Assembly: GCA_006384855.1 (NCBI GenBank)
Contig: VCJN01000908.1
Location: 62,001-126,000, forward strand
Direction: 5' to 3'
Length of the DNA: 64,000 nucleotides
Source: Tetraselmis striata
Lineage: Eukaryota; Chlorophyta; Chlorodendrophyceae; Chlorodendrales; Chlorodendraceae
Made by a program: the position numbers and the translations under genes. Below are positions 1 to 64,000 of this stretch, one piece after another; positions within the stretch are counted from its first letter, which is position 1, and each line of letters begins with the position of its first letter. The notes beneath the pieces were generated by a model. It was not told the origin of the DNA. It ran no database searches and saw nothing but the letters and a program-made list of their open reading frames with translations.

Positions 1-904
1 CTTACCTCGCGGACCTCCATGAGGGTCAGTACTGTGCGGGTCGGGGGGCAGATGACGGCGTCGTCTGCGTCTGTGTCGGTCTCGTACTCGACCCATGCTC
101 TCACTCCGGCGAGTGCCAGGACGTCTGCCGCCGCCGTTGTCGCCGCGAGTGCCAGGTGTCGCCGCCGGTTGGTCTGTCGTCGCTTCGCTTGGCTGGGCCT
201 GGTCGTACGTTGGGAGAAGGCCCTCCGCTAGGCGCAGCCACATGTCGGCCTCCGTGATGCCTATGAACGAGGGGGAGCGAAGCCACACCCGGTGTACCGG
301 CCGCTCGATGCCGTCGAGGTGCGGCGCTACGAGCAGGCGGGTGGAGCAGCGGCGGCCCTGTCGGTCGAGGATCGTTGTGCCTTCTCCTGTCCATTGGGTA
401 TGTAGAACGCTCACGGCTGTCTCTCTGCGGGCCAGTCGTAGGATGACGGACCCAGTTTGGTGATGGGGAGCCTAATGCCACTCGGTGCAGCGGAGTCGGC
501 GGCGGTGGAATTGGGGGGACGCCGAGTCACTACTCTGACGTCTGCTGGTAGTAGTATTTTGAACTCCGATTTTGGGGCTGAGGGTGCGGATCAGGCTCGT
601 CACAGTCCGGCCGTGCGACTCCTCGTCCATAGCTTGCTTGGTGCTGGGCCACTAGATCGCCAAACTGTAGGGCCACATGGGGGGCATCGTCCGTGCCGGC
701 GGGGAGGCCGGTGAGAAGTAGGTGGGATGGGCGTTGTAGCACACGTATGTGGCGGCGGGTTGCTGGTGGGAGTTGGGTGACTGCGAACTTTTTTGCGGTT
801 ACGACCGTGCGGATCGCTATCTGTTGCACTCTGCCGCCTCGTAGCGCGGCCAGAAAGGTGCCGACCCCGGCGTCCTGCTGCTCCTCATATCTGTATGTGT
901 CCAT
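1..904 (-). pseudogene. Unassigned transposon-like ORF fragments
   Basis: Read on the minus strand, two protein-like stretches follow each other. One is a 124-codon frame at 904-530 that starts MDTYRYEEQQ and contains the run LPPATRRHIRVLQRPSHLLL. The second, about 455 down to the window edge, contains TQWTGEG and WLRSPSFIGITEADMWLRLA. The frames are offset and separated by stops, so no intact gene is visible. The composition suggests the first ORF of a retroelement, but I see no zinc knuckle, RT motif or other diagnostic site. The function is unknown, and the left end is cut by the window. Confidence 0.25.
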
Positions 905-1555
905 GCTGGCTGTGGTGGTGTCCTCCTCGAGGGTATGCTCTTCACGCCACTGTGGGCGCAGGCCGGCAGTTGGCCTGACCGGTGTGCACTACGCTCGCTG
1001 CAGAAATACGCACTCACGTGACAACCCACATATGCGTTTCCCCGCCGTTTGTATACCGCAAAGCTCGCGACATGCTCTTGCGCTCTATTGGCGGCGGCCA
1101 AGCGGCCAAGCGGCCTTCTCGCTGTCAGGATCATCTCCCGTCTTGAGTTGTTACTAGTAGTGTCTCGGTCGCCTTGGGGTTCGGAGATGAAGGTGGGGAA
1201 AACACCCCATGCACCGCCGACCGTGTGCTCTCCGATTGCCGGCCCGCCGCTCACTGGCCCAAATTGCCCGACGTGCTGCAGCCGTCTACCGGTGCTCTTC
1301 GCCGAGGACGGTTACCTTGGGGCCTTTACGGCTGGATCTATTACAGCCGCCACTGTTTAAGGTTATTCGAGTATTGTAACACCCCCGCCCTAGACGGGTC
1401 GCATCGAAGTACAACTACGCGGTTCAATCTTTAACAACCCCTGCGAGTAGGTCGCCCCCGTCCGAGTTGTACTGCCCCCCTCCCCACCCGTAGGCAGATT
1501 TCGGAGAGATCAACGCCGGCCCGGGGTCGTACATGAAGTACACGAAGTAATTGTC

Positions 1556-1594
1556 GGGTTTAGGGTTTTATGGTTTTAAAACCCTAAAAACCCT
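1556..1594. repeat. Telomere-like heptamers in inverted arrangement
   Basis: A TTTAGGG-type word is followed about 20 bases later by CCCTAAA and CCCTA words on the same strand, so the segment reads nearly the same on both strands. It is too short to be a telomere. It could be a trace of a repaired break or chance. Confidence 0.35.
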
Positions 1595-2169
1595 ATCTTT
1601 GGTACATGGCTGCCGCCCGGTGATGCAAGCACTTGGAGCATTATTTTGTACAGCCCCGAGTAGGGCTTCCCAATCGTTGCACGATCCGAGAATCAGCGAC
1701 AACCGATCACCTCGCTAAGCCCCCTACTGCACATCCAGCCAGGCACGAATCCTAGAGGCTACTAGCGCCCACCACCGGGAGGTGGAGGTGGTGCCGCTTG
1801 GCATGACGCAGTCATGGTGCTCCGCTCCTAGTGGGCCGCCAATTGGCGGCGAGCGCCTGCCGTGTAGATTGCTTTGTCAATGGGTCCCTGGCGTACGCCT
1901 TATTATTACCGTCATCTCGCCCCTCCAAAGCCATTTCCGTCCCACCTGTCGCTCGCCATACCCACTGCTAGACTCTGGCAACCATGCCCCTGAAACGTGT
2001 CACTACGTGGACCTCAATTTCTGAGCGCGCGTGGGCTATGCTACGGACTTTTGAATTAGTATTGCTTGGCCCCGAAGCGGTGGCTGATCAGATTCGCCGG
2101 CCACTCCTTGGTGTGGTTCCACTGGTCCCACCCGACGGAACTCCGATTCATTTGCGCAATAGCGGTGGA

Positions 2170-2370
2170 AATTAAAGTTGAAATTTGTTACAACATGCTA
2201 GGCCGCTGCTCTCCTCATCCCGGACAACTGAGTCGTTCTCGGGGCATGCCACCTCTAACCGCGATAGGAACTCTAGGTGTATTACAACTCAAGCCACCGG
2301 CCATCCTCTTCTGTTCTCCGGCTCCTCCTCCATCACGTGTAGCCATGGGTTGCCCCTAATTTCTACTATC
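2170..2370 (+). repeat. Dispersed repeat, copy A
   Basis: Resembles 27015-27210 in the same orientation. Shared words include a TTGAAATTTGT stretch, TCTCCTC, AGGTGTATTA and ACCGGCCATCCT in the same order. Both copies read a QATGHP peptide in one frame, but no intact ORF survives. The family is unknown. Confidence 0.4.
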
Positions 2371-3840
2371 GCTAGCGTCGCGGCGTCTCCGTCTTCCGTG
2401 CCCAATTCGGCATAGACCCCAAGGCGCTCCACTTTTTTGTTTGGGTCCTCTAATTGTAGCAACGACCCGTTGCGTAGGTAGGCATCGAGCTAGGGCGGTG
2501 CCATGTTACCATCCATTCCGACTACTGCTAAGGTTTAAAAGACCCGAAAATGGGGCATAGTGAGCTGAGGTAGCCTGAGCGCCCCCCCCCCCCCCCCCCC
2601 CCCGCGCTATGTATTGATGTACGTACATTAAGGCATACGCTCCGTACGGGGAGCCCATCCCAAAGCGGGCGTCATCGCGAACCTTGTAGGTAATAGGATC
2701 GCGTCTAAGAGATGTGCTATATAGATGGCTTCTTGGCGTCGAGCAAGGAGCACCAGCGGTGCTCGGCAGAAGGCAAGTTACGGGGGAGTGATGGGGTTTT
2801 GCGCTCCGATTTACCAGTGCGTGGGTGCATCGGGAGGGGGCGCCGTGATTGTGGCATTGGTGTGCTGCGCGTGTGTGGTAAGAGTCGGAGTTGGCGGGTG
2901 TAGGGGGGGAGAGGGGGGCATGGATGCGTCGGAGGCAGCCTAAAGCCCCTCATCATCATCCATTCCGCCAATATTGTTTTCTTCGTCCTCTTCCTCGAGG
3001 TCGCTGAACTCCTCACCGGAGTGGGGTGTTTTTTCCGTTATATATATGCGCGTCCTCCCCAAGCGAGAGAGGGCGTGTAAGCGGGGGTAAGGGGGCGCCG
3101 GACCCTAGGGACGCAATAATGTTTTTGAGGCGGTTGTGTATGCGCGCCGGGGGGGGGGGGGGGGTGTCATGAGAGCAGGGCGACGGCTTCTATCATTAGT
3201 TCTTTTCAGAGCTCGGTATGTATCCGGAGGGATGTCGCAGCATATTAGGCCCTCCGGGTGCGGGCTCCGACCGGTAGGGATCGTTTTGGTGGCGGGGCTT
3301 TGCTGAAGGGATGGTCTTGGAAGGGGTCGGCGACCGTGCGCTTATGCGCAACCTTTTTCGGGGGGGGCGCATGGTAGTGCGGCATCTATCGGCGGTGTCT
3401 ATATCGCCGGCGGCCAGTGTGGCGGCATTGACGGGGCGGTCGGGTTGGGTAGAAGTGCGGGCAGTGGATCCCGTTTCGGGTTCTTCTTATGTCCGGGGGT
3501 TGTGTTGGGTTGAGGACTCGGTGGCCTCCGCCTCGGTTTAGTGTGGAAGGTTGCGCTCCGGACTGCGGATGCGCCCGCGGCCCGAGCCCCGGCCATGCCA
3601 CCGGTGAGACCTTATTGACCCCTTCGTCCCCTTCAGCCGCCGGATACCGTGGGGTGGCGCTCGCCCGGGGCGTGTTGGTGTGCGGAGAGTTTCGCTCTGC
3701 TGGGCATACGACCGGGGTCGACGCCGGTCCATCCGTTGAGCTGGTCCAGCGCTGCCCGAATGAAGAAATGTGCGTTATTAACTAGTATATGTGGTTTCTC
3801 TCACTGTGCGGGATGGCCGTGGCGCGGCGCCCGTAGCGCT

Positions 3841-3958
3841 CATGTGCGCGCGCATGTTTGCGGGGCCGGTCAGGGCCACCACCTGCCTCCATGGCGGCCG
3901 ACCGGTCCATTATCCTTTGATGTGGCACGCTTCATCGAGCGCGCCACAGCAAAGTCGT
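3841..3958 (+). repeat. Left direct repeat flanking DIRS RT relic
   Basis: About 118 bases starting TGTGCGCGCGCATGTTT and ending in CGCCACAGC. They recur in the same orientation at 5804-5922 with scattered substitutions. The pair brackets the decayed reverse transcriptase, as split direct repeats or LTR-like ends would. Divergence between the copies indicates an old insertion. Confidence 0.6.
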
Positions 3959-4113
3959 GACATTTTTTGCCGCGCAGGGTGCCGGTCGTACCATGTACAT
4001 TGAGCGCAGCCTTACGGCCCCCCTGCCCCCCCCCCCCCCCCCCCGGCTGAATGGGCTCGCTTCCTGGTCGTTGGAGCATGGGAGCGAAGCTACTGCGCAA
4101 ATGAGAATCATGG

Positions 4114-5800
4114 TTGTTCTTGGTACCTAAGCATGGAACAAACAGATGGAGGCTCATTATTGACCTCCTCCCCATGAACCGCTCATGCGAGACGCGCGAT
4201 CTATCGTTCGAGACGCTTTCACATTTGCGCAATTTGGCGCGCCCTCATGATCACATGCGGCATATGAACTTGCAGTTTGAGTTTTGCGCGGTTGGTATAG
4301 CCCCTGAGGACATGGACTTTTCCACTGTCGACTACCGCAGCGCTATATATGTACCGACTGGTTGGCTTTCCCATGGGCTAGTCTTTGTTCCCGTACTACT
4401 TTTGTCAGTTCACCAACGTCCTCACTGGGGCATTGCGTCGTACCTCAATTGAAGCAAGCGACACACCAATCCCACCACGGCGCCGATTTGGCATGTGAAT
4501 GTTGCCCTGCATGGACGAGTACATACTTCAAGGTCGGACTCAGGCTGAGGCCATATGGCTATGCGACTACATCGAACGCCACCTATCGGGGTTTGGCATG
4601 TTGCGCAACCCCAGCAAGGGCGTCTGGGAGCCCACGCAGAAGATCGTGCACATGGGGTTAAAAATTGACACGTCGGGGACGCCTACTCTTCGTGCGACCG
4701 CTGAGAAACTCGCCATCATTGCTCGCGCGGCAAAACGCCTGATCCATCGTGCGAAACGCGACCGTCAAGGGCTGCATACTTGCGAGATGGCCGCCCTCGC
4801 AAGTGCCAGTTTCTCTATTTGGCCATCGCCCCTGCCCGTTTCTACCTGCATGAGCTGCATCATGTGCTCAAGACTCGCGAATCTTGGTCCGGCCGCGTCA
4901 AGCTCACCCGCCAGCTCGAACATGACTTGCAATGGTGGGTGGGCTCCAAGCAACGCAACGACCGCCCCATTGATCGCCATGTTGAAACCGGTTACTTGCA
5001 CGTTGACAGTTCATCGTATGGTTGGGGCGCCGTTTTGAATGAACACCACGAGGCTCGGGATTTTGGGTACGACGATGTCCATTGTACGCACATTAGCTAG
5101 AAAGAGATCAAAGCCGTCCGTTTGGCTATTGAGTAGTCTTTCCTCCCCATGCTCCGCAACCGTCACGTCATCTTGCACGAGGATAACCAAGCGGTTGTAG
5201 GCGTCCTCACCAACCTCGCCTTTCGCTCCCCGCACCCCATGGTTGAGCTACGCAAACATGGTACCTCATGGACACGCGCGGTATTCCATGTCCGTGCGCT
5301 ACATCGGTTCCGCGGCGAATATCTGGGTTGACCGCCTCGGTCGCGAGATTGAATGCGAGGACCGGCAGTCCAACCCGCGTCGCTTCGCCTCGCTCACTGC
5401 TAATAAAAGGGTTGTCTAGACCATCGACCGCTTCACGACGTCCGAAAGCGCCCTCATGCCCCGCTACTACGCCCACCGTCACGAAACGCGGTGCGAGGCC
5501 GCAGTCGACGCCATGCGCCTATACGACGGTGCCGGTTGCAAACGTAACTGGTGTAACCCCCCTGAAACCTCATCGGCACTCTTGTCTCCAAATTGGAGTC
5601 CAATGGTGCCCCATGCATCGTCAGTGTTCTCTAGTGGCCTAGCAAAGCTTGGTACCCGCTCCTCTCGGAGATATGCTCCGGCATGCGCCCCTGGAAGCCG
5701 CGCCACGACCTCTTCATTGTTGGCCGTAGTGGAGACCGCCTTTTCGTTGGCGGACCCCGCTAGCATGTCGTCGCCTTCAACATTGCCGCATGTGACCCCC
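4114..5800 (+). pseudogene. Decayed DIRS-type RT / RNase H / methyltransferase-like ORF
   Basis: A relic of a tyrosine-recombinase retrotransposon polymerase, recognised by direct comparison with the intact copy at 50879-52876. Matching blocks in order: MFLVPKHGTN (RT motif 1-2 region), a PCMDEY block where the intact copy has PYMDDF, a LRNPSKGVWEPTQ block, an RNase H block HVDSSSYGWGAVLN, HEDNQAVVGVLTNL, SAANIWVDRL, and the CNPP tail near 5550. The blocks sit in different frames and contain stops (for example at 5098 and 5135), so several frameshifts have accumulated. The catalytic YMDD has become CMDE. The upstream gag and downstream recombinase genes are missing. The element is dead. Confidence 0.85.
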
Positions 5801-5803
5801 GCC

Positions 5804-5922
5804 CGTGTGCGCGCGCATGTTTACGGGGCCGGTCATGGCTACAACCTGCCTCCACGGCGGCCCACCGGTCCACTCTCCTTTGCTGTGGCACACTCCACCG
5901 AGCGCACCACAGCCCCCCCCTC
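5804..5922 (+). repeat. Right direct repeat flanking DIRS RT relic
   Basis: Counterpart of 3841-3958. It begins where the relic ORF loses similarity to the C terminus of the intact RT protein. The distance between the two copies is about 1.96 kb. Confidence 0.6.
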
Positions 5923-7312
5923 GCTATGGGCTTGTTTGCCTGCAAATTCATTATTATCACAACCTGCATGTCACCATACTTGGCATTCGTCGGCAAACCA
6001 AACGTTCCTTGTGAAATGTATTATCGGTACTGTCCGGGCGGGTGTACGACAGCAGGCGGACGCCACCATAATAGGCGTCTAGGGAGACGTCGATGAAGCG
6101 GGGGCCCGAGCCGCGTCTGGCGCTCGCGTTAAGCATCCAAGCGGGGCGATGGGATGGTTGGCCGCTAGCCGTGATGGGGGGACCGAAGGGGGGGGGGGGG
6201 GGGGAGAAGACTTCCGGTAGGCTCCGGAGTGGTTGGGGCTATCTTCGATGGTGAGGCGGAGGCGACAGGTCTGCGTTGCAAAGATTACCATAAGATTACC
6301 ATAGCGGGGAGGTGATTGACATGGCAATCCGCATCGCCCCTTGTTTTTTGGATTATAGTGGTCTGCGGGAGATGGCGGTCTCGCATGATTGGGAGGTGTA
6401 TAGTTTCAGTTCGGCGGCCGGGTACGTGGAGGGTGCGTGGACGTCGGCCGCCTGTAATTCCTACATTAGGATCGTCACGTTGTGCGGGGTGCGGGAGGGG
6501 AGTTTTGCGTGACGGCGGCGGAAAGCGTCGATGACTGCCTCCGCGGTCTGGGCTAGTGGGGGCATTGATAATTGCGTTTGGGGGGGGGGGGGGGGGGGGG
6601 GAAGGGGGTCCAAGTGGCCATCAATGACCCATCCGAATAAGTCAGCATCAGCATCCGAATGATCAGCAACGATTTCTCGGTCGACTAGCTTGGTGAGTTC
6701 GTGACCTGGTAGGGCGGAGTCCGGCAAGGGTTCTGTGGTGAACTGGTGGTGGAGGAGTTCTGGCATATGTTGTCGTCAGTTGCCGGGAGGCAGATCACTG
6801 CTCCTTGAGCCACGCCTGCCGGAAGGGTGGCGGGGTCATGCGAGCCCCGTTCCAGGCAGCTTGTCTGTGGTGCTCGAGGAGCAGGGTTATTTTATGTAGC
6901 AGATTATCAAGGTGGGATATAGTATCTCGTCACGGAGGCGTACTACGGAAAGCAGTTGCTTGGATACTTAGGGCCGCCCGTGGGAGTGGTGTTGCAGAGG
7001 GGTTGTGCTCCTCCCATGCCTTCACCGTTCAGCAAAAGACCACCGCCGGCCGGGAGGTAAGCATGTTGGCGGGTAGTGCCGCAAGCAACGCGGTACGTGG
7101 GTCTGCTTGCATGCGGGTTACTTCTGCCGCCTAAAGCTTGAGGGGGGGGGGGGGGGGTAATTGTGACTGTCGTCGCGTCTCGGGCTCCAGTCTCCCCGGG
7201 CAGCCTTTGACATTTGTAGCATACATATCGGCCTTTGACATACATATCGACCGGGTTGGCCTTGATGTGGGTCCATATCGTTTCCAGTTGTACAAGATGG
7301 CCGCTTGTGAGT
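5923..7312. other. No supported gene; homopolymers and one ORF fragment
   Basis: Contains G runs at 6188-6204, 6580-6601 and 7142-7157. A minus-strand open frame (6766-6461, 101 codons) has a plausible residue mix, but it is interrupted by a proline run coded by the 22-base G tract and has no recognisable domain. I do not call it a gene. Confidence 0.4.
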
Positions 7313-7889
7313 TCACTCGTCGAACCGGGGTCCGCTTAACCGCGTTTAGCGACTACCAGGCGCGAGTAGTCGTATATATATCGCGTCTAACGTTAGGCGT
7401 CACAGTACTTTAAACTTGGCGGTAAGGATGAGTACGGCAGCGGAGCCGTGCATCAAAGTACTATAGCGAGTAGCGGGTACTCGGTAGTCACGAGTGCACA
7501 AAGTACGACACGAGTACACGAGTCACTGTACTTTACGGGAATCGCCGCCCTTCATATCTGCTATAGGCGCGCGCCTCCTCACGAGTACGCGCGGAAGATA
7601 CCCGCGTGATGACGAGTGGTGATGACGAGCAGGCGGGGCAGTACGGTACTGGTCGATACACAACAAAGGCTGCAAAAATGTATTACACGGTAGTCACGGT
7701 TGGTTTTGTGATTTAATAAAGGTGAGGTGCCAGGTTAGATCAGCGGCCAATGAGCGTCGAGCTTCGGGATGTGGTTAAGCGGACATAGGCGCGCCTACTC
7801 CTAGCTGTCAAATTTAACGTCAAGGCACCGGACATTTTCGGAGTTATGGCGGAGGGGTCGGCAACTGCATAAAGTATTCGGGAATTTAA

Positions 7890-8761
7890 TTACAATGGGT
7901 CTACTACCGCCCCCGGCCCGGTGCCCGCCCCCCTTGGCCTGCGGCCGGCTGGCTCCGCTGCCGCCGGCCTCTTCCTGGCGCCGGCATGTGGTGTTATGCC
8001 CGCTGTCGGCTCGGGTGCTGACTGCCCCTTGTTGCCCGCATATACTTCTGTGGGCATGCTATTCATGGCAGCTGCTGCCAATCGCTGCGCCCCGCGGCTA
8101 AGGAGCTTGTTGGACGGGGCTGGCATGATGCCGCCGCGCGCTCCCGTTGCGCTTGCTTCCTCTGGCGTCCAGCCCGCATCCTCGCAGTAGCGTCCTGAAG
8201 CGCCGGGGATCTAGCCGCACGGGGAACATGAGCTCGTCGAGCGAGCAGGGGAGGGGGGCTGTAGCCGGTAGACAGGTCTTGCACCGGAGCGCCGTTCTGG
8301 TCGATTCCGGACTGCGGTAGTGATGAAAGAAAAAACACTAAGTCGCCGACACTCGGGCAGCGACAACATCAGCAGCTACACTATGAGCAGGTAAACCGGC
8401 CGGCAAGCGCACCTTTGCACTGGGGATGCAAAGAACCCTTGCTGCATGCGTCGGCTTCATCGATTAAAGCAAGTCAGCTTGCTCCTCCTCCACGGTCAAT
8501 TAGGGTGGGCAGACGGGCCGTTCAGCTTGACCAGTCAAAAACGCTCGACGTGTCATCGGCGCTGACTGTCGTGAGGTAGTAGCGCAGGGGCGGGCCGCGC
8601 GGGACAGGCGGGGGCTCGCGTGCTCCTCTCGGCAGCATGATATCTTCCCACGACGCGTCATCGTGCTCCGTCCCGGCAGCGGCATGGAAGGTGCTGACGG
8701 AGGCCATGGTGGCTTGGGGGGCGAGCACGGCGATCTGCTCTTCATGCGAAGCGGTCAGCAT
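7890..8761 (-). pseudogene. Degenerate relative of the long-inverted-repeat element ORF
   Basis: An ORF starts at 8761 (MLTASHEEQIAVLAP) and contains GPPLRYYLTTVSAD, which also occurs in both arms of the 9351-12412 element. It stops at 8522, where the arm copies read on through a lysine codon. A one-base loss just before the stop explains the difference. Further minus-strand coding-like stretches lie at 8320-8065 and 8126-7890 in other frames. At 7313 the motif CACTCGTCGAA matches the end of the neighbouring element, so this may be the remains of a diverged family member. Function unknown. Confidence 0.5.
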
Positions 8762-9682
8762 AAATAGGCGAAGCAGCGAGCGAGGAAGTGCCGAAGAGCA
8801 GTGAAAGTGCGCGCGCGGCTGGTGGCTGATCACGTACTTTATATCATTGCATCAGTCTCGAGTAGTAATGGTACCTCGGTACCCGGGGCGTCACAATAAC
8901 ATTATCACTGACACTACGATGCATCTGCTGTTGTAGATATGTAATGCACAACGCGTTTCACATTCAGCTTATTGCTGAACAGATTACATGCATATCAACA
9001 TACATACCACAAATGACATGAAATTCACAAAAGTACAGATGTGTATAACGGCAAAGACAAATGCAAACTTTTGTGTCAACATCGGTTGACAATACCTGCT
9101 CGCGACGATATTGCAGTACACCGCGGCATCCATGCGTAACATTGACCCATGTTGTCAATATCAGAAAAAATATGTTGTGAGTGTGTCAGGAAAATTAGTG
9201 AAGCAGGCATGTGCAAGCATGATGCAGATTGGCCATGTTTCGTAAGATAGTATTGCTTAACATTACATTTGGAAACCCCAGACCCAACCGACGCCTATAT
9301 GTATCATGCGCCTGCCATAATACGCAACTGCTCCCGCAACATATGGATATCACTCGTCGAAACGGGGTTCGCCTAACCGCGCTTAACACGGTACTTGTAC
9401 TGTATCCGTACTCAATTTTACTGTTCGATTACTGTATTCCGTATCACCTGCGCCTAACCCTCACCTATATCCGCTTACAGTCAGCTTATCTCCGCCTATC
9501 CGGCGGTGGTCGCGAGTACCCGCGCCGAGCCATGACTGCCATGGCAGTACCCGCACGCTAACGGTACGTGATATGAGTCCCTTGCGCACTTTTCGCCCCT
9601 CGAGTACCCGCTACACAGGCGCGCGAGGGCGCTCGCTCGGCGCTAGTCGGCCAGAAGCTGACGCGGCACGAGTACCGGCTGC

Positions 9683-9813
9683 ACGTACTCCCTGCACATC
9701 CGCTGCACATCCGCTGCACATCGCTGTGCACATCGCTGCACATCCTTGCACATCCGCTGGACATCCGTTGCACATACATGCACATACATCATTGCACATC
9801 CTTGCACGCGCAT
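9683..9813 (+). repeat. Short tandem array in left arm
   Basis: A run of CACATCC-core units (TGCACATCCGC and variants such as TGCACATCGC and TGCACATACA) at a period of about 11-13 bases. The mirror array lies in the right arm at about 11950-12085. Unit number and order differ somewhat between the arms, so this is the most variable part of the inverted repeat. Confidence 0.65.
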
Positions 9814-9903
9814 GAAGTGCGGGGTCGCCTGACGGTCACCGCCGCTCACCGCTAAACCAAGCGCGGAAAGCCGTGCACTCGCATCGCATAATGACCGCCT
9901 CGC

Positions 9904-10371
9904 ATGAACAGCAAATCGCCCTGCTCGCCCCCCACCGCCACCATGGCCTCCGCCAGCACCTTCCATAACGCTGCCGGCCCGGATGACGCCTCGTGGAAAG
10001 GGTTCATGCTGCAGAGTGGGTCGCCCGAGCCCCCGCCTGCCCCGGGCGGCCCGCCCCTGCGCTACTACCTCACGACCGTCAGCGCCGACCGCTCGTCGAA
10101 TGTTTCTGACGGGGTCAAGCTGAACGGCCCCTTGACCACCGCCCGCCTTCGCGAGGCCAGCAGCACCGCCAACCAGGCTGCGCAAGGGGTGTACGTATTC
10201 ACTTCCCTAGCGGAGGCGCAAGACGAGACAGATCTGGGCTTTGACGCGGCGTACGTGTGCAGCTGCGATTTGTCACAGCTAGAGGAAGCCGGGTTTCGCG
10301 TGGCCGCGTGGCCAGAAAGCACCGATCCCACCCGACACGCACCCGATATCGCTAGAGGGAGGGGAAGCTGA
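9904..10371 (+). CDS. 155-residue ORF of unknown function, left-arm copy
   Basis: The ORF begins MNSKSPCSPP; an internal ATG gives MASASTFHNAAG. It carries GPPLRYYLTTVSAD near the middle and VYVFTSLAEAQDETDLGFDA with EEAGFRVAAW toward the end. No known domain was recognised. A different-frame start just upstream (9891, MTASHEQQIALLAP) matches the N terminus of the diverged copy at 8761, so the present N-terminal frame probably arose by a one-base shift. The mirror copy is at 11856-11389. It is likely the element's own protein or a captured host exon. Confidence 0.4.
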   Translation: MNSKSPCSPPTATMASASTFHNAAGPDDASWKGFMLQSGSPEPPPAPGGPPLRYYLTTVSADRSSNVSDGVKLNGPLTTARLREASSTANQAAQGVYVFTSLAEAQDETDLGFDAAYVCSCDLSQLEEAGFRVAAWPESTDPTRHAPDIARGRGS

Positions 10372-10381
10372 GGTCGTTGCC

Positions 10382-10882
10382 GTGGCGGATTTTGAGTTCC
10401 TCCGTTGTTCTCTCGCATCGTCCGTTGATGCTACAGCGGGTTGGAGGCTGAAAACCCTTCGCGCCGACGCAGCGCCCCAACGATATGGTGCGACGCGAGA
10501 ACTGTGCTCGGTGCGTTCTGGCCGTTTCGGCCACCAGCCCGCCGCCTCCGAATTCTGCCGGAAGTGTGGCAAGTCCACCACAGTAGACGGCCTACCAGTG
10601 GTAGGCGAGGAGGCGTTGGTCTCGGCGGTGACCGAGGCGATGTACCACGGCATATACGGCCACGGCCACCACATGGAGCTGCCAACTGGCTACTCAGTGG
10701 GCCCAAGTGATCCAAAGGCATGGCCCTTGCTCACTGCCTTCGATGATCCCAAAGTATACGCAATGCGCGAGCTGCAAGCGCTGTGCGAGGCGCATTTTAT
10801 GCACCCGATGGACGATGGCGATGCTCTGCGCGATGTGATGGGCTGGGATTCAGCGCACCAATCCCGCCACCGCTTCCCATAG
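10382..10882 (+). CDS. 166-residue ORF in element centre, possibly captured gene fragment
   Basis: Lies in another frame from the preceding ORF and runs from the arm end into the unique centre. It contains FCRKCGK (a CxxC pair), EALVSAVTEAMYHGIYGHGH, and KAWPLLTAFDDPKVYAMREL. It stops at 10882. A shifted frame continues protein-like as ETGGYVFRWEALPGKSEADK to 10951, so a frameshift is likely. I do not recognise the family. The codon and residue pattern looks like real coding sequence rather than noise. Confidence 0.35.
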   Translation: MADFEFLRCSLASSVDATAGWRLKTLRADAAPQRYGATRELCSVRSGRFGHQPAASEFCRKCGKSTTVDGLPVVGEEALVSAVTEAMYHGIYGHGHHMELPTGYSVGPSDPKAWPLLTAFDDPKVYAMRELQALCEAHFMHPMDDGDALRDVMGWDSAHQSRHRFP

Positions 10883-11388
10883 AGACGGGTGGCTATGTAT
10901 TCCGGTGGGAGGCGCTGCCGGGCAAGAGCGAGGCAGACAAGCTGGAACAGTAGGCGCTCCGAACCGTGCGCTCGGTTTACAGCGCCTAAGCTCGGAGCGC
11001 GGAGCTTAGCGCGAGCGACCGTTTTAAGCTCGGAGCGCGCTCGGAAGCTGCGCGCTACGGGGTGGCAAGAGCGCATGGAGCGAGAGCAGTGAGCGGGTAT
11101 CTCAGACAACCCCAGCGAAGGCGACTATTCAGCGCCCCGCACATCGGCGCAGTTCTGAAAGCTACGACAGCATTGACAGTTGGGATGCGGTAAAGTGCGG
11201 GCCATATGAAAAGAAGTACTTCATGCAGAGGAGGGCGGGGCGCGAAGCAACGATGGAGGCGGCAGGCGAGGCGTTCAACATCGGTGAGGGGGGCTGAGGG
11301 CAGCGGTGAGCCGAGCACCTGCCGCTCATGTGACATGTTGTCTATGGCAAATCCAGGAAGGAACTCAAAATCCGCCACGGCAACGACC

Positions 11389-11856
11389 TCAGCTTCCCCT
11401 CCCTCTAGCGATGTCGGGTGCGTGTCGGGTGGGATCGGTGCGTCCTGGCCACGCGGCCACGCGAAACCCGGCTTCCTCTAGCTGTGACACATCGCAGCTG
11501 CACACGTACGCCGCGTCGAAGCCCAGATCTGTCTCGTCTTGCGCCTCCGCTAGGGAAGTGAATACGTACACCCCTTGCGCAGCCTGGTTGGCGGTGCTGC
11601 TGGCCTCGCGAAGGCGGGCGGTGGTCAAGGGGCCGTTCAGCTTGACCCCGTCAGAAACATTCGACGAGCGGTCGGCGCTGACGGTCGTGAGGTAGTAGCG
11701 CAGGGGCGGGCCGCCCGGGGCAGGCGGGGGCTCGGGCGACCCACTCTGCAGCATGAACCCTTTCCACGAGGCGTCATCCGGGCCGGCAGCGTTATGGAAG
11801 GTGCTGGCGGAGGCCATGGTGGCGGTGGGGGGCGAGCAGGGCGATTTGCTGTTCAT
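11389..11856 (-). CDS. 155-residue ORF of unknown function, right-arm copy
   Basis: Inverted twin of 9904-10371. It has the same length and nearly the same protein, differing for example at DVSQLEE versus DLSQLEE and WPGRTD versus WPESTD. It shows that the arms retain a full open frame, which is unexpected if the sequence had no coding role. Confidence 0.4.
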   Translation of the reverse strand: MNSKSPCSPPTATMASASTFHNAAGPDDASWKGFMLQSGSPEPPPAPGGPPLRYYLTTVSADRSSNVSDGVKLNGPLTTARLREASSTANQAAQGVYVFTSLAEAQDETDLGFDAAYVCSCDVSQLEEAGFRVAAWPGRTDPTRHAPDIARGRGS

Positions 11857-11949
11857 GCGAGGCGGTCAATCATTATGCGATGCGAGTGCGCGGTTGTCCG
11901 CGCTTAGTTCAGCGGTGAGCGGCGGTGACCGTCAGGCGACCACGTACTT

Positions 11950-12085
11950 CATGCGTGTGCATGGATGTGCAGCGATGTATGTGCAGGGATGTGCAGGGAT
12001 GTGCAACGGATGTCCAGCGGATGTGCAGCGATGTGCACAGCGATGTGCAGCGGATGTGCATGGACGTGCATGGATGTGCATGGAG
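11950..12085 (+). repeat. Short tandem array in right arm
   Basis: GGATGTGCA-core units at a period of about 11-12 bases; the inverted counterpart of 9683-9813. Confidence 0.65.
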
Positions 12086-12544
12086 TACGTGCGGCCGGTA
12101 CTCGCGCCGCGCGCGTCAGCTTCTGGCCGATTAGCGCCGAGCGCCCGTGTAGCGGGTACTCGAGGGGCGAAAAGTGCGCAAGGGACTCATATCACGTACC
12201 GTTAGCGTACGGGTACTGCCATGGCAGTCATGGCTCGGCGCGGGTACTCGCGACCACCGCCGGATAGGCGGAGATAAGCTGACTGTAAGCGGATACAGGC
12301 GAGGGTTAGGCGCGGGTGATACGGAATATAGTAATCGTACAGTAAAATTGAGTACGGATACAGTACAAGTACCGTGTTAAGCGCGGTTAGGCGAGCCCCG
12401 TTTCGACGAGTGTTGTGATGGTGTTCATCGGCTGCGGTTATGTCATGTTGGGGTTTCGCGATGTCATATATAGAGCACCCGTGTCATGGTGGACGGACGG
12501 ACGGACGGGTGGGGGGGGGGGGGGGGGTGTATTCTCCCGTGAGA

Positions 12545-13370
12545 GTAAATTGGAGGTGGCCGTCGAGGGGGCGCCACTCGCAGCCGCTCGCCAAGGTGGG
12601 TGCCATTGTTGTGAGACAATGCTGCTATGCGCATCGTAACTTTCACAGCTTGCATTAATCTTGTCGCGCTCGCGAACACGACCCACCTCCTCCGACTGCA
12701 CAAGCCCAGCCGGCACCGGCGCCACACCACAAGACGCCACTGCCATCGTGCCGGAGGCGCCCTCGGCAATTGGATGGAGCAGCCGATCACCAAGGTGGGC
12801 GGCATTGTTGCCGTATAATGTTGCTTCGGGCATGAATAGTTTTACGTCTTGCTAATCTTCTCGAGCGCGAAACAGCATGTAGGCATGGAAACCTACATGC
12901 TCCGATTGCACACGCCAAAGCCGGCAGCAACGCCGCACGAGGACCATGCGCCAGCACTATACTGTCGAGCAAGAGGCGCTTTGGACATCAGAGGGACAGC
13001 CGGTCGCCAAGGCCGGTGGTATCGCTGCAGTAGCATGATGCAATGGACACAAATAGTTTTACGGCTTGCTAACCTTGTCGCCCAACTCGCCGCTGCCGTC
13101 GAGCCGGAGGCGCCTCCGACACAGGCGCAGCCGGTCGCCATTAAAGTGGGTGGCATTTGCTGTGATACAACGCTGACATGCGCATTAATGGTTTTAGGGC
13201 TTGATAATCGCCCTTGTCGCCCTTGGGAGCGAGACCCCCCTGATCCGACTGCACAAGCCCACTAAGCCGGCAGCGTCACCGCACCCCACGACGCTACTGC
13301 CGTCGAGGCGGAGGCGCCCTCGATATATAGGGGCAGCCGGTCGTCAAGGTGGGTGTGGCGCCGACCATGG
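12545..13370 (+). repeat. Degenerate tandem repeats, unit about 130-215 bases
   Basis: Five recurrences of a CGCCAAGGTGGG-like word (about 12592, 12788, 13005, 13136, 13340). Each but the last is followed by a GGCATTGTTG-like stretch. In between recur GCTTGCTAAT, TCCGACTGCACAAGCCC, a GCCGGCA word and GTCGAGCCGGAGGCGCC in the same order. It is a diverged satellite-like array starting just outside the inverted-repeat element. No coding capacity was recognised. Confidence 0.6.
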
Positions 13371-13399
13371 CAGCGGCATATGCATTGTAGCCGTCTTTG

Positions 13400-16300
13400 G
13401 CGGGAAGCCCCCGCCCGATAGTAGGTGGCTTTGCCTGCGCCTTCGGCGAGGAGTTCAAAACTGCCCCATCCACCCCGTGTAACGAGTCGCTGGTCCAGTT
13501 GCACATTGCCTTGCTGACCGTGGCTGCCTTTGGCAGCCAATTCCGACGCCAATACTTCGGCCAAGGACGCGTGGGGCTGCATGTGAGCCTCCCTGAACGA
13601 CTGTCTTGGAGGCACGGGGTGAGACGGGGGTGCACCACGCGAACAAGAAGGTGGGCACACAGACCTGCTCAGACCCGATAATCCTTATAACTCATTGCCA
13701 GCGCGACAGTCTCTTGCTTGCCGAATAAAGTCCCCTCGTGCCCGACAACGACGGCCTTAATATTAAGGCCTTATGGCGAATTCGCCCGCTCCATTATTGC
13801 AGCGGCTAGGTAGTTTATAGCCTTCAAAGCAACGCATATACTGATTCCGCCGCACTCCCCTCCACAAGGATCGTTCACACTGGACCAATATCGGTTGGAC
13901 TAGGTGACGGTAGTAGACAGTTGCCCGCACTCTGCGCCACGCAACGTTATATAGCAAAGGACTACTCCGCCCCGCCGCTAGCAAGCACGTGCGCATGTAC
14001 TTTATGCTAGTTTATATATGCAAACTGGTCGAAACCCTAAAAAACCTGCACAGGGTTCAATGCGTGTACTTTGTTCCAAAAAAACGAGACACTTTACAGC
14101 GCCCCGGCATGCATGTACCGTGTACGCTCAAATTCTGTCCCAGTCCCCAATTATGCACCCTCCATATAAGTATGGAGTTTGCGAAATTCAATCGACTTGC
14201 CCATGCGCGGCTACAGTGAGGCCGTGCGCGCGTGCATGCATGTTACTCAGGGTCGTACGGCTTCGGAGAAAATGTCGAGATAGCGCGATACGCTCGAGAT
14301 CGCCACGCAATTCCCGTTGCCGTCAACATTTTCATTTATAGGTAAATGTAAAGCTTTTGGCGCTGCCACTTGAAACCCACACTACTTCCGCGCCATCCAT
14401 GTACATACATGGGCATGGGACACCACTGCCCCCGTACTCATGCCACATCGCCCTTGGTATATGATAGGTATCCACCATCCGCGTAGGGCATTGAAATTAG
14501 GACAATCATGATATTGGACAAGACCTACGTGTCGATTCCACGGGTTTGAATACACGCAATAAAATCATTGACAAAATGTTATTGTGATCCTTGCATGCGT
14601 AAGCGGGAGAGGACTGTCGCGGCCTCATTGCTACATGGCAAATTTTTCAGTAATAGTGCATGGCTGCATGCCCATAGTGTGCCATAGTGAGCCGAGTGGC
14701 ACGGGAATATGGCGTGAACTTTATTAATGTGTCGATGCAGGTGGAAAAAAAATTCTCAAAGGGGAGACCCGGAATGGTGTCCATAGTGCGCATCGCTCAA
14801 GGGAGGCAGCATGTCCCAAGCATGACTGGTCCGCGCATGAGCACATCCAACTACACACTAGCACGCCCCTGTATACTAGGTTTTGAGAACCACCTAACGT
14901 AAAGTACACACCAAGGTATTGATCACACTCTGTGACATACTTCAGATTTCAACATGTTATTTCTAATATCTTGTAAAGTGCCTAAACAACCTCGGACCAC
15001 CTTTGCTGTCACTGTATATAAGATCTGTAGCCCTGGTCGCGTAGACTTGAGTTGTACTTGTGAAAAATGGACATTTCCCCGCGCCGCAGTGAGCAATACC
15101 GTGAGTTTGAGAGCTGCACCACAAGGCACCACTGCATGCGCGATGGTATCACGCCACATCGTGCACAGGTGCACGCCACTTTATTGGCCCCGCCCCCACC
15201 CAACAATGCCCTAGCCTCTACTTTGCTGATATGTTTCCTAACCCATCCATGGCCATCTCACCGTGCAATGGTGTATATATGCATGAGCGGGGGCACGTGC
15301 GGGTCATATCAACCCCAATTGCTGTGGCCGTACTGCAAATTCACGCTCAATGTGGCGCAAGCAGTGCCACTCCCGTAGGACACAATCATATAACTTGCAG
15401 CTTCAACCCTATCATGGTGCTAATGGCAGAGGATACATGAGCAATATGCCAGGGTTTCAGGCCATAAGCCCTAAAGTCAGCTGAGCTACTATATTTGTAA
15501 ACTCGTATTCTAGGCCTACATCCATTATTCACCCAATTCGGGTCTGGTTCTCCCTTTTGCAACCCCCAGGCCTCTGGGGTGGGAGCGTTTAATCACACCA
15601 TAAACTCATCAGATTCTGTGAATAGGGGCCTGGAGCTCATTCGGAAGCGTGTATATCCCGTTTGCAACCCCCAGGCCTCTGGGGTGGGAGCGTTTAATCA
15701 TACCATAAACTCACCAGATTCTGTGAATAGGGGCATGGAGCTCATTCGGAAGGGTGTATATAACAAGAAAGCCGGATGGGTGGCAATGCTAACATGTATT
15801 GCTAACCTTGGGCTCGCGCGCCCCACAGTCCATAAATATATATACTCTCTCTCTCTCTCCTCTCTCTATACATATATATCCACTACCGAGATCGCGTGTA
15901 CGAAGGGCTTAGGCGACAAACACCGACTATGCCGCCAGCGATAACATGTAGCTTCCCTATGCGTTGCCCGTTTTCAGTCAACTTAAGCTGTGGAGTGGCT
16001 TGTGCTCGAGACTGCGAAATTGCTGAGAAACGGCATTCCTTGTTGCAAGTCGTAAGTGCAATGACCGGAGCAAACAGCCGCCTTCTCGGCTGGGAAAGAT
16101 ATGATGCAGATTGCTGTAAAAATGCAAGCCCACCCGATGGCCACAGCATAGCACCATTTCTTGGGCGTCGACGGCTGAGGCCACGAAACACGCGGGTTTC
16201 TATCTATGTTCAATTATTTGTGGAATGCTGTGCTTTCCTGGGGTGCAATGCTGCTACATATCATTATGCTTTATATATGTATTTCTGGGCTCCACAATAC

Positions 16301-17333
16301 TGAAAGAGCGCATACGTGCTCGTATTATCATATACGAGCGGGGTAATAAGCTAGGAAACGTAACGTTAATACTGACACACAGCAGTACTACCTTGTACTC
16401 TGACGCGCTCCGCGTCTAGCGAGATGGATTTTGATATATTAGCGCCGTTGCCAAATCCGCAGTGTCGCAGCGTTGCGCTATACTTGCTGCAACATTGGGC
16501 CATGCTCTCACAGCGCATTAAAGAGTAAATCCATCCTTGTAGGATGGTATGTAGGTACCGCAGTCCCCACGTGCGAGCCCCAGGGGACAGGGAGTGCACG
16601 AGGTGGGTTGCGTGTCCGGGATTTCTCCTTCTCTGTGCAGGCTGTGACTTGGGATTTCGTTACATTAAATGAAAGGTACAGGGATGCCCGGTGATACGCC
16701 AGACAAGAAAAGGAGATGAAGAACATCGAGGAAATATCGGACTTCAGTCAGCGGATAGTAATTCGCCAAGCGCAACCAATGGCGGGCGCTAAAGCAAATC
16801 GGGCAAAGCAAGTAAGAGCGGCAAGCCGGCATGCAATTCTTCAAAGCTGAATTCCACTGTTTTCCCAGCATTTACTCACACAGCAGCACAGCGGTTTGCA
16901 TTTTTCACAACCCGCCCACTGGACAGAACTACACAAGAGGTAGCACAAACAACTGCTGTGGTGACCTGGAAGCAAGCATGCTGCGCATACCATGAACAGT
17001 CTCCCATACTTCAGCTAACGCCAGCTGGTTTGGGACCAAGGATCGAGGAAATAGCGCACCAACACGTATTGCTTGGCAAGTCAGGCAGCGCGCAGGCCAT
17101 CCAAAGTGTGCTCCCATGTCCATGCATCGCCATTGCAGGGTCAAAGTTCGCACCAGACAGGTTTGATGCCATGGCTCAGCATTTCCCCAGGTCGTTCCCC
17201 AGGCGGCGGGAGATACCACACATGTGAAGGTTATATTCCCCAGGGGCTCCGCCACAACAGCGCATGGGTAGCTACACTCCTGTAATACATGAAACGGTGC
17301 CAGAATTACGCATGGCACATGATGGCTCACAGC
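13400..17333. other. No supported gene
   Basis: Mixed-composition spacer. It includes a 105-base tandem duplication (15552-15761) and a CT-rich microsatellite near 15842. The longest frames (minus 16191-15883; plus 15896-16303) have no recognisable domain and no supporting splice structure. Confidence 0.45.
15552..15761 (+). repeat. 105-base tandem duplication
   Basis: Two head-to-tail copies (15552-15656 and 15657-15761) that differ at only a few bases. Each contains GCAACCCCCAGGCCTCTGGG and ends in GTGTATAT. In one frame both copies read a repeated FNHTINS..SVNRG peptide, but there is no gene context. Confidence 0.85.
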
Positions 17334-19526
17334 CTACTTCAAACCCTTGTACTTGCGGTACTTCAGAGCCTGATTGGTCATCATCCTGGGCATGAAGGTC
17401 GCCATCATCCAGCCAACCAGGAATCCCGGGATAAACTTGCTGCCCATTAAGTGGGTACCTACAATGACGGCGCAGGGCGCACAGTGCCACACACAAAGGG
17501 CTCAACATTGAGTAGGAGGCTGTGCATCAGTGAAGTGATTCGTCAACATAATACCCCCTCCCCTTGCGCAGACTTTCCCACTTACTTGTGTACAGAACCT
17601 TGTTGGGGTCTGTGGGGTGGGCTTGCACCACGCCGTTGCCGAGGCCCTGCTTCGCCGAGGACAGGGTATCCGTCTCGATGTCCCAGTCCAAGTACATGTA
17701 CGACATCTCGCCCTTTTTTGGGTGGTCCCTGGGGGAAAGCGAGGGGAGGGCAAGGGGGGCTCAGTACAGGCTGCCATGGACAGCAGCAGCTGGAGCTGCA
17801 CAGGCGCTACTGGCCAGCGCGGCCTCACCTTGTGATTAGGAGTCGTGAATGCTGCACACGAGGGGCAACCAGCGGGACCTGGCCGCAATTCAGGGTGGGA
17901 GGCGAACAGGTCAGCGGCACTTTGCCCATCTTCCTGCCTGCTGGCAGCAGACAAGCTGGGCGCCGTATTGAACGTGTTGGCAATGGGCGCTGACCTTGAA
18001 GCAAATCTTCACAATTTTGTCGTCTTCTCCGTTCATCTCCTTCACCACCTCGCAATCTGTCCCGCAGACCAGCTCAGCCATAATGCCCAGTGCCTATCCG
18101 TCATACGGTGAGTGTAAGCGTAGGCAGGCGGTGCACCTGTCATGAAGTCGTCCCAGTTGTTCCTCTCGTGAGTGAAGTTGCACACCATGTCCGCCGCACT
18201 GTCCAGGTCCATGTCCAGGGTCACCGTCGCCCGCAGAAACTCGGGGCTGCCTGCCACGCGCAACCGCCGAGACTCAGTGGGCTGGCCGTCCGCAGCTGGG
18301 ATGGCGTGGGAGGGGTGAGGTAGACGAGGGTCTACCTGGCTTGCTCCGCCGCTCCACCTTGACCCACGGCTTGTCTACCACCGTCTTCCAGTGGGTGGCG
18401 TCCGAGGTGTCCACCAGCTCCGCGCAAAACTCGCGCGCCTCTTGGATAATCTAGCAGCCAGCGGTGCAGCGCGGCTCAGCGACAGGTGTGGGCGGAAAAA
18501 AAGAGGAGGGGCAGGGGCAGGGCTGCGAAGGGAGGGGCAGCCGGAAGCCTCCCACCTTCTCCTGCTCGGGGGAGAAGGCGGTGCCCTGTTCTGCGGGCTC
18601 CAGCGATTGATCGCCGCTGCTGGCTTTGTCCCTTTTAGCCACAAGCATCATGCTCTGGCAACCATGGCGGCAGGAATCAGAGCCGGGGATGATAATGCCA
18701 CATGAGAGCCGCATCCCCACACAAAACACGGACAGGCATGCCGGCGCTGCACACCTTGAAGTGCTCGAAATCCCCAAAGCCCTCCAGGAAGTCAATCGTG
18801 GCTGTGAGATATATTCCAGCCGGAGCGATGCTCTTAGCTATCAGTGTGGGCGGCAGATATCAAACGCACAATAGCTGCCCCCCCCCCCCCCCCCCCCCAA
18901 CGCGGCCCCGCTCGCCAGGCAGACGAGCCGATACGCAGCCAGGGATGCGTGCCTGGCCAGATGGGGAGAGGGGGGGGGGGGGGGGGGGGGGGGGGCTTAC
19001 ACGCCGCGCCATCGACGCCCTCTCCATTATTCATATATTCCGCCAGCGCTTCCATGAACGCCTCCATATCAAACTCGGGCCCCAGATTGGCTGAGAGCTC
19101 GGTCGCAATGTGCTCCTCCACGACGCTGACATACTCCTCGTGAATTGGCTGTGGGTGGGCAAGCAGCAAGCATGGCTCATTGCCCGCCACGGCTCCATCT
19201 AATACGAAATAGATCGATCTCAATCCGTTAGCCCCAAACCCCGTAGATATCATCCCATCAGGAAAATCCCCAACGGATTCACTGGCGTGCTCGCTCTTCC
19301 TCCCAATCGTTGCGGTCGCTCATAACATGCGACTAACTGGATCGCTGCATAAAATGTCACATCGGAAGTCGGAAGTCACCGTGTACTCCAGCCGGTTCTC
19401 CAGGTCGTCCTGAAACACGTCGCAGTGCTTGTCCACGAAGTCCTTGCAGGTGGTCACGAAGGCGGGCTGGTTCACCACCTCGTCGATCACCTTCAGCACG
19501 GCGGGCACGTCCACCACCGGCGCCAT
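17334..19526 (-). CDS. BART-domain / START-domain fusion protein
   Basis: Ten exons (minus): 19526-19380, 19148-19001, 18801-18755, 18654-18556, 18450-18336, 18295-18137, about 18072-17995, 17929-17829, 17728-17586, 17458-17334; about 395 residues. Exons 1-4 encode a BART fold of the ARL2BP/CFAP36 type: DKHCDVFQDDLENRLEYT joins in phase to PIHEEYVSVVEEHI, then IDFLEGFGDFEHFK and SMMLVAKRDK. BART domains bind ARL2/ARL3 GTPases. Exon 5 continues in phase into a START lipid-binding domain: HWKTVVDKPWVKVERRSKP, a WDD block, DHPKKGEMSYMYLDWD, and a C-terminal GSKFIPGFLVGWMMATFMP hydrophobic helix. Most splice phases agree. The exon 6/7 junction is one base out for the START-like reading (EVVKEMNGEDDKIVKICFK). 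A canonical alternative frame exists there but loses the similarity. The start could lie further upstream. Inferred role: lipid transfer or sensing under small-GTPase control. Confidence 0.75.
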
Positions 19527-22019
19527 CTTGTCCAGGCAGCGAGATAGAGGTGGGGGGAGGGGGGGGGGGGGGTTGGCTGCGTCGGTGGGGTTGCGGGCAG
19601 GTGGGCGTCTCGTTAGGTGAGTTCGCACGGGGGCGGGCCAGAACCGGCCGGTACACCCTTGGGAATGCCCATACAAGTACGAGTACATATGGCATGCCCA
19701 CTCCCGAAAGGCAGCCGGGCACTCGGGCGCCCCACGGCAACCTATTATAGCTAGCTGCAAGCAAGTAAAACCACCACTGGCGGCTATTGTACGGCGGACG
19801 ACGGAAACAGGTGTGGCATGCTGCGCGGCGTTCGTCCCAGCGGTGTCCGGCGTCGGCCGAAAGCCGCTACTTGCGAAAGACGGAAGGGGGAGAGTACTTG
19901 AGAGGTGGGCAACGGAGGGCTTGCAGCTTGCAGGTGGAGAACCCAGGAGATAGCACCGGGTTTGGAGTGGAAACTGGCGGTTGTTGCATGGGTTGCAGCC
20001 CTTGCGTGATGATGCCCACCGGGCTTTTTATCGTCGGCCTTAATTAAAAAGTAGCAGAAAGGGCTACGTGGCGCGCAGCGCATCGGGCGGCGCAAGCGCG
20101 ACGACAGCTACCCGTACCGGCTACGATGCGGGCGATGTGGTTCAAGAACATTAAATATTAACGACTTCTACTGCTGCTAGCTAATGTAATTACAAATATT
20201 AACGAATAATGCTCGCATCAATATAAACAACAATGGAATAATAACCGGCACCTTTTTGTTTTTTTTTGGGGACCACGCGTACGCACGCTGTACGAGTTCC
20301 AGGTACCTGTACCAAGTACGCTGTTTCCGGAAGGGCCGCGTTCTCGACCACTTCATCGCGTGTCTCTCACCATAGTCGCGCCAACCCCCCCCCCCCCCCC
20401 CCCCCCGCCCCCCCATCCCAATATCCAATTCCGGCATCATTGTTGCAGTGGCCAACCCAGTGGAGTAAGGCGTCGGGGTGGGCGCGTTACGAATCGTCGG
20501 CAGCGTTAGCCCGTAGCCCCGGCAGAGCGCGGGGGGCGCCCCCCCAACACCGGGCCGAAAGCCCGGCCACGCCGAAGGAGGGTGTGTGGGGGGGGGGGGG
20601 GGGTCATCCAGGGCCCCTCCCCCCCCCCCCCCCCCCCCCCCCCCCCGCCCCAGAATTCTTTATTTTTCGGTCCAAATAACGAATTTTTCCTTCCGGAAAT
20701 GGGGTGTTTATGGGATGTCAGACCCTGCCCTGCAGGCAAGTAGGCAACCAAACACGCGCACTAGATGTCGATTGAGACCTTTGCGGAGGCGTGGAGACTC
20801 GCAGTGGGGCAGCGCGGACACGTACGGCGATTACAGTTGTTGGAAAACTGCACTTGAGGCAGCAACAATTAGAAGTCCCGCCGGCATCTGCCGATATGCC
20901 CGCGATGCACGCCAGTCCCTGCGTCCCCCGCGCCGCGCTCCGTCAGCGCCGCCTTACGCTGTCACGCAATGGGGGCTTTTATACAGCAGAAAGTACGGCA
21001 ATTGCGCGGGTCTCCGCGGGTGTGCACAACAGAAAAAGCCCCCCCTGAAGCAGGTGTTGGCGCGTCCCGTTGGGTCCTAATGTGATATCTCACTATTTTG
21101 CGGGTCCGCTCCGCAGTGAAGGCCCCATGCGCCCCTCTAGCAGTTCAAAATACACCGCAAGATTGATGTGATGGGACGGTACTAACGTTTCAGAAACACA
21201 AATTTCCCGGGACGCTGGTGATATTCAAGCGAGAGTTCATCACTTCTTCAAATTTATTGCAATGCCGGAGGCGTGTCTAGACATACCCGTCCGGGCAGCA
21301 GCTAGCTCTATGTGGGGTTTACATTAATTCATCCCCCATAGCAGTGAACCTGGCGGCCGACGGGCAGCAGTATAAGGATTATAATTGTGATTAAGCCTTA
21401 CACTGCCGAGTGCCGCCAGTCCCGAGTAGTTAGAATACCAGTACGGCAGCGGGTGCTGGAGGCGCGCCAAGGGATATATGCCGACATGTGTATCGGCACA
21501 TAACCAAAATCAGGCACAACCTGTATTGTGTTTCCCCGCCGCCCACTCGCTCGCTCGGCACTCGGCACTCGCCCACTCGGCCAGCACTCTACTACTATAG
21601 CGGTCCGTCGAGGCGCAGAGGCGTCGACCGTCCTTTTGTGCCCCCCCCCCCCCTCCTGTCAACGCCGTATGTAGGCGCCCCATGCATACACCACCCCCAA
21701 GCAAATACCCACTTTAATTTTCTAGGTAGGGCCCGTACTGAAACCTGGGGCATATATGTCCATGAGTCTTGAAAGTAAAAGTAAATTTCGCCTCGGGACA
21801 TCAGCCGAAGCCGCCCCAACACTTGACCTCTTGCGCCAACATCAATCGTAGGTTTGGCATAGCCCGTAGACCATTGCCTCATTCGAACCCCTGCCAAAGG
21901 GCTAATGCATCAACTGGGTAAACCCAAGACACGCCGGGACGATATTGCCGAAATATATATCGGCCAGAAATCCATGCGTCTTATGCGTCAACCCATTGCC
22001 AGAATATGGTGCGGGTGTC
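19527..22019. other. Upstream region of the BART-START gene; no other gene seen
   Basis: Holds the probable promoter side of the minus-strand gene. It also has homopolymers: G14 at 19559-19572 just upstream of the start codon, C22 at 20385-20406, G16/C28 at 20588-20646 and C13 at 21641-21653. No TATA box or other element could be assigned with confidence. Confidence 0.4.
20588..20646. repeat. G-run / C-run hairpin-capable pair
   Basis: Sixteen G (20588-20603), a 15-base spacer, then 28 C (20619-20646). The single strand can fold into a pure G:C stem or alternatively into G-quadruplex and i-motif structures. Confidence 0.8.
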
Positions 22020-22600
22020 CCCGCAAGGGTTATAACAACTAATTAGTTGTGGCCGGACTGCACATTATGATACAATTACGCACCCGAGTATTTCCTACTG
22101 CCCGCCGATTGGCCCGGATTCATGCCATGCCTGAGCGATTCCTTGAACACTACCATGCATGTGGCGGAAGTGAATATGAGACTGTCGAACAACATATGAA
22201 TTGGTGGAGTGCCCGCTGTGGGGGTATCCCCGTCATCATTTGGGGTTGTTAGTTCCGGAGTTTAGAGATTTTATTAGTAGAACGGTCAGCTGCATATGAG
22301 GACTTAACTGCCTTTATTTTTGGGCGGGGTCCCTCCTCCCTTCACGGCGCCCTGCATTTTACTCGGAATGGTGGGAATTTTTTCCGGTTATGGCGTCAGG
22401 CCCTCCTCATATTGCCTTTTTATGTAATCATTATCGCACTCCCGAAATGCTTTGCTCCGCGGGATGGGGGGCCCCAACTCGCATTACTCGAATGGGCCGA
22501 CGCACAAACGGGTAGGGCGGACCTTTCGTGGTCATCAGTCCAATTCGATGGCGGTGTTTTAATAGACGGTGATCCAACAGTGCTGGAAATCCCGTTATAA
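22020..22600 (+). pseudogene. Possible LINE 3'-end remnant
   Basis: An open frame at 22049-22252 reads LRTRVFPTARRLARI and then HACGGSEYETVEQHMNWW. This resembles the C-terminal Cys/His segment that follows the RT domain in many LINE proteins (CxxCG...ETxEH...C), but spacing and residues are disturbed. A second frame continues to about 22600. There is no RT core nearby. The assignment rests on a short motif and is weak. Confidence 0.35.
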
Positions 22601-22639
22601 ATTCTGGCCTCTAACTAAGGATTACTCGTGCAGAATGCT

Positions 22640-22812
22640 CTGGCAGTTTGCGCTTTGACGATATATTTTAGCGTCGGCTACCGTACCAGGGGCCTTCCGT
22701 ATCACCGTATGTGGATCGCTGCAAGAACGGCCCTCGGAGAGACGTTGCAAGCATCAGGGTCTTACACTTGCCAGTCCTGACCCGGGGCGGCGGGGGCGGG
22801 AAAACAACGTCG
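22640..22812 (+). repeat. Dispersed repeat B, intergenic copy
   Basis: Shares an ordered set of words with 44140-44300: AATGCT-TGGC, a GCGTCG-CTACC word, TGGATCGCTGC, CAAGCATCAGGGT and GGGGCGGGAAAACA. It sits directly after the LINE-like remnant, so it could be that element's tail or an independent short element. Confidence 0.5.
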
Positions 22813-23198
22813 CAAGTAATGGTCACGGGACGTAGGATGCAGGCGGAGAATACATTGACAGTCGCCACTGATGGTGAGGCCGCCAGTGAACGACGGCTCG
22901 TTGAGTTACCGTTGCAGCAAGGTCGCAGATTCGCGCAGGTCGTCCTCAGGCAAGCAAAGAAATCCGTTCGACGACTTTATCTCACATAGTTATGCGATCG
23001 GCTGATGCAGTCCGGCTGCTAGAACTGGTTTAGCAGCAGCTGCCCGAGTACAGACCTCGGGGGCGGCAGCGGCAACCACGCACGCCTGTCGAAGAAGGAA
23101 GGATAGACCAGGGATGGACAATCTAGACCTGAACGAATTGTATACCGCTTGACCTTGGCCCAAACCAGTGCACGTGTGTGGGAATTCTCAGCGCAGCA

Positions 23199-25540
23199 AT
23201 GGTGCCGCTACAGAGGCCGCGCCTGGGCGTCCTGCCCAGCGGCCGCACTATTAGTCGCATTGTGCTGGCGGCCGCGGCTGCTGGCGCCCTGGCGGGCCTG
23301 CTGCGTGCGTGGACATCACCCACAGCAGCAGGAGCTCAAGCTGAGTGGGGGATCGGGCTTGCCGAGCGGAGGGCGCAGCTGGTAGCGGCAGCGCAGGTGA
23401 GCCAGTCGCTACCCTGTACGGCGGACCGAGTGCACCAGGGCCAAGCAGGGAGGAAGAGAGAGCTGCATGAGCATGGGGTGGAGGGGTCCCTTGTGAAGAG
23501 TTGGGCCAGCCGCACGGTCACAGGAGCCCATGGTGTCGCAGTTACGCTGCCAATTCATGAGCGCTGCGGGGCCATGCCAGCTGGCAGCTACCCAGAACAC
23601 ACTGCATACCAGTGCAATTATGCAATCAAGCTGATGTATGCCCTGGTGGCACTCTAATGCGCCCTGTGTGCATGCCATCAGGCTTGGAACCAGGAGGCGC
23701 TGACGGCTGGAGTAGCTAGGGACGAGCTGCTCGCTATTGGGGATAACATAAAGCCGCTGCAGCTTAGCCAGGATGCTCACACTGGCTGCGCTGATGGAGT
23801 CATTGGCACGGAAGCTAGAGATCACGGTGTAGCGCCAGATGCCGGCGCCGATCCGGCCATGGTGGGGAAGCTGGCGGAGGTAGCAGAGGGTGGGGAGGTC
23901 ATGCTGGCTCTCGCCAATGGCGTGATGATCTGCCAAAACGTGACCATATGCTGGTGGGACGGCGGCAACATCCTGAAGTCCTGGCTGCATACGCTGCGCT
24001 TTGCTGGCATCACCAACTACCTCATCGCGGTATTGGACGATGAGACGGAAACATACCTGCGCGAGGTGGAGCATGAGACGCGCTTCTTCCGGCCGAATTT
24101 GCAGGTGCCGGAGAAGCAGAAGGGTAGCCACCCTGCCAATCAGGTGCCTTTCCCCCCCTCCCCCCCCCCCCCCACCCCTCACACCCTCTGTCCCTGAAAT
24201 CTGTGCGGGAGCCCCTGCATGTCCACCAGTGGGATACCTGAAAGCCTTCCCTCCCCCTCTGCTCACCTCTGGACCAGTAGATCTCCACTTTAAAGTATGG
24301 CATGGTTGCGCAAATCCTATCGCTGGGCTACAACGTGCTCGTCGCTGACATGGACTTGGTGAGTGGGCTTCCACCTCAAATTCTTGTGACGCGCCGGCCC
24401 TGCCTGGTCGCTGTTCCCTCTCACATGCAGACTGTCTTGATCTACGGCCGGTGCCCCTTCACTATTTCCCCAATGCCATATTTGCTCTCCCCTCATCGCC
24501 TGCATGCAGTAATCCCCCGAGTATTCAGCCCCCCCCCCCCCCCCCCCCCCTTTCCCTTCCACCGTGTGGCCATGAATTTCCATGAGGTTTTCCTTAAGGA
24601 CCCCTTTCAGCACCTGCACCGCGACTCAGACCTGGAAAGCCAGACAGACGGCTTCACTCCCCAGTGGTCGTATGGACAGTTTGGCGGCATTGCCGACAAG
24701 ACCATGGGCTGGGGAGGCGGCGGGCTGTACCTGCAGGTGTTCACGCTGAATGTGGGCTGCATCTTTCTGCGTGCCAACGAACGCACGGTAGAGCTCATGC
24801 GCCGCGTCCGCGCCCGCCTGCTGGCCAGCCCTGGCTGGGACCAACAGATCTTCAACGAAGAGGTGTGGTTCCCCTCGCATGGCGACTACCACGGCTCGCA
24901 GGTCAGCGTCCGTGTGATGGACATTTTCAAATTCATGAACTCCAAGATATTTTTCCGCTCCAGCCGGCGGCGTTACATTCCAGGGCAGCCCCAGCCTGCG
25001 GCGGAGTTTCCAGTCATGGTAGGCGCTGCTGGCTCTCTAAGATACTTTGGCCCTCTGTCTCACTGCGATCCCTGCTATAGTTCGGCCTGTTTCAATCCCT
25101 CAATCATATAGTCTTTGGCCTACAATACCTATCTTCGCACTTTCTCCGAGTTTGTATTACGCGGATATTTGGATTTGGTTTGTCCCTAGACATCTCATTC
25201 TACATGAGGGTTTCACATGTACGGTACAGGTCTCAACATGCAAAGTAATACATGTTCAGCGTGATGGAAGAAATTGCCCGCCTTGTTCCAATTCAAATGG
25301 CTGGGTAGATATGATCCCACAACAATATTGAGAGATTGGTGACTATCATGCCCCAAAATTCTGTACATGGGCATGTGCCATCCACATATTAACAGTCATG
25401 CCCGTCTGTTGCCGCCGCAGATTCACATGAACTACCATCCCGACAAGCACAAGCGCATGCTCTGCCTGATGGCACGCTACATGGACGGCAAGTGGGGGGC
25501 TTGTGATGACTTCCCAGGAGGCTCGGAGCCAGGCACCTGA
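23199..25540 (+). CDS. GT77-family nucleotide-sugar glycosyltransferase (RRA/XEG113-like)
   Basis: Five exons with every junction in phase 0: 23199-23396, 23682-24143, 24281-24358, 24587-25018, 25421-25540; 429 residues. Residues 21-35 form a hydrophobic anchor after a short basic N terminus, as in a type II Golgi enzyme. The catalytic domain carries WLHTLRFAGITNYLIAVLDD, the metal/donor-binding DMD triad in NVLVADMDL (residues 243-245), VFTLNVGCIFLR, DQQIFNEE and the family-typical HMNYHPDK near the end. Plant RRA and XEG113 proteins add arabinose to extensin hydroxyproline. The algal role is probably O-arabinosylation of hydroxyproline-rich wall glycoproteins (inference). Intron 3 holds a 22-base C run. 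The residues between the anchor and the domain look like a variable stem. Confidence 0.85.
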
Positions 25541-25973
25541 GGCATATTCCACGGACCACTTTAAACCGGCACGTATATGTTTATGTATAGGCAAGGGCGC
25601 CCGTTGTATCTCTTGACATATGTAGACGCTAACGGACGCTAAAGTTTGATTGCTGCAATGCTGCCACATATGTTGTGGTTTGTCACTTTCAATACAGCCG
25701 ACGACGATTGGCTGATGGCGCGAAGAGACTCTTGCAGATAGGAGCTTCGCGGCTCCTTGTTTTCCGCATGGGGTGTTGACGCTCCGTCCTGAAGTGCGGT
25801 ATGTGTACGATCAATGATGGTGAATTATCGGCAACCTTCATTACTGGCCACTGGGAAGTTTGACATCATGAACGCAACACTTCTTGTGCATTATCAATTT
25901 CAGGTTCACATGAAGGTATGTGCTGCTTCTATAAAATAGTCATCGCAACCACACAATGTGTTGATGAACATGT

Positions 25974-26060
25974 TCCTACTGGTGGACTGCTGCTATGTTG
26001 CTACTGGTGGAATGCTGCTATGTTGCTACTGGTGGAATGCTGCTATGTTGCTGCTATGTT
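25974..26060 (+). repeat. Three tandem copies of a 25-base unit
   Basis: Unit GCTACTGGTGGAATGCTGCT plus ATGTT, repeated three times with one or two changes, followed by a truncated copy. Confidence 0.85.
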
Positions 26061-27014
26061 GCAATGTCACATCGCTTACTAGTCACACGAATGTCAGATA
26101 TGCAATTGCATGGGGGGGGGGGGGGGGTGTTAAACTAAGCTAAAGTGTCGATGTGCCTACTATATGCACGGTCAGCACTTGTAATGTTGTAATGAATGTA
26201 GCGGAAATAGACATCAGCATTGCACATCTTTCTGTAGCTGTGTTGTCTTAGATAGGAATAATCGTAATATATTTTGCTGAATGCTAATGCATAGCTGCTG
26301 CCGCATGCTGTCATCACGGGCCGTAGGCAGCCCACAAAATTGTTTGCGAGCATCATGTTCTTTGGGTAGTAAGGTAGTTTCGATTGGGTGGTCTGTTCCC
26401 ATCGTACAGAACGGCGATATTGTAGTATACCAGATAGTGTGGTCTGTATTCGATGCAACCACAACATATAATCGGTGCCGTTAAAATGCTTGGCGAGGAA
26501 ACTCTGATAAAGGGTACTCATGATGTGCTGGGGACAATATACAACGTTCTGTATTTTTTCGTGCTGTATGGGACAACTTTGGGGTGGGCACAGCAGTGCA
26601 ATAACATTAGGGGCAAAAGCGGGTCCGTGGTTGAGTCAAACGCAGGGGGGGGGGGGGGGGGGGCATGGCATGGCAATATGTACTTGCAGGATGGACATGC
26701 CTGCTTGGGCACTCAGAGTAGTGATCATCTCTTCTTACTATGAGAATATTGAACGGTCTTGACTGTTTATGAAAGCCCGTGTGGAGGGTTTGCCAGTCAC
26801 TGTGGGGTTGTAGCAGGGTTGAATTGGCGTCGTCCAGCAATACTACTTTGATAAGCAGGCAATTATTTAAAGGAGCGAAGCCCCCTCCCCTTGGTTCCTG
26901 CCTCCCCAACTACCAGCAATTATACCTTGCACTGGTTGGGGGCCGCTGATGCCGGGGCCTTTATTATTGGATCGGCGCCGCATACGAACGCGATGCCTAC
27001 GTACAACGGTGTGA

Positions 27015-27210
27015 TAAATTGAAATTGAAATTTGTAAAAAACGTACTAATCCGGCGTACTCTCCTCCGCCGGACCGAGTTGCTCAGGACCTGCCATGTCT
27101 ACCCGCTATGGGAACACAAGGTGTATTAAATCCCAGGCTACCGGCCATCCTTCGCAGTTTCCAAGCCCCTCCTTCCTCGCAGCCTTTGGCTGCCCTGTTA
27201 GTAATAACAC
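27015..27210 (+). repeat. Dispersed repeat, copy B of the 2170 family
   Basis: Same orientation and word order as 2170-2370, including AGGTGTATTA and ACCGGCCATCCT. No structure at the ends could be defined. Confidence 0.4.
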
Positions 27211-29439
27211 GCAGCATACTGTTGCTCAAAACCACACGCAGCATCACTCAGTTCATACATGCTACAGCTTCACGCAGTCTATAGATAGTTACTACACATA
27301 TCACATATGCACCACCAACAGGTGCCGGCGTGCATGCAGCTGACGACGCTTAACAAATACGAGGCGGGGCATATGCTGGCGGCGGCGCCAACAGAATGAC
27401 AGAATGACAGAATGACAACAACATGTTGCTCCCCTATGCATCGGCCGCCGTTTTCAGGAAATACATGCTGCATCATGGAGTCTTTCGCTTGTAAACGCCA
27501 TATATTCTAATATTCTTGCTTAAAACATTCTTATTGGAACTTCGAAATAAACCGGAAGGGGTGGCCTCCTCCTCGACGTGGAAGGCTTTCATGCAGGCTT
27601 GATGAATATACTGTAAGACGCCATGGCCAGATAAGAGCAACAGTATTGCCTGGGCGTGAAGACGACTAGCAGGATAATGCTCATTACTTGGATACATCAT
27701 CAGTTCAGGACGGCGGCTATATTCATATCCGTAGATATGTTTCCTTGTGGACGAGTATAGTTGCTCCATTTGGCGAAATAACTACGACGACGATGACATG
27801 TAAAACAACATGCGATGTATGGTTTCGGAGGCGACGTGACAAAGGTCTGCAGTTCCGGTACAAAGCACATCGCCCGCGGCCTGGTAAATAAATGCACCAG
27901 TTTAGCGGAAATTTTATACGAGGTCGTGGGTTGGACCGAAAACGCTCAAATATATTGCCCATATTTTCTCCAGCAGGGCGGATGACTAAAATAAATATTA
28001 TATGAAAAGGGCCTCCATGGCCGCGCGCATCTGCTGTTTCCGCGCTCTGGTTTCGGAGCAGCAGCAGAATCGCCGGAGGCACTATGCTGATGTGCTTGGC
28101 CGGCGGCGCGGGCTAATTGGCAAGGCGGCAGCGGTACGTTGCGCTCAATCCTTATTCTGTCGCTATTTATTCTCCGGGGCGAATGATGATTACGACGAAT
28201 ATATTAGATGTATTATTCCATCATCGATATGATGGGGCCGCGCGCGGCCGCGCTGCTACTACCCGTGCTGATGACGATTATATCGGGATTTTCTATTTAT
28301 TGGTCGCTACGCAGGTACCCTGTACCGGTAGCGACTATATTAGGGTACAGGTAGTCGTAAAGATTGTTTGCGCTACCGGCTGGTAGCCAGTCACTTACGC
28401 GGAGTCGATACCACTGAGGATTAGAGCGACTGCAATATTTGCGCGCTGGGTACGCAGCGTGCTGGGGTGAATTACAAAAAGGGCAGTTCCCCAGAATTAG
28501 AAAATCCACACAGCAAGCCGCCCAATAAAAGCGGCGGCCCGACGCCTAAAATAATCGCAGCGTGCTGGGACGATCAGCAGGACGACGGGCGTGGCGCGGT
28601 CGTCGTCGTCTTCGTATCGCGTCGCTATAGTCGCTACTGCTTCGGCGCTTCCGCGCTATCGCTGCTGCTGCTCGTCTGCTGTTCTGGCGCGGATCAGGTG
28701 CCAACGACGGTGATTGTGATCCTGCCTGATGCCGATGGGCTTTGTATTACCGCCGTCGGTGCGGGACGGGCCCAGTGTTGCCGCGGCGGCATATAAGGAT
28801 TACTCGGTGCGAAAGTAGCAGGCCCTCGCAGCTTGCGCACGCCCCGCCGTCGCGCACACCCTCACATCATTACTCACATCGCTAGCTCCGTCATCGCGGA
28901 GCTTTGCCCACTGTGCACGGCACGCCCGAGCGCGCCCATCCGCCGTTAGCCTCGACATAGCGTCGCATCACGTCGGGAGGTTTCTCCGCCGCTGCTGTAT
29001 CGTCACAGCGTTCGGCCAGAAACCAAGCCCCTCCCCCTCCCCCCACCGACTAGACCAATTACCTCTGCGCCCGCCTCCGCCTCGGCCATCCCACCCCAAC
29101 CAGCCAGCGAACTGGTCGCAAGCCTGGCACCAGGCTCGGCCGATGGCGGCTGTGGCTCGCTGCCCCTCCTGACTGTGCTGCGGCAGAGCCAAGCTGCGGT
29201 GTTCTTTAGCGCCAGCCAGTGACAGCTACATAGGGCAGGTGCGTGCTCCTGTTCACCTCCAGCCCGGCCGTCAACATCAACAGCCAACAACTCAGTTGGT
29301 GGTGCTGCTGCTAGAGAGCTGCTGCAAGAATGTGCCGTCTCTGCCCTGGTGCGTTTGGTTGTGGGGGTGAATTGTCTGGGCGGCTGATGAGTGGATGGTT
29401 CCCTGCCGTCACCGTGTAGGTTGGGGTGGGGGGCTGGTG

Positions 29440-32400
29440 ATGGCATCGAGCGGCGATGAGGCCTCAGGCTCGGAGCACGCCCTGCGGCAGCTGGCAACCA
29501 ACCACCTGTCGCTGGGGCAATTTGAGCTGGGGCTGGCGCTCCTGCGTCGCCTGGGCGCGGGTGGGGAGGCGCTGCTGCGTGCCCTGGGCGCTGAGGGCCC
29601 GCCGGCGGGGTGGCTGCCCTCGCCGGGCGCGCCATCCAGCGCCCACATGCGCTGGATGGCAGCCGCTGCCGCCGCGGATATAGAGGGCGGCGCACCAGGG
29701 GCGGCGAGGGTGGCAGAGCTGGCGCTGCTGCTAGAGCTGGTGGGGCGGCCGGACGCCAGCGAGGCGGGCCCCACGCCGCCGGACGTGGAGAGCCGGCTGG
29801 GGACGCCGCTGGGTTGCAGCCCCTGGCTGGAGCGGGGGGAGCCCGGGGAGAACGAGGCAAGTGATTTGCGCGTGCTGCTGGCACGCCTGCTCTGGGCGCC
29901 ATTGGCGAGCATTGGCGAAGGTCAACTGCCGCGGCCACCGCCACCGCCACTGCCAGTGCGCTGGGCAGAGGCAACACGATCCAACGCGGACGGATGGGAG
30001 CTGGTGGCAGCGCCCCGTGGGCAGACAAACGCACTAGCGGTGGACCTCAGTGCGCTGGGTGAGGCAGCAGACGCTCTTCGGCGGCTCGCAGAGCGGCAGC
30101 CGGCACTGGTGGCGGCGTTGGTTGGCGCTGCGGGGGAGCTGGCGGACAAGGCGGGCGGCGAGTGGAGCCAGCGCACGGCTGCGCTAGCCGCGGCAACGGA
30201 GGACGGGCATCTGGCGCTGCTGGGCCGCTGGCTGGACCGGCGCGACGGGGGGGAGGGGTTGGAAGGGGCGCCCGCGCTGCACTGCAGTGCGTGCTTCCGT
30301 CTTGCGCACCTCACTGGCGCGGGCGGCACGCCTCGCGACCGCTATGGCGCGCTCTTCCGCCGCCTGCTTCGGGTGCACCCTCCCCAGCCCACCTTTAGAC
30401 CCTGTCTCCCCTTCCTCCCTCCCCGCTCGTCCAACCTCCTCTAGAGCGGCGATAACTAAAATGGAGGAAAGGATGAACGGAACACATTAATGCATTTTGC
30501 TGAACAGCGACGAGTTCATCCATCGATTTTCTGGGGCGCACCAGGACTGGGCAGGACCCTTTGCCACATGCGTCCATCCTTCAGGGGAGGGGGGGGGGGG
30601 GGCACCAATCAGCGCCCCTCTCCGCTATGTATGCCTGATCGCGCCTGTCTGGCTGGCCTGGCTTGCAGGGGCAGACGGCGCGCGCACGCATGCAGGCGCT
30701 GCAGGCTGCGCTGGCGATTGGCAGCTCGGAGCTGGCGGGACTGATGGAGAAGTGCCTGCGCGAGGAGGAGGCGCAGCAGGAGCTGGAGGTGCCAGCTGCC
30801 ATGGTCGCGTGCCTCCGGCACTGGGAGGGTAGCATGTCGCCCGGCGCTACGCCCCCGGTGCCACCGCCGCTTCTGAGCTTCGCCCGGGCACGGGGCATCC
30901 ATGTGCTGCAGGTGCCCCCCCCAACCACCCTTCCCGCCTTTGCATGCGGTCTGACGTCCTTCTTGGAGAGACGCACCGTCTCGTCATTGCTTAACAGTAT
31001 CCCTGCCGCACTGGGGACTGACAGCCGGCTGCATTGCGTCCCTCGATGTTGCGGCTTGATAGGGTGCATTGACGTCAGCGCTGAGCTTCGTATCAGAGGG
31101 CGACGTAGGCAGCGCAGAGAAACTGCTGCAAAGCTTCCCGCCGCTCAGGCCGCTACTGCTGGCAATGAGCTGGGACGCGCCTGCAACGCCGGCCTGGGAC
31201 GTTGGTACGCCTGGTGTTGCATTGGCTGCGCGCCACGCTGTGGCGCGGGCGCTGTGGCAGGAGGGCGTTGAGCCGAACAGCGAGGCACCGCCTGGATGCT
31301 GCGTCAGCGGTATGTGCCGCCAGATCGCATACCGCCTAGAGGTAGCGGACCTGGTGGAGGCGCATCTGCAGGTTATTCCTTGCCCCCTCACCCTAACCCA
31401 CTAGTGTTCCATTTGAGAAACACTCCATCTAAATACAATCTTCTGAAAACCAGCGTCGATCTCCTCCTCATGCTCATCCTCATCCTCTCCTCATAACACT
31501 ATAATGTGCACGTGTATGTGCGTGAGCAGGAAAATCCAGCGGCAGCGACAGGTCTGCCGTGTGCGGAAGGCACCCCGTCAGAGCAAGTCCCCCAGGCCGC
31601 TGCCGCCTTGGCTGTGCAACTGCTGGCGGAGCAGTCGCCCGCAAGCGTGCTCGGAGTATTTCTGCAGGGCGCCAGCCTGCAGACGCTGTTGGAGTACGCG
31701 GAGAAGCAGGTCCGGAGCACCCTAGCCGATTCATAGACGTCACCGCTGTGTGTGTGTGGGTGTGTGTGTGGCTGCCGATTCGCAATCTATGCCTCGAGAT
31801 GCTGCAGTGCGACTACCGGCTATCACTGCTAAATGTGACCTCCGTGCACATGTCGGATCAATACTATATTTGATTTTGCTAGTAAAATGCTCGATTGTTC
31901 TCCTTACTCCCAGGCCTGTAACCCCCCCCCCCCACCCCCACCCCCCCCTTACCACCACCACTGTATACAGCTATTCGTGACAGTATATTGTCAGGCCTCG
32001 GCGTTTGAATAGAAGTTGAAAAAAGTAGCTTCACGGCTCTGACTGTGAGCGCAGCTGACATGACTGCCGGCGCCATGTGTACGCAGCCCACCGACAATGC
32101 GGAGGAGGCCGCCCGGCGCCAGCACGACCTCCGCCTTCTTCACACCTGCCTAGCGGTTGCCACGCTGGCGCAACTGCTGTCCCTCATGGCGCTCTTCGAT
32201 CAGCTGGAGGACGGCAGGGCCGGTGAGAGCGCGCCGACGTTAGACGAGTTGCAGGTGAGCAGAGCCTGGTAGCTGGTCTATCGGTCGGGGGACCCTGCGC
32301 ACACCATCCTAGATCTGAACTGCTGCGACCCTTCCATACTCCAACAGCTGGTCCTTCGTGCAAGACTGTCTGCGGCCGCTAAAGGCGCATCATATCGTTT

Positions 32401-35400
32401 TAGCGTTGCATCACCAAGACAAGCTCCGCATTCTGCGCGGCAGCCTGAGATCCCTAGATTGGCGCTCTGCAGGCCTGCGTGCTCGCGGAGCTGGCGGCGC
32501 TCCAGTCCCATCTAGGCTCAGTGGCAGACGGCAGTGCGTCGGGCTACTTCGCACGCTGTTGGCTACTGAGTGTCCTCCGCGCAGCGCTGCTCATGGATGG
32601 GCGCCCGGCAGGGTCGCCGTTGTCAGCCGCCGCGCAGTGCCGCCCTCCAGCAGGCGGCTCTGCTGCCTCGACGGATGCCCAGCGCGCTGCTGTGGATGAG
32701 GACGGAGGTCTCGCAGCGCACTGCGTGCGTGCGCTGCTGAGCTCGCTGGAGAGTCCCGCGGTGCCCAGCTGCCACGGCAACGTGCCCCTGGACGATGACG
32801 CGCGGCGGCTGGTGCAAGAGGTGAGTGGAGTTATGGGCGCGTTCCGCAGCTGCCCTCCCCGCGTGGCTCGTCCCCGGATGTGCATACGAGCAGCAGGTGC
32901 TACTCACCTGACATCATGGTGATCCTCCCCCTCCCCCATGTGCCCTCCCTGTTGGCACTACCCCTGCCAGGCGTCCGGGGCTCACGTGGCAGAAGCCACG
33001 AGGTTCAGCATTGAGGCCCAGTGGCGGCTTTCCCTGTTGCGGCGCATGTCGCCGCCAGGTGGGGCCGCCGCCTGGCGATGGGCGGATGCGCTGGCGCTGC
33101 TGCAGGCGTCGCCGCTCACGGTGCTCTACATGTGCAAGCAGGTTGTGACCCCCCCCCCCCCCCCCCAGCGCGCGCCCTACCCCGCCCCTTCTCCGCCCCC
33201 TCTGAAGGCCCCTGTCTATGTGTAAGGAGCTCCAGACGGAGAGATAGGGGGGGGGGGGGGGGGGAGCGGTACCTGCGCTGGTGCAGCCAGGTGCTGCCTG
33301 TCTATTGGCACAGCGACCTTGCTGATCTGTAAGCGGCCGCAGAGGAACGACTACGAGCTGGGCCGCGAGGCGGTGAAGCACTTTGATCTGCCGGAGAGCG
33401 AGTTCTCGGCGCTCAAGCTGGCCGAGTGGATGGACACAACCGTGGGCTCCCTTCCTCCCTTGCCCCCCCCCCCCCCCCCCTTTATCGACGTTGTGGTGGG
33501 ATGACCCACCCCAGAAGGGTGATTACATTACAAGCGTACCCATGCAGCTCCTTCAGGAGGGGCTGTTGCCCATGGCCTGACTGACGCAGCAACCTGGCGG
33601 CGGGGCGCGGCGCAGGCTATCACTTCGCAGCTGGACCAGATGGTCAGCGGGCTCAGGCGGCAGGAGGCGGAGGCGGACGGCAGGAGCCCAAAGGTTGCCA
33701 CGCTGGACTTCAGTTCGTTGACAGTGAAACTGCCCGAGGTGCTCCTCCCGCCTCCTTGCAAACCCCCTAGAACCCCCTACTACACAAGAAAACATTTTCG
33801 GTGATCCATTGGCATTCACTGATGTACGCGTTGTATGGCACTGCCGCTAGGAGCAAAAGGCGATGCTCTGCATTGACGTGGCGGTGGCGGTGGCCACCAG
33901 TCCGGCCACCAGCGAACGGCTGCTGCAGCATGCAAAGGAGCTGCTTGCCCGTGTTGATAGGTGGGCAACACCCCGCAGAGGGCTGCGAGCAAGGAGGGGT
34001 GGGGGTGGGGGTTGGGGTGGGGGGGGGGGCATGTGCTTGCTGGGAGAGAGGCTAGATGGGGAATGTTTGTCGCCTAGATACCGCAGGCCCACAAGGGCTC
34101 AAATTATGCTGTGCCACGTGGCTCGCATGTGGTGTTGGCAGCGGCCCGGAGGACGGCAGCGCTGCCGGGAGAGTGAGCCCCCAGATGCGCAAGGCCATGG
34201 CTTCCACGCTGGCGGCCGCGCAGGCGCTGGCGGGTGCCAGAGGGCGGCGGCGGGCGCTGAATGCAGAGGTAGCGGGCGTGGACGAGTGGCGCGCCGGCGA
34301 GGTGGAGGCCTCGGGCTCCATGTCACCCGGCGGCAGCCTGGGGCTTGGCCCCTGGGGCAAGCGCATGCGGGCGCTGCGGCTGCTAGCGGAGGCGCAGGCA
34401 AGCTGTTCCGGCCGCCTGGGCGCACCCTGCATGCTCTCAGTTCCCGCTCCGCGTCTGCATGCCCCTGCCGGATGACACAAGCAGCTGTGTGCCTCCAGGC
34501 TGGCATCCGATACGGGCGCCACCAGTTTCTGAGCGGCCTGCTGCACAATTTAGCCCATGCTCTTGCCGATGACGCGGGCAACTCCTCCTCCATCCACCTG
34601 CTGGAGGTTGGTTGCCCCTCTCCCTTTCCCATCCCATCCCGCCCTACTACCATCTTCCACGTAGTGTCGCCGCACACACCGTGCCCTCGCTTTGTTATTG
34701 CCCCTGACTTCTTAAAATGTTTTGAAATGAGGGGTTATTGATTGCCATGAAGGCGGCGCCACATGCGCATTGCAATGGCATGTACTCTCCGTACACCTGA
34801 GAGCACCGCGCCAGTTGATGCCTGGTTCTAACTGCATGTGGGCTGCTTTGCAGGCCTGTGGCTTCAGTGGCGGGCTTGGGGCCGGCAGTAGGGAGGGAAA
34901 GGCTGAGGGCATCTTCGCGTCCCCAAGCATGCAGGCATGTGCTGCATCCGACGTCATGCAGCCATGGCTCCCCAGCAGCACAGCACAGCACACCATACCA
35001 CACCACATCATATCATATCATATCACATCACACCACACCACACCACACCACACCACACCACACCACACCACACCACACCACACCACATCATTTTCGTGCA
35101 CATCAGCTGCTTGCGGCATCATTGGCGGCTGTTAACCTGTCCCACCTGGGATGCAGGTCTTGCAGGAGGCGTCCACCATGCCGGTGAACTACCTCGCATC
35201 CATGATCTCCTACCTCGCTCAGATTGGCGATGAGCTCTCCAGCCTCAATGATGACGGCGCTCCCACGGAGACGCACAACTACTTTGCCCTCATTTGGTTG
35301 ACCCCCGGCCCCCTCTGTGCTCCCCTCCCGTTTCCTTTTATAAGATGTCTTTATACATATCAAGGGAACTCTCTGCCGTGGTGCCAAACCAGCCTCTCAC

Positions 35401-38400
35401 GTTCTCGCACTGTCTGCATCAAACTGCCGGGTGCGCGATCTGCCTATCTGTTTTGTGCAGCCGGTGATGTGTGTACTCCCTGTTTGTGTGCGCGACCCTG
35501 GTCTCTCGCAGTGAAAGCCCAAAGGTGCTCTTGCCGCGCCTGGTCATCCAAGACGGCTGCGCGGAAGTGGCGGTGCGCGTGGCAACCCTGATGGGCACGG
35601 ACGTGCTTCACGAGATCCTGCGCGCCTGCCTCAGCCCGGTCTACCCCCCGGACCAGCAGCCATCAACCAGCGTGAGTCCACTTGCCCTGCCCACTGCGGA
35701 AGCAGACACCTTAACCAGACAAACGACATGTCATGGGCGATGTTGTAATTTGGCGGGTGCGGTTGTGCTGCGATTGAGCTGCTGATGGACCGCCTGTCGC
35801 GCAGGCTCCGCCCTCTCCCGAGCAAGGTCGCGCCTCCCGGGGCATCTCCCCCGCGCTGTCCGGCTCGTCCACCCCCGCGCCTGGCGCCTTTGACCTCAGC
35901 CTCGCCGTGATGCGGCCCCTGGCCGTGCAGTCCACCATCCGCGCCGCCCTCGCCTCCGTCTTCTGGCTGCTGCAGAACCCGGGCCACCTAGTGCGTGCCG
36001 CAACTTCGCCGCCTCCTAGCGTGCCATCCCCTGCCATTGCCCCTCACTGCCTGCCCACTAACCGGCTCACTGTCTCGTACGTTGGGCCCTTGGCGTTTAC
36101 AGTCGCGCCACGACGGTGACGAGCCGGGGGAGGGCGACGACATCGCGGCGTTCGCGCTGGAGGCGTCGGAGCTGCACCGCCCACTGCGCCGCTGGATCGC
36201 GCATCAGCTGCAAGACGCGCGGCGAAGCTCTGCTCCTCTGGCGCAGGAGCCCAACGACGAGACGCCGGGCGGTGCTGCTCCGGATGACTACTTTGCGCTG
36301 GTGCCGCCAGAGTGCCACGACCTGATGGAGGGCGGACACTACGCCGAGGCGCTGGCGGCGGTGGATGCCAGCGGCAGCTACGGGCCGCCGCCGGACGCGA
36401 TGCTGGAAGACATCGTGCTAGGCCTGCTCTTCGGGGCGCGCGTGCCCTCACCGCGCCCCTCCCCCGCCCGTCCAGGCTTCGGCAGCTTCACCACCTCACG
36501 TGGCGACGTCAGCCGAGACGACGCAGCGCTGTCCTGGCAGTGTGTCATGCGCACTGCGGACAAGGCCCGCACGGCCGCGCTCATCTGGCGCTTCATGTTG
36601 CACTGGGAGCTTCAGGTGCGTGCGCAACTGGGAAACATGTTCACCTCGTACGTCTGCAGGGCCTGGCGGGGAAATGGTTTCGCTCCATTCTGGTGGAGTG
36701 CCGCCAAGCACTCTCTGGTCTGCCATCTTATCCGCCAACTACATGCATATGCCAGGACAGCATTGCCATCCTTGGCCCGCAATGGCCCTCTCGCTGCCCT
36801 CCCCATCCGCAAACTGTTGCGACGATTATAGTGGGCACGATGCAGGGTGATTGACGCCGCCATACGCCGCCTTGCCCACACGGCGCTCCTGATTGACGGA
36901 AGCGGATTCCTTGAAAATGTTTGTGGTCGCGATGCGCAGGAGGCCCTGGATGCCGCCCTTTTGTGCGCCGCAGGGCTGCGCGCGCAAGGCAACCCCGGGG
37001 GGGCGGCGGGCACGGTGTCCCCCCCCCCCCTCCCCCCCCACCCCCCCTCTCAGCACTGTCACCACTCTGCTTGGTTCAGCCTCTGCCTGGGTCGCTTGTC
37101 GGAAAGCCCAGAACAGCCTGCATGGATACCTTGCGGTAATGGTTATTGTATCTGACTCCGATGTGCCCGCGCAGTCCAAAATGGAGGCGCTGGCGAGACA
37201 GCTGCAACTGTACTCCCGCATCCTGGCCACTGACGTGGGCGCCGAGTTCGCCTCATGGCAGACGCTGCACACCTCGTTCCAGGACAAGCGCGGCCAGGTT
37301 ACCCCCGTCACCAGCCCCCGTCACCTCCTTTGCTGGACGCAGCTCTGGCCACTCCTTCCCATATGGTTGGCGCTACGCCACCGCTTCAATAGCCCATTGT
37401 TTTGACCTCGTTTTGAGGCGCTGCCTCGCAGGCTGCGACATGCCTGGCACCAATGCCACATCATAACAAAGACCTAGAGGACGCCCCGCTTTCGATGTTG
37501 TCGTTCACCATCTGCCCTGGCCGTGGACTGTGTGGCTGATGTGAGACTGGCCGCGGCGTGATCCGCCCTGGGGCAGGTGATACGGCGGCTGGTGGCCTCT
37601 GGTGCCCCGCAGCTGGCAGTGGACATGGTGGAGCACGTCTCGGACGCCGCAGATCCGCTCACGCCCGCAGTGGCGTACCAGGCGCACGCGGCGCTGGTGG
37701 AGGCGCTGCTGGGCAAGAGCGGCCGCCACATGGCGGCGCTGAAGCACCTTGCCAGCTTGCGCCCCGAGGACATGTTTGAGGCGGCGTTGCGGGTGCTGCG
37801 CTCGCGGGTGCCGCTGCCGCAGGCCAACCTGCTGCTGCAGTTCCTTACGCAGGTGAGCGCTGCCGCAGTGATCCCACCCTCCCTCTGCGCCCGACCTCCC
37901 ATTGCCTCTCCTTGATGTCCCGCAGCTGTCTCTTTGCCTCCCTTCTCCGCCGCGATTAGTATTTATAGCTCGTGCTGTTGCGCTGCATGACTGTCTGCGG
38001 GGCACCTGACCGCCCATCCATACCTGCGGCTGCGCAGCCCACGCGCCTGGCGTCCTTCAGCTCCACGGCGCGCGTCGAAGTGGAGCGCATCAGGCGCGGC
38101 GCGGCGGCGCTGCAGCTGCTGCAGGCGGAGCCCGGCCTGGCGAACTGGGCCTCCCAGCTGCATCACCTGCTGCCCTACCCGGAACTCCTGCTGGAGGCGC
38201 TGATCATGTCCCAGCAGGTGTCCCTACCGCGACGACAACCCTTGAACTCGCAATGTTTGCCCTATCGCCATCGAACCCACAGCGCCTGCGCCCCAATGTA
38301 CATCACAAGTACAGCCATAGGTGTAAGGCGGGTTGTTTCTTGCTATCATATTCATAATTGCAATCACGTCCGTTAGATTCCCGGTGTCTGCATTGTGTCC

Positions 38401-41400
38401 AACCGTTGCGCTTCCACTACACCTACATTTATCAGTATATCTCCCTCTCCCCCTCTCTTGGTCACCGGGATCCTCAGGCCGGAGCTGAGCTGTGTGAGTG
38501 GGTGGGTGCAGGTGAATGCGGCCAAGGCGGTGCTGCAGCGCATCCCAGAGCTGCACGACGACGAGGTGGTGGCCAAGTACGCAGAGCTAGCAGTGGCCAT
38601 CGAGGTTCCGGACCTCAGCGTGGAGGCCGCCCCCGCTGCTCCCCGGCGCGGCAGCACCGGCAATGCCAGCAGCGCACTGCGTAGCGGGGACGTCGTCAGC
38701 CGGCGCTACGCCGTCAACGTGCTGTCCGGCAACCGCGAGTACGACAACCAGCTGCGCGCCGGCCACGTCTTCCGCGCCGCGCCCTGCCCGGCGCTGTTCG
38801 CCTCTGTGGTCGATCTTGCCTCCAGCGCGGCGGCGGCGGCAGGAATGTGCGCCGCCATTGCGGAACGCCTGCTGGTGCGCCTGTTCAGTGAGGACAGCCC
38901 TGCTTCTAATGCCGGCGAGTGGTGCGCCGCGCTCATAAGTGCGCCCCCCGCTCTCCTGCTTCCTTTCCGTCTCCATCCTCTGCTCCCCCCCCCCCCCCCC
39001 TCCCCCCCTCTCCATTTCTCCTCACTTCACTCACCTCTGACATGCCTAGCCGCTTTTGCTGATCGCCATGCCCCTCGTGCGCTTGTTCAGGCGGCAAGTT
39101 GTGGGCTGTCGCGGTGGGACTGCAGGCGGCGGACGTGGCGGGAGCTATCCTGGCAACAGCACAGGAAAAGCTGCAGACGGCATCGCCGGAAGAGGGCGCC
39201 GCCAACGGGCTGGTCGGGAAGGTGGAGGAGATACAGCGGCAGGTGGAGCTGCTGCAGACGCTGCTGGGCCAGGGCGCGGGCTGCGTGCTGGAGGAGCTGG
39301 GCAGCCCGGCGCGGTCGGAGGCGCTGTTGGGCCGGCTGGTGGCTGCGGAGCGGTACGGTCTCGCGGTGTACGCCGCCAAGCGGCTGCGCTTCTCTGTGCC
39401 CACGTACTGGGAAACCTGGGGCTTTGCACTCCTGCGGGTACGAGCCCCCCCCCCCCCCCCCCCCCTCTCTCAAATCCTCAATCCCACCCGCCGTACGGTC
39501 CCGCTTATCACGACTCCACCACCGAGATCGCCACCAGTCACACCCGTACGTTCGCCCAGTCACACGCTAATCCTCCATGTCTAACGATGCCCTGGCGTGG
39601 TTTGTTTCCGTGGCAGTAGGCTGCTCCCCGCCAGCCTGTAGTGGCATTGACACCGGTGCCCAAGTCCATATACAAAAGCTGATTGCGGCTCTGGTTGCTC
39701 CGTGCTGCTTTTGTGGCAGAGTAATCAGCTCCGGCAACTTGCAAAAGACGTGGTTAATTTCTGCCCCCATCCTCCTGTGCGCGGCACGGCCATCGACGCC
39801 ATTGCGGCACCATTCCTCACGCCGCGGCTTGCCTGCGCTCAGGTGGGAGAGTATCAGGAAGCGGAGAACAAGTTCCAGAACGCGCTGCGTCAGCTTCTTG
39901 GCAGTCACGCGGCTGCGGCGGAGGACCGCCCGCTGTCGGCTGCCGGCGGGCAGGGCGCCGGGCAGCGGCAGGCGGAGGCGCGCGATCTGGTGCTGCGGGT
40001 GGTGCACGAGGTGGAGCACGGCGCGCCCGCGGACATCGCTGCTGTCCGGGCTCACGTGCAGGCCATGCTCAACTCCGCCATGGTGCGCGGCCAGCCTGCT
40101 GCCCCCTCTCCCCCCCCCTGCTCCCCATCTCTCGCACCACCATCCAACCATTGATTGCTGCATTCACTGTCACTTCGCAATCATGGCCACATTATTCATG
40201 CAGCGCAATTTTAGTTTCGACTACGACAGCTAGATTTAATCTGCAGCATTTCATGCTTGGCGTGGCAATAAGAAAATTGCACGTCTGCCATGTTCGGGCG
40301 CCTACCAGTCAATCCACCCCTCTCGCCCCCCCACCCACAACCCCACCCGCCCCCGACGCTGCCGGTCGACCAAGAGTTTCCCCCATTGCCACTGACACCC
40401 GGCTCTTGCTCGCTGTCCCACCCCGCGTTCCACCCTCCGCCCCCCCCCCCCCCCCCCCACCCCGCCCCCGCCCAGGCGGATGACGACAAGCCGCTGGATG
40501 AGGCCAGCTTCCTCACCATCCTCAAGCTGCCCACGCAGGCAGCAGCGCCTCGCAGCGCCCCCGGGGCGCGCAGCCCAGGTGCTGCTCTCTCCGCCTTGGC
40601 AATCCCAACACAGACCGCCCTCTCCCTCTCCCTCTGCTGCCCCACGACCACCCATCCCTCCGCACTGGATTAGGGGCAGGACTCCCAGCGCATCGCCCTG
40701 ACTCACACAAGCGACACACCCCCCCCCCCCCGGACAGACCCATGGGCAGCGGGCGCCAAGCTGAGCATGGCGGCGGTGCTGCTCACCCGGCACGCGCCCG
40801 ACGAGCTCCTCCCTTTCCTCTTCCGCCATGGCCGGCTGGCCGCCGCCTGCGAGCACGTGGTGGCCTCCCCCCCATACTGCCAGGTGAACCGCAATCTCCG
40901 CCCCCCCCTGTGTTGCGTTTGCGCCGCCTGTGCGTGCGCAGGCCGGGGCCGCACAGCCAACCTGCAATCCTGGCGAGCTGACACAAGGCCCGTTGCCGCT
41001 CTACCAGGAGAGACTGCCAGCCTCCATCCAGTCCACGGGCCAATCCAAGCTGCACCAGCTCTGCCAGCTCAGCGTGGACTACGTCCAGGTCGGCCCCACC
41101 GTTACCTTGCACTTTTTCTGGGGGTGGGGGGAGGGGGGGGGGGGCACGAGGGTGACGGGTGGCAGGTGACCTAATTGGGGGACGGCACCCGCCAGCGCGC
41201 TAGCAGCCCTCTCCGCGCACTCTCCGTGTGTCTTTAAGCCCCCCCCCCCCCCCCCCCCGCTCTGCTGCGCGTTGCATGCAGGTGCCCGAGATGGTGGAGG
41301 CACTTTCAGGCGCCGGCGAGCGTGGGGCAGCGGCGCTGGCGCATGCGGCGGCGTGGATGGAGGCGCACCGCCACCCGCACCACCTGTGCAGCTGCCAGCT

Positions 41401-42733
41401 GGCGCTGGGGCGCCCCCTGGCGGCCGGCATGACGGCGTGCCTCCTGTTCGGCATGGCCACCACCCTGGACCAGGCATGCTGCCCCCGATCACTCGCCCAC
41501 CGGATTCCGCTCCCCGTGTTTCCCACCTCGAGCTGCCGCCCACAGAGACTGTAGGGACACCCGGCTGTAACGGCCGCTGCCCGGTGTTCCTCAGAGATGC
41601 TGTTGTCGTCATCGAAATGCGCTTGGTTACAGATTCCGCCTTACATCTGCATGGCGACGCGTCAACCTCACACAGTCACCCCAACACGAATCCGTATATC
41701 CCGACCGGACCCGCCCACGGTGCTTGCCAGGTCGAAATGACGAGCAACATGAGTCCTGCTGGGTTACGCCGCCCGGCTTTGACGCCGCGTTACCAATGAC
41801 CGAATCCCAGCACCCCCAGCATTCAACACCCCGTTGCCGTTGCGAGCTCCGCTGCATTTATTCCTTTTTTCCCATATTTTCTTCGAATACGCGGAATGAC
41901 GTGTTGTAGTGGCGGGATATCAAGCTTCGGTATGCATCGGCAGCGTGGCTTTAATTATGCTGCGGATGGGTTGATGTCCGGGCGCCAATTCCAGAGGCCA
42001 GCGGCTACCCGTTCCCCTGACAGTGTAGCTCCTGGCTACCCGTTCCCCCTGCCCGGGCCCGGAACCGACAGGGGCTGCAGCATCTGGAGCACGCGACGGG
42101 CCACTTCAAGGAGGCCCTAGGGCAGCAGGAACAGGGCGCCGCCGCCGCTAGGTGCCTCCCCATCCTCACTCTGGAGGGGATGGCCCATGTGCCCTTGCCG
42201 AGTCATGTCCTCCTGGCTCACCCGTGAGCGGCCATTTGGGGGGGGGGGGAGGACACGCAGACGCTCACTCCGGCTGCCCCCTCCTTCCATCTTCGCGCAG
42301 GGCTGCTCGTCAGCGGGGGGGCGAGGAGGCGGTGCCCTCCCATGCTCATCCCCATCCCCATCCACACGTCCACAGCCACGGCCGCATAGACCCCGCGACC
42401 GCCAGTCAGTCGGACGTGGCGCGACAGCTGGTGCTGACGGGGCTGCAGATTGACGTGGTCAACGCGTTCAAGGAGCAGGAGCTGCAGGTGCGGCGGCGGC
42501 GGCGGCGGCAGATTGGCTTGCAGGGCGCGCGCAGTCGGGGAGGTCCCCCCCCCCCCCCCCCCCTCGGGCCCTGAGCTGAACCCCCGCTCCCCCTGCTTCT
42601 GTGCTGCCAGGCGCAGGTGGGGCGCTTCTGGACCGGCGAGCCGGTTGGGGAGGTGCAGCGGACGCCACGAGAGGTCCGCCTGCCCGGACAACCCGTTTCC
42701 CCTGCGTCCCCATGATCACCCTGTCTGTAGCAG

Positions 42734-42764
<31 letters not shown>

Positions 42765-44850
42765 CCCCTCTGCAACCCCCGACCATGTCACCGTTCTGTT
42801 GGACAGAAGGTGTATGCTGTCTCCCATGATTCCTTGGCTCGGCAACCCCAACCCCGCGACTGTGCTTCCCCGGGGAAGGGGGGAGGCTTGCGACGCTTGC
42901 GCATGTCATGGCCTCATGGATGGGGAGATTGGTTTGCCGCCAGGCACGCGATAGTTGGATAGGCCTGCTGCCGGCGCCCCTGCAGCACCGGGGCGTTGCA
43001 GGCGGCTGTTGATCAGAGAGGGGGGGGCCCTCCATCACGGAGGGGGAGGGTCAGGTCAAAGCTGAATGGGCTGAGGACGCCCATGCTGACCAACCACTCC
43101 TCCCCTCGTCCTCCCAAACTGCTTCGGTGCCGCTGGTGCGCGCAGATCAACCTGTTCTTGGTACCGGGCGAGCGGATGGTGCTGCCGGAGGGTCAGCGGC
43201 TAGAGGAGGAGGCATCGGCCGCGCTGCGCAGGGAGGTGAGCCTCCCCCCCCCCCCCCCCCCCCGGGGACAACAAAGGGAGAGAATGAGAAACACAGGAAA
43301 CCGAACCGGGACCCGCATGCGCCCGTCTGCTCCTGCCTCCTGTTGCGCACGCGGCTGTTGCGCCATTCACGCCCTGGCACCCCGCGCTGAGCGCGCCGCC
43401 CTGGCGCTGCTGCCCCCGATGACGCGCAGCGCGTGGCGGAGGCGCTGCTGGAGATCGACTTCAGCCTGGCGTTCCGGCTGATGCATGACCTGCGGCTGCC
43501 CTTCGAGAAGGTCCCCCCCCCCCTCCCCTCCCTCTCTCGCCCGGCGCCGCATGCCGCAAGGACAGCTAGGGTTGCCGCCACATGCCAGGGTTTTCGAGGA
43601 GGCTGAGGTCGGAGCTGCCCTGCCCTGCCCTGCCCTGCCCTGCCCACCGCCGCCCGCCTGCCCGCCCGCCCGCACATCCACAGGTGTACAGCAAGGTGGC
43701 CAACCGGTTGGCACGAGAGCACCAGCACGACTGGCTGCGCCAGCTGCTGAGCAACCTGCGCACCACCATCAGCGAGCGCGCGGAGAGCGAGGTGACGCCC
43801 GCCCCTCGCCGCCCCCAGGAGAACCCGCCCGTGCCCGGCAAGGAGCGGTCGCAGATGAACCAGCCTCGCCGCGCCCGGGGATCGCCGCTGTTCCCAGGAT
43901 GTATCGCTGTATGCATCACAATCTTGAGAGGTGGCAGCCTAGCAGCACGTCATCGCCAAATCCATAAGAGTTTCAATCAAGCTGCTGTGGGTTTCACGGT
44001 GATGCGGTGTCGCGGCGCCCTTCGCGGAGGGAGGGTATAGCCTGTAGTACAGATGCTGCATTCCAACTTACGCCCTGATGCTGGCAGTGAGTAACCAACC
44101 GGGTTGGAAGCATCATCACTGGCCTTCAATTAGCGTTGCGGAATGCTTTGGCGATTTGCATGTTGACTATAACGGAGCGTCGCCTACCCAGGGGTTTCCG
44201 TGTAAACTGGATCGCTGCTTAAACGGCCGTCGTAGCGATTCTGCAAGCATCAGGGTTTCACTGGTGCCGGTCCTGTCCCGGGGGCGGGAAAACACTTGTG
44301 CGTGTTTCCCGGCTGGCAGTTGACAGGTACCTGTAGTTGTTATGTTGCATGACACCACCCGGGGGGGGGGGGGGGGGGGTGTCTCAGCCGCGCTCCGCAA
44401 TGACTGGCCTGCCGCCTGCCGTGTGGGCCGGTGGCAGCTGCGGGTGGCTCATTGCTGGCGGGTGTCTGCGACTGTGCGCAGGTGGTGATGGCCGCCGTGG
44501 CGGGCTACGCGTCGGTGGGCTGCGTGCGCGAGGGGGAGCGGCTGGTCAAGCGGCTGCCCACCACCGGCGCCAAGGTGCCCCCCCCCCCCTTTGGGAGACA
44601 ACAACCAACAACAGCCCCTAACCGTGACCAACTACCACCGCGATGTCGTTGGGATTGACACACGCGGTGCTGCGCCTCCGCGCAGGTGGCCGGGCTGCTG
44701 CGGCTGAGACTGCTGCAGAAGGCGTTCCAGATGGCGCGTAGCGAGCCCGGCAACCGCGCCGCGATGAGCATGGTCCTGGAGGAGGCCAAGGCGCAGGAGG
44801 ACCTCGGCATGGTCGCCAGCGCGGCGGCGGCACTGGGCAGCCATCGATAG
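29440..44850 (+). CDS. ZFYVE26: Spastizin (ZFYVE26/SPG15)-like protein, plant type
   Basis: About 36 exons; 35 were joined by splice sites and phase. Examples: 29440-30372, 30669-30911, 31063-31371, 32473-32820, 36103-36615, 37577-37852, 38512-38938, 39091-39437, 39843-40082, 41282-41473, 43430-43510, 43684-43791, 44482-44574, 44686-44850. The coding total is roughly 7.3 kb, about 2,400-2,480 residues, close to plant homologues as I recall them. Recognisable blocks: LATNHLSLGQFELGLALLRR at the N terminus, RPQRNDYELGREAVKHFDLP, GTDVLHEILRACLSPVYPP, ERYGLAVYAAKRLRF, LQHLEHATGHFKEALG, LTGLQIDVVNAFKEQE, LEIDFSLAFRLMHDLRLPFE. No FYVE zinc finger is seen. Human spastizin acts with spatacsin and AP-5 in lysosome/autophagosome trafficking. 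The exon near 36660-36718 could not be phased. Introns after 34397 and 41473 use GC donors. Start 29440 was preferred; an in-frame ATG lies at 29395. Confidence 0.85.
34980..35092 (+). repeat. CCACA pentanucleotide microsatellite
   Basis: About 110 bases of CACAC/CCACA units interrupted by ATCAT variants, inside the intron 34607-35156 of the spastizin-like gene. Confidence 0.9.
44140..44300 (+). repeat. Dispersed repeat B, intronic copy
   Basis: Counterpart of 22640-22812 in the same orientation, within the 690-base intron 43792-44481 of the spastizin-like gene. A 19-base G run follows at 44361-44379. Confidence 0.5.
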
Positions 44851-45025
44851 AGGATGAAAGGGGGTGCCGAGGCCGCGCGTCGATCTGCTGCTTCAAGCCG
44901 AGTCGGCGGAAACCGCGCGCGGTCCGTGGCCTGGGCTTGCCCGCCATGGTTGGGATCGCGCCGGATTCGGATGGTTGGGGAGTAGCGATTGCTGCCATGA
45001 GTCGTGCTGCGCATCTTTTCTACGA

Positions 45026-45030
45026 TGTAA
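45026..45030 (+). terminator. TGTAA polyadenylation-type signal
   Basis: TGTAA lies 176 bases after the spastizin-like stop codon. This pentamer is the usual poly(A) signal in green algae. A chance match is possible. Confidence 0.4.
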
Positions 45031-45389
45031 ATGAGTTGCGCGGTGATGCGGGGGGAGAGGGGAGGCTGGTTTCTTTCGTTTAAAATAGGATGCCATGGAT
45101 GATGTGCTTGCAGAGCTTGGGGTCAAAAAATAGCTCAGGGAGAGTGGCCGCTGCTGGGATATGTGAGGGATTTGGAGTTTGGTCGCATGCCCCGAGAGAC
45201 TCGCTGCATTCCGCCGCGGCAGCGGGTATGTTGGATGACAGTAATGACAGCATCACACTCGGTACACACCCCTCCACGCGCTTCTATTGCGAGATGTTGC
45301 CGCCGCATGTGGAAAATTGGAGCCGGGCCCCGGGGGCAATACTTCAGGGAGGGCTGTCTTGCCGGGGCGGAGGCGTGCGGCGGCCCGGC

Positions 45390-47795
45390 CTAGGGCTCGT
45401 TGGGGTCGTCCCGCGTAAAGACAAAGAGGTCCCCCTGCCGATGACAGGTGTCAGGAGCAAGTCAGCCCGGCGGGTGTCACAGCGCGATGGTGCCACGCCG
45501 TGAGATGGCGGACGTTGCCATGCGAGGAACACATGCAACATGCACTGGACTCGTTTTATTGTGAAGTGCACTGCACAAATATGTGTGTGTTTCTGTACCA
45601 GCATGCACTGCTGTGTCCATCAGTGCGTACATTCTATGTTGTGTCATCAAATGGCTTAGCAGGGGCCGCTACAGGGGAAAGCATGCACGGTCACGTAAAA
45701 GCAATAAAGGACTTGGGTGAAGAAGGGAGGGGGGGGGGGGGGGGGGGGGGGGGGCGCACGTTGCTGTTGCGCGAAATGCGGGTGTCGGCGTCGAGGTAGG
45801 AGGTGTCTAGCCACGCCTCGCTGGAGGCGCCCATCGCCTGCGCCTCCCACTCCATGGCGGCGCGCCCAGGCGACTGGGGCGGCCTCTTCATCTGGCAGCG
45901 CCCACGGCGGCAGCGGGCAGTGCATTACATGATGCCCAACGTGCTGTTGCAGCTGCGAGGGGGAGCCGTCGATGGGGATCCTCCCTGGCAGGCTGAGACA
46001 TGTGGGCAGCTCACCTTGAAAGGGCCCACCCGGAACTGTTCCGGCTTGACCGCGGCCCGGCTCTCGGACTTGGCGTTGAGGCTGCTGGAGGTGCTGTTGG
46101 TCCACTTGAGGAAGGGCAGCGGCTCGTAATTGACCTCATTGAGCACCTGCTGGGCCGCGGCGGGCAGTGCGGGAACGAGCGCATGCGGGGGGAGGAACAT
46201 GTGTAAATGGTACTCAACGGCGTAAAAGACGGATGCCCAATGAAGCGGACAAGGTAGCATGGACGCGCGCGACAGCAGCGCGACTGGTAGCGCATTGGGC
46301 CGCGGAGGGGTGGACGGGGGGTGCCTTGAGGTTGAAGATGTCGACGGTCTGGTAGATGGGGCCTGAGGGGCGCATGAGGCCGCCGCCCAGCGTTCCCCGG
46401 CATGTGGTGTACTGCAGCTCCCACCGCCCGTTGAGTAGCGGCGAGCGCAGCGGTGCCGGCGTGGGATTGGCCGCCTCCAGGGAGCGTGCCAGCTGCTCGA
46501 TCTTGGTCGAGTCGCGCTGCTCCAGCCACATGGACAGGGCGCGCGTTCACACGTTTCAGGCAGGGCGGCATCAGCTGGGTCAGCGGCAGCGGAATGTATC
46601 TGCATGCGTATGCGTCTGTGTGCATTGCCCCGCACGGCATGTACAGTTCCTGCATTTGATACGCCGTTGCAGCTTTGTGTTTGTGGGCGAGGACAGGTGG
46701 GAAGGGGGCGTGTTCAGCAGTACACATGATGGAGATTAGGACATGCACAACGTGCAAAGCTGCAATGCCATCATGCCATAATAGCATGCGCATGTGTGCA
46801 ATGCCTCCGGGCTATAATGGTGCATTTGCGGTTCACATGCTCGACAGCCCACAGAATCCCTGCGTTTCCCAGTAGTCGGAGATTTACCATGTACGAGTGG
46901 ACATCCTCATGTTACCATTCCCCCTCCGGATAGGAAATGTACACATACGCGGTCGTGGGGATGGAGGCGGCAGGCAGAGGGGGTTGCGCGGGGGAGACGG
47001 GGGGGGGGGGGGGGGGGGGGGGGGGCGTGGGGTTGCACACCTCTGATACGCGCAGCCCACGGTTTTTGCCGGCAATGGCAACCAGCAGCGCGCTCTTGAG
47101 CTCGCCGGGCCCGAGCGGTTTCCCGCCCGTGTTGAACTGCACCACTGGCTTGTACTGATAGTTCACCTGATGGGCAGCGTTTGGCAGTGAGTAGACTGTG
47201 CGTGCAGGCAGGGGAAAGGAGGAGGGGCAGCTTGTAGCCCCACTGGCCGGCTGATTTGGGGATGGCTGAGCACGAGGAGGAGGATGTGCACCCGATATCA
47301 GGGCGGCAGTGCGCCCACCTGGACCTGGCTGTTTGTGATGCTGGCGCCCAGGCGGCTGGTGGCCTCCGCCAGCCCCGCCAGCGGCCCAAACGGCCCAGCA
47401 GTCTCCGCCACCTTGCCGCTGGCCGCTGCCGCTAGCCGGCGGCCCGGGTCCCCTGCCCCGCCACCAGCTGGCACCACCTCCACCGAGCTGCTGCTGGCGG
47501 TTCGCACCACCGTGGCCGCCCCCTCTCCAGCCGCCACCGCCCCCTCACCAGCCTCGCCCTCCGCGGCCGTCTCCCAGCCGCTCTCTGCGGCTGCCTCCAA
47601 TGCCTCTGCTGCCACTTGGCCAGCCTCAGCCGGCAGCCCCGCGCTCACGCCGCGCAGCACCGCGCCAGCCACCTTCCCGGCGTCTGGCCCCGACTGCCCT
47701 GGAGCTGGTGACTCCTGGGCTATGGTCGCTGCCGGTGCATCGGTAGAGGGCGCTGAGCAGACAGGCAGTCGGCAGCAGTCAGCCACAGACGCCAT
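45390..47795 (-). CDS. FBN: Plastid lipid-associated protein (PAP/fibrillin)
   Basis: Exons in minus order: about 47795-47319, 47166-47041, 46519-46325, 46146-46015, 45891-45760, 45434-45390, all phase 0. Domain order matches fibrillins: ELKSALLVAIAGKNRGLRVSE, then SLEAANPTPAP, LLNGRWELQYTT, RPSGPIYQTVD, NEVNYEPLPFLKW, FRVGPFK, and the closing WLDTSYLDADTRISR with GDLFVFTR. Fibrillins coat plastoglobules and thylakoid margins. Residues before the domain are Ala/Glu-rich (about 130), and no clear transit peptide is visible, so a further 5' exon may be missing. The intron after 46325 starts with GC. Introns after 47041 and 45760 carry 26-27-base C tracts on the coding strand close to the donor. 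The next gene (FHA) is upstream on the same strand, about 250 bases away. Confidence 0.8.
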
Positions 47796-47820
47796 GCCAT
47801 GCCGTGCCATGCCCTTCTTG

Positions 47821-47980
47821 TACACGATGATACCATACGTGATATATATATATATGATATGTCATGGTATGGTGTTGTACGGCATGTTATAGCAGGGCAT
47901 AACATGGCATGACTTGATAGGATATACCACGCCATGACACAGCATGACATGATGCAGCATGCCATGCCACACAGACCCAG
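47821..47980. repeat. CATG-rich, AT-core low-complexity spacer
   Basis: Contains an alternating GATATATATATATATGAT core, flanked by imperfectly inverted ACCATACGTGA / TGTCATGGTATGGT words and many CATGAC and CATGCC units. It lies between the FHA and fibrillin genes and could act in 3'-end formation or as promoter sequence. Nothing decisive is seen. Confidence 0.5.
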
Positions 47981-48050
47981 GGACGCGGCGGCAGGCACAA
48001 AAGAGTTCTTGTATTTACTTATTTATTTTAGGCAACATGCGGGCGGGGTC

Positions 48051-49067
48051 CTAGGTACAGCCCGGTGGAGAGGTGAGGGAATCTTTAGGGAAGAGCTTGC
48101 CTGGTCGCTTGCCGGCAAGCACTCCGGACAACGCGCTCAGCAGGCCGCCATCCGTGCCGGCGCCACTGACCTCAAATGCTGCCAGGTGCTCGTCGCCCAA
48201 GATGACGACCTGTTGTTCCGTTGTGAGGCGCATGAGCATGCTGGTACCGCGGATTACTGCGCAGAAGGGGCAGGGAGGCGTCACGTGTGCGCACCTGGCC
48301 ATCGTAAAGCCTGGTCTCCACGCCGCGCCGCAGCTGGCGGCCGTTGACGCGCGTGCCGTTGGTCGAGCCGAGGTCCGTCACGTACAGCCGGCCTTTGGAC
48401 ACCGTCAGCGCTGCGCGGGATTGAGTAGATGGCGCTCAGCCCATGCCTGCCCAGCGATTACGCGGGGTACTCTCTAGGCACGTGGGCCGCTTACCTGCGT
48501 GGGATGCGCTCAAGGACGCCACGTCCAGCTCCAGGTCTGCTTTGCCTCCGCCCCTGCCAGTGCGCCACGTCCAGGTGAGAAATGGATAGTTGGGGGTGTA
48601 AATGGAGAATTGGGAAGCAGGAGACTGCGAGGGTGTGTGTGTTGGGAGGGGAAGGGGGGGGGGGGGGGGGGGGGGGGGGGGACCACGCACTTGCGGCCGA
48701 CCACGGTCCGGCCATCCTCGCTTGACGTTAGGCGTATAGCGGGCGCATGCGAGCACACCCCCTGCCCAAGCGCTTGCAGATGGGATGAAGTGCCGTCCCC
48801 GACGGGTACGAGCTCGAAATGCGCGTCACTGGGGTCGGAACGTACTGCGGCCGGTGTGGGGGGGCGCCGCACCGTTGCGCGCTGCCCCGCCGAGCGGCGG
48901 TGTCGCGGCGGTGAAAAGTTCACCGAAGTCTGCGGCTGCCGGCGCGGGCTGACAACAGCCGTCAGCGGGGCGCAGAGCAGGCGGTGGGTGGCAATTCCTC
49001 TCCGTGTCGCGACGGCCAGACCTGGGGACTGCCATGGCGCTTGCCGAGAGGTTCGTGGGCAAGTCAT
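48051..49067 (-). CDS. FHA-domain protein, probably plastid-targeted
   Basis: Four exons with consistent phases: 49067-48691, 48553-48495, 48410-48295, 48209-48051; 236 residues. The first 70 or so residues are rich in Arg, Ser, Pro and Ala and poor in acidic residues, like a chloroplast transit peptide. The FHA fold follows: HFELVPVGDG, RTVVGRK, ADLELDVASLSASHA, GRLYVTDLGSTNGTRVNGRQ and VVILGDEHLAAFEV. This covers the conserved GR, SxxH and GSTNGT phosphothreonine-binding residues. The tail is short (KLFPKDSLTSPPGCT). FHA domains bind phosphothreonine peptides; the partner is unknown. The first intron opens with GTGCGTGGT and then 28 C on the coding strand. The ATG at 49067 was chosen because the longer frame begins with TTG. 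Confidence 0.8.
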
Positions 49068-49287
49068 GGTTGGCTGGTGGTGGGCGCGCGGCGACGGATG
49101 CAGGAGACGCAACAATGGTATCCCGATGGCTCCCCGGCAGCAGCAATGGATGCTGGCGACTAGAGAGGCTGGTACCTGTAGCCATGAAGATAATGATTAC
49201 AGCAGTCGTAAATTGGTAGCGACTAATCATGTATCGACACTGGCCGACTGGCCGACTATTTATTCGAGGTATTTATGATTATTTTAT

Positions 49288-49314
49288 ATTTACCCAAGGA
49301 GGCACTGTTTGCCA
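49288..49314. repeat. Terminal 27-base repeat (B2)
   Basis: Same sequence as 49586-49612 (ATTTACCCAAGGAGGCACTG plus TTTGCCA). Marks the probable 3' end of the retrotransposon. Confidence 0.8.
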
Positions 49315-49409
49315 AGAATGTCAGCTCGCTTACATTGGAGGCTAAGACGAGAACCACAGGCTTGGCCTGGGTGTCTCCTAGCGCAAAAAGATGGTTGAGG
49401 GTGGGTGGG

Positions 49410-49586
49410 TGCGCGAGCCGGTTGAGGCGAGCGCAAAGCAGAGAGTGCCTGTGCCCGAGGGTGGATCCCTCAGGTCGTAGTGCTGGTGCGGGCCGGCAGG
49501 CCTTAGTCCGTGCGCCGACCTCGGGGGTCGTGCGCAGTACAACATAGCTAATGTACTGTAAACCTCTAGATGACTACATCTGACCA
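49410..49586. repeat. 177-base direct repeat (A2), 3' copy
   Basis: Identical by eye to 54008-54184, in the same orientation. Confidence 0.9.
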
Positions 49587-49612
49587 TTTACCCAAGGAGG
49601 CACTGTTTGCCA
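49586..49612. repeat. Internal 27-base repeat (B1)
   Basis: Abuts the 177-base repeat and is repeated at 49288-49314. The recombinase stop codon is 32 bases further in. Confidence 0.8.
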
Positions 49613-49643
49613 GAGACGAAAGCCAAAGGCTAGCACAGGAAGC

Positions 49644-50870
49644 TTAGGCCGGCGGCCGGACGGGGACGAGCCAACCGAAGAACCTCCAGGCCCCAGGAGT
49701 CGGGCGCATGGTCGGGTCGATGTACTTCCCGGTGACCACCTCGCTGTTCTTCGACCAGTCGCCCATGTGCTTGATGGCCGGCAAAGGGACGCCGACGCAG
49801 CTGGCTGCGGAAGCGGCACCCTTGCGTAAACTGTGCGATGTCCACTTGAAACCGGTGGGAGGTCGGGCGCCTGCCGCCAGGTAGGCTTCCCGCAACCACT
49901 CGGTAAGAGTGGCTGAAACCGACCAAGTGGCGGAAGACTCCAGCGGGGAGATGCTCCAGAACTTGGGCGGCGGGCTGGCGCCGTAGAAACGGCGGCAGTA
50001 GGCGTCGCGACTGACGGTGTACCAGTCCAACAGGTCAGCGAAGTCCGGAACGGCGGCGATGGGCAGAGTTATCAGGGGCTTCGCGGAAACCCTCGTACGC
50101 TGGTCGCCTTTCTGTTTGCGGACGTACAGTAGAATGCTTCCGGACGGCCGGTCGACCACTAAATCACCGGTCTCGCAGCTAATGCCGGACTCCGCTCGGC
50201 ACAGGAAGACGTACGCCGTAATCGTCGCGAGCGCGGCTCTGTAAGCGCGGATGTCCGCAATATTAGCGGGTTCCCACGCCAATGTCTGCCGAAATCCAAT
50301 CGCGGTGTTCAGGATGTCAGCCGCCACGGGCGCAGGTAGGGCGACGCGGACGTCTTCCGCCGCAAGACGCTCTTGCTGGATAGCCAGGCCGCGGCGCGCG
50401 TCGGCTACCATTTCGCCGAGGGCGACAGGCTGGCGCTGATGGTCGCGGAAGTACTTGTTGATGGACGAGTAATACTGTTGAAGGGACTCCGCGCCGACGG
50501 TACCTTGCAAGCCTAGCCAGGCAGTGTAGCGGACGATTGTGCTGGTAGTAGCCTGCAGCGGGCGTAAGCCTTCCTGCTCGCAGAAAGTAGCGAAAGAGCG
50601 CATGCCGCTGTCGTAGTTGTGGTAGGTGCCGGCCGCCAGCGAACCTGTAAGCAAACCGAGCGCCGCTTGACCAACGTCGTCGGTCCCCAACAAAGACCGG
50701 AGCTCGGCCGCCATTGATGCCGACCAGGGCGCCTCCGAGCCGGCGCGCGCCGCAAGCCGGTAGCGCGCGCGTCGAGTGTGGGACAGGCGGCCCGGGTATT
50801 GCACACCGTACTGCACACCGTACTGCACACCGTACTGCACACCGTACTGCAGCGACGGCTGTACGGTCAT
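49644..50870 (-). CDS. Tyrosine recombinase of the DIRS-like element
   Basis: 408 residues. Performs the integration step that an integrase performs in LTR elements. Catalytic set visible: Arg225 (FLCRAESG), His346-x-x-Arg349 (SHSLRKG), His368 (IKHMGDW) and the Tyr383 nucleophile (GKYIDP). The N-terminal core-binding region includes TYHNYDSGMRSFATFC. The N terminus has four QYGV repeats coded by a 12-base tandem array (50801-50850). The ATG sits 8 bases after the RT stop codon, so translation may couple by reinitiation. The open frame extends much further upstream through the RT gene, but that part is only the overlap shadow. Confidence 0.9.
   Translation of the reverse strand: MTVQPSLQYGVQYGVQYGVQYGVQYPGRLSHTRRARYRLAARAGSEAPWSASMAAELRSLLGTDDVGQAALGLLTGSLAAGTYHNYDSGMRSFATFCEQEGLRPLQATTSTIVRYTAWLGLQGTVGAESLQQYYSSINKYFRDHQRQPVALGEMVADARRGLAIQQERLAAEDVRVALPAPVAADILNTAIGFRQTLAWEPANIADIRAYRAALATITAYVFLCRAESGISCETGDLVVDRPSGSILLYVRKQKGDQRTRVSAKPLITLPIAAVPDFADLLDWYTVSRDAYCRRFYGASPPPKFWSISPLESSATWSVSATLTEWLREAYLAAGARPPTGFKWTSHSLRKGAASAASCVGVPLPAIKHMGDWSKNSEVVTGKYIDPTMRPTPGAWRFFGWLVPVRPPA
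50801..50850 (-). repeat. 12-base tandem repeat within the recombinase gene
   Basis: GCACACCGTACT on the plus strand, four full copies, coding QYGV repeats at the recombinase N terminus. Confidence 0.9.
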
Positions 50871-50878
50871 AGCCCGGC

Positions 50879-52876
50879 CTAGCGACCCCCGGCGGAGGTG
50901 CAGCCATGCCGGCGTGGCAGCCGAAAAGCCACGACGCTCCAGCCGGGCAGTCCGACCCCCGCGCGCGTTCCCCGCCGCCCAGGAAAGAAGAGGTCGCGGG
51001 TAGGCGGGTAGACAATCGTCTCGGTGGCGAGGTCCTGCAGCAGCTGGTACCAACGCCGTCCTGGCCAGTGCGGTGCGATGACCGTGGCGGCCGCGCCCGA
51101 CTGGCGCAGTTTGTCCGCCAAATCGTCTAATAAACCCCACGGAGGATTGCAATAATTGCGCTCCCTGCGCCAGAACTCGTCCGGCAAATGGAGCGAATCC
51201 ACCGCTTCGCAATGCGGGTCGCGCCAGCGGGAATTGTACCGCGGAAGTTGCGTATTTTCCATTGACGCAAATCTGTCGACGGTGTGCGGACCCCACAAGC
51301 GCTGCAGGTACGCGAATATCCGCGGATTGAGCTGCCAGTCGGAGTCGTCCAGCTCCCTGCTGAGTCGGTCCGCCCAAACGTTGGCTGCCGACTGGATGTA
51401 TCGGGGCCTGATGGAGATGTCGTGGATATCCAGGAGGTGCCACAGCTTGCGGAGCTCCTCCATCATGACGGGCGACCGAGAGGTAAGGTTGGTCAGCGCT
51501 GCCACTACGGCCGTGTTGTCCTCGTGCAGTAAGACGCGCCGTCCTCGGAGCTGGGGCAGGAACGATTCGACCGCGTGACGTACCGCGCGAAGCTCCTTCC
51601 ATGTGATGTGACGCGAGCGGTCGTCCTCGTACCAGAAGCCGCGCGCCTGGTAAGCGCTGTTGTTGTTGAGCACAGCCCCCCATCCGTACGAGCTGGAGTC
51701 CGCGTGCAGATACGCGGTCTCCACAGGCTTGTACATAGAGCGACCGTTGTGCTGCGCAGGTACCTGGGTCCACCACTCTAGGTCGCGGCGCAGCCGGTTT
51801 GTCATCTTGACGCGCCCGCCCCAGCCCTGCCGGGTGGCGAGGACGCAGTGCAGCTCCCGCAAAAAGAAACGGGCCGGCGTAACTGCCAAGTACAGGAACT
51901 GCGCCTTGCCCGCAAAGGACGCCAGCTGCCGAGCTGGGAGCCAGCGCTTGTTGGAGGCTGCGCGGCCAAGGAGCGAACGGGCGGCCTTGGCTAGAGCGAT
52001 GAGCTTCTCCTCGGGGGCGCGGAACTCGCCGCGCTTCAGGTCGATGATCAGGCCCAGGTGAGGGCCGACCTGGGTGGGCTCCCAGACTCCCTTGTTGGGG
52101 TTGCGCAGTAGGCCCAGGCGGTCCAGCAAGGTGCTTAACCGGACGCGTAGCTCCAGGGCTGCCTCGCGGGAGTCCGCGAGGAAAAGGAAGTCGTCCATAT
52201 AGGGTAGGAGCCGCTCGCCCCGCCAGCGAGTGTTGCGCAGGAAACGGCGAGTAGGCTTGGACGGGGCCGTGGGAGGCAACGCTGGGTCGCGCTGCTTCAG
52301 GGGCGTCCGCAGGTAGTCCGTAAAGGCCGCCGTCAATTTGCAGAAGTAGTACGACGAGCCTGTCCAACCCATCGGTAGGCAAGCAAGTCGCCACAGCTCT
52401 CCTCGGTAGTTCACGGTAAAGAAGTCGCGGTCCTCCTCCCGAATCCCAAGGGCGTAGTAGCCGTCGGCCAGGTCCATCGACACGAACCAATCTCCCGCGC
52501 GCGCCAGGTGCCGCAGGTGCTTGAGCGTTTCGTAGGACATCGTGAAAGTCTTGCACCACTTGTTGAGCTCCCGTAGGTCGATGATGAGGCGCCATTTGTT
52601 GGTGCCGGGTTTGGGGACTAGAAACATTCTGGATACCCACTTGTTGCAGTGTCCTCGCTCCCACGCGCCAATCGCCTCGAAGCGGGGCAGTTCTGTAGCC
52701 ATGAAATCCAGTTGTGCCTGAGTGGCGTCGCGCATGGAGACGCCGTGGTTGTAGGGGCGAGGGCGTCGCCCGTTCTTGAAGCGTATCCGGACCCCTTGGC
52801 GGATCCAACTCAAGACTTGTCCGCTCGCGCCGATGCTTTCCCAGTCTCGCCATCTTCTCCGCACGCGGTGTCGCAT
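50879..52876 (-). CDS. Reverse transcriptase / RNase H with methyltransferase-like tail
   Basis: 665 residues from ATG 52876. The RT region (about 85-290) has WRLIIDLRELN, SMDLADGYYALG and the catalytic YMDDF at 226-230. RNase H follows with Asp392 (HADSSSYGWG), Glu428 (WKELRA), Asp453 (HEDNTAVV) and Asp503 (WADRLSR). The C-terminal segment (about 528-665) carries RFASMENTQLPRYNSRW, NYCNPPWGLL (NPPW at 577-580) and APHWPGRRWY. NPPW matches motif IV of N6-adenine methyltransferases, a domain reported in DIRS elements. It starts 46 bases after the gag stop, in a different frame. Another open stretch runs to 53422 but overlaps gag, so I did not use it as the start. Confidence 0.9.
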   Translation of the reverse strand: MRHRVRRRWRDWESIGASGQVLSWIRQGVRIRFKNGRRPRPYNHGVSMRDATQAQLDFMATELPRFEAIGAWERGHCNKWVSRMFLVPKPGTNKWRLIIDLRELNKWCKTFTMSYETLKHLRHLARAGDWFVSMDLADGYYALGIREEDRDFFTVNYRGELWRLACLPMGWTGSSYYFCKLTAAFTDYLRTPLKQRDPALPPTAPSKPTRRFLRNTRWRGERLLPYMDDFLFLADSREAALELRVRLSTLLDRLGLLRNPNKGVWEPTQVGPHLGLIIDLKRGEFRAPEEKLIALAKAARSLLGRAASNKRWLPARQLASFAGKAQFLYLAVTPARFFLRELHCVLATRQGWGGRVKMTNRLRRDLEWWTQVPAQHNGRSMYKPVETAYLHADSSSYGWGAVLNNNSAYQARGFWYEDDRSRHITWKELRAVRHAVESFLPQLRGRRVLLHEDNTAVVAALTNLTSRSPVMMEELRKLWHLLDIHDISIRPRYIQSAANVWADRLSRELDDSDWQLNPRIFAYLQRLWGPHTVDRFASMENTQLPRYNSRWRDPHCEAVDSLHLPDEFWRRERNYCNPPWGLLDDLADKLRQSGAAATVIAPHWPGRRWYQLLQDLATETIVYPPTRDLFFPGRRGTRAGVGLPGWSVVAFRLPRRHGCTSAGGR

Positions 52877-52922
52877 GTAGAGGGAGGTAGGCGTACAGGA
52901 GTCGGCGCGGCGGGCCACACCG

Positions 52923-53897
52923 TCACTTGGTGACCTTCGCCTTGGCCTTGTCGGACGCTGCGGCTGTCGCTGCGGCCTTCCGTGCCGCAGCGGCTTGCTC
53001 GCGTTGCTTGCGCCTCTCGGCGGACTCCATGGGGGCGGGCTTGTCGGGGGTAGCCTTGGCGAACGCGGCCGCGGCACGGGCCTTGCCCGCTGCGGAAAGG
53101 CTGATCTCGAGGGTCTTGTCGTCGAACGCTCGGCGGAGTTGGTCGAGTTGCCCGGACACGGCGATGCGCCGTGGGGTGCAGAACTTTGCGTGGGCGAGCT
53201 CGGCGAAAACACGGTCCGCCTCTGTAGCCGTTGGTCCATTCTTGGCGAGCTGGAGGTAGCCCAACCGGGAACGGGTGGCCTCCTCCGTCGCCAGGTGGGT
53301 GCGGTAGCAGGCGCGGAGCTCGGCAAGGGCCGCAGCCTTGTCTGCCGGCGTAGCAGACTCGGTCGAAAGCGACTCCAGAGCGCAGCGCATCGCCTCGTTG
53401 GCGCAGCTACTGAAGAAGGCATAGCAGCCTAGGTGCAGGTATTCGTCGTACGCTGCCTGACTCCGCTTATCCGCGAGGGCGCGGGCGGTGTCGTCGGTCA
53501 GGGTCCACAAGCGGGGCTCGTCGACGTCGCGCGGGGGGCGCTCCAGACCGGGGGGGATGACTCGGCCGTAGTAGGCAAAGTCGACGTACTCGAGCTCGTT
53601 GTCGGGTGCGTCTAGCTCAGCAGGAAGGGGCTCTCGCGCTCCTTGCTCACCACCCTCGGGCGCAGGCGTGCCCGCGGGGTTGGCTGGCTGGGTACCTTCG
53701 GGAGGAAGCGGGTCAGTGGGGGGGGCGAGTCGAGCGAGCAAGGCAGCCGTAGCAGCCTCAAACTGCCCGGCCAGCCGCTTCTCCAGGGCTTCCGCTTGGG
53801 CCGTCAGGCGTTTCTCCAATTCCGCGACAGATGCCGCCGTGGCGCCGCCCGGGGCGTCGTCCGCTAAGGCGTCTTCCGGTACAGGGCGAGGGGGCAT
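52923..53897 (-). CDS. Gag-like ORF of the DIRS-like element
   Basis: 324 residues from ATG 53897; the frame is open to 53978 without an ATG. The N terminus is Pro/Ala-rich. A predicted coiled coil lies around ELEKRLTAQAEALEKRLAGQ, then an acidic linker, a helical core (DEYLHLGCYAFFSSCANEAM), and an Ala/Lys-rich basic tail suited to RNA binding. No CCHC zinc knuckle is present. Assignment rests mainly on position before RT and overall character. Confidence 0.7.
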   Translation of the reverse strand: MPPRPVPEDALADDAPGGATAASVAELEKRLTAQAEALEKRLAGQFEAATAALLARLAPPTDPLPPEGTQPANPAGTPAPEGGEQGAREPLPAELDAPDNELEYVDFAYYGRVIPPGLERPPRDVDEPRLWTLTDDTARALADKRSQAAYDEYLHLGCYAFFSSCANEAMRCALESLSTESATPADKAAALAELRACYRTHLATEEATRSRLGYLQLAKNGPTATEADRVFAELAHAKFCTPRRIAVSGQLDQLRRAFDDKTLEISLSAAGKARAAAAFAKATPDKPAPMESAERRKQREQAAAARKAAATAAASDKAKAKVTK

Positions 53898-54007
53898 CCT
53901 GCTGTCGCGGGGTGGGGAAGGTGTAGCGTCTCGGGAGGCAGAGGCTCGGGTCCGAGTCGGTATAGAGTAAGCTGACACTCTGCTCGACTGCTAGAGTCGA
54001 GACTGCT

Positions 54008-54184
54008 TGCGCGAGCCGGTTGAGGCGAGCGCAAAGCAGAGAGTGCCTGTGCCCGAGGGTGGATCCCTCAGGTCGTAGTGCTGGTGCGGGCCGGCAGGCC
54101 TTAGTCCGTGCGCCGACCTCGGGGGTCGTGCGCAGTACAACATAGCTAATGTACTGTAAACCTCTAGATGACTACATCTGACCA
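54008..54184. repeat. 177-base direct repeat (A1), 5' copy
   Basis: Marks the 5' end of the minus-strand retrotransposon and probably holds its promoter. A short inverted repeat (TCGACTGCTAGAGTCGA) lies just inside, at about 53984-54000. Confidence 0.9.
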
Positions 54185-54913
54185 AATAAATCAGAAAGGG
54201 GCGAAAATCATGTATACTACCTGGGTATACTACCGCCGGTATCTCTGACATGATTTTACATCGTATATTAATACATGGTTATATTACATGAGCTAGCAGC
54301 GGAAGGCGATATCAGGAAATCACAAAAAGGACAATCAGAAAGGTCCTCATACATTATTATATCAACGTGAGCATCAATTAGTATGGGGGAGGGGGGGCGT
54401 CTACAGCTGTAAGGATTATGAGTCTTAAATGTCGGTTTGTATTGTAACTTACAATTACTCGAAACCCTATCGGCCCTCACTAATATTTCTGCTGGTCACC
54501 AGGAGCATACATCTACATATTTAATTTCAAAACAACAGATTGCAATCAGTAATTTATCATACTTGTTGATGATGAAATACTCATCAGAATTAAGATTTTT
54601 ATCTTTGTCTGCACACCTAGCAACCAGCATTGCCATCAGACGTGCTGTCGCACACTCAGTCTTTTAAGTTCCTCTGGACCTGAGGCTACCATCAGGGGTG
54701 CTGAATAACCCCAGTTTATATTTGTGCATTTACCTGGCAGTGGTGTGTGGTTGACCCAGCGAGGCAAACGCACTTCGCCTCTGAGTGGCAACTGCTTCTT
54801 AAACTGCATATGCGTACAGGCAGCCCCCTTTGCCATGTGGCCTCCCTCGTCTATTTCCAACCACCGCCTCCTAAATTCCGCGCAGCCGCTTATTGCATGT
54901 GGCTAGGAGATGA
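54185..54913. other. AT-rich spacer, no gene seen
   Basis: Lower GC than its surroundings. Lies between the retrotransposon 5' end and the CAX stop codon. It probably includes the CAX 3' untranslated region, but I could not fix a poly(A) signal. Confidence 0.4.
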
Positions 54914-56095
54914 TCATCGCACCAAGGCTGACGCCATGGAAACATTGCCCGGCGCCACTGGGCTGTCTATGTTGGCGCCTCTGTAATCCACGCACCACGT
55001 GGCAGCTACTAGCATGGCGTACATGATCAGCAAGCTAGTGCCCTTCAGCCAGTCTGAGCGGCCGCCCTGGAGTACTTGTGAAACCAGCAGCACTGCACCA
55101 ACCAGCGCCGCTGACTCCAACGTGGAGAAGCCCAGAGTAGCAGGCTGGCCGGCCGCCCAGCCATAGAGCACCGTGTAGGGTGCGACAAAGAGCAGGATCT
55201 GCAGCGCTGAGCCCAGGCAGATGCCGAGAGAGACGGGCAAATCCCCTCGGTACGCAAACACCACAGCGCAGGTGTTCTCTGCCAAGTTGCCCGCAAGGGG
55301 AACAATCACCACGGCCATAAAGCTGAGCGGGAGGCCTAGAGCGTCTGCCGCAGTGCTGGTCGTTGCAACCAGGATGCTGCTGAGGACTGTAATCACGAGG
55401 GTCAGCACCGCCAGCCAGAGCAGGCCAGCAAGCAGCCCGATTGTAGGTACTGGTACACTTAAGCTGTGATCCTGCGGCTGAGCCTCATGTGGCCTCTCTG
55501 CGTCCTCTTTGCCAGGAGCGGGCTCAAATAGGTGCCGGTCACGGGTGAGCTGGTACCCGAGGAAGGAAAGGTACAGCAGGATGAGGAGGATGCTGTTGAC
55601 ACGGGAGAGAGTAAGCAACGTCTGTGGCTTGATATTTGCTGCACCTGGCGAGCTCACAATCGAGAGCAACGCAATTGCCAGGGACCCGGCAAGCAGCTGC
55701 GTCATGCTCACAGCGGCGCCATGGTCCGAGAAGCGCTGTTCCCTAAAGCGAGCGCCACCTGCAGTTAAGGACATGCCGAGCACAAGAAACAGGCTGCCCA
55801 ACACAGAGCCGAGCAGAAACATGCGCGCCAGGCTGTCATTGCCGCTACTCACAGCGAGCGACACGCAGAGAGTCTCTGTCAGATTATTGAAGGTGGCATT
55901 CAGCAGGCCGCCAAGGGACTTGGTCGTGCCCAGGACGATCTGCTCTGTGATGAAGCACAACCGGTCTGCCAGTGGCATAAGGCCCAAGAGGCAAAAGGCA
56001 AAAGTTGCGCCATCATTCCAACGTAAGATCCGCGCCAGAATGCCCAGGATGGCAAACGGAAGGAGCAAGTTGAGGTACGTCCCCAGCACCATGAT
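54914..56095 (-). CDS. CAX: CAX-family cation/proton exchanger
   Basis: A long terminal exon of 392 residues from an internal ATG at 56092. It is preceded by a good acceptor (CCCTTTAG before ATC at 56095), so an N-terminal exon probably lies upstream. A candidate ends with HHIK just before a GTAGGG donor near 56250. About ten hydrophobic spans are visible, with the acidic/polar loop KEDAERPHEAQPQDH between the two halves. Repeat c-1 is GGLLNATFNNLTE (61-73) and repeat c-2 is AGNLAENTCAV (267-277), followed by GSALQILLFVAP. Both catalytic glutamates are kept. Canonical plant repeats read GNATE and GNAAEH, so here Gly to Asn in c-1 and Ala-to-Leu and His-to-Asn in c-2 are changed. Likely a vacuolar Ca2+/H+ antiporter; ion choice is uncertain. 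Confidence 0.85.
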   Translation of the reverse strand: MMVLGTYLNLLLPFAILGILARILRWNDGATFAFCLLGLMPLADRLCFITEQIVLGTTKSLGGLLNATFNNLTETLCVSLAVSSGNDSLARMFLLGSVLGSLFLVLGMSLTAGGARFREQRFSDHGAAVSMTQLLAGSLAIALLSIVSSPGAANIKPQTLLTLSRVNSILLILLYLSFLGYQLTRDRHLFEPAPGKEDAERPHEAQPQDHSLSVPVPTIGLLAGLLWLAVLTLVITVLSSILVATTSTAADALGLPLSFMAVVIVPLAGNLAENTCAVVFAYRGDLPVSLGICLGSALQILLFVAPYTVLYGWAAGQPATLGFSTLESAALVGAVLLVSQVLQGGRSDWLKGTSLLIMYAMLVAATWCVDYRGANIDSPVAPGNVSMASALVR

Positions 56096-58025
56096 CTAAA
56101 GGGACGGCACATATCAATGGTTCAGCAAGCTCAGTCAGGCGTCCATCCTCTATGAGTGTCGGTCTTGATCAAGCGCAATCCAAACACTGCGGTTGTATTT
56201 TCGTAAATCTGGCGATTCTGTGGGAAAATCCCTCGATGATTTCCCCTACCTTTATATGATGTTTTACAGCTGCTCCGATGGGTTTACGCTGAGCTCCCCC
56301 ATTTTTTTGGCCAGGCTCGTGCTGTTTTGCAGTCTCTGAGGTGCTCGCCTGCGCGGTCTGCCCACCGTGCTGCTCGACGCTCCCAAAAGAAGTACCAGGC
56401 CTGCAATCCACAGCCGCGGCGTAAGCTCCGGTCAAACCTGCGAGACGTATCCGTGGAACTGACCGGAATAATGGTGGGCCCACCGTGCTGTCTCCACATC
56501 TCCGGCCGCCTGCGTGGCCATAGAGCCCGACTCCGCGCCGTTTTCTTGAAAGTTGATAACAATTCGTGGCTTAGTTGTTACTTGATTTCCGGGACTACTT
56601 CCCGAGCGGCGAACTGCCGCACCGCGGGGTCCCCGCGCGAATACGGATACGTGCCCGAGCCGACGACACGGTAAGACCAGGCGTCGCTCCTCACTGCTCA
56701 GCCGACAGCCAGTGGCGCTCGAGGGGATCTGTGCACGACTGGTTGCAGCGGGGGGGGGGCAGCGGCATATTTCCCTGTTGCAACTCCGACTCTGCCTCGG
56801 ACAGACGACCGCTCCGCGCGAGGCGGCCGCAGCAAGCGCTGCACCAGCGCGCAGATCGTGGCGGGTAGTCGATACTGATATGATTACTGTATCGACGATA
56901 CCGCGACTACCGCCGTACTGGTACCTGTAGCCCATAGCCCATCGATCAGGGTTTCAAGCGGCGGTCGAAAAAGCATCGGCCAGTCGGCAGCCGCAGAGCA
57001 TGCTGCGAGCAGCAGCTTACGGCGGCGGTATGCAGCGCGCGGCTCATCAGAAGGCAGAACGAAGCAAAATAACCTACGAGTACAGAAACGACATTACCGT
57101 ACGAGTACCTGATAGTCGCTACTACGTCCTCGCAGTGTAACCCCTGGTCCGAGCTAGAGCGACCCAGCGACAATGTATTGCGTATCCAACCTTGATCGAG
57201 GGTAATGCACTACTCCGGGCCATGTCGCAGAGAACACACCACAGCACCCACGAATGGGGGTCAAGGACAGCGTTCGGGGGCTCCCCGGGAAGCTATGTGT
57301 CCTAGCAGCTGCTGTGGGGTTGGATATATCGGCAAGTCTTAACTTCTCGCTCGCGATTGCCTAAGGCGATGTCGGGTTCCCGGGCGACGAGAGGAAATAG
57401 CCGGGCATGTCGCGGGTGCGGGGGCGCCTCGGGGCACCATCGGGGGCGCATCCCAACGTGATCTCTAAAATAACCTCGTGGGCAACCCTTAAAACGGATT
57501 AGGACCTCTGTCAACTGTTTTCACGAACGGCGCTGTCTTGGCTCGGTGAGACGATCGTGGCCACCCCCCCCCCCCCCCCCACCCTCCCCTTCCTAAGCGC
57601 CTGGTGCAGCGCAGAGGTGCTGCGCTTGCTGAGCAGGGCCATCGGCCGATACTCCGGGCGACCATGCGCACGAATGCACGACGCAGCAGGCGACGATGTG
57701 TTCCAACCGAGAATATAATTACGAGTATCGCGCGGGTGGTGTTTACAGTGGAACGTACTCAGATATGCACTCGATTGCGCGTAATTTATTATTGGCTATC
57801 GGACGAAAACGTATTCTATTCCAGCTGCGCCGTGCTAAATACAGGAAAAATTGCACGCAAAACAGCAGCAGGTAATCCTTACAATAATTCTGACTTTATT
57901 ATTAGCATTGCAAGTTGAGTCTGGTTATGCCAGAAAGGTCGTGCAGGCTGTTTTGCACAGTCAAGAGCCGAAATTGGAAGAGAGGTTGGTTTTATTAGTG
58001 AAAGCGTGGAGGGAAAACGGGGCCA

Positions 58026-58056
<31 letters not shown>

Positions 58057-58102
58057 TGAGGGAGGGGGCTGTGTGTATCACCGCGAAACTTATAGACGGC
58101 GG
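56096..58102. other. CAX upstream region and intergenic spacer
   Basis: May include a short first CAX exon and the promoter. Homopolymers: C17 at 57564-57580 and G29 at 58027-58055, the longest in the window. No independent gene is supported. Confidence 0.4.
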
Positions 58103-58225
58103 GCTCAGCTGTTGCGGCTGCTACTTTTATGTCTATTCGTGATGCACACGAACGGGCGCAACGACGGGTGAACTAGTCGCCCGTGCCACTTAGCACCAGT
58201 TGTACTATAGCCGAAAACCAAGGGG
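58103..58225 (+). repeat. Left direct repeat of the deleted DIRS relative
   Basis: Begins GCTCAGCTGTTGCGG and includes GCACACGAACGGGCGCAACG and GGTGAACTAGT. Recurs with substitutions at 59534-59655. Confidence 0.7.
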
Positions 58226-58372
58226 TTAGGATAGGTAAGGAGAAAACCCATAAACTAGTTTAGATCATTTCAAGACGAGTCTGGTTTTGTCGCTGTGGAT
58301 AAGAGCGAATGAAGAGCGCGGCAGATTGACAAAGCAGAGTAGCGCTAGGTCACGAAGGGGGCACCGGAAGGG

Positions 58373-59035
58373 TCACTTTCCACGGTAGCTTGTTGAACTT
58401 GGAAGTGACGGTAGGGCGCGATGTGGCCGAAGAAGAACTACGCGCCATGTGAATGGGGGGACGTTGGGGTTCGATGCAGTCCAGATCGACTTCGGAGTTG
58501 GTTGCCCACACGCCCTGGTGGCGGATGTGGGACAGCGGGACTCGGATGGAATTCGCAGCAGAAGTTGCATCCTTGCGAAAATTGTGATAAGAGGTCCAGG
58601 AAGTGCCGGCAAAGGGGCAACGCTGACGAGCCAAATGGCCATAGAGAGCAAGTCTTTCATTGTGGCGGCGGTCCACGACTTGGAATGATCGCTCGGGGTA
58701 ATCGCCCAGAAGTTGGTATTGGCCAAGGCAACATGGACTGGGCGTTGTCGATTAAGTGGTGCAAGAGACGGGCGACATAGGGGTGCTCCGTCACGGGAAG
58801 GAGCAGTACGTACGCGTCGGTCGTTGGGGCTGCGCCGGCCGGCACGCCCCTTATTCTCGCGGTACACCTGCAAGGTGATGTTATAGGAGTCGACATGGTA
58901 TGTGAGTCGTGCAAATGTACTCCTCATGTGTCGGCACACGACGGTCATCATGCTTAAGGTCGTCGTTCGTTTGGTCGGCATGCAGAGGGAAAAGCCTGGA
59001 CACCCGGCTGACCAGTCGAGCATCCTCATAACCAT
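58373..59035 (-). pseudogene. Decayed tyrosine recombinase, DIRS type
   Basis: Fragments in at least three frames align in order with the intact recombinase at 49644-50870: ITLQVYRENKG, YVLLLPVTEHPYVARLLHHL, NFWAITPSDHSKSWT, then TSYHNFRKDATSAANSIRVP with HIRHQGVWATNSEVDLD. The HxxR box survives as YHNFR, shifted from SHSLR, and the tyrosine region is altered (DLDCIEP against GKYIDP). Frameshifts and substitutions show it is inactive. Confidence 0.8.
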
Positions 59036-59038
59036 GCT

Positions 59039-59365
59039 CTACTCTCTGCCGTAGCTATGGCACGGACCGCGAGGTAGTCGTCCTCGTCTCTCACGGATTT
59101 TGCTCCGACACGGCCGCTTTGGGCTGGCTCTAGCAAGTTGGGGCGTGCTGCGGCTCACCCGCGGCATGCTGTCGGCCGTCCCGCGGCGCGCTGTCCGGTT
59201 CCAAAGCGATGTGGCTGACCCGTCTCCCTCTACACCACGTCCACGAGCCGTCAGTTGGGCCAACGACGACGAGAGCTCGAGCAGCAATGTAGACTGGGCA
59301 TGCATGATGTCCGCTTGAAGCGAGTCGAGCGTCGGCTCGGCGACGGGTTCTTGTTCATATGGCAT
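59039..59365 (-). pseudogene. Gag-like N-terminal fragment of the deleted DIRS relative
   Basis: The ORF starts MPYEQEPVAEPTLDSLQADI and has a short coiled-coil-like stretch, then a basic tail. It runs directly into the recombinase fragment with no RT between them. The position matches gag in the intact element; sequence similarity is slight. Confidence 0.4.
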
Positions 59366-59533
59366 GGTGACGCAGCACCGACGGACATGCGGATGATAAT
59401 TATACACACAGATGGTAAGCCAAGACGGTTTGGTCTTGAAACAACACGTGACTACCTTGCCCGCAACATGTTATTACAAGACAATTAATTAATCGCTGTG
59501 TGCAACACAACGAAACTGGAAGGTGGCAAGGCA

Positions 59534-59655
59534 GCTCAGCTGTTGCGGATGCTTTTATGTCCACTCGTGTTGCACACGAACGGGCGCAACGATATGGGTG
59601 AACTAGTAACCGCACGTGCCATTTAGAAGCACTTGTAGCCGGAAAAGCGGTTAGG
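59534..59655 (+). repeat. Right direct repeat of the deleted DIRS relative
   Basis: Counterpart of 58103-58225; similarity seems to fade out beyond the GGTTAGG word. Confidence 0.7.
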
Positions 59656-59694
59656 GGGGGGGGAACCCTATAAACAAGTCCAGGGTAGAACATG

Positions 59695-60382
59695 GTCAAA
59701 CTTGGCTTTATTTGCAAAACATGGTGCAATATGGCAAATTGCAAAACATGGCCTTCCCGACTTTGCCACTCGTCATGAACAATTGCAAAACATGGTGCAA
59801 CCGGCCCGTGCCCCATCCGCAACTGGGGACCCCACTCCTAGATTTGCCAAGCAGTGCACGCATCCCGCCCCGCAACTGCAACGACGCGCGGGCGGTAGTG
59901 CGGGTCGTCGGTGCACCCACCCACAAGTGCTGCCGCCAACCGATGCTTGATGTGCGTGCTTTTCGCCGCGGGCGAGCAGGAGCGGCGATATGAGACAACA
60001 GGCGCCCCTTCGTGCGCGTGCCGTATCGGCATGGCGGCTTATAATCGCGCCCCATCGCCAATCCGCCGCATCACTCGCATGTGCGGCGGCTCCTATGGGC
60101 GTGCGTGTTGGTTCAGCCTGATGGGTCCTGGCTCGCCTTGTTGTCGGTTGTCACGCATATTGGCGGCGCGTAGGTTGGTTGGTACCCCCGTCGTCGCCCC
60201 GACAGATGATGCGAAGACGGAGCTAACTAGTTTACATGTACGGGCATCGCCGCCGGTTGTCTAAACTGTGTTGTTTAGCTATTTGCCACATCCCGATTTG
60301 CACCATGTTTTGCGATTACACCATGTTTTGCAATCTGTCACCGCCTGGGATTGCACCATGTTTCGCAGAAGTCGGGTTTGAC
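59695..60382. mobile_element. Small inverted-repeat DNA element with subterminal motifs
   Basis: The left end begins GTCAAAC and the right end closes with GTTTGAC. Three copies of GCAAAACATGGTGCAA or a close variant lie just inside each end, inverted at the right side (about 59713-59800 and 60298-60366). The interior (about 690 bases in all) has no convincing ORF. This is the layout of a non-autonomous DNA transposon with subterminal transposase-binding motifs. A target-site duplication was not found. Confidence 0.6.
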
Positions 60383-63025
60383 TTGTTGTGCTAATTAAGT
60401 CAAAAGTGTACCCCGTTTTGCATTTTTCCTGAAATATGCTATGAGTTTATCACTATTACGCAGGCACTTGTCTGTCCGCTCGGTAGGGCGGAGGTCTCCT
60501 CCCACCGAGGAGGTTTGGTGCCGAATCGGTTCAATCCCGGCTCTGTCATTTAGGGCAATATTGACCGGGCTGGCCCATGTCCCGGGCTTACCTTGATACA
60601 TTAGCCCTTCGAGGTTCGAATGAGAAAACGGACTAATGGCTATGCCATACCTGCGACTGCAGTCGTAGGCGCACGAGGTAAGCGGTCAAGTGTTGGGGCG
60701 GCTTCTGCCGATGACCCGGGGGCCGGGGCTAACTCTACTTTTACTCTTACTTTTTAATCTGCCAAAAATAGCTTATCCTACGGATGATATGTTATTACAT
60801 CCGGGCTTTAACAACTGCGCACTACAAACAGAACTAACAATAATTTTGAAAGGTTGCCCGCAAAATAGAGACATAAGCATGTAACCAAGGTCGAGCAGGA
60901 GGCCAAGGAGCCAAGAACCAATCAAGGAGAAGCGGAGGGAACCACGAAGTCGCCAAGCTGTTAGGAACCAAAGGACCACCGCCCCGGGGTAGGCTATCAG
61001 CCGCGGCGAGGACGCTTGCAGCCAATGACCCGGGTCATAGCAACACATGCCGACGCAAGCGACGCGACGCAGGCGCAGGAGCACCATCACGTGCCGCGCG
61101 CGCGGCCGCGACCATAGCAACTATAGCGACAATGGATGACTGGCCGGTTCTTCTTTACACAACATAATAACATAATCACGGCCGCGCAACAACGATTAAA
61201 TGTTATTGTATGTGTGAGTAGCCTAACTAATAATACTACAACAAACAAATGCTACATATCCATACAAACGCTATATAAAATCGCTATCGAACTACGGGCA
61301 TATAGCGACTAAACGCGATATATCCGTAGGGACTACCGCAGTGGGGCAACTCGAGTACTCATACGTCGCGGCATGAATTGTTCCCCTACCTCTTGGGTTG
61401 AGCGGAGGAAAAGGAGAGCCGCGTCCGAAATCGCCTGGAATACGAGAGAATTAATACCGGTCGCAATACGGTTTTATCACGGATTTCTAGGCGTCCGTCC
61501 TCCGTCCTCCGTCCGTCCTCGTGTGCTGCGTCTTCGTGAATGAACCGTCATACGTTCGATCTGTGTTCGTTTGATTTCTAGGCACTCCTACCACAGTCCG
61601 TAAAATTCCTGCGACTAAGACGAATCTATCGTGAATTATACCGGAAACATACTGCAAAAATCACGAATGTCCGTCCTTCGTCCTCCTGTGCTGCGTCTTC
61701 GCGTATGAACCGTCATACGTTCGATCTGTGCTCGTTTGATTTCTAGGCATACCTCCGAAGACGGCGAGATTCTGAATGGATGCGCGTGTATTCTAGCCCA
61801 GGCACGTCATGTATTCGTCTGAAACGCCAAAATAACGCGGTACCGCAGCGCGTTTTTACTGCTGAATCGGCAAGCGAGACTCGCCCTCTATATTTATACA
61901 GCGACTATATACACGGTGGTCGGAGGATATGCTGCAACATGATGGTGTAAAAAGGGATCGCCGCGGTGCGGGGGCAGTCCGCCGACCCGGGGCCCGGCGT
62001 CCGTCGACGGACGGGCGACGGTCGAACGGCGGCGTCCGGCGTCCGGTGCCGGTACAGGCGGCGGGCGTGGCGATTCGCGCCGTGCCCGCCCCGTAGACCT
62101 GACGACCGGCCCGACCTGCGCGGCCTCGTGCGGGATGCGGGCCGCCCGTAGGCGGCTTGTACTGTATTGCTGATCTTGCAGTGCTGCCTTTTTTTTTTTT
62201 TGGGTAATACCACTTTTAGCGGTGGGTTGTGTACCGGCCTTTTTGTAATGCACACCAGTGGTCGGCGGCCCGCTTTTACGCGGCTTGCAGATTTAATCTG
62301 TGTTACAAAATAATACGTCTCTGTTGAAAAACAATAAATTACTGACGAAAAAAAATAAATTACTGGCGAAAAAAAAATACTGAGAAATCTAACTCTAACG
62401 CTAATAAAAGCATTATTACCCGGAAACAACAGTAGTACAAGATCAACAGTCCAAGCCGGCTAAAAGCGGCCCGCATCCCGCACCACGCTCAACCCAAGAG
62501 GTAGGGGCACCTCCACAAATCCCCGGCGCGAAGCGCCGCTTAGTAAGGATATGTACCACACAAATCCCCATATGTGGGTACCCAGTGCCTGGGGCATTTT
62601 GCGCGGTATCCTTACATGAATGATGTACGACGTAGTTATTATACGGGGTAGCAACACTGCAAGAATGCGCCGGCCTGCAGGACTGCTCGCGCGTACCGGC
62701 GTCATTGCCGCCAGCACCCCCCCCCCCCCCCCCGAGCCGTGCTCGCTGGGTAATTGGGTGTTTACTCTCTCTATCCGGATCGCAGCGTTCTTTTCTTCCC
62801 AAGGCAGTGTCGCCCGGAGAAGACGCGCTGACCCAATACGACGCCGCTTGTTGGGAGCTCAATATACCATCCACCGCCGCTTGTGCCCGCACCTAGTCGC
62901 AAGTGTATCTAGACTGCAGCATATCCACTCCATATCTTGAGTTGCAATCAGTCTACACGCAAGGGCTTGCCACAGAAATCCACTCCACAACACGCGTGGC
63001 TCTTTTTGAGGCTTTAGGCGGCTCA
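60383..63025. other. Intergenic spacer before the D27-like gene
   Basis: Contains a tandemly duplicated 85-90-base segment (61497-61747), A/T-run-rich sequence at 62190-62380 and C17 at 62717-62733. A GGTTCAATCCC word near 60520 resembles a tRNA B box, but no cloverleaf forms. No gene is supported. Confidence 0.4.
61497..61747 (+). repeat. Near-tandem duplication of an 85-90-base segment
   Basis: Copies at about 61497-61583 and 61670-61747 share GCTGCGTCTTCG, TGAACCGTCATACGTTCGAT and GTTTGATTTCTAGGCA. Each begins with GTCCGTCC/TCCTCC repeats. Confidence 0.7.
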
Positions 63026-64000
63026 ATGCGCGGAGTTGCAGTCTCTGCATGCGGCGCGGCGCAACCGAGTATGCTCCGGCCAAACACCTGTAGGATTACG
63101 CTGGCCCCGAGGATGACCGGGGGAGGGCGCCATCGAAGATCCCCGCTGCTCATCATCAGCACCGCCACTGCCCCCGCCGCGGACTCCTCGTGTCCGCTTT
63201 CTGCTGAACAAGACAGGGGGGTGCAAGCGAAAATCGCCGATCAGGCGACGCTGAAGAGGCAGAGTCTAGCCAATCGTGTCGCTGATGCTCTTGCTGACAA
63301 GGCTCTGTTGGTGCTGGCAGCGAATAAAATGGCTGACAAACTCCCAGGCACGATATAACCACCCTGCACATATTGCCGACACTCCTACTTGGCGAAGTCA
63401 TCAACGCACAAATGTTAACACGCACGGGGTTAACACTGCCGAATCCATGACCATTGCTGTATGCTGCATCGTGCAGGGGTTGAGGTGCCGTTCAACCCGT
63501 CTTATACAGAGGTAGTCGATGTGACAAGGGAGGTCGTCAAGGGCAGGTCCCCTCGAGAGCAGCAGCAGTTTGTGTCGGAGGCGCTCCTGGGCCTGTTTCC
63601 CTCCTATGCCCGCGCCGTTCTCCGCACAGTCTGGCCATGCGCACAGTGGTCCGCCGAACTTGACGCGCAGATTACCCAGGTATACCGCATCATATCATTA
63701 TTGTGCACTGTGTGGGATGTTATCATGATTTACGATAGTGTACACGCATTCATTTTCATGGCAGTGCCTTGTGGTTCTGATATGGAAAATTTACTGACCC
63801 GTGCACCAATGAAGGCGGGTTTCAAGTGGCTGGTTGGGCATATGGAAATTCAGGCAGCAGAGGTTGAGTTTGATGGCGAAAAACAAGTGTGGAACAGCCA
63901 GGTCAAGATCGTGAAGTGCAAATACCTGGAGACCAGTGGTTGCGTCGGCATGTGCACAAACTTGTGCAAGGTGTGTGTTCCGCTGCCTGATGGTTGTCCC
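63026..64000 (+). CDS. D27: DWARF27-like beta-carotene isomerase, 5' part
   Basis: Three exons resolved: 63026-63347, 63477-63679, 63815-63970. The rest of the gene lies beyond the window. Exon 1 starts MRGVAVSACGAAQPSMLRPN, with an Arg/Ser/Thr/Ala-rich leader typical of plastid import. The mature part begins around ALADKALLVLAANKMADKLP. Exon 2 has FNPSYTEVVDVTREVVKGRS and exon 3 has VKIVKCKYLETSGCVGMCTN ending LCK, the Cys-rich core of the D27 C-terminal domain. D27 is a plastid iron-containing all-trans/9-cis beta-carotene isomerase, the entry step to strigolactone-type apocarotenoids in land plants; algal members may serve other carotenoid steps. The first intron appears to start with GC (CCAG then GCACGA), since this gives matching phases. 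Confidence 0.85.

What the first reader, a model, noticed from the sequence alone, without database searches (positions are those of the whole stretch)
17334..48691. C tracts start immediately downstream of 5' splice sites in at least eleven introns
On the coding strand, runs of 11-28 C begin within about 25 nt of the donor after exon ends 19001 (minus), 33141, 33441, 37014, 39437, 43235, 43510, 44574, 45760 (minus), 47041 (minus) and 48691 (minus). This holds across four unrelated genes on both strands. Sense-strand G runs also occur in introns (30589, 33247, 34019, 41133, 42238, 44361, and one in the BART-START gene), but none is this close to a donor. A fixed position and strand suggests a role in splicing (C-binding proteins, pairing with G runs, i-motif or R-loop structure) or a mutational process tied to the donor, rather than random slippage.
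Basis: seen in the sequence. Interest (0 to 1): 0.75.

Follow-up and report, generated by a model that had tools for sequence, protein, structure and literature searches.

The report
Cytosine runs mark algal intron starts
In the green alga Tetraselmis striata about one sampled intron in eight begins, right after its start signal, with a run of 10 to 34 cytosines on the RNA-sense strand and hardly ever guanines, which looks like a cytosine version of the pyrimidine tract that helps other organisms' splicing machinery find intron starts.

Summary
All 11 quoted places hold the stated C tract. A self-made gene model of the 11 donors at both settings and 2 more at one; three are supported by transcript proteins of a related Tetraselmis. 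The host is Tetraselmis striata. In 218 modelled introns (window, evenly spaced loci, kinesin loci) runs of at least 10 starting by +25 are C 30, G 2. Interiors are symmetric (C 28, G 36); acceptor ends hold C 9, G 0. C-run density at +3..+18 is 16 times interiors (95% 9-29). Swapping C and G runs leaves 14 of 14 kinesin tract donors called. The tracts sit on a C-dominated pyrimidine tract after the donor (91 of 205 introns, median centre +21), matching in place and size, not in base, the U-rich tracts read by TIA1/Nam8/RBP45 (PMC2766253). Two tract introns tested are single-copy; U1 and U6 carry no matching G run. Best reading: a C-form post-donor splicing element lengthened by G/C slippage. 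Function is inferred: donor strength outside the tract does not differ. The whole-genome count did not complete.

The parts
18970..18995 (-). C26 tract at intron +6 after donor 19001 (BART gene)
   Evidence: donor called; BART Pfam match spans the junction
33149..33166 (+). C18 tract at +8 after donor 33141 (ZFYVE26-like gene)
33463..33480 (+). C18 tract at +22 if the donor is 33441; inside an exon if it is 33495 (unresolved)
   Evidence: model prefers 33495
37019..37030 (+). C12 tract (then T and C8) at +5 after donor 37014
   Evidence: donor called at one of two settings, not
39445..39465 (+). C21 tract at +8 after donor 39437
43244..43263 (+). C20 tract at +9 after donor 43235; the intron body after it is single-copy in the genome search
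   Evidence: single match
43513..43523 (+). C11 tract at +3 after donor 43510 (GTCCCC)
44578..44589 (+). C12 tract at +4 after donor 44574
   Evidence: TPR_ZFYVE26 Pfam match spans this junction
45729..45754 (-). C26 tract at +6 after donor 45760 (FHA-PAP/fibrillin gene)
   Evidence: Tetraselmis transcript proteins continue across the junction
46999..47025 (-). C27 tract at +16 after donor 47041; the intron body after it is single-copy in the genome search
   Evidence: single match
48654..48681 (-). C28 tract at +10 after donor 48691
   Evidence: donor called at one of two settings; transcript proteins continue across the junction
17334..19526 (-). BART-domain gene, 9 exons, 310 aa model
   Evidence: PF11527 E 8e-21
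29440..44850 (+). ZFYVE26-like gene, about 40 exons, 2080 aa model
   Evidence: PF25569 TPR_ZFYVE26 E 6e-9
45390..49035 (-). FHA plus PAP/fibrillin gene, 11 exons, 430 aa model; first exon uncertain and two other junctions slightly off against the transcripts (one residue too many at 46325/46149, six too few at 46015/45873)
   Evidence: PF04755 and PF00498; transcript proteins P0121, P0122
40440..40458 (+). C19 tract just before acceptor 40476: C tracts also occur at intron 3' ends

Best explanation
The tracts are the extreme form of a post-donor pyrimidine tract that in this GC-rich alga is made mostly of C instead of U. Many introns carry a C-rich stretch at about +4 to +40, where in other eukaryotes a TIA1/Nam8/RBP45-type protein binds and steadies U1 at the 5' splice site. 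The alga has very active G/C homopolymer slippage, so such stretches lengthen into pure runs of 10-34 C. Runs of C are kept there because the pre-mRNA tolerates or uses them; runs of G at the same place are removed because they would disturb the donor. Shown: position, strand, recurrence, C-dominated pyrimidine tract, length variability. Inferred: that a protein reads the tract and that it aids splicing.
For: Near the donor C 30: G 2 against interior C 28: G 36 (Fisher P 1.4e-6), so the asymmetry sits at intron ends, including C 9: G 0 at the acceptor side, where a pyrimidine tract is expected. Density of C>=14 run starts: 15.3/kb at +4..+6, 10.7/kb at +7..+9, 0.5/kb beyond +120. Pyrimidine tracts without a C run >=8 still cover 0.12 of introns at +11..+20 against 0.06 for purine tracts; 91 of 205 introns have a pyrimidine tract >=6 starting +3..+30 against 41 with a purine tract; median centre +21, mean length 14.2, 77% C. 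Published post-donor tracts in 22 eukaryotes: about 20-40% of introns, centre in most cases +15 to +25, mean length 10-14 (PMC2766253, section 19 read). Short C runs are also enriched near the donor, and the ratio of long runs (>=14) to seeds (5-7) is 24:27 at +4..+18 against 26:116 for C beyond +40 (Fisher P 1.4e-4). Of six pairs of genome copies, three have a donor tract and in all three both copies keep it, at different lengths.
Against: No sign of compensation: introns with a pyrimidine tract starting +7..+30 match U1 as well as those without (4.00 against 4.02 of 7; p=0.96), and exon-side donor bases do not differ (p=0.90). At +4..+6 tract introns match U1 less (0.83 against 1.16, p=0.02; G at +5 0.52 against 0.71, p=0.04), which is where early tracts overwrite the donor; those starting at +7 or later do not (1.19, n=16). 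The known readers bind U, not C. No reader was sought or identified. Interior tracts are also kept between copies, so keeping is not special to donors. No RNA data were available.
Confidence: 0.5

Rival explanations
1. Tolerated slippage without function: intron starts are C-rich by base composition, slippage lengthens those seeds, and selection only removes G runs near donors; the tract itself does nothing for splicing.
For: C/G tracts >=11 occur at 0.66 per kb with no A/T run >=11 in the 191.5 kb sample; non-tract introns are C-rich at +7..+31 (0.39 C, 0.28 G); donor strength outside the overwritten positions does not differ; lengths vary between copies.
Against: Long runs exceed what the seeds predict: long:seed is 24:27 near donors against 26:116 for interior C. 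Removing G runs alone cannot raise C runs 16-fold above interior density. The C-richness would itself need a cause.
Confidence: 0.33
2. A mutational process tied to the donor: something about transcription or splicing at the 5' splice site creates or lengthens C runs there on the non-template strand.
For: Sharp start at +4..+9 and strict strand choice; long:seed ratio raised at donors.
Against: No known process of this kind comes from any call. It does not explain C 9: G 0 at acceptors or the broader C-rich pyrimidine tract. In C. elegans, which also has G/C tracts, tract location within introns is unbiased (PMC2211496).
Confidence: 0.1
3. The C run base-pairs with a G run, either in U1/U6 snRNA or elsewhere in the intron, to bring the donor into place.
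For: Strand specificity is compatible with RNA pairing; a G run >=10 is somewhat commoner in tract introns (7 of 29 against 23 of 189). Odds raised from 0.03 to 0.04 for this on checking.
Against: U1 (2 of 2 matches read) and U6 (2 of 8 matches read) have canonical 5' end and ACAGAGA region without a G run there. 22 of 29 tract introns have no G run >=6; for G>=6 there is no difference (7 of 29 against 43 of 189), nor in the last 60 nt (2 of 29 against 14 of 189).
Confidence: 0.04
4. Tract introns are recent copies of a mobile intron (introner) that starts with GTG plus C run.
For: A shared start motif is what an introner family would show; some algae have introners (recalled).
Against: Two window tract introns, searched genome-wide, match only themselves. 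Among 29 tract introns compared with all 218 no shared ends appear; the matches listed lie inside introns, mostly long ones. Lengths run from 93 to 2549 nt.
Confidence: 0.02
5. Artefact of gene calling or assembly: donors are placed next to C runs by the model, or C runs are sequencing errors.
For: Donors outside conserved domains rest on a home-made model; a few of its introns are wrong (in L021 and L037 the skipped stretch reads as the kinesin P-loop, seen by eye).
Against: Swapping C and G runs recalls 14 of 14 kinesin tract donors and randomising them recalls 12-13 of 14; 9 of 9 spliced kinesins submitted, of 22 loci then held, match the motor domain (in L021 only from residue 101); three window donors are supported by transcript proteins; strand choice cannot come from sequencing error (inference).
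Confidence: 0.02

Closest known systems
Post-5'-splice-site polypyrimidine (U-rich) tracts bound by TIA1/TIAR, yeast Nam8, plant RBP45/UBP1 (PMC2766253; PMC9813592)
   Same: Pyrimidine tract just after the donor, centre about +21, in a similar share of introns, sense strand.
   Different: 77% C instead of U; part of them pure C runs of 10-34; no inverse relation to donor strength; no reader known.
[quoted passage not shown]
   Same: G/C runs far above chance, 18-32 nt, rare in exons (4 of 396 there), common in introns; G on the non-coding strand preferred in genes (84 against 47 there).
   Different: In C. elegans location within introns is unbiased and there are 396 tracts >=18 in 100 Mb; here 72 tracts >=18 in 191.5 kb (summed), and 30 of 67 intronic sense C runs >=10 start by +25.
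G-quadruplex motifs near splice junctions (PMC9065059)
   Same: Homopolymer-rich element near splice sites with strand preference.
   Different: That abstract reports G4 motifs enriched about 3-fold, more so on the non-template strand (start of abstract seen in the listing). Here G runs are nearly absent near donors and C runs take the place.
Introner elements of algae (recalled)
   Same: Would give many introns the same start.
   Different: The two tract introns searched are single-copy and the 29 compared are unlike each other at their ends.

Membership tests
Post-donor polypyrimidine tract read by TIA1/Nam8/RBP45 | Pyrimidine tracts enriched within about 20 nt after the donor | tested here: met
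   91 of 205 introns have a pyrimidine tract against 41 with a purine tract; coverage 0.25-0.26 at +11..+20, 0.06 in interiors
Post-donor polypyrimidine tract read by TIA1/Nam8/RBP45 | Centre +15 to +25, mean length 10-14 (PMC2766253) | tested here: met
   median centre +21.0, mean length 14.2 (a simpler definition of tract than in the paper)
Post-donor polypyrimidine tract read by TIA1/Nam8/RBP45 | U-rich | tested here: not met
   C fraction 0.77, and 0.70 in tracts under 14 nt
Post-donor polypyrimidine tract read by TIA1/Nam8/RBP45 | Inverse relation to donor strength in most metazoans | tested here: not met
   U1 match 4.00 against 4.02, p=0.96
Post-donor polypyrimidine tract read by TIA1/Nam8/RBP45 | Bound by a TIA1/Nam8-type protein that contacts U1C and promotes splicing | not testable with these tools
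   needs binding and splicing assays; homologs of the readers were not searched for
Caenorhabditis-type G/C tracts | G/C homopolymers over-represented | tested here: met
   127 C/G runs >=11 and no A/T run >=11 in the 191.5 kb sample
Caenorhabditis-type G/C tracts | Unbiased location within introns | tested here: not met
   density at +3..+18 16 times interior, 95% interval 9-29
Introner elements | Many near-identical copies, shared ends | tested here: not met
   2 of 29 tract introns searched genome-wide, one match each; 29 compared among 218
snRNA-paired donor extension | G run in U1 5' end or next to U6 ACAGAGA | tested here: not met
   (2 of 2 U1 matches and 2 of 8 U6 matches read)

The most novel reading that the evidence does not exclude
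T. striata has replaced the U-rich post-donor enhancer by a C-specific one: a poly(C)-binding protein (for example a KH-domain protein) recruits U1 to donors marked by C tracts, so that the 5' splice site is in part defined by a length-variable C homopolymer. Allelic tract length would then tune splicing of roughly one intron in eight, making splicing efficiency a slippage-driven, fast-evolving trait.
Probability: 0.2. Interest if true: 0.82.

Novelty: new variant of a known kind. Interest (0 to 1): 0.6.

Why it matters
If the tracts act in splicing, a homopolymer that slips from copy to copy is part of donor definition in about one sampled intron in eight (thousands genome-wide if the sampled share holds, which is inference). 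That is a natural length series for testing how post-donor pyrimidine tracts work and whether C can stand in for U. If they do not act, they show that selection on pre-mRNA can sort slippage products by strand and position, and they warn that gene finders and assemblies of such genomes face homopolymers at splice sites. Nine literature searches in the held library (listed 15 of 34, 11 of 11, 12 of 9054, 1 of 1, 0 of 0, 8 of 21, 12 of 14, 10 of 25, 10 of 69) showed, in the titles and abstract starts listed, no paper describing C homopolymers at donors. Most subscription journals are not held.

Tried and rejected
Gene finding: the first self-trained model overpredicted on both strands and was dropped; a model seeded with window genes, later also kinesins, replaced it. 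A few of its introns are wrong (L021, L037: the skipped stretch reads as the kinesin P-loop); the wrong introns noticed carry no donor tract.

GT position upstream of all 127 C runs in the evenly spaced sample shows only a weak rise at offsets 5-7 (10 each against about 6), as most runs there are not at donors.

Homolog search with the ZFYVE26-like protein found nothing at E 1e-5, so transcript support exists only for the FHA-PAP/fibrillin gene.

Whole-genome motif counts (AGGT followed within about 20 nt by a C or G run) would have been the direct test and did not complete (C pattern; G pattern).

A third gene family (dynein, 57 matches) could not be fetched, so the sets outside the window are kinesins plus evenly spaced loci.

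Considered and rejected: introners, snRNA pairing, pairing with intronic G runs, i-motif or nucleosome effects (no strand choice), assembly error.

Rows dropped before counts: six loci that are second copies of others (L038, L043, L045, L047, L049, L050);'s main row, 2 of 97 introns whose weaker exon scored 2 or less, exons scoring 6 or less or outscored on the other strand, and introns of 3000 nt or more (introns then came from the window and 15 of the 20 sample loci), introns under 80 nt for the pyrimidine-tract part (205 of 218 kept). One dropped copy, L050, holds a modelled intron beginning GTC then G9.
Full report
What the window is. It lies in a 224 Mb, 2903-contig genome. A cation exchanger at 54.9-56.1 kb is 100% identical over all 390 residues to EukProt entry jgi/Tetstr1 TSEL_010398, so the organism is the green alga Tetraselmis striata (the expansion of 'Tetstr1' is mine).

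The observation. All eleven places exist: runs of 11-28 C begin +3 to +22 after the quoted donors. A gene finder written for this task, in which homopolymer runs of 6 or more score zero and donor weights favour G at +5 and disfavour C at +3, of 11 donors at both settings and two more (48691, 37014) at one; 33441 is not called. Three genes are involved: BART (PF11527, E 8e-21), ZFYVE26-like (PF25569, E 6e-9) and FHA-PAP/fibrillin (PF04755 E 3e-32, PF00498 E 2e-14). For the last, two transcript proteins align without a break across the donors 48691, 47041 and 45760: P0122 (MMETSP0804, taxid 1074897, T. astigmatica) and P0121 (organism not shown; identical to P0122 but for a 44-aa insert). Two other junctions of my model, not tract donors, are slightly off against them.

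Is it more than chance, and more than this window? I used 20 places taken at even steps through the contig list (191.5 kb; 15 of them gave introns) and 24 distinct kinesin loci found with PF00225, where most exons are anchored by homology; 9 of 9 spliced kinesins submitted, of 22 loci then held, match the motor domain, though in L021 only from residue 101. Donor-proximal C runs of at least 10 occur in 14 of 97 kinesin, 9 of 73 sample and 6 of 48 window introns; G runs in 1, 1 and 0. Under random placement within the same introns the kinesin expectation is 3.0 (observed 13 of 26 runs >=10, in the 95 introns with both exons scoring above 2), the sample 2.1 (9 of 25 runs >=11) and the window 1.5 (6 of 14 runs >=11). 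Pooled, runs >=10 starting by +25 are C 30, G 2; interiors C 28, G 36; ending in the last 25 nt C 9, G 0. The density ratio of C runs at +3..+18 to interiors is 16.4, bootstrap over loci 9.1-29.5. The peak is sharp: C>=14 starts at 15.3/kb for +4..+6, 10.7/kb for +7..+9, 3.4-3.7/kb for +10..+18, none at +19..+25, 0.5/kb beyond +120.

Control for the gene model. After swapping every C and G run of 8 or more in the kinesin loci, the model recalls 14 of 14 tract donors and 80 of 83 others, and the donor-side runs are then G 17, C 2; with runs randomised it recalls 12-13 of 14 tract donors and 79-80 of 83 others. The strand choice is therefore in the sequence, not in the method. The control was not run on the window or the evenly spaced sample.

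What surrounds the tracts. Even introns without a tract are C-rich after the donor (0.39 C, 0.28 G at +7..+31). Pyrimidine tracts of 6 or more starting at +3..+30 occur in 91 of 205 introns, purine tracts in 41; median centre +21, mean length 14.2, C fraction 0.77. Short C seeds are enriched near donors, and long runs are enriched further (24 long to 27 seeds, against 26 to 116 for interior C and 25 to 66 for interior G). Tracts are length-unstable: at the same donor two genome copies have 18/26, 20/22 and 19/21 C, and in L035/L050 the start moved from +17 to +8 with loss of the interruption. Interior tracts vary likewise (G24/G32, C22/C36).

What it is not. Two tract introns searched genome-wide match only themselves and the 29 tract introns share no ends, so they do not look like introners. 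U1 (2 matches) and U6 (2 of 8 read) are canonical near their donor-pairing parts and carry no G run there. Intronic G runs >=6 are as common in tract introns as in others (7 of 29, 43 of 189); G>=10 is somewhat commoner (7 of 29, 23 of 189), but not at the 3' end (G>=6 in the last 60 nt: 2 of 29, 14 of 189).

Mechanism. The strand choice and the restriction to intron ends point to the RNA, not the DNA. The position and size match the post-donor pyrimidine tracts described in almost all of 22 eukaryotes (PMC2766253; section 19 read whole and passages seen) and the U-rich elements read by plant RBP45d (PMC9813592; passages including part of the abstract seen). In this alga the base is mostly C. 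I therefore propose a C-form of that element, lengthened by the alga's G/C slippage and kept because C is useful or harmless there while G is not. Results against a strong enhancer role: introns with a post-donor pyrimidine tract do not have weaker donors (p=0.96); tract introns match U1 less only at +4..+6 (p=0.02), where early tracts overwrite the donor; and no reader was sought or identified. Tolerated slippage on C-rich seeds is the main rival; a donor-linked mutational process is possible.

Comparison with other G/C tracts. In C. elegans G/C tracts of 18 or more number 396 in 100 Mb, their location within introns is unbiased, and G tracts lie on the non-coding strand 84 times against 47 (PMC2211496, abstract and sections 5 and 10 read). 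Tetraselmis has far more (72 of at least 18 in 191.5 kb, summed), no orientation bias in intron interiors, and a strong one at donors.

Limits. No RNA data; the sample is 218 modelled introns, some of them wrong; the whole-genome count did not complete; no second species could be examined at DNA level.

Noticed in passing
window 49644-53428 (-): A retroelement with reverse transcriptase, RNase H and a weak tyrosine-recombinase SAM-like match (DIRS-like by recall) lies beside the FHA-PAP gene.
   Followed up: no
window 9895-10371 (+) and 11389-11865 (-): Two nearly identical open frames in inverted orientation, each near a short minisatellite (9692-9775, 11956-12084).
   Followed up: no
L001-L020: 127 C/G runs of 11 or more in 191.5 kb but no A or T run of 11 or more; the window itself has one T13 at 62189-62201. 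Homopolymer growth here is almost confined to G:C.
   Followed up: partly
L035/L050, L036/L038, L039/L043, L044/L045, L046/L047, L048/L049: Six kinesin loci are present in two copies; 16 of 17 compared introns differ by 0-12% (the other, 26%, had no true counterpart called), as if haplotypes were kept apart or recent duplicates exist.
   Followed up: partly
P0122 against P0121: The T. astigmatica transcript protein P0122 keeps a 44-aa in-frame insert, probably a retained intron, at about the position of the T. striata intron after 47319; P0121 lacks it.
   Followed up: no
window 33343-33495 (+) and 24529-25018 (+): The gene model puts two C runs inside exons as polyproline; both look like mis-called splice sites. 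One search counts 3 C runs >=10 in 35.4 kb of predicted exons.
   Followed up: partly
pooled introns, last 25 nt: C runs also gather at acceptors (C 9, G 0 ending within 25 nt), a weaker version of the donor pattern.
   Followed up: partly
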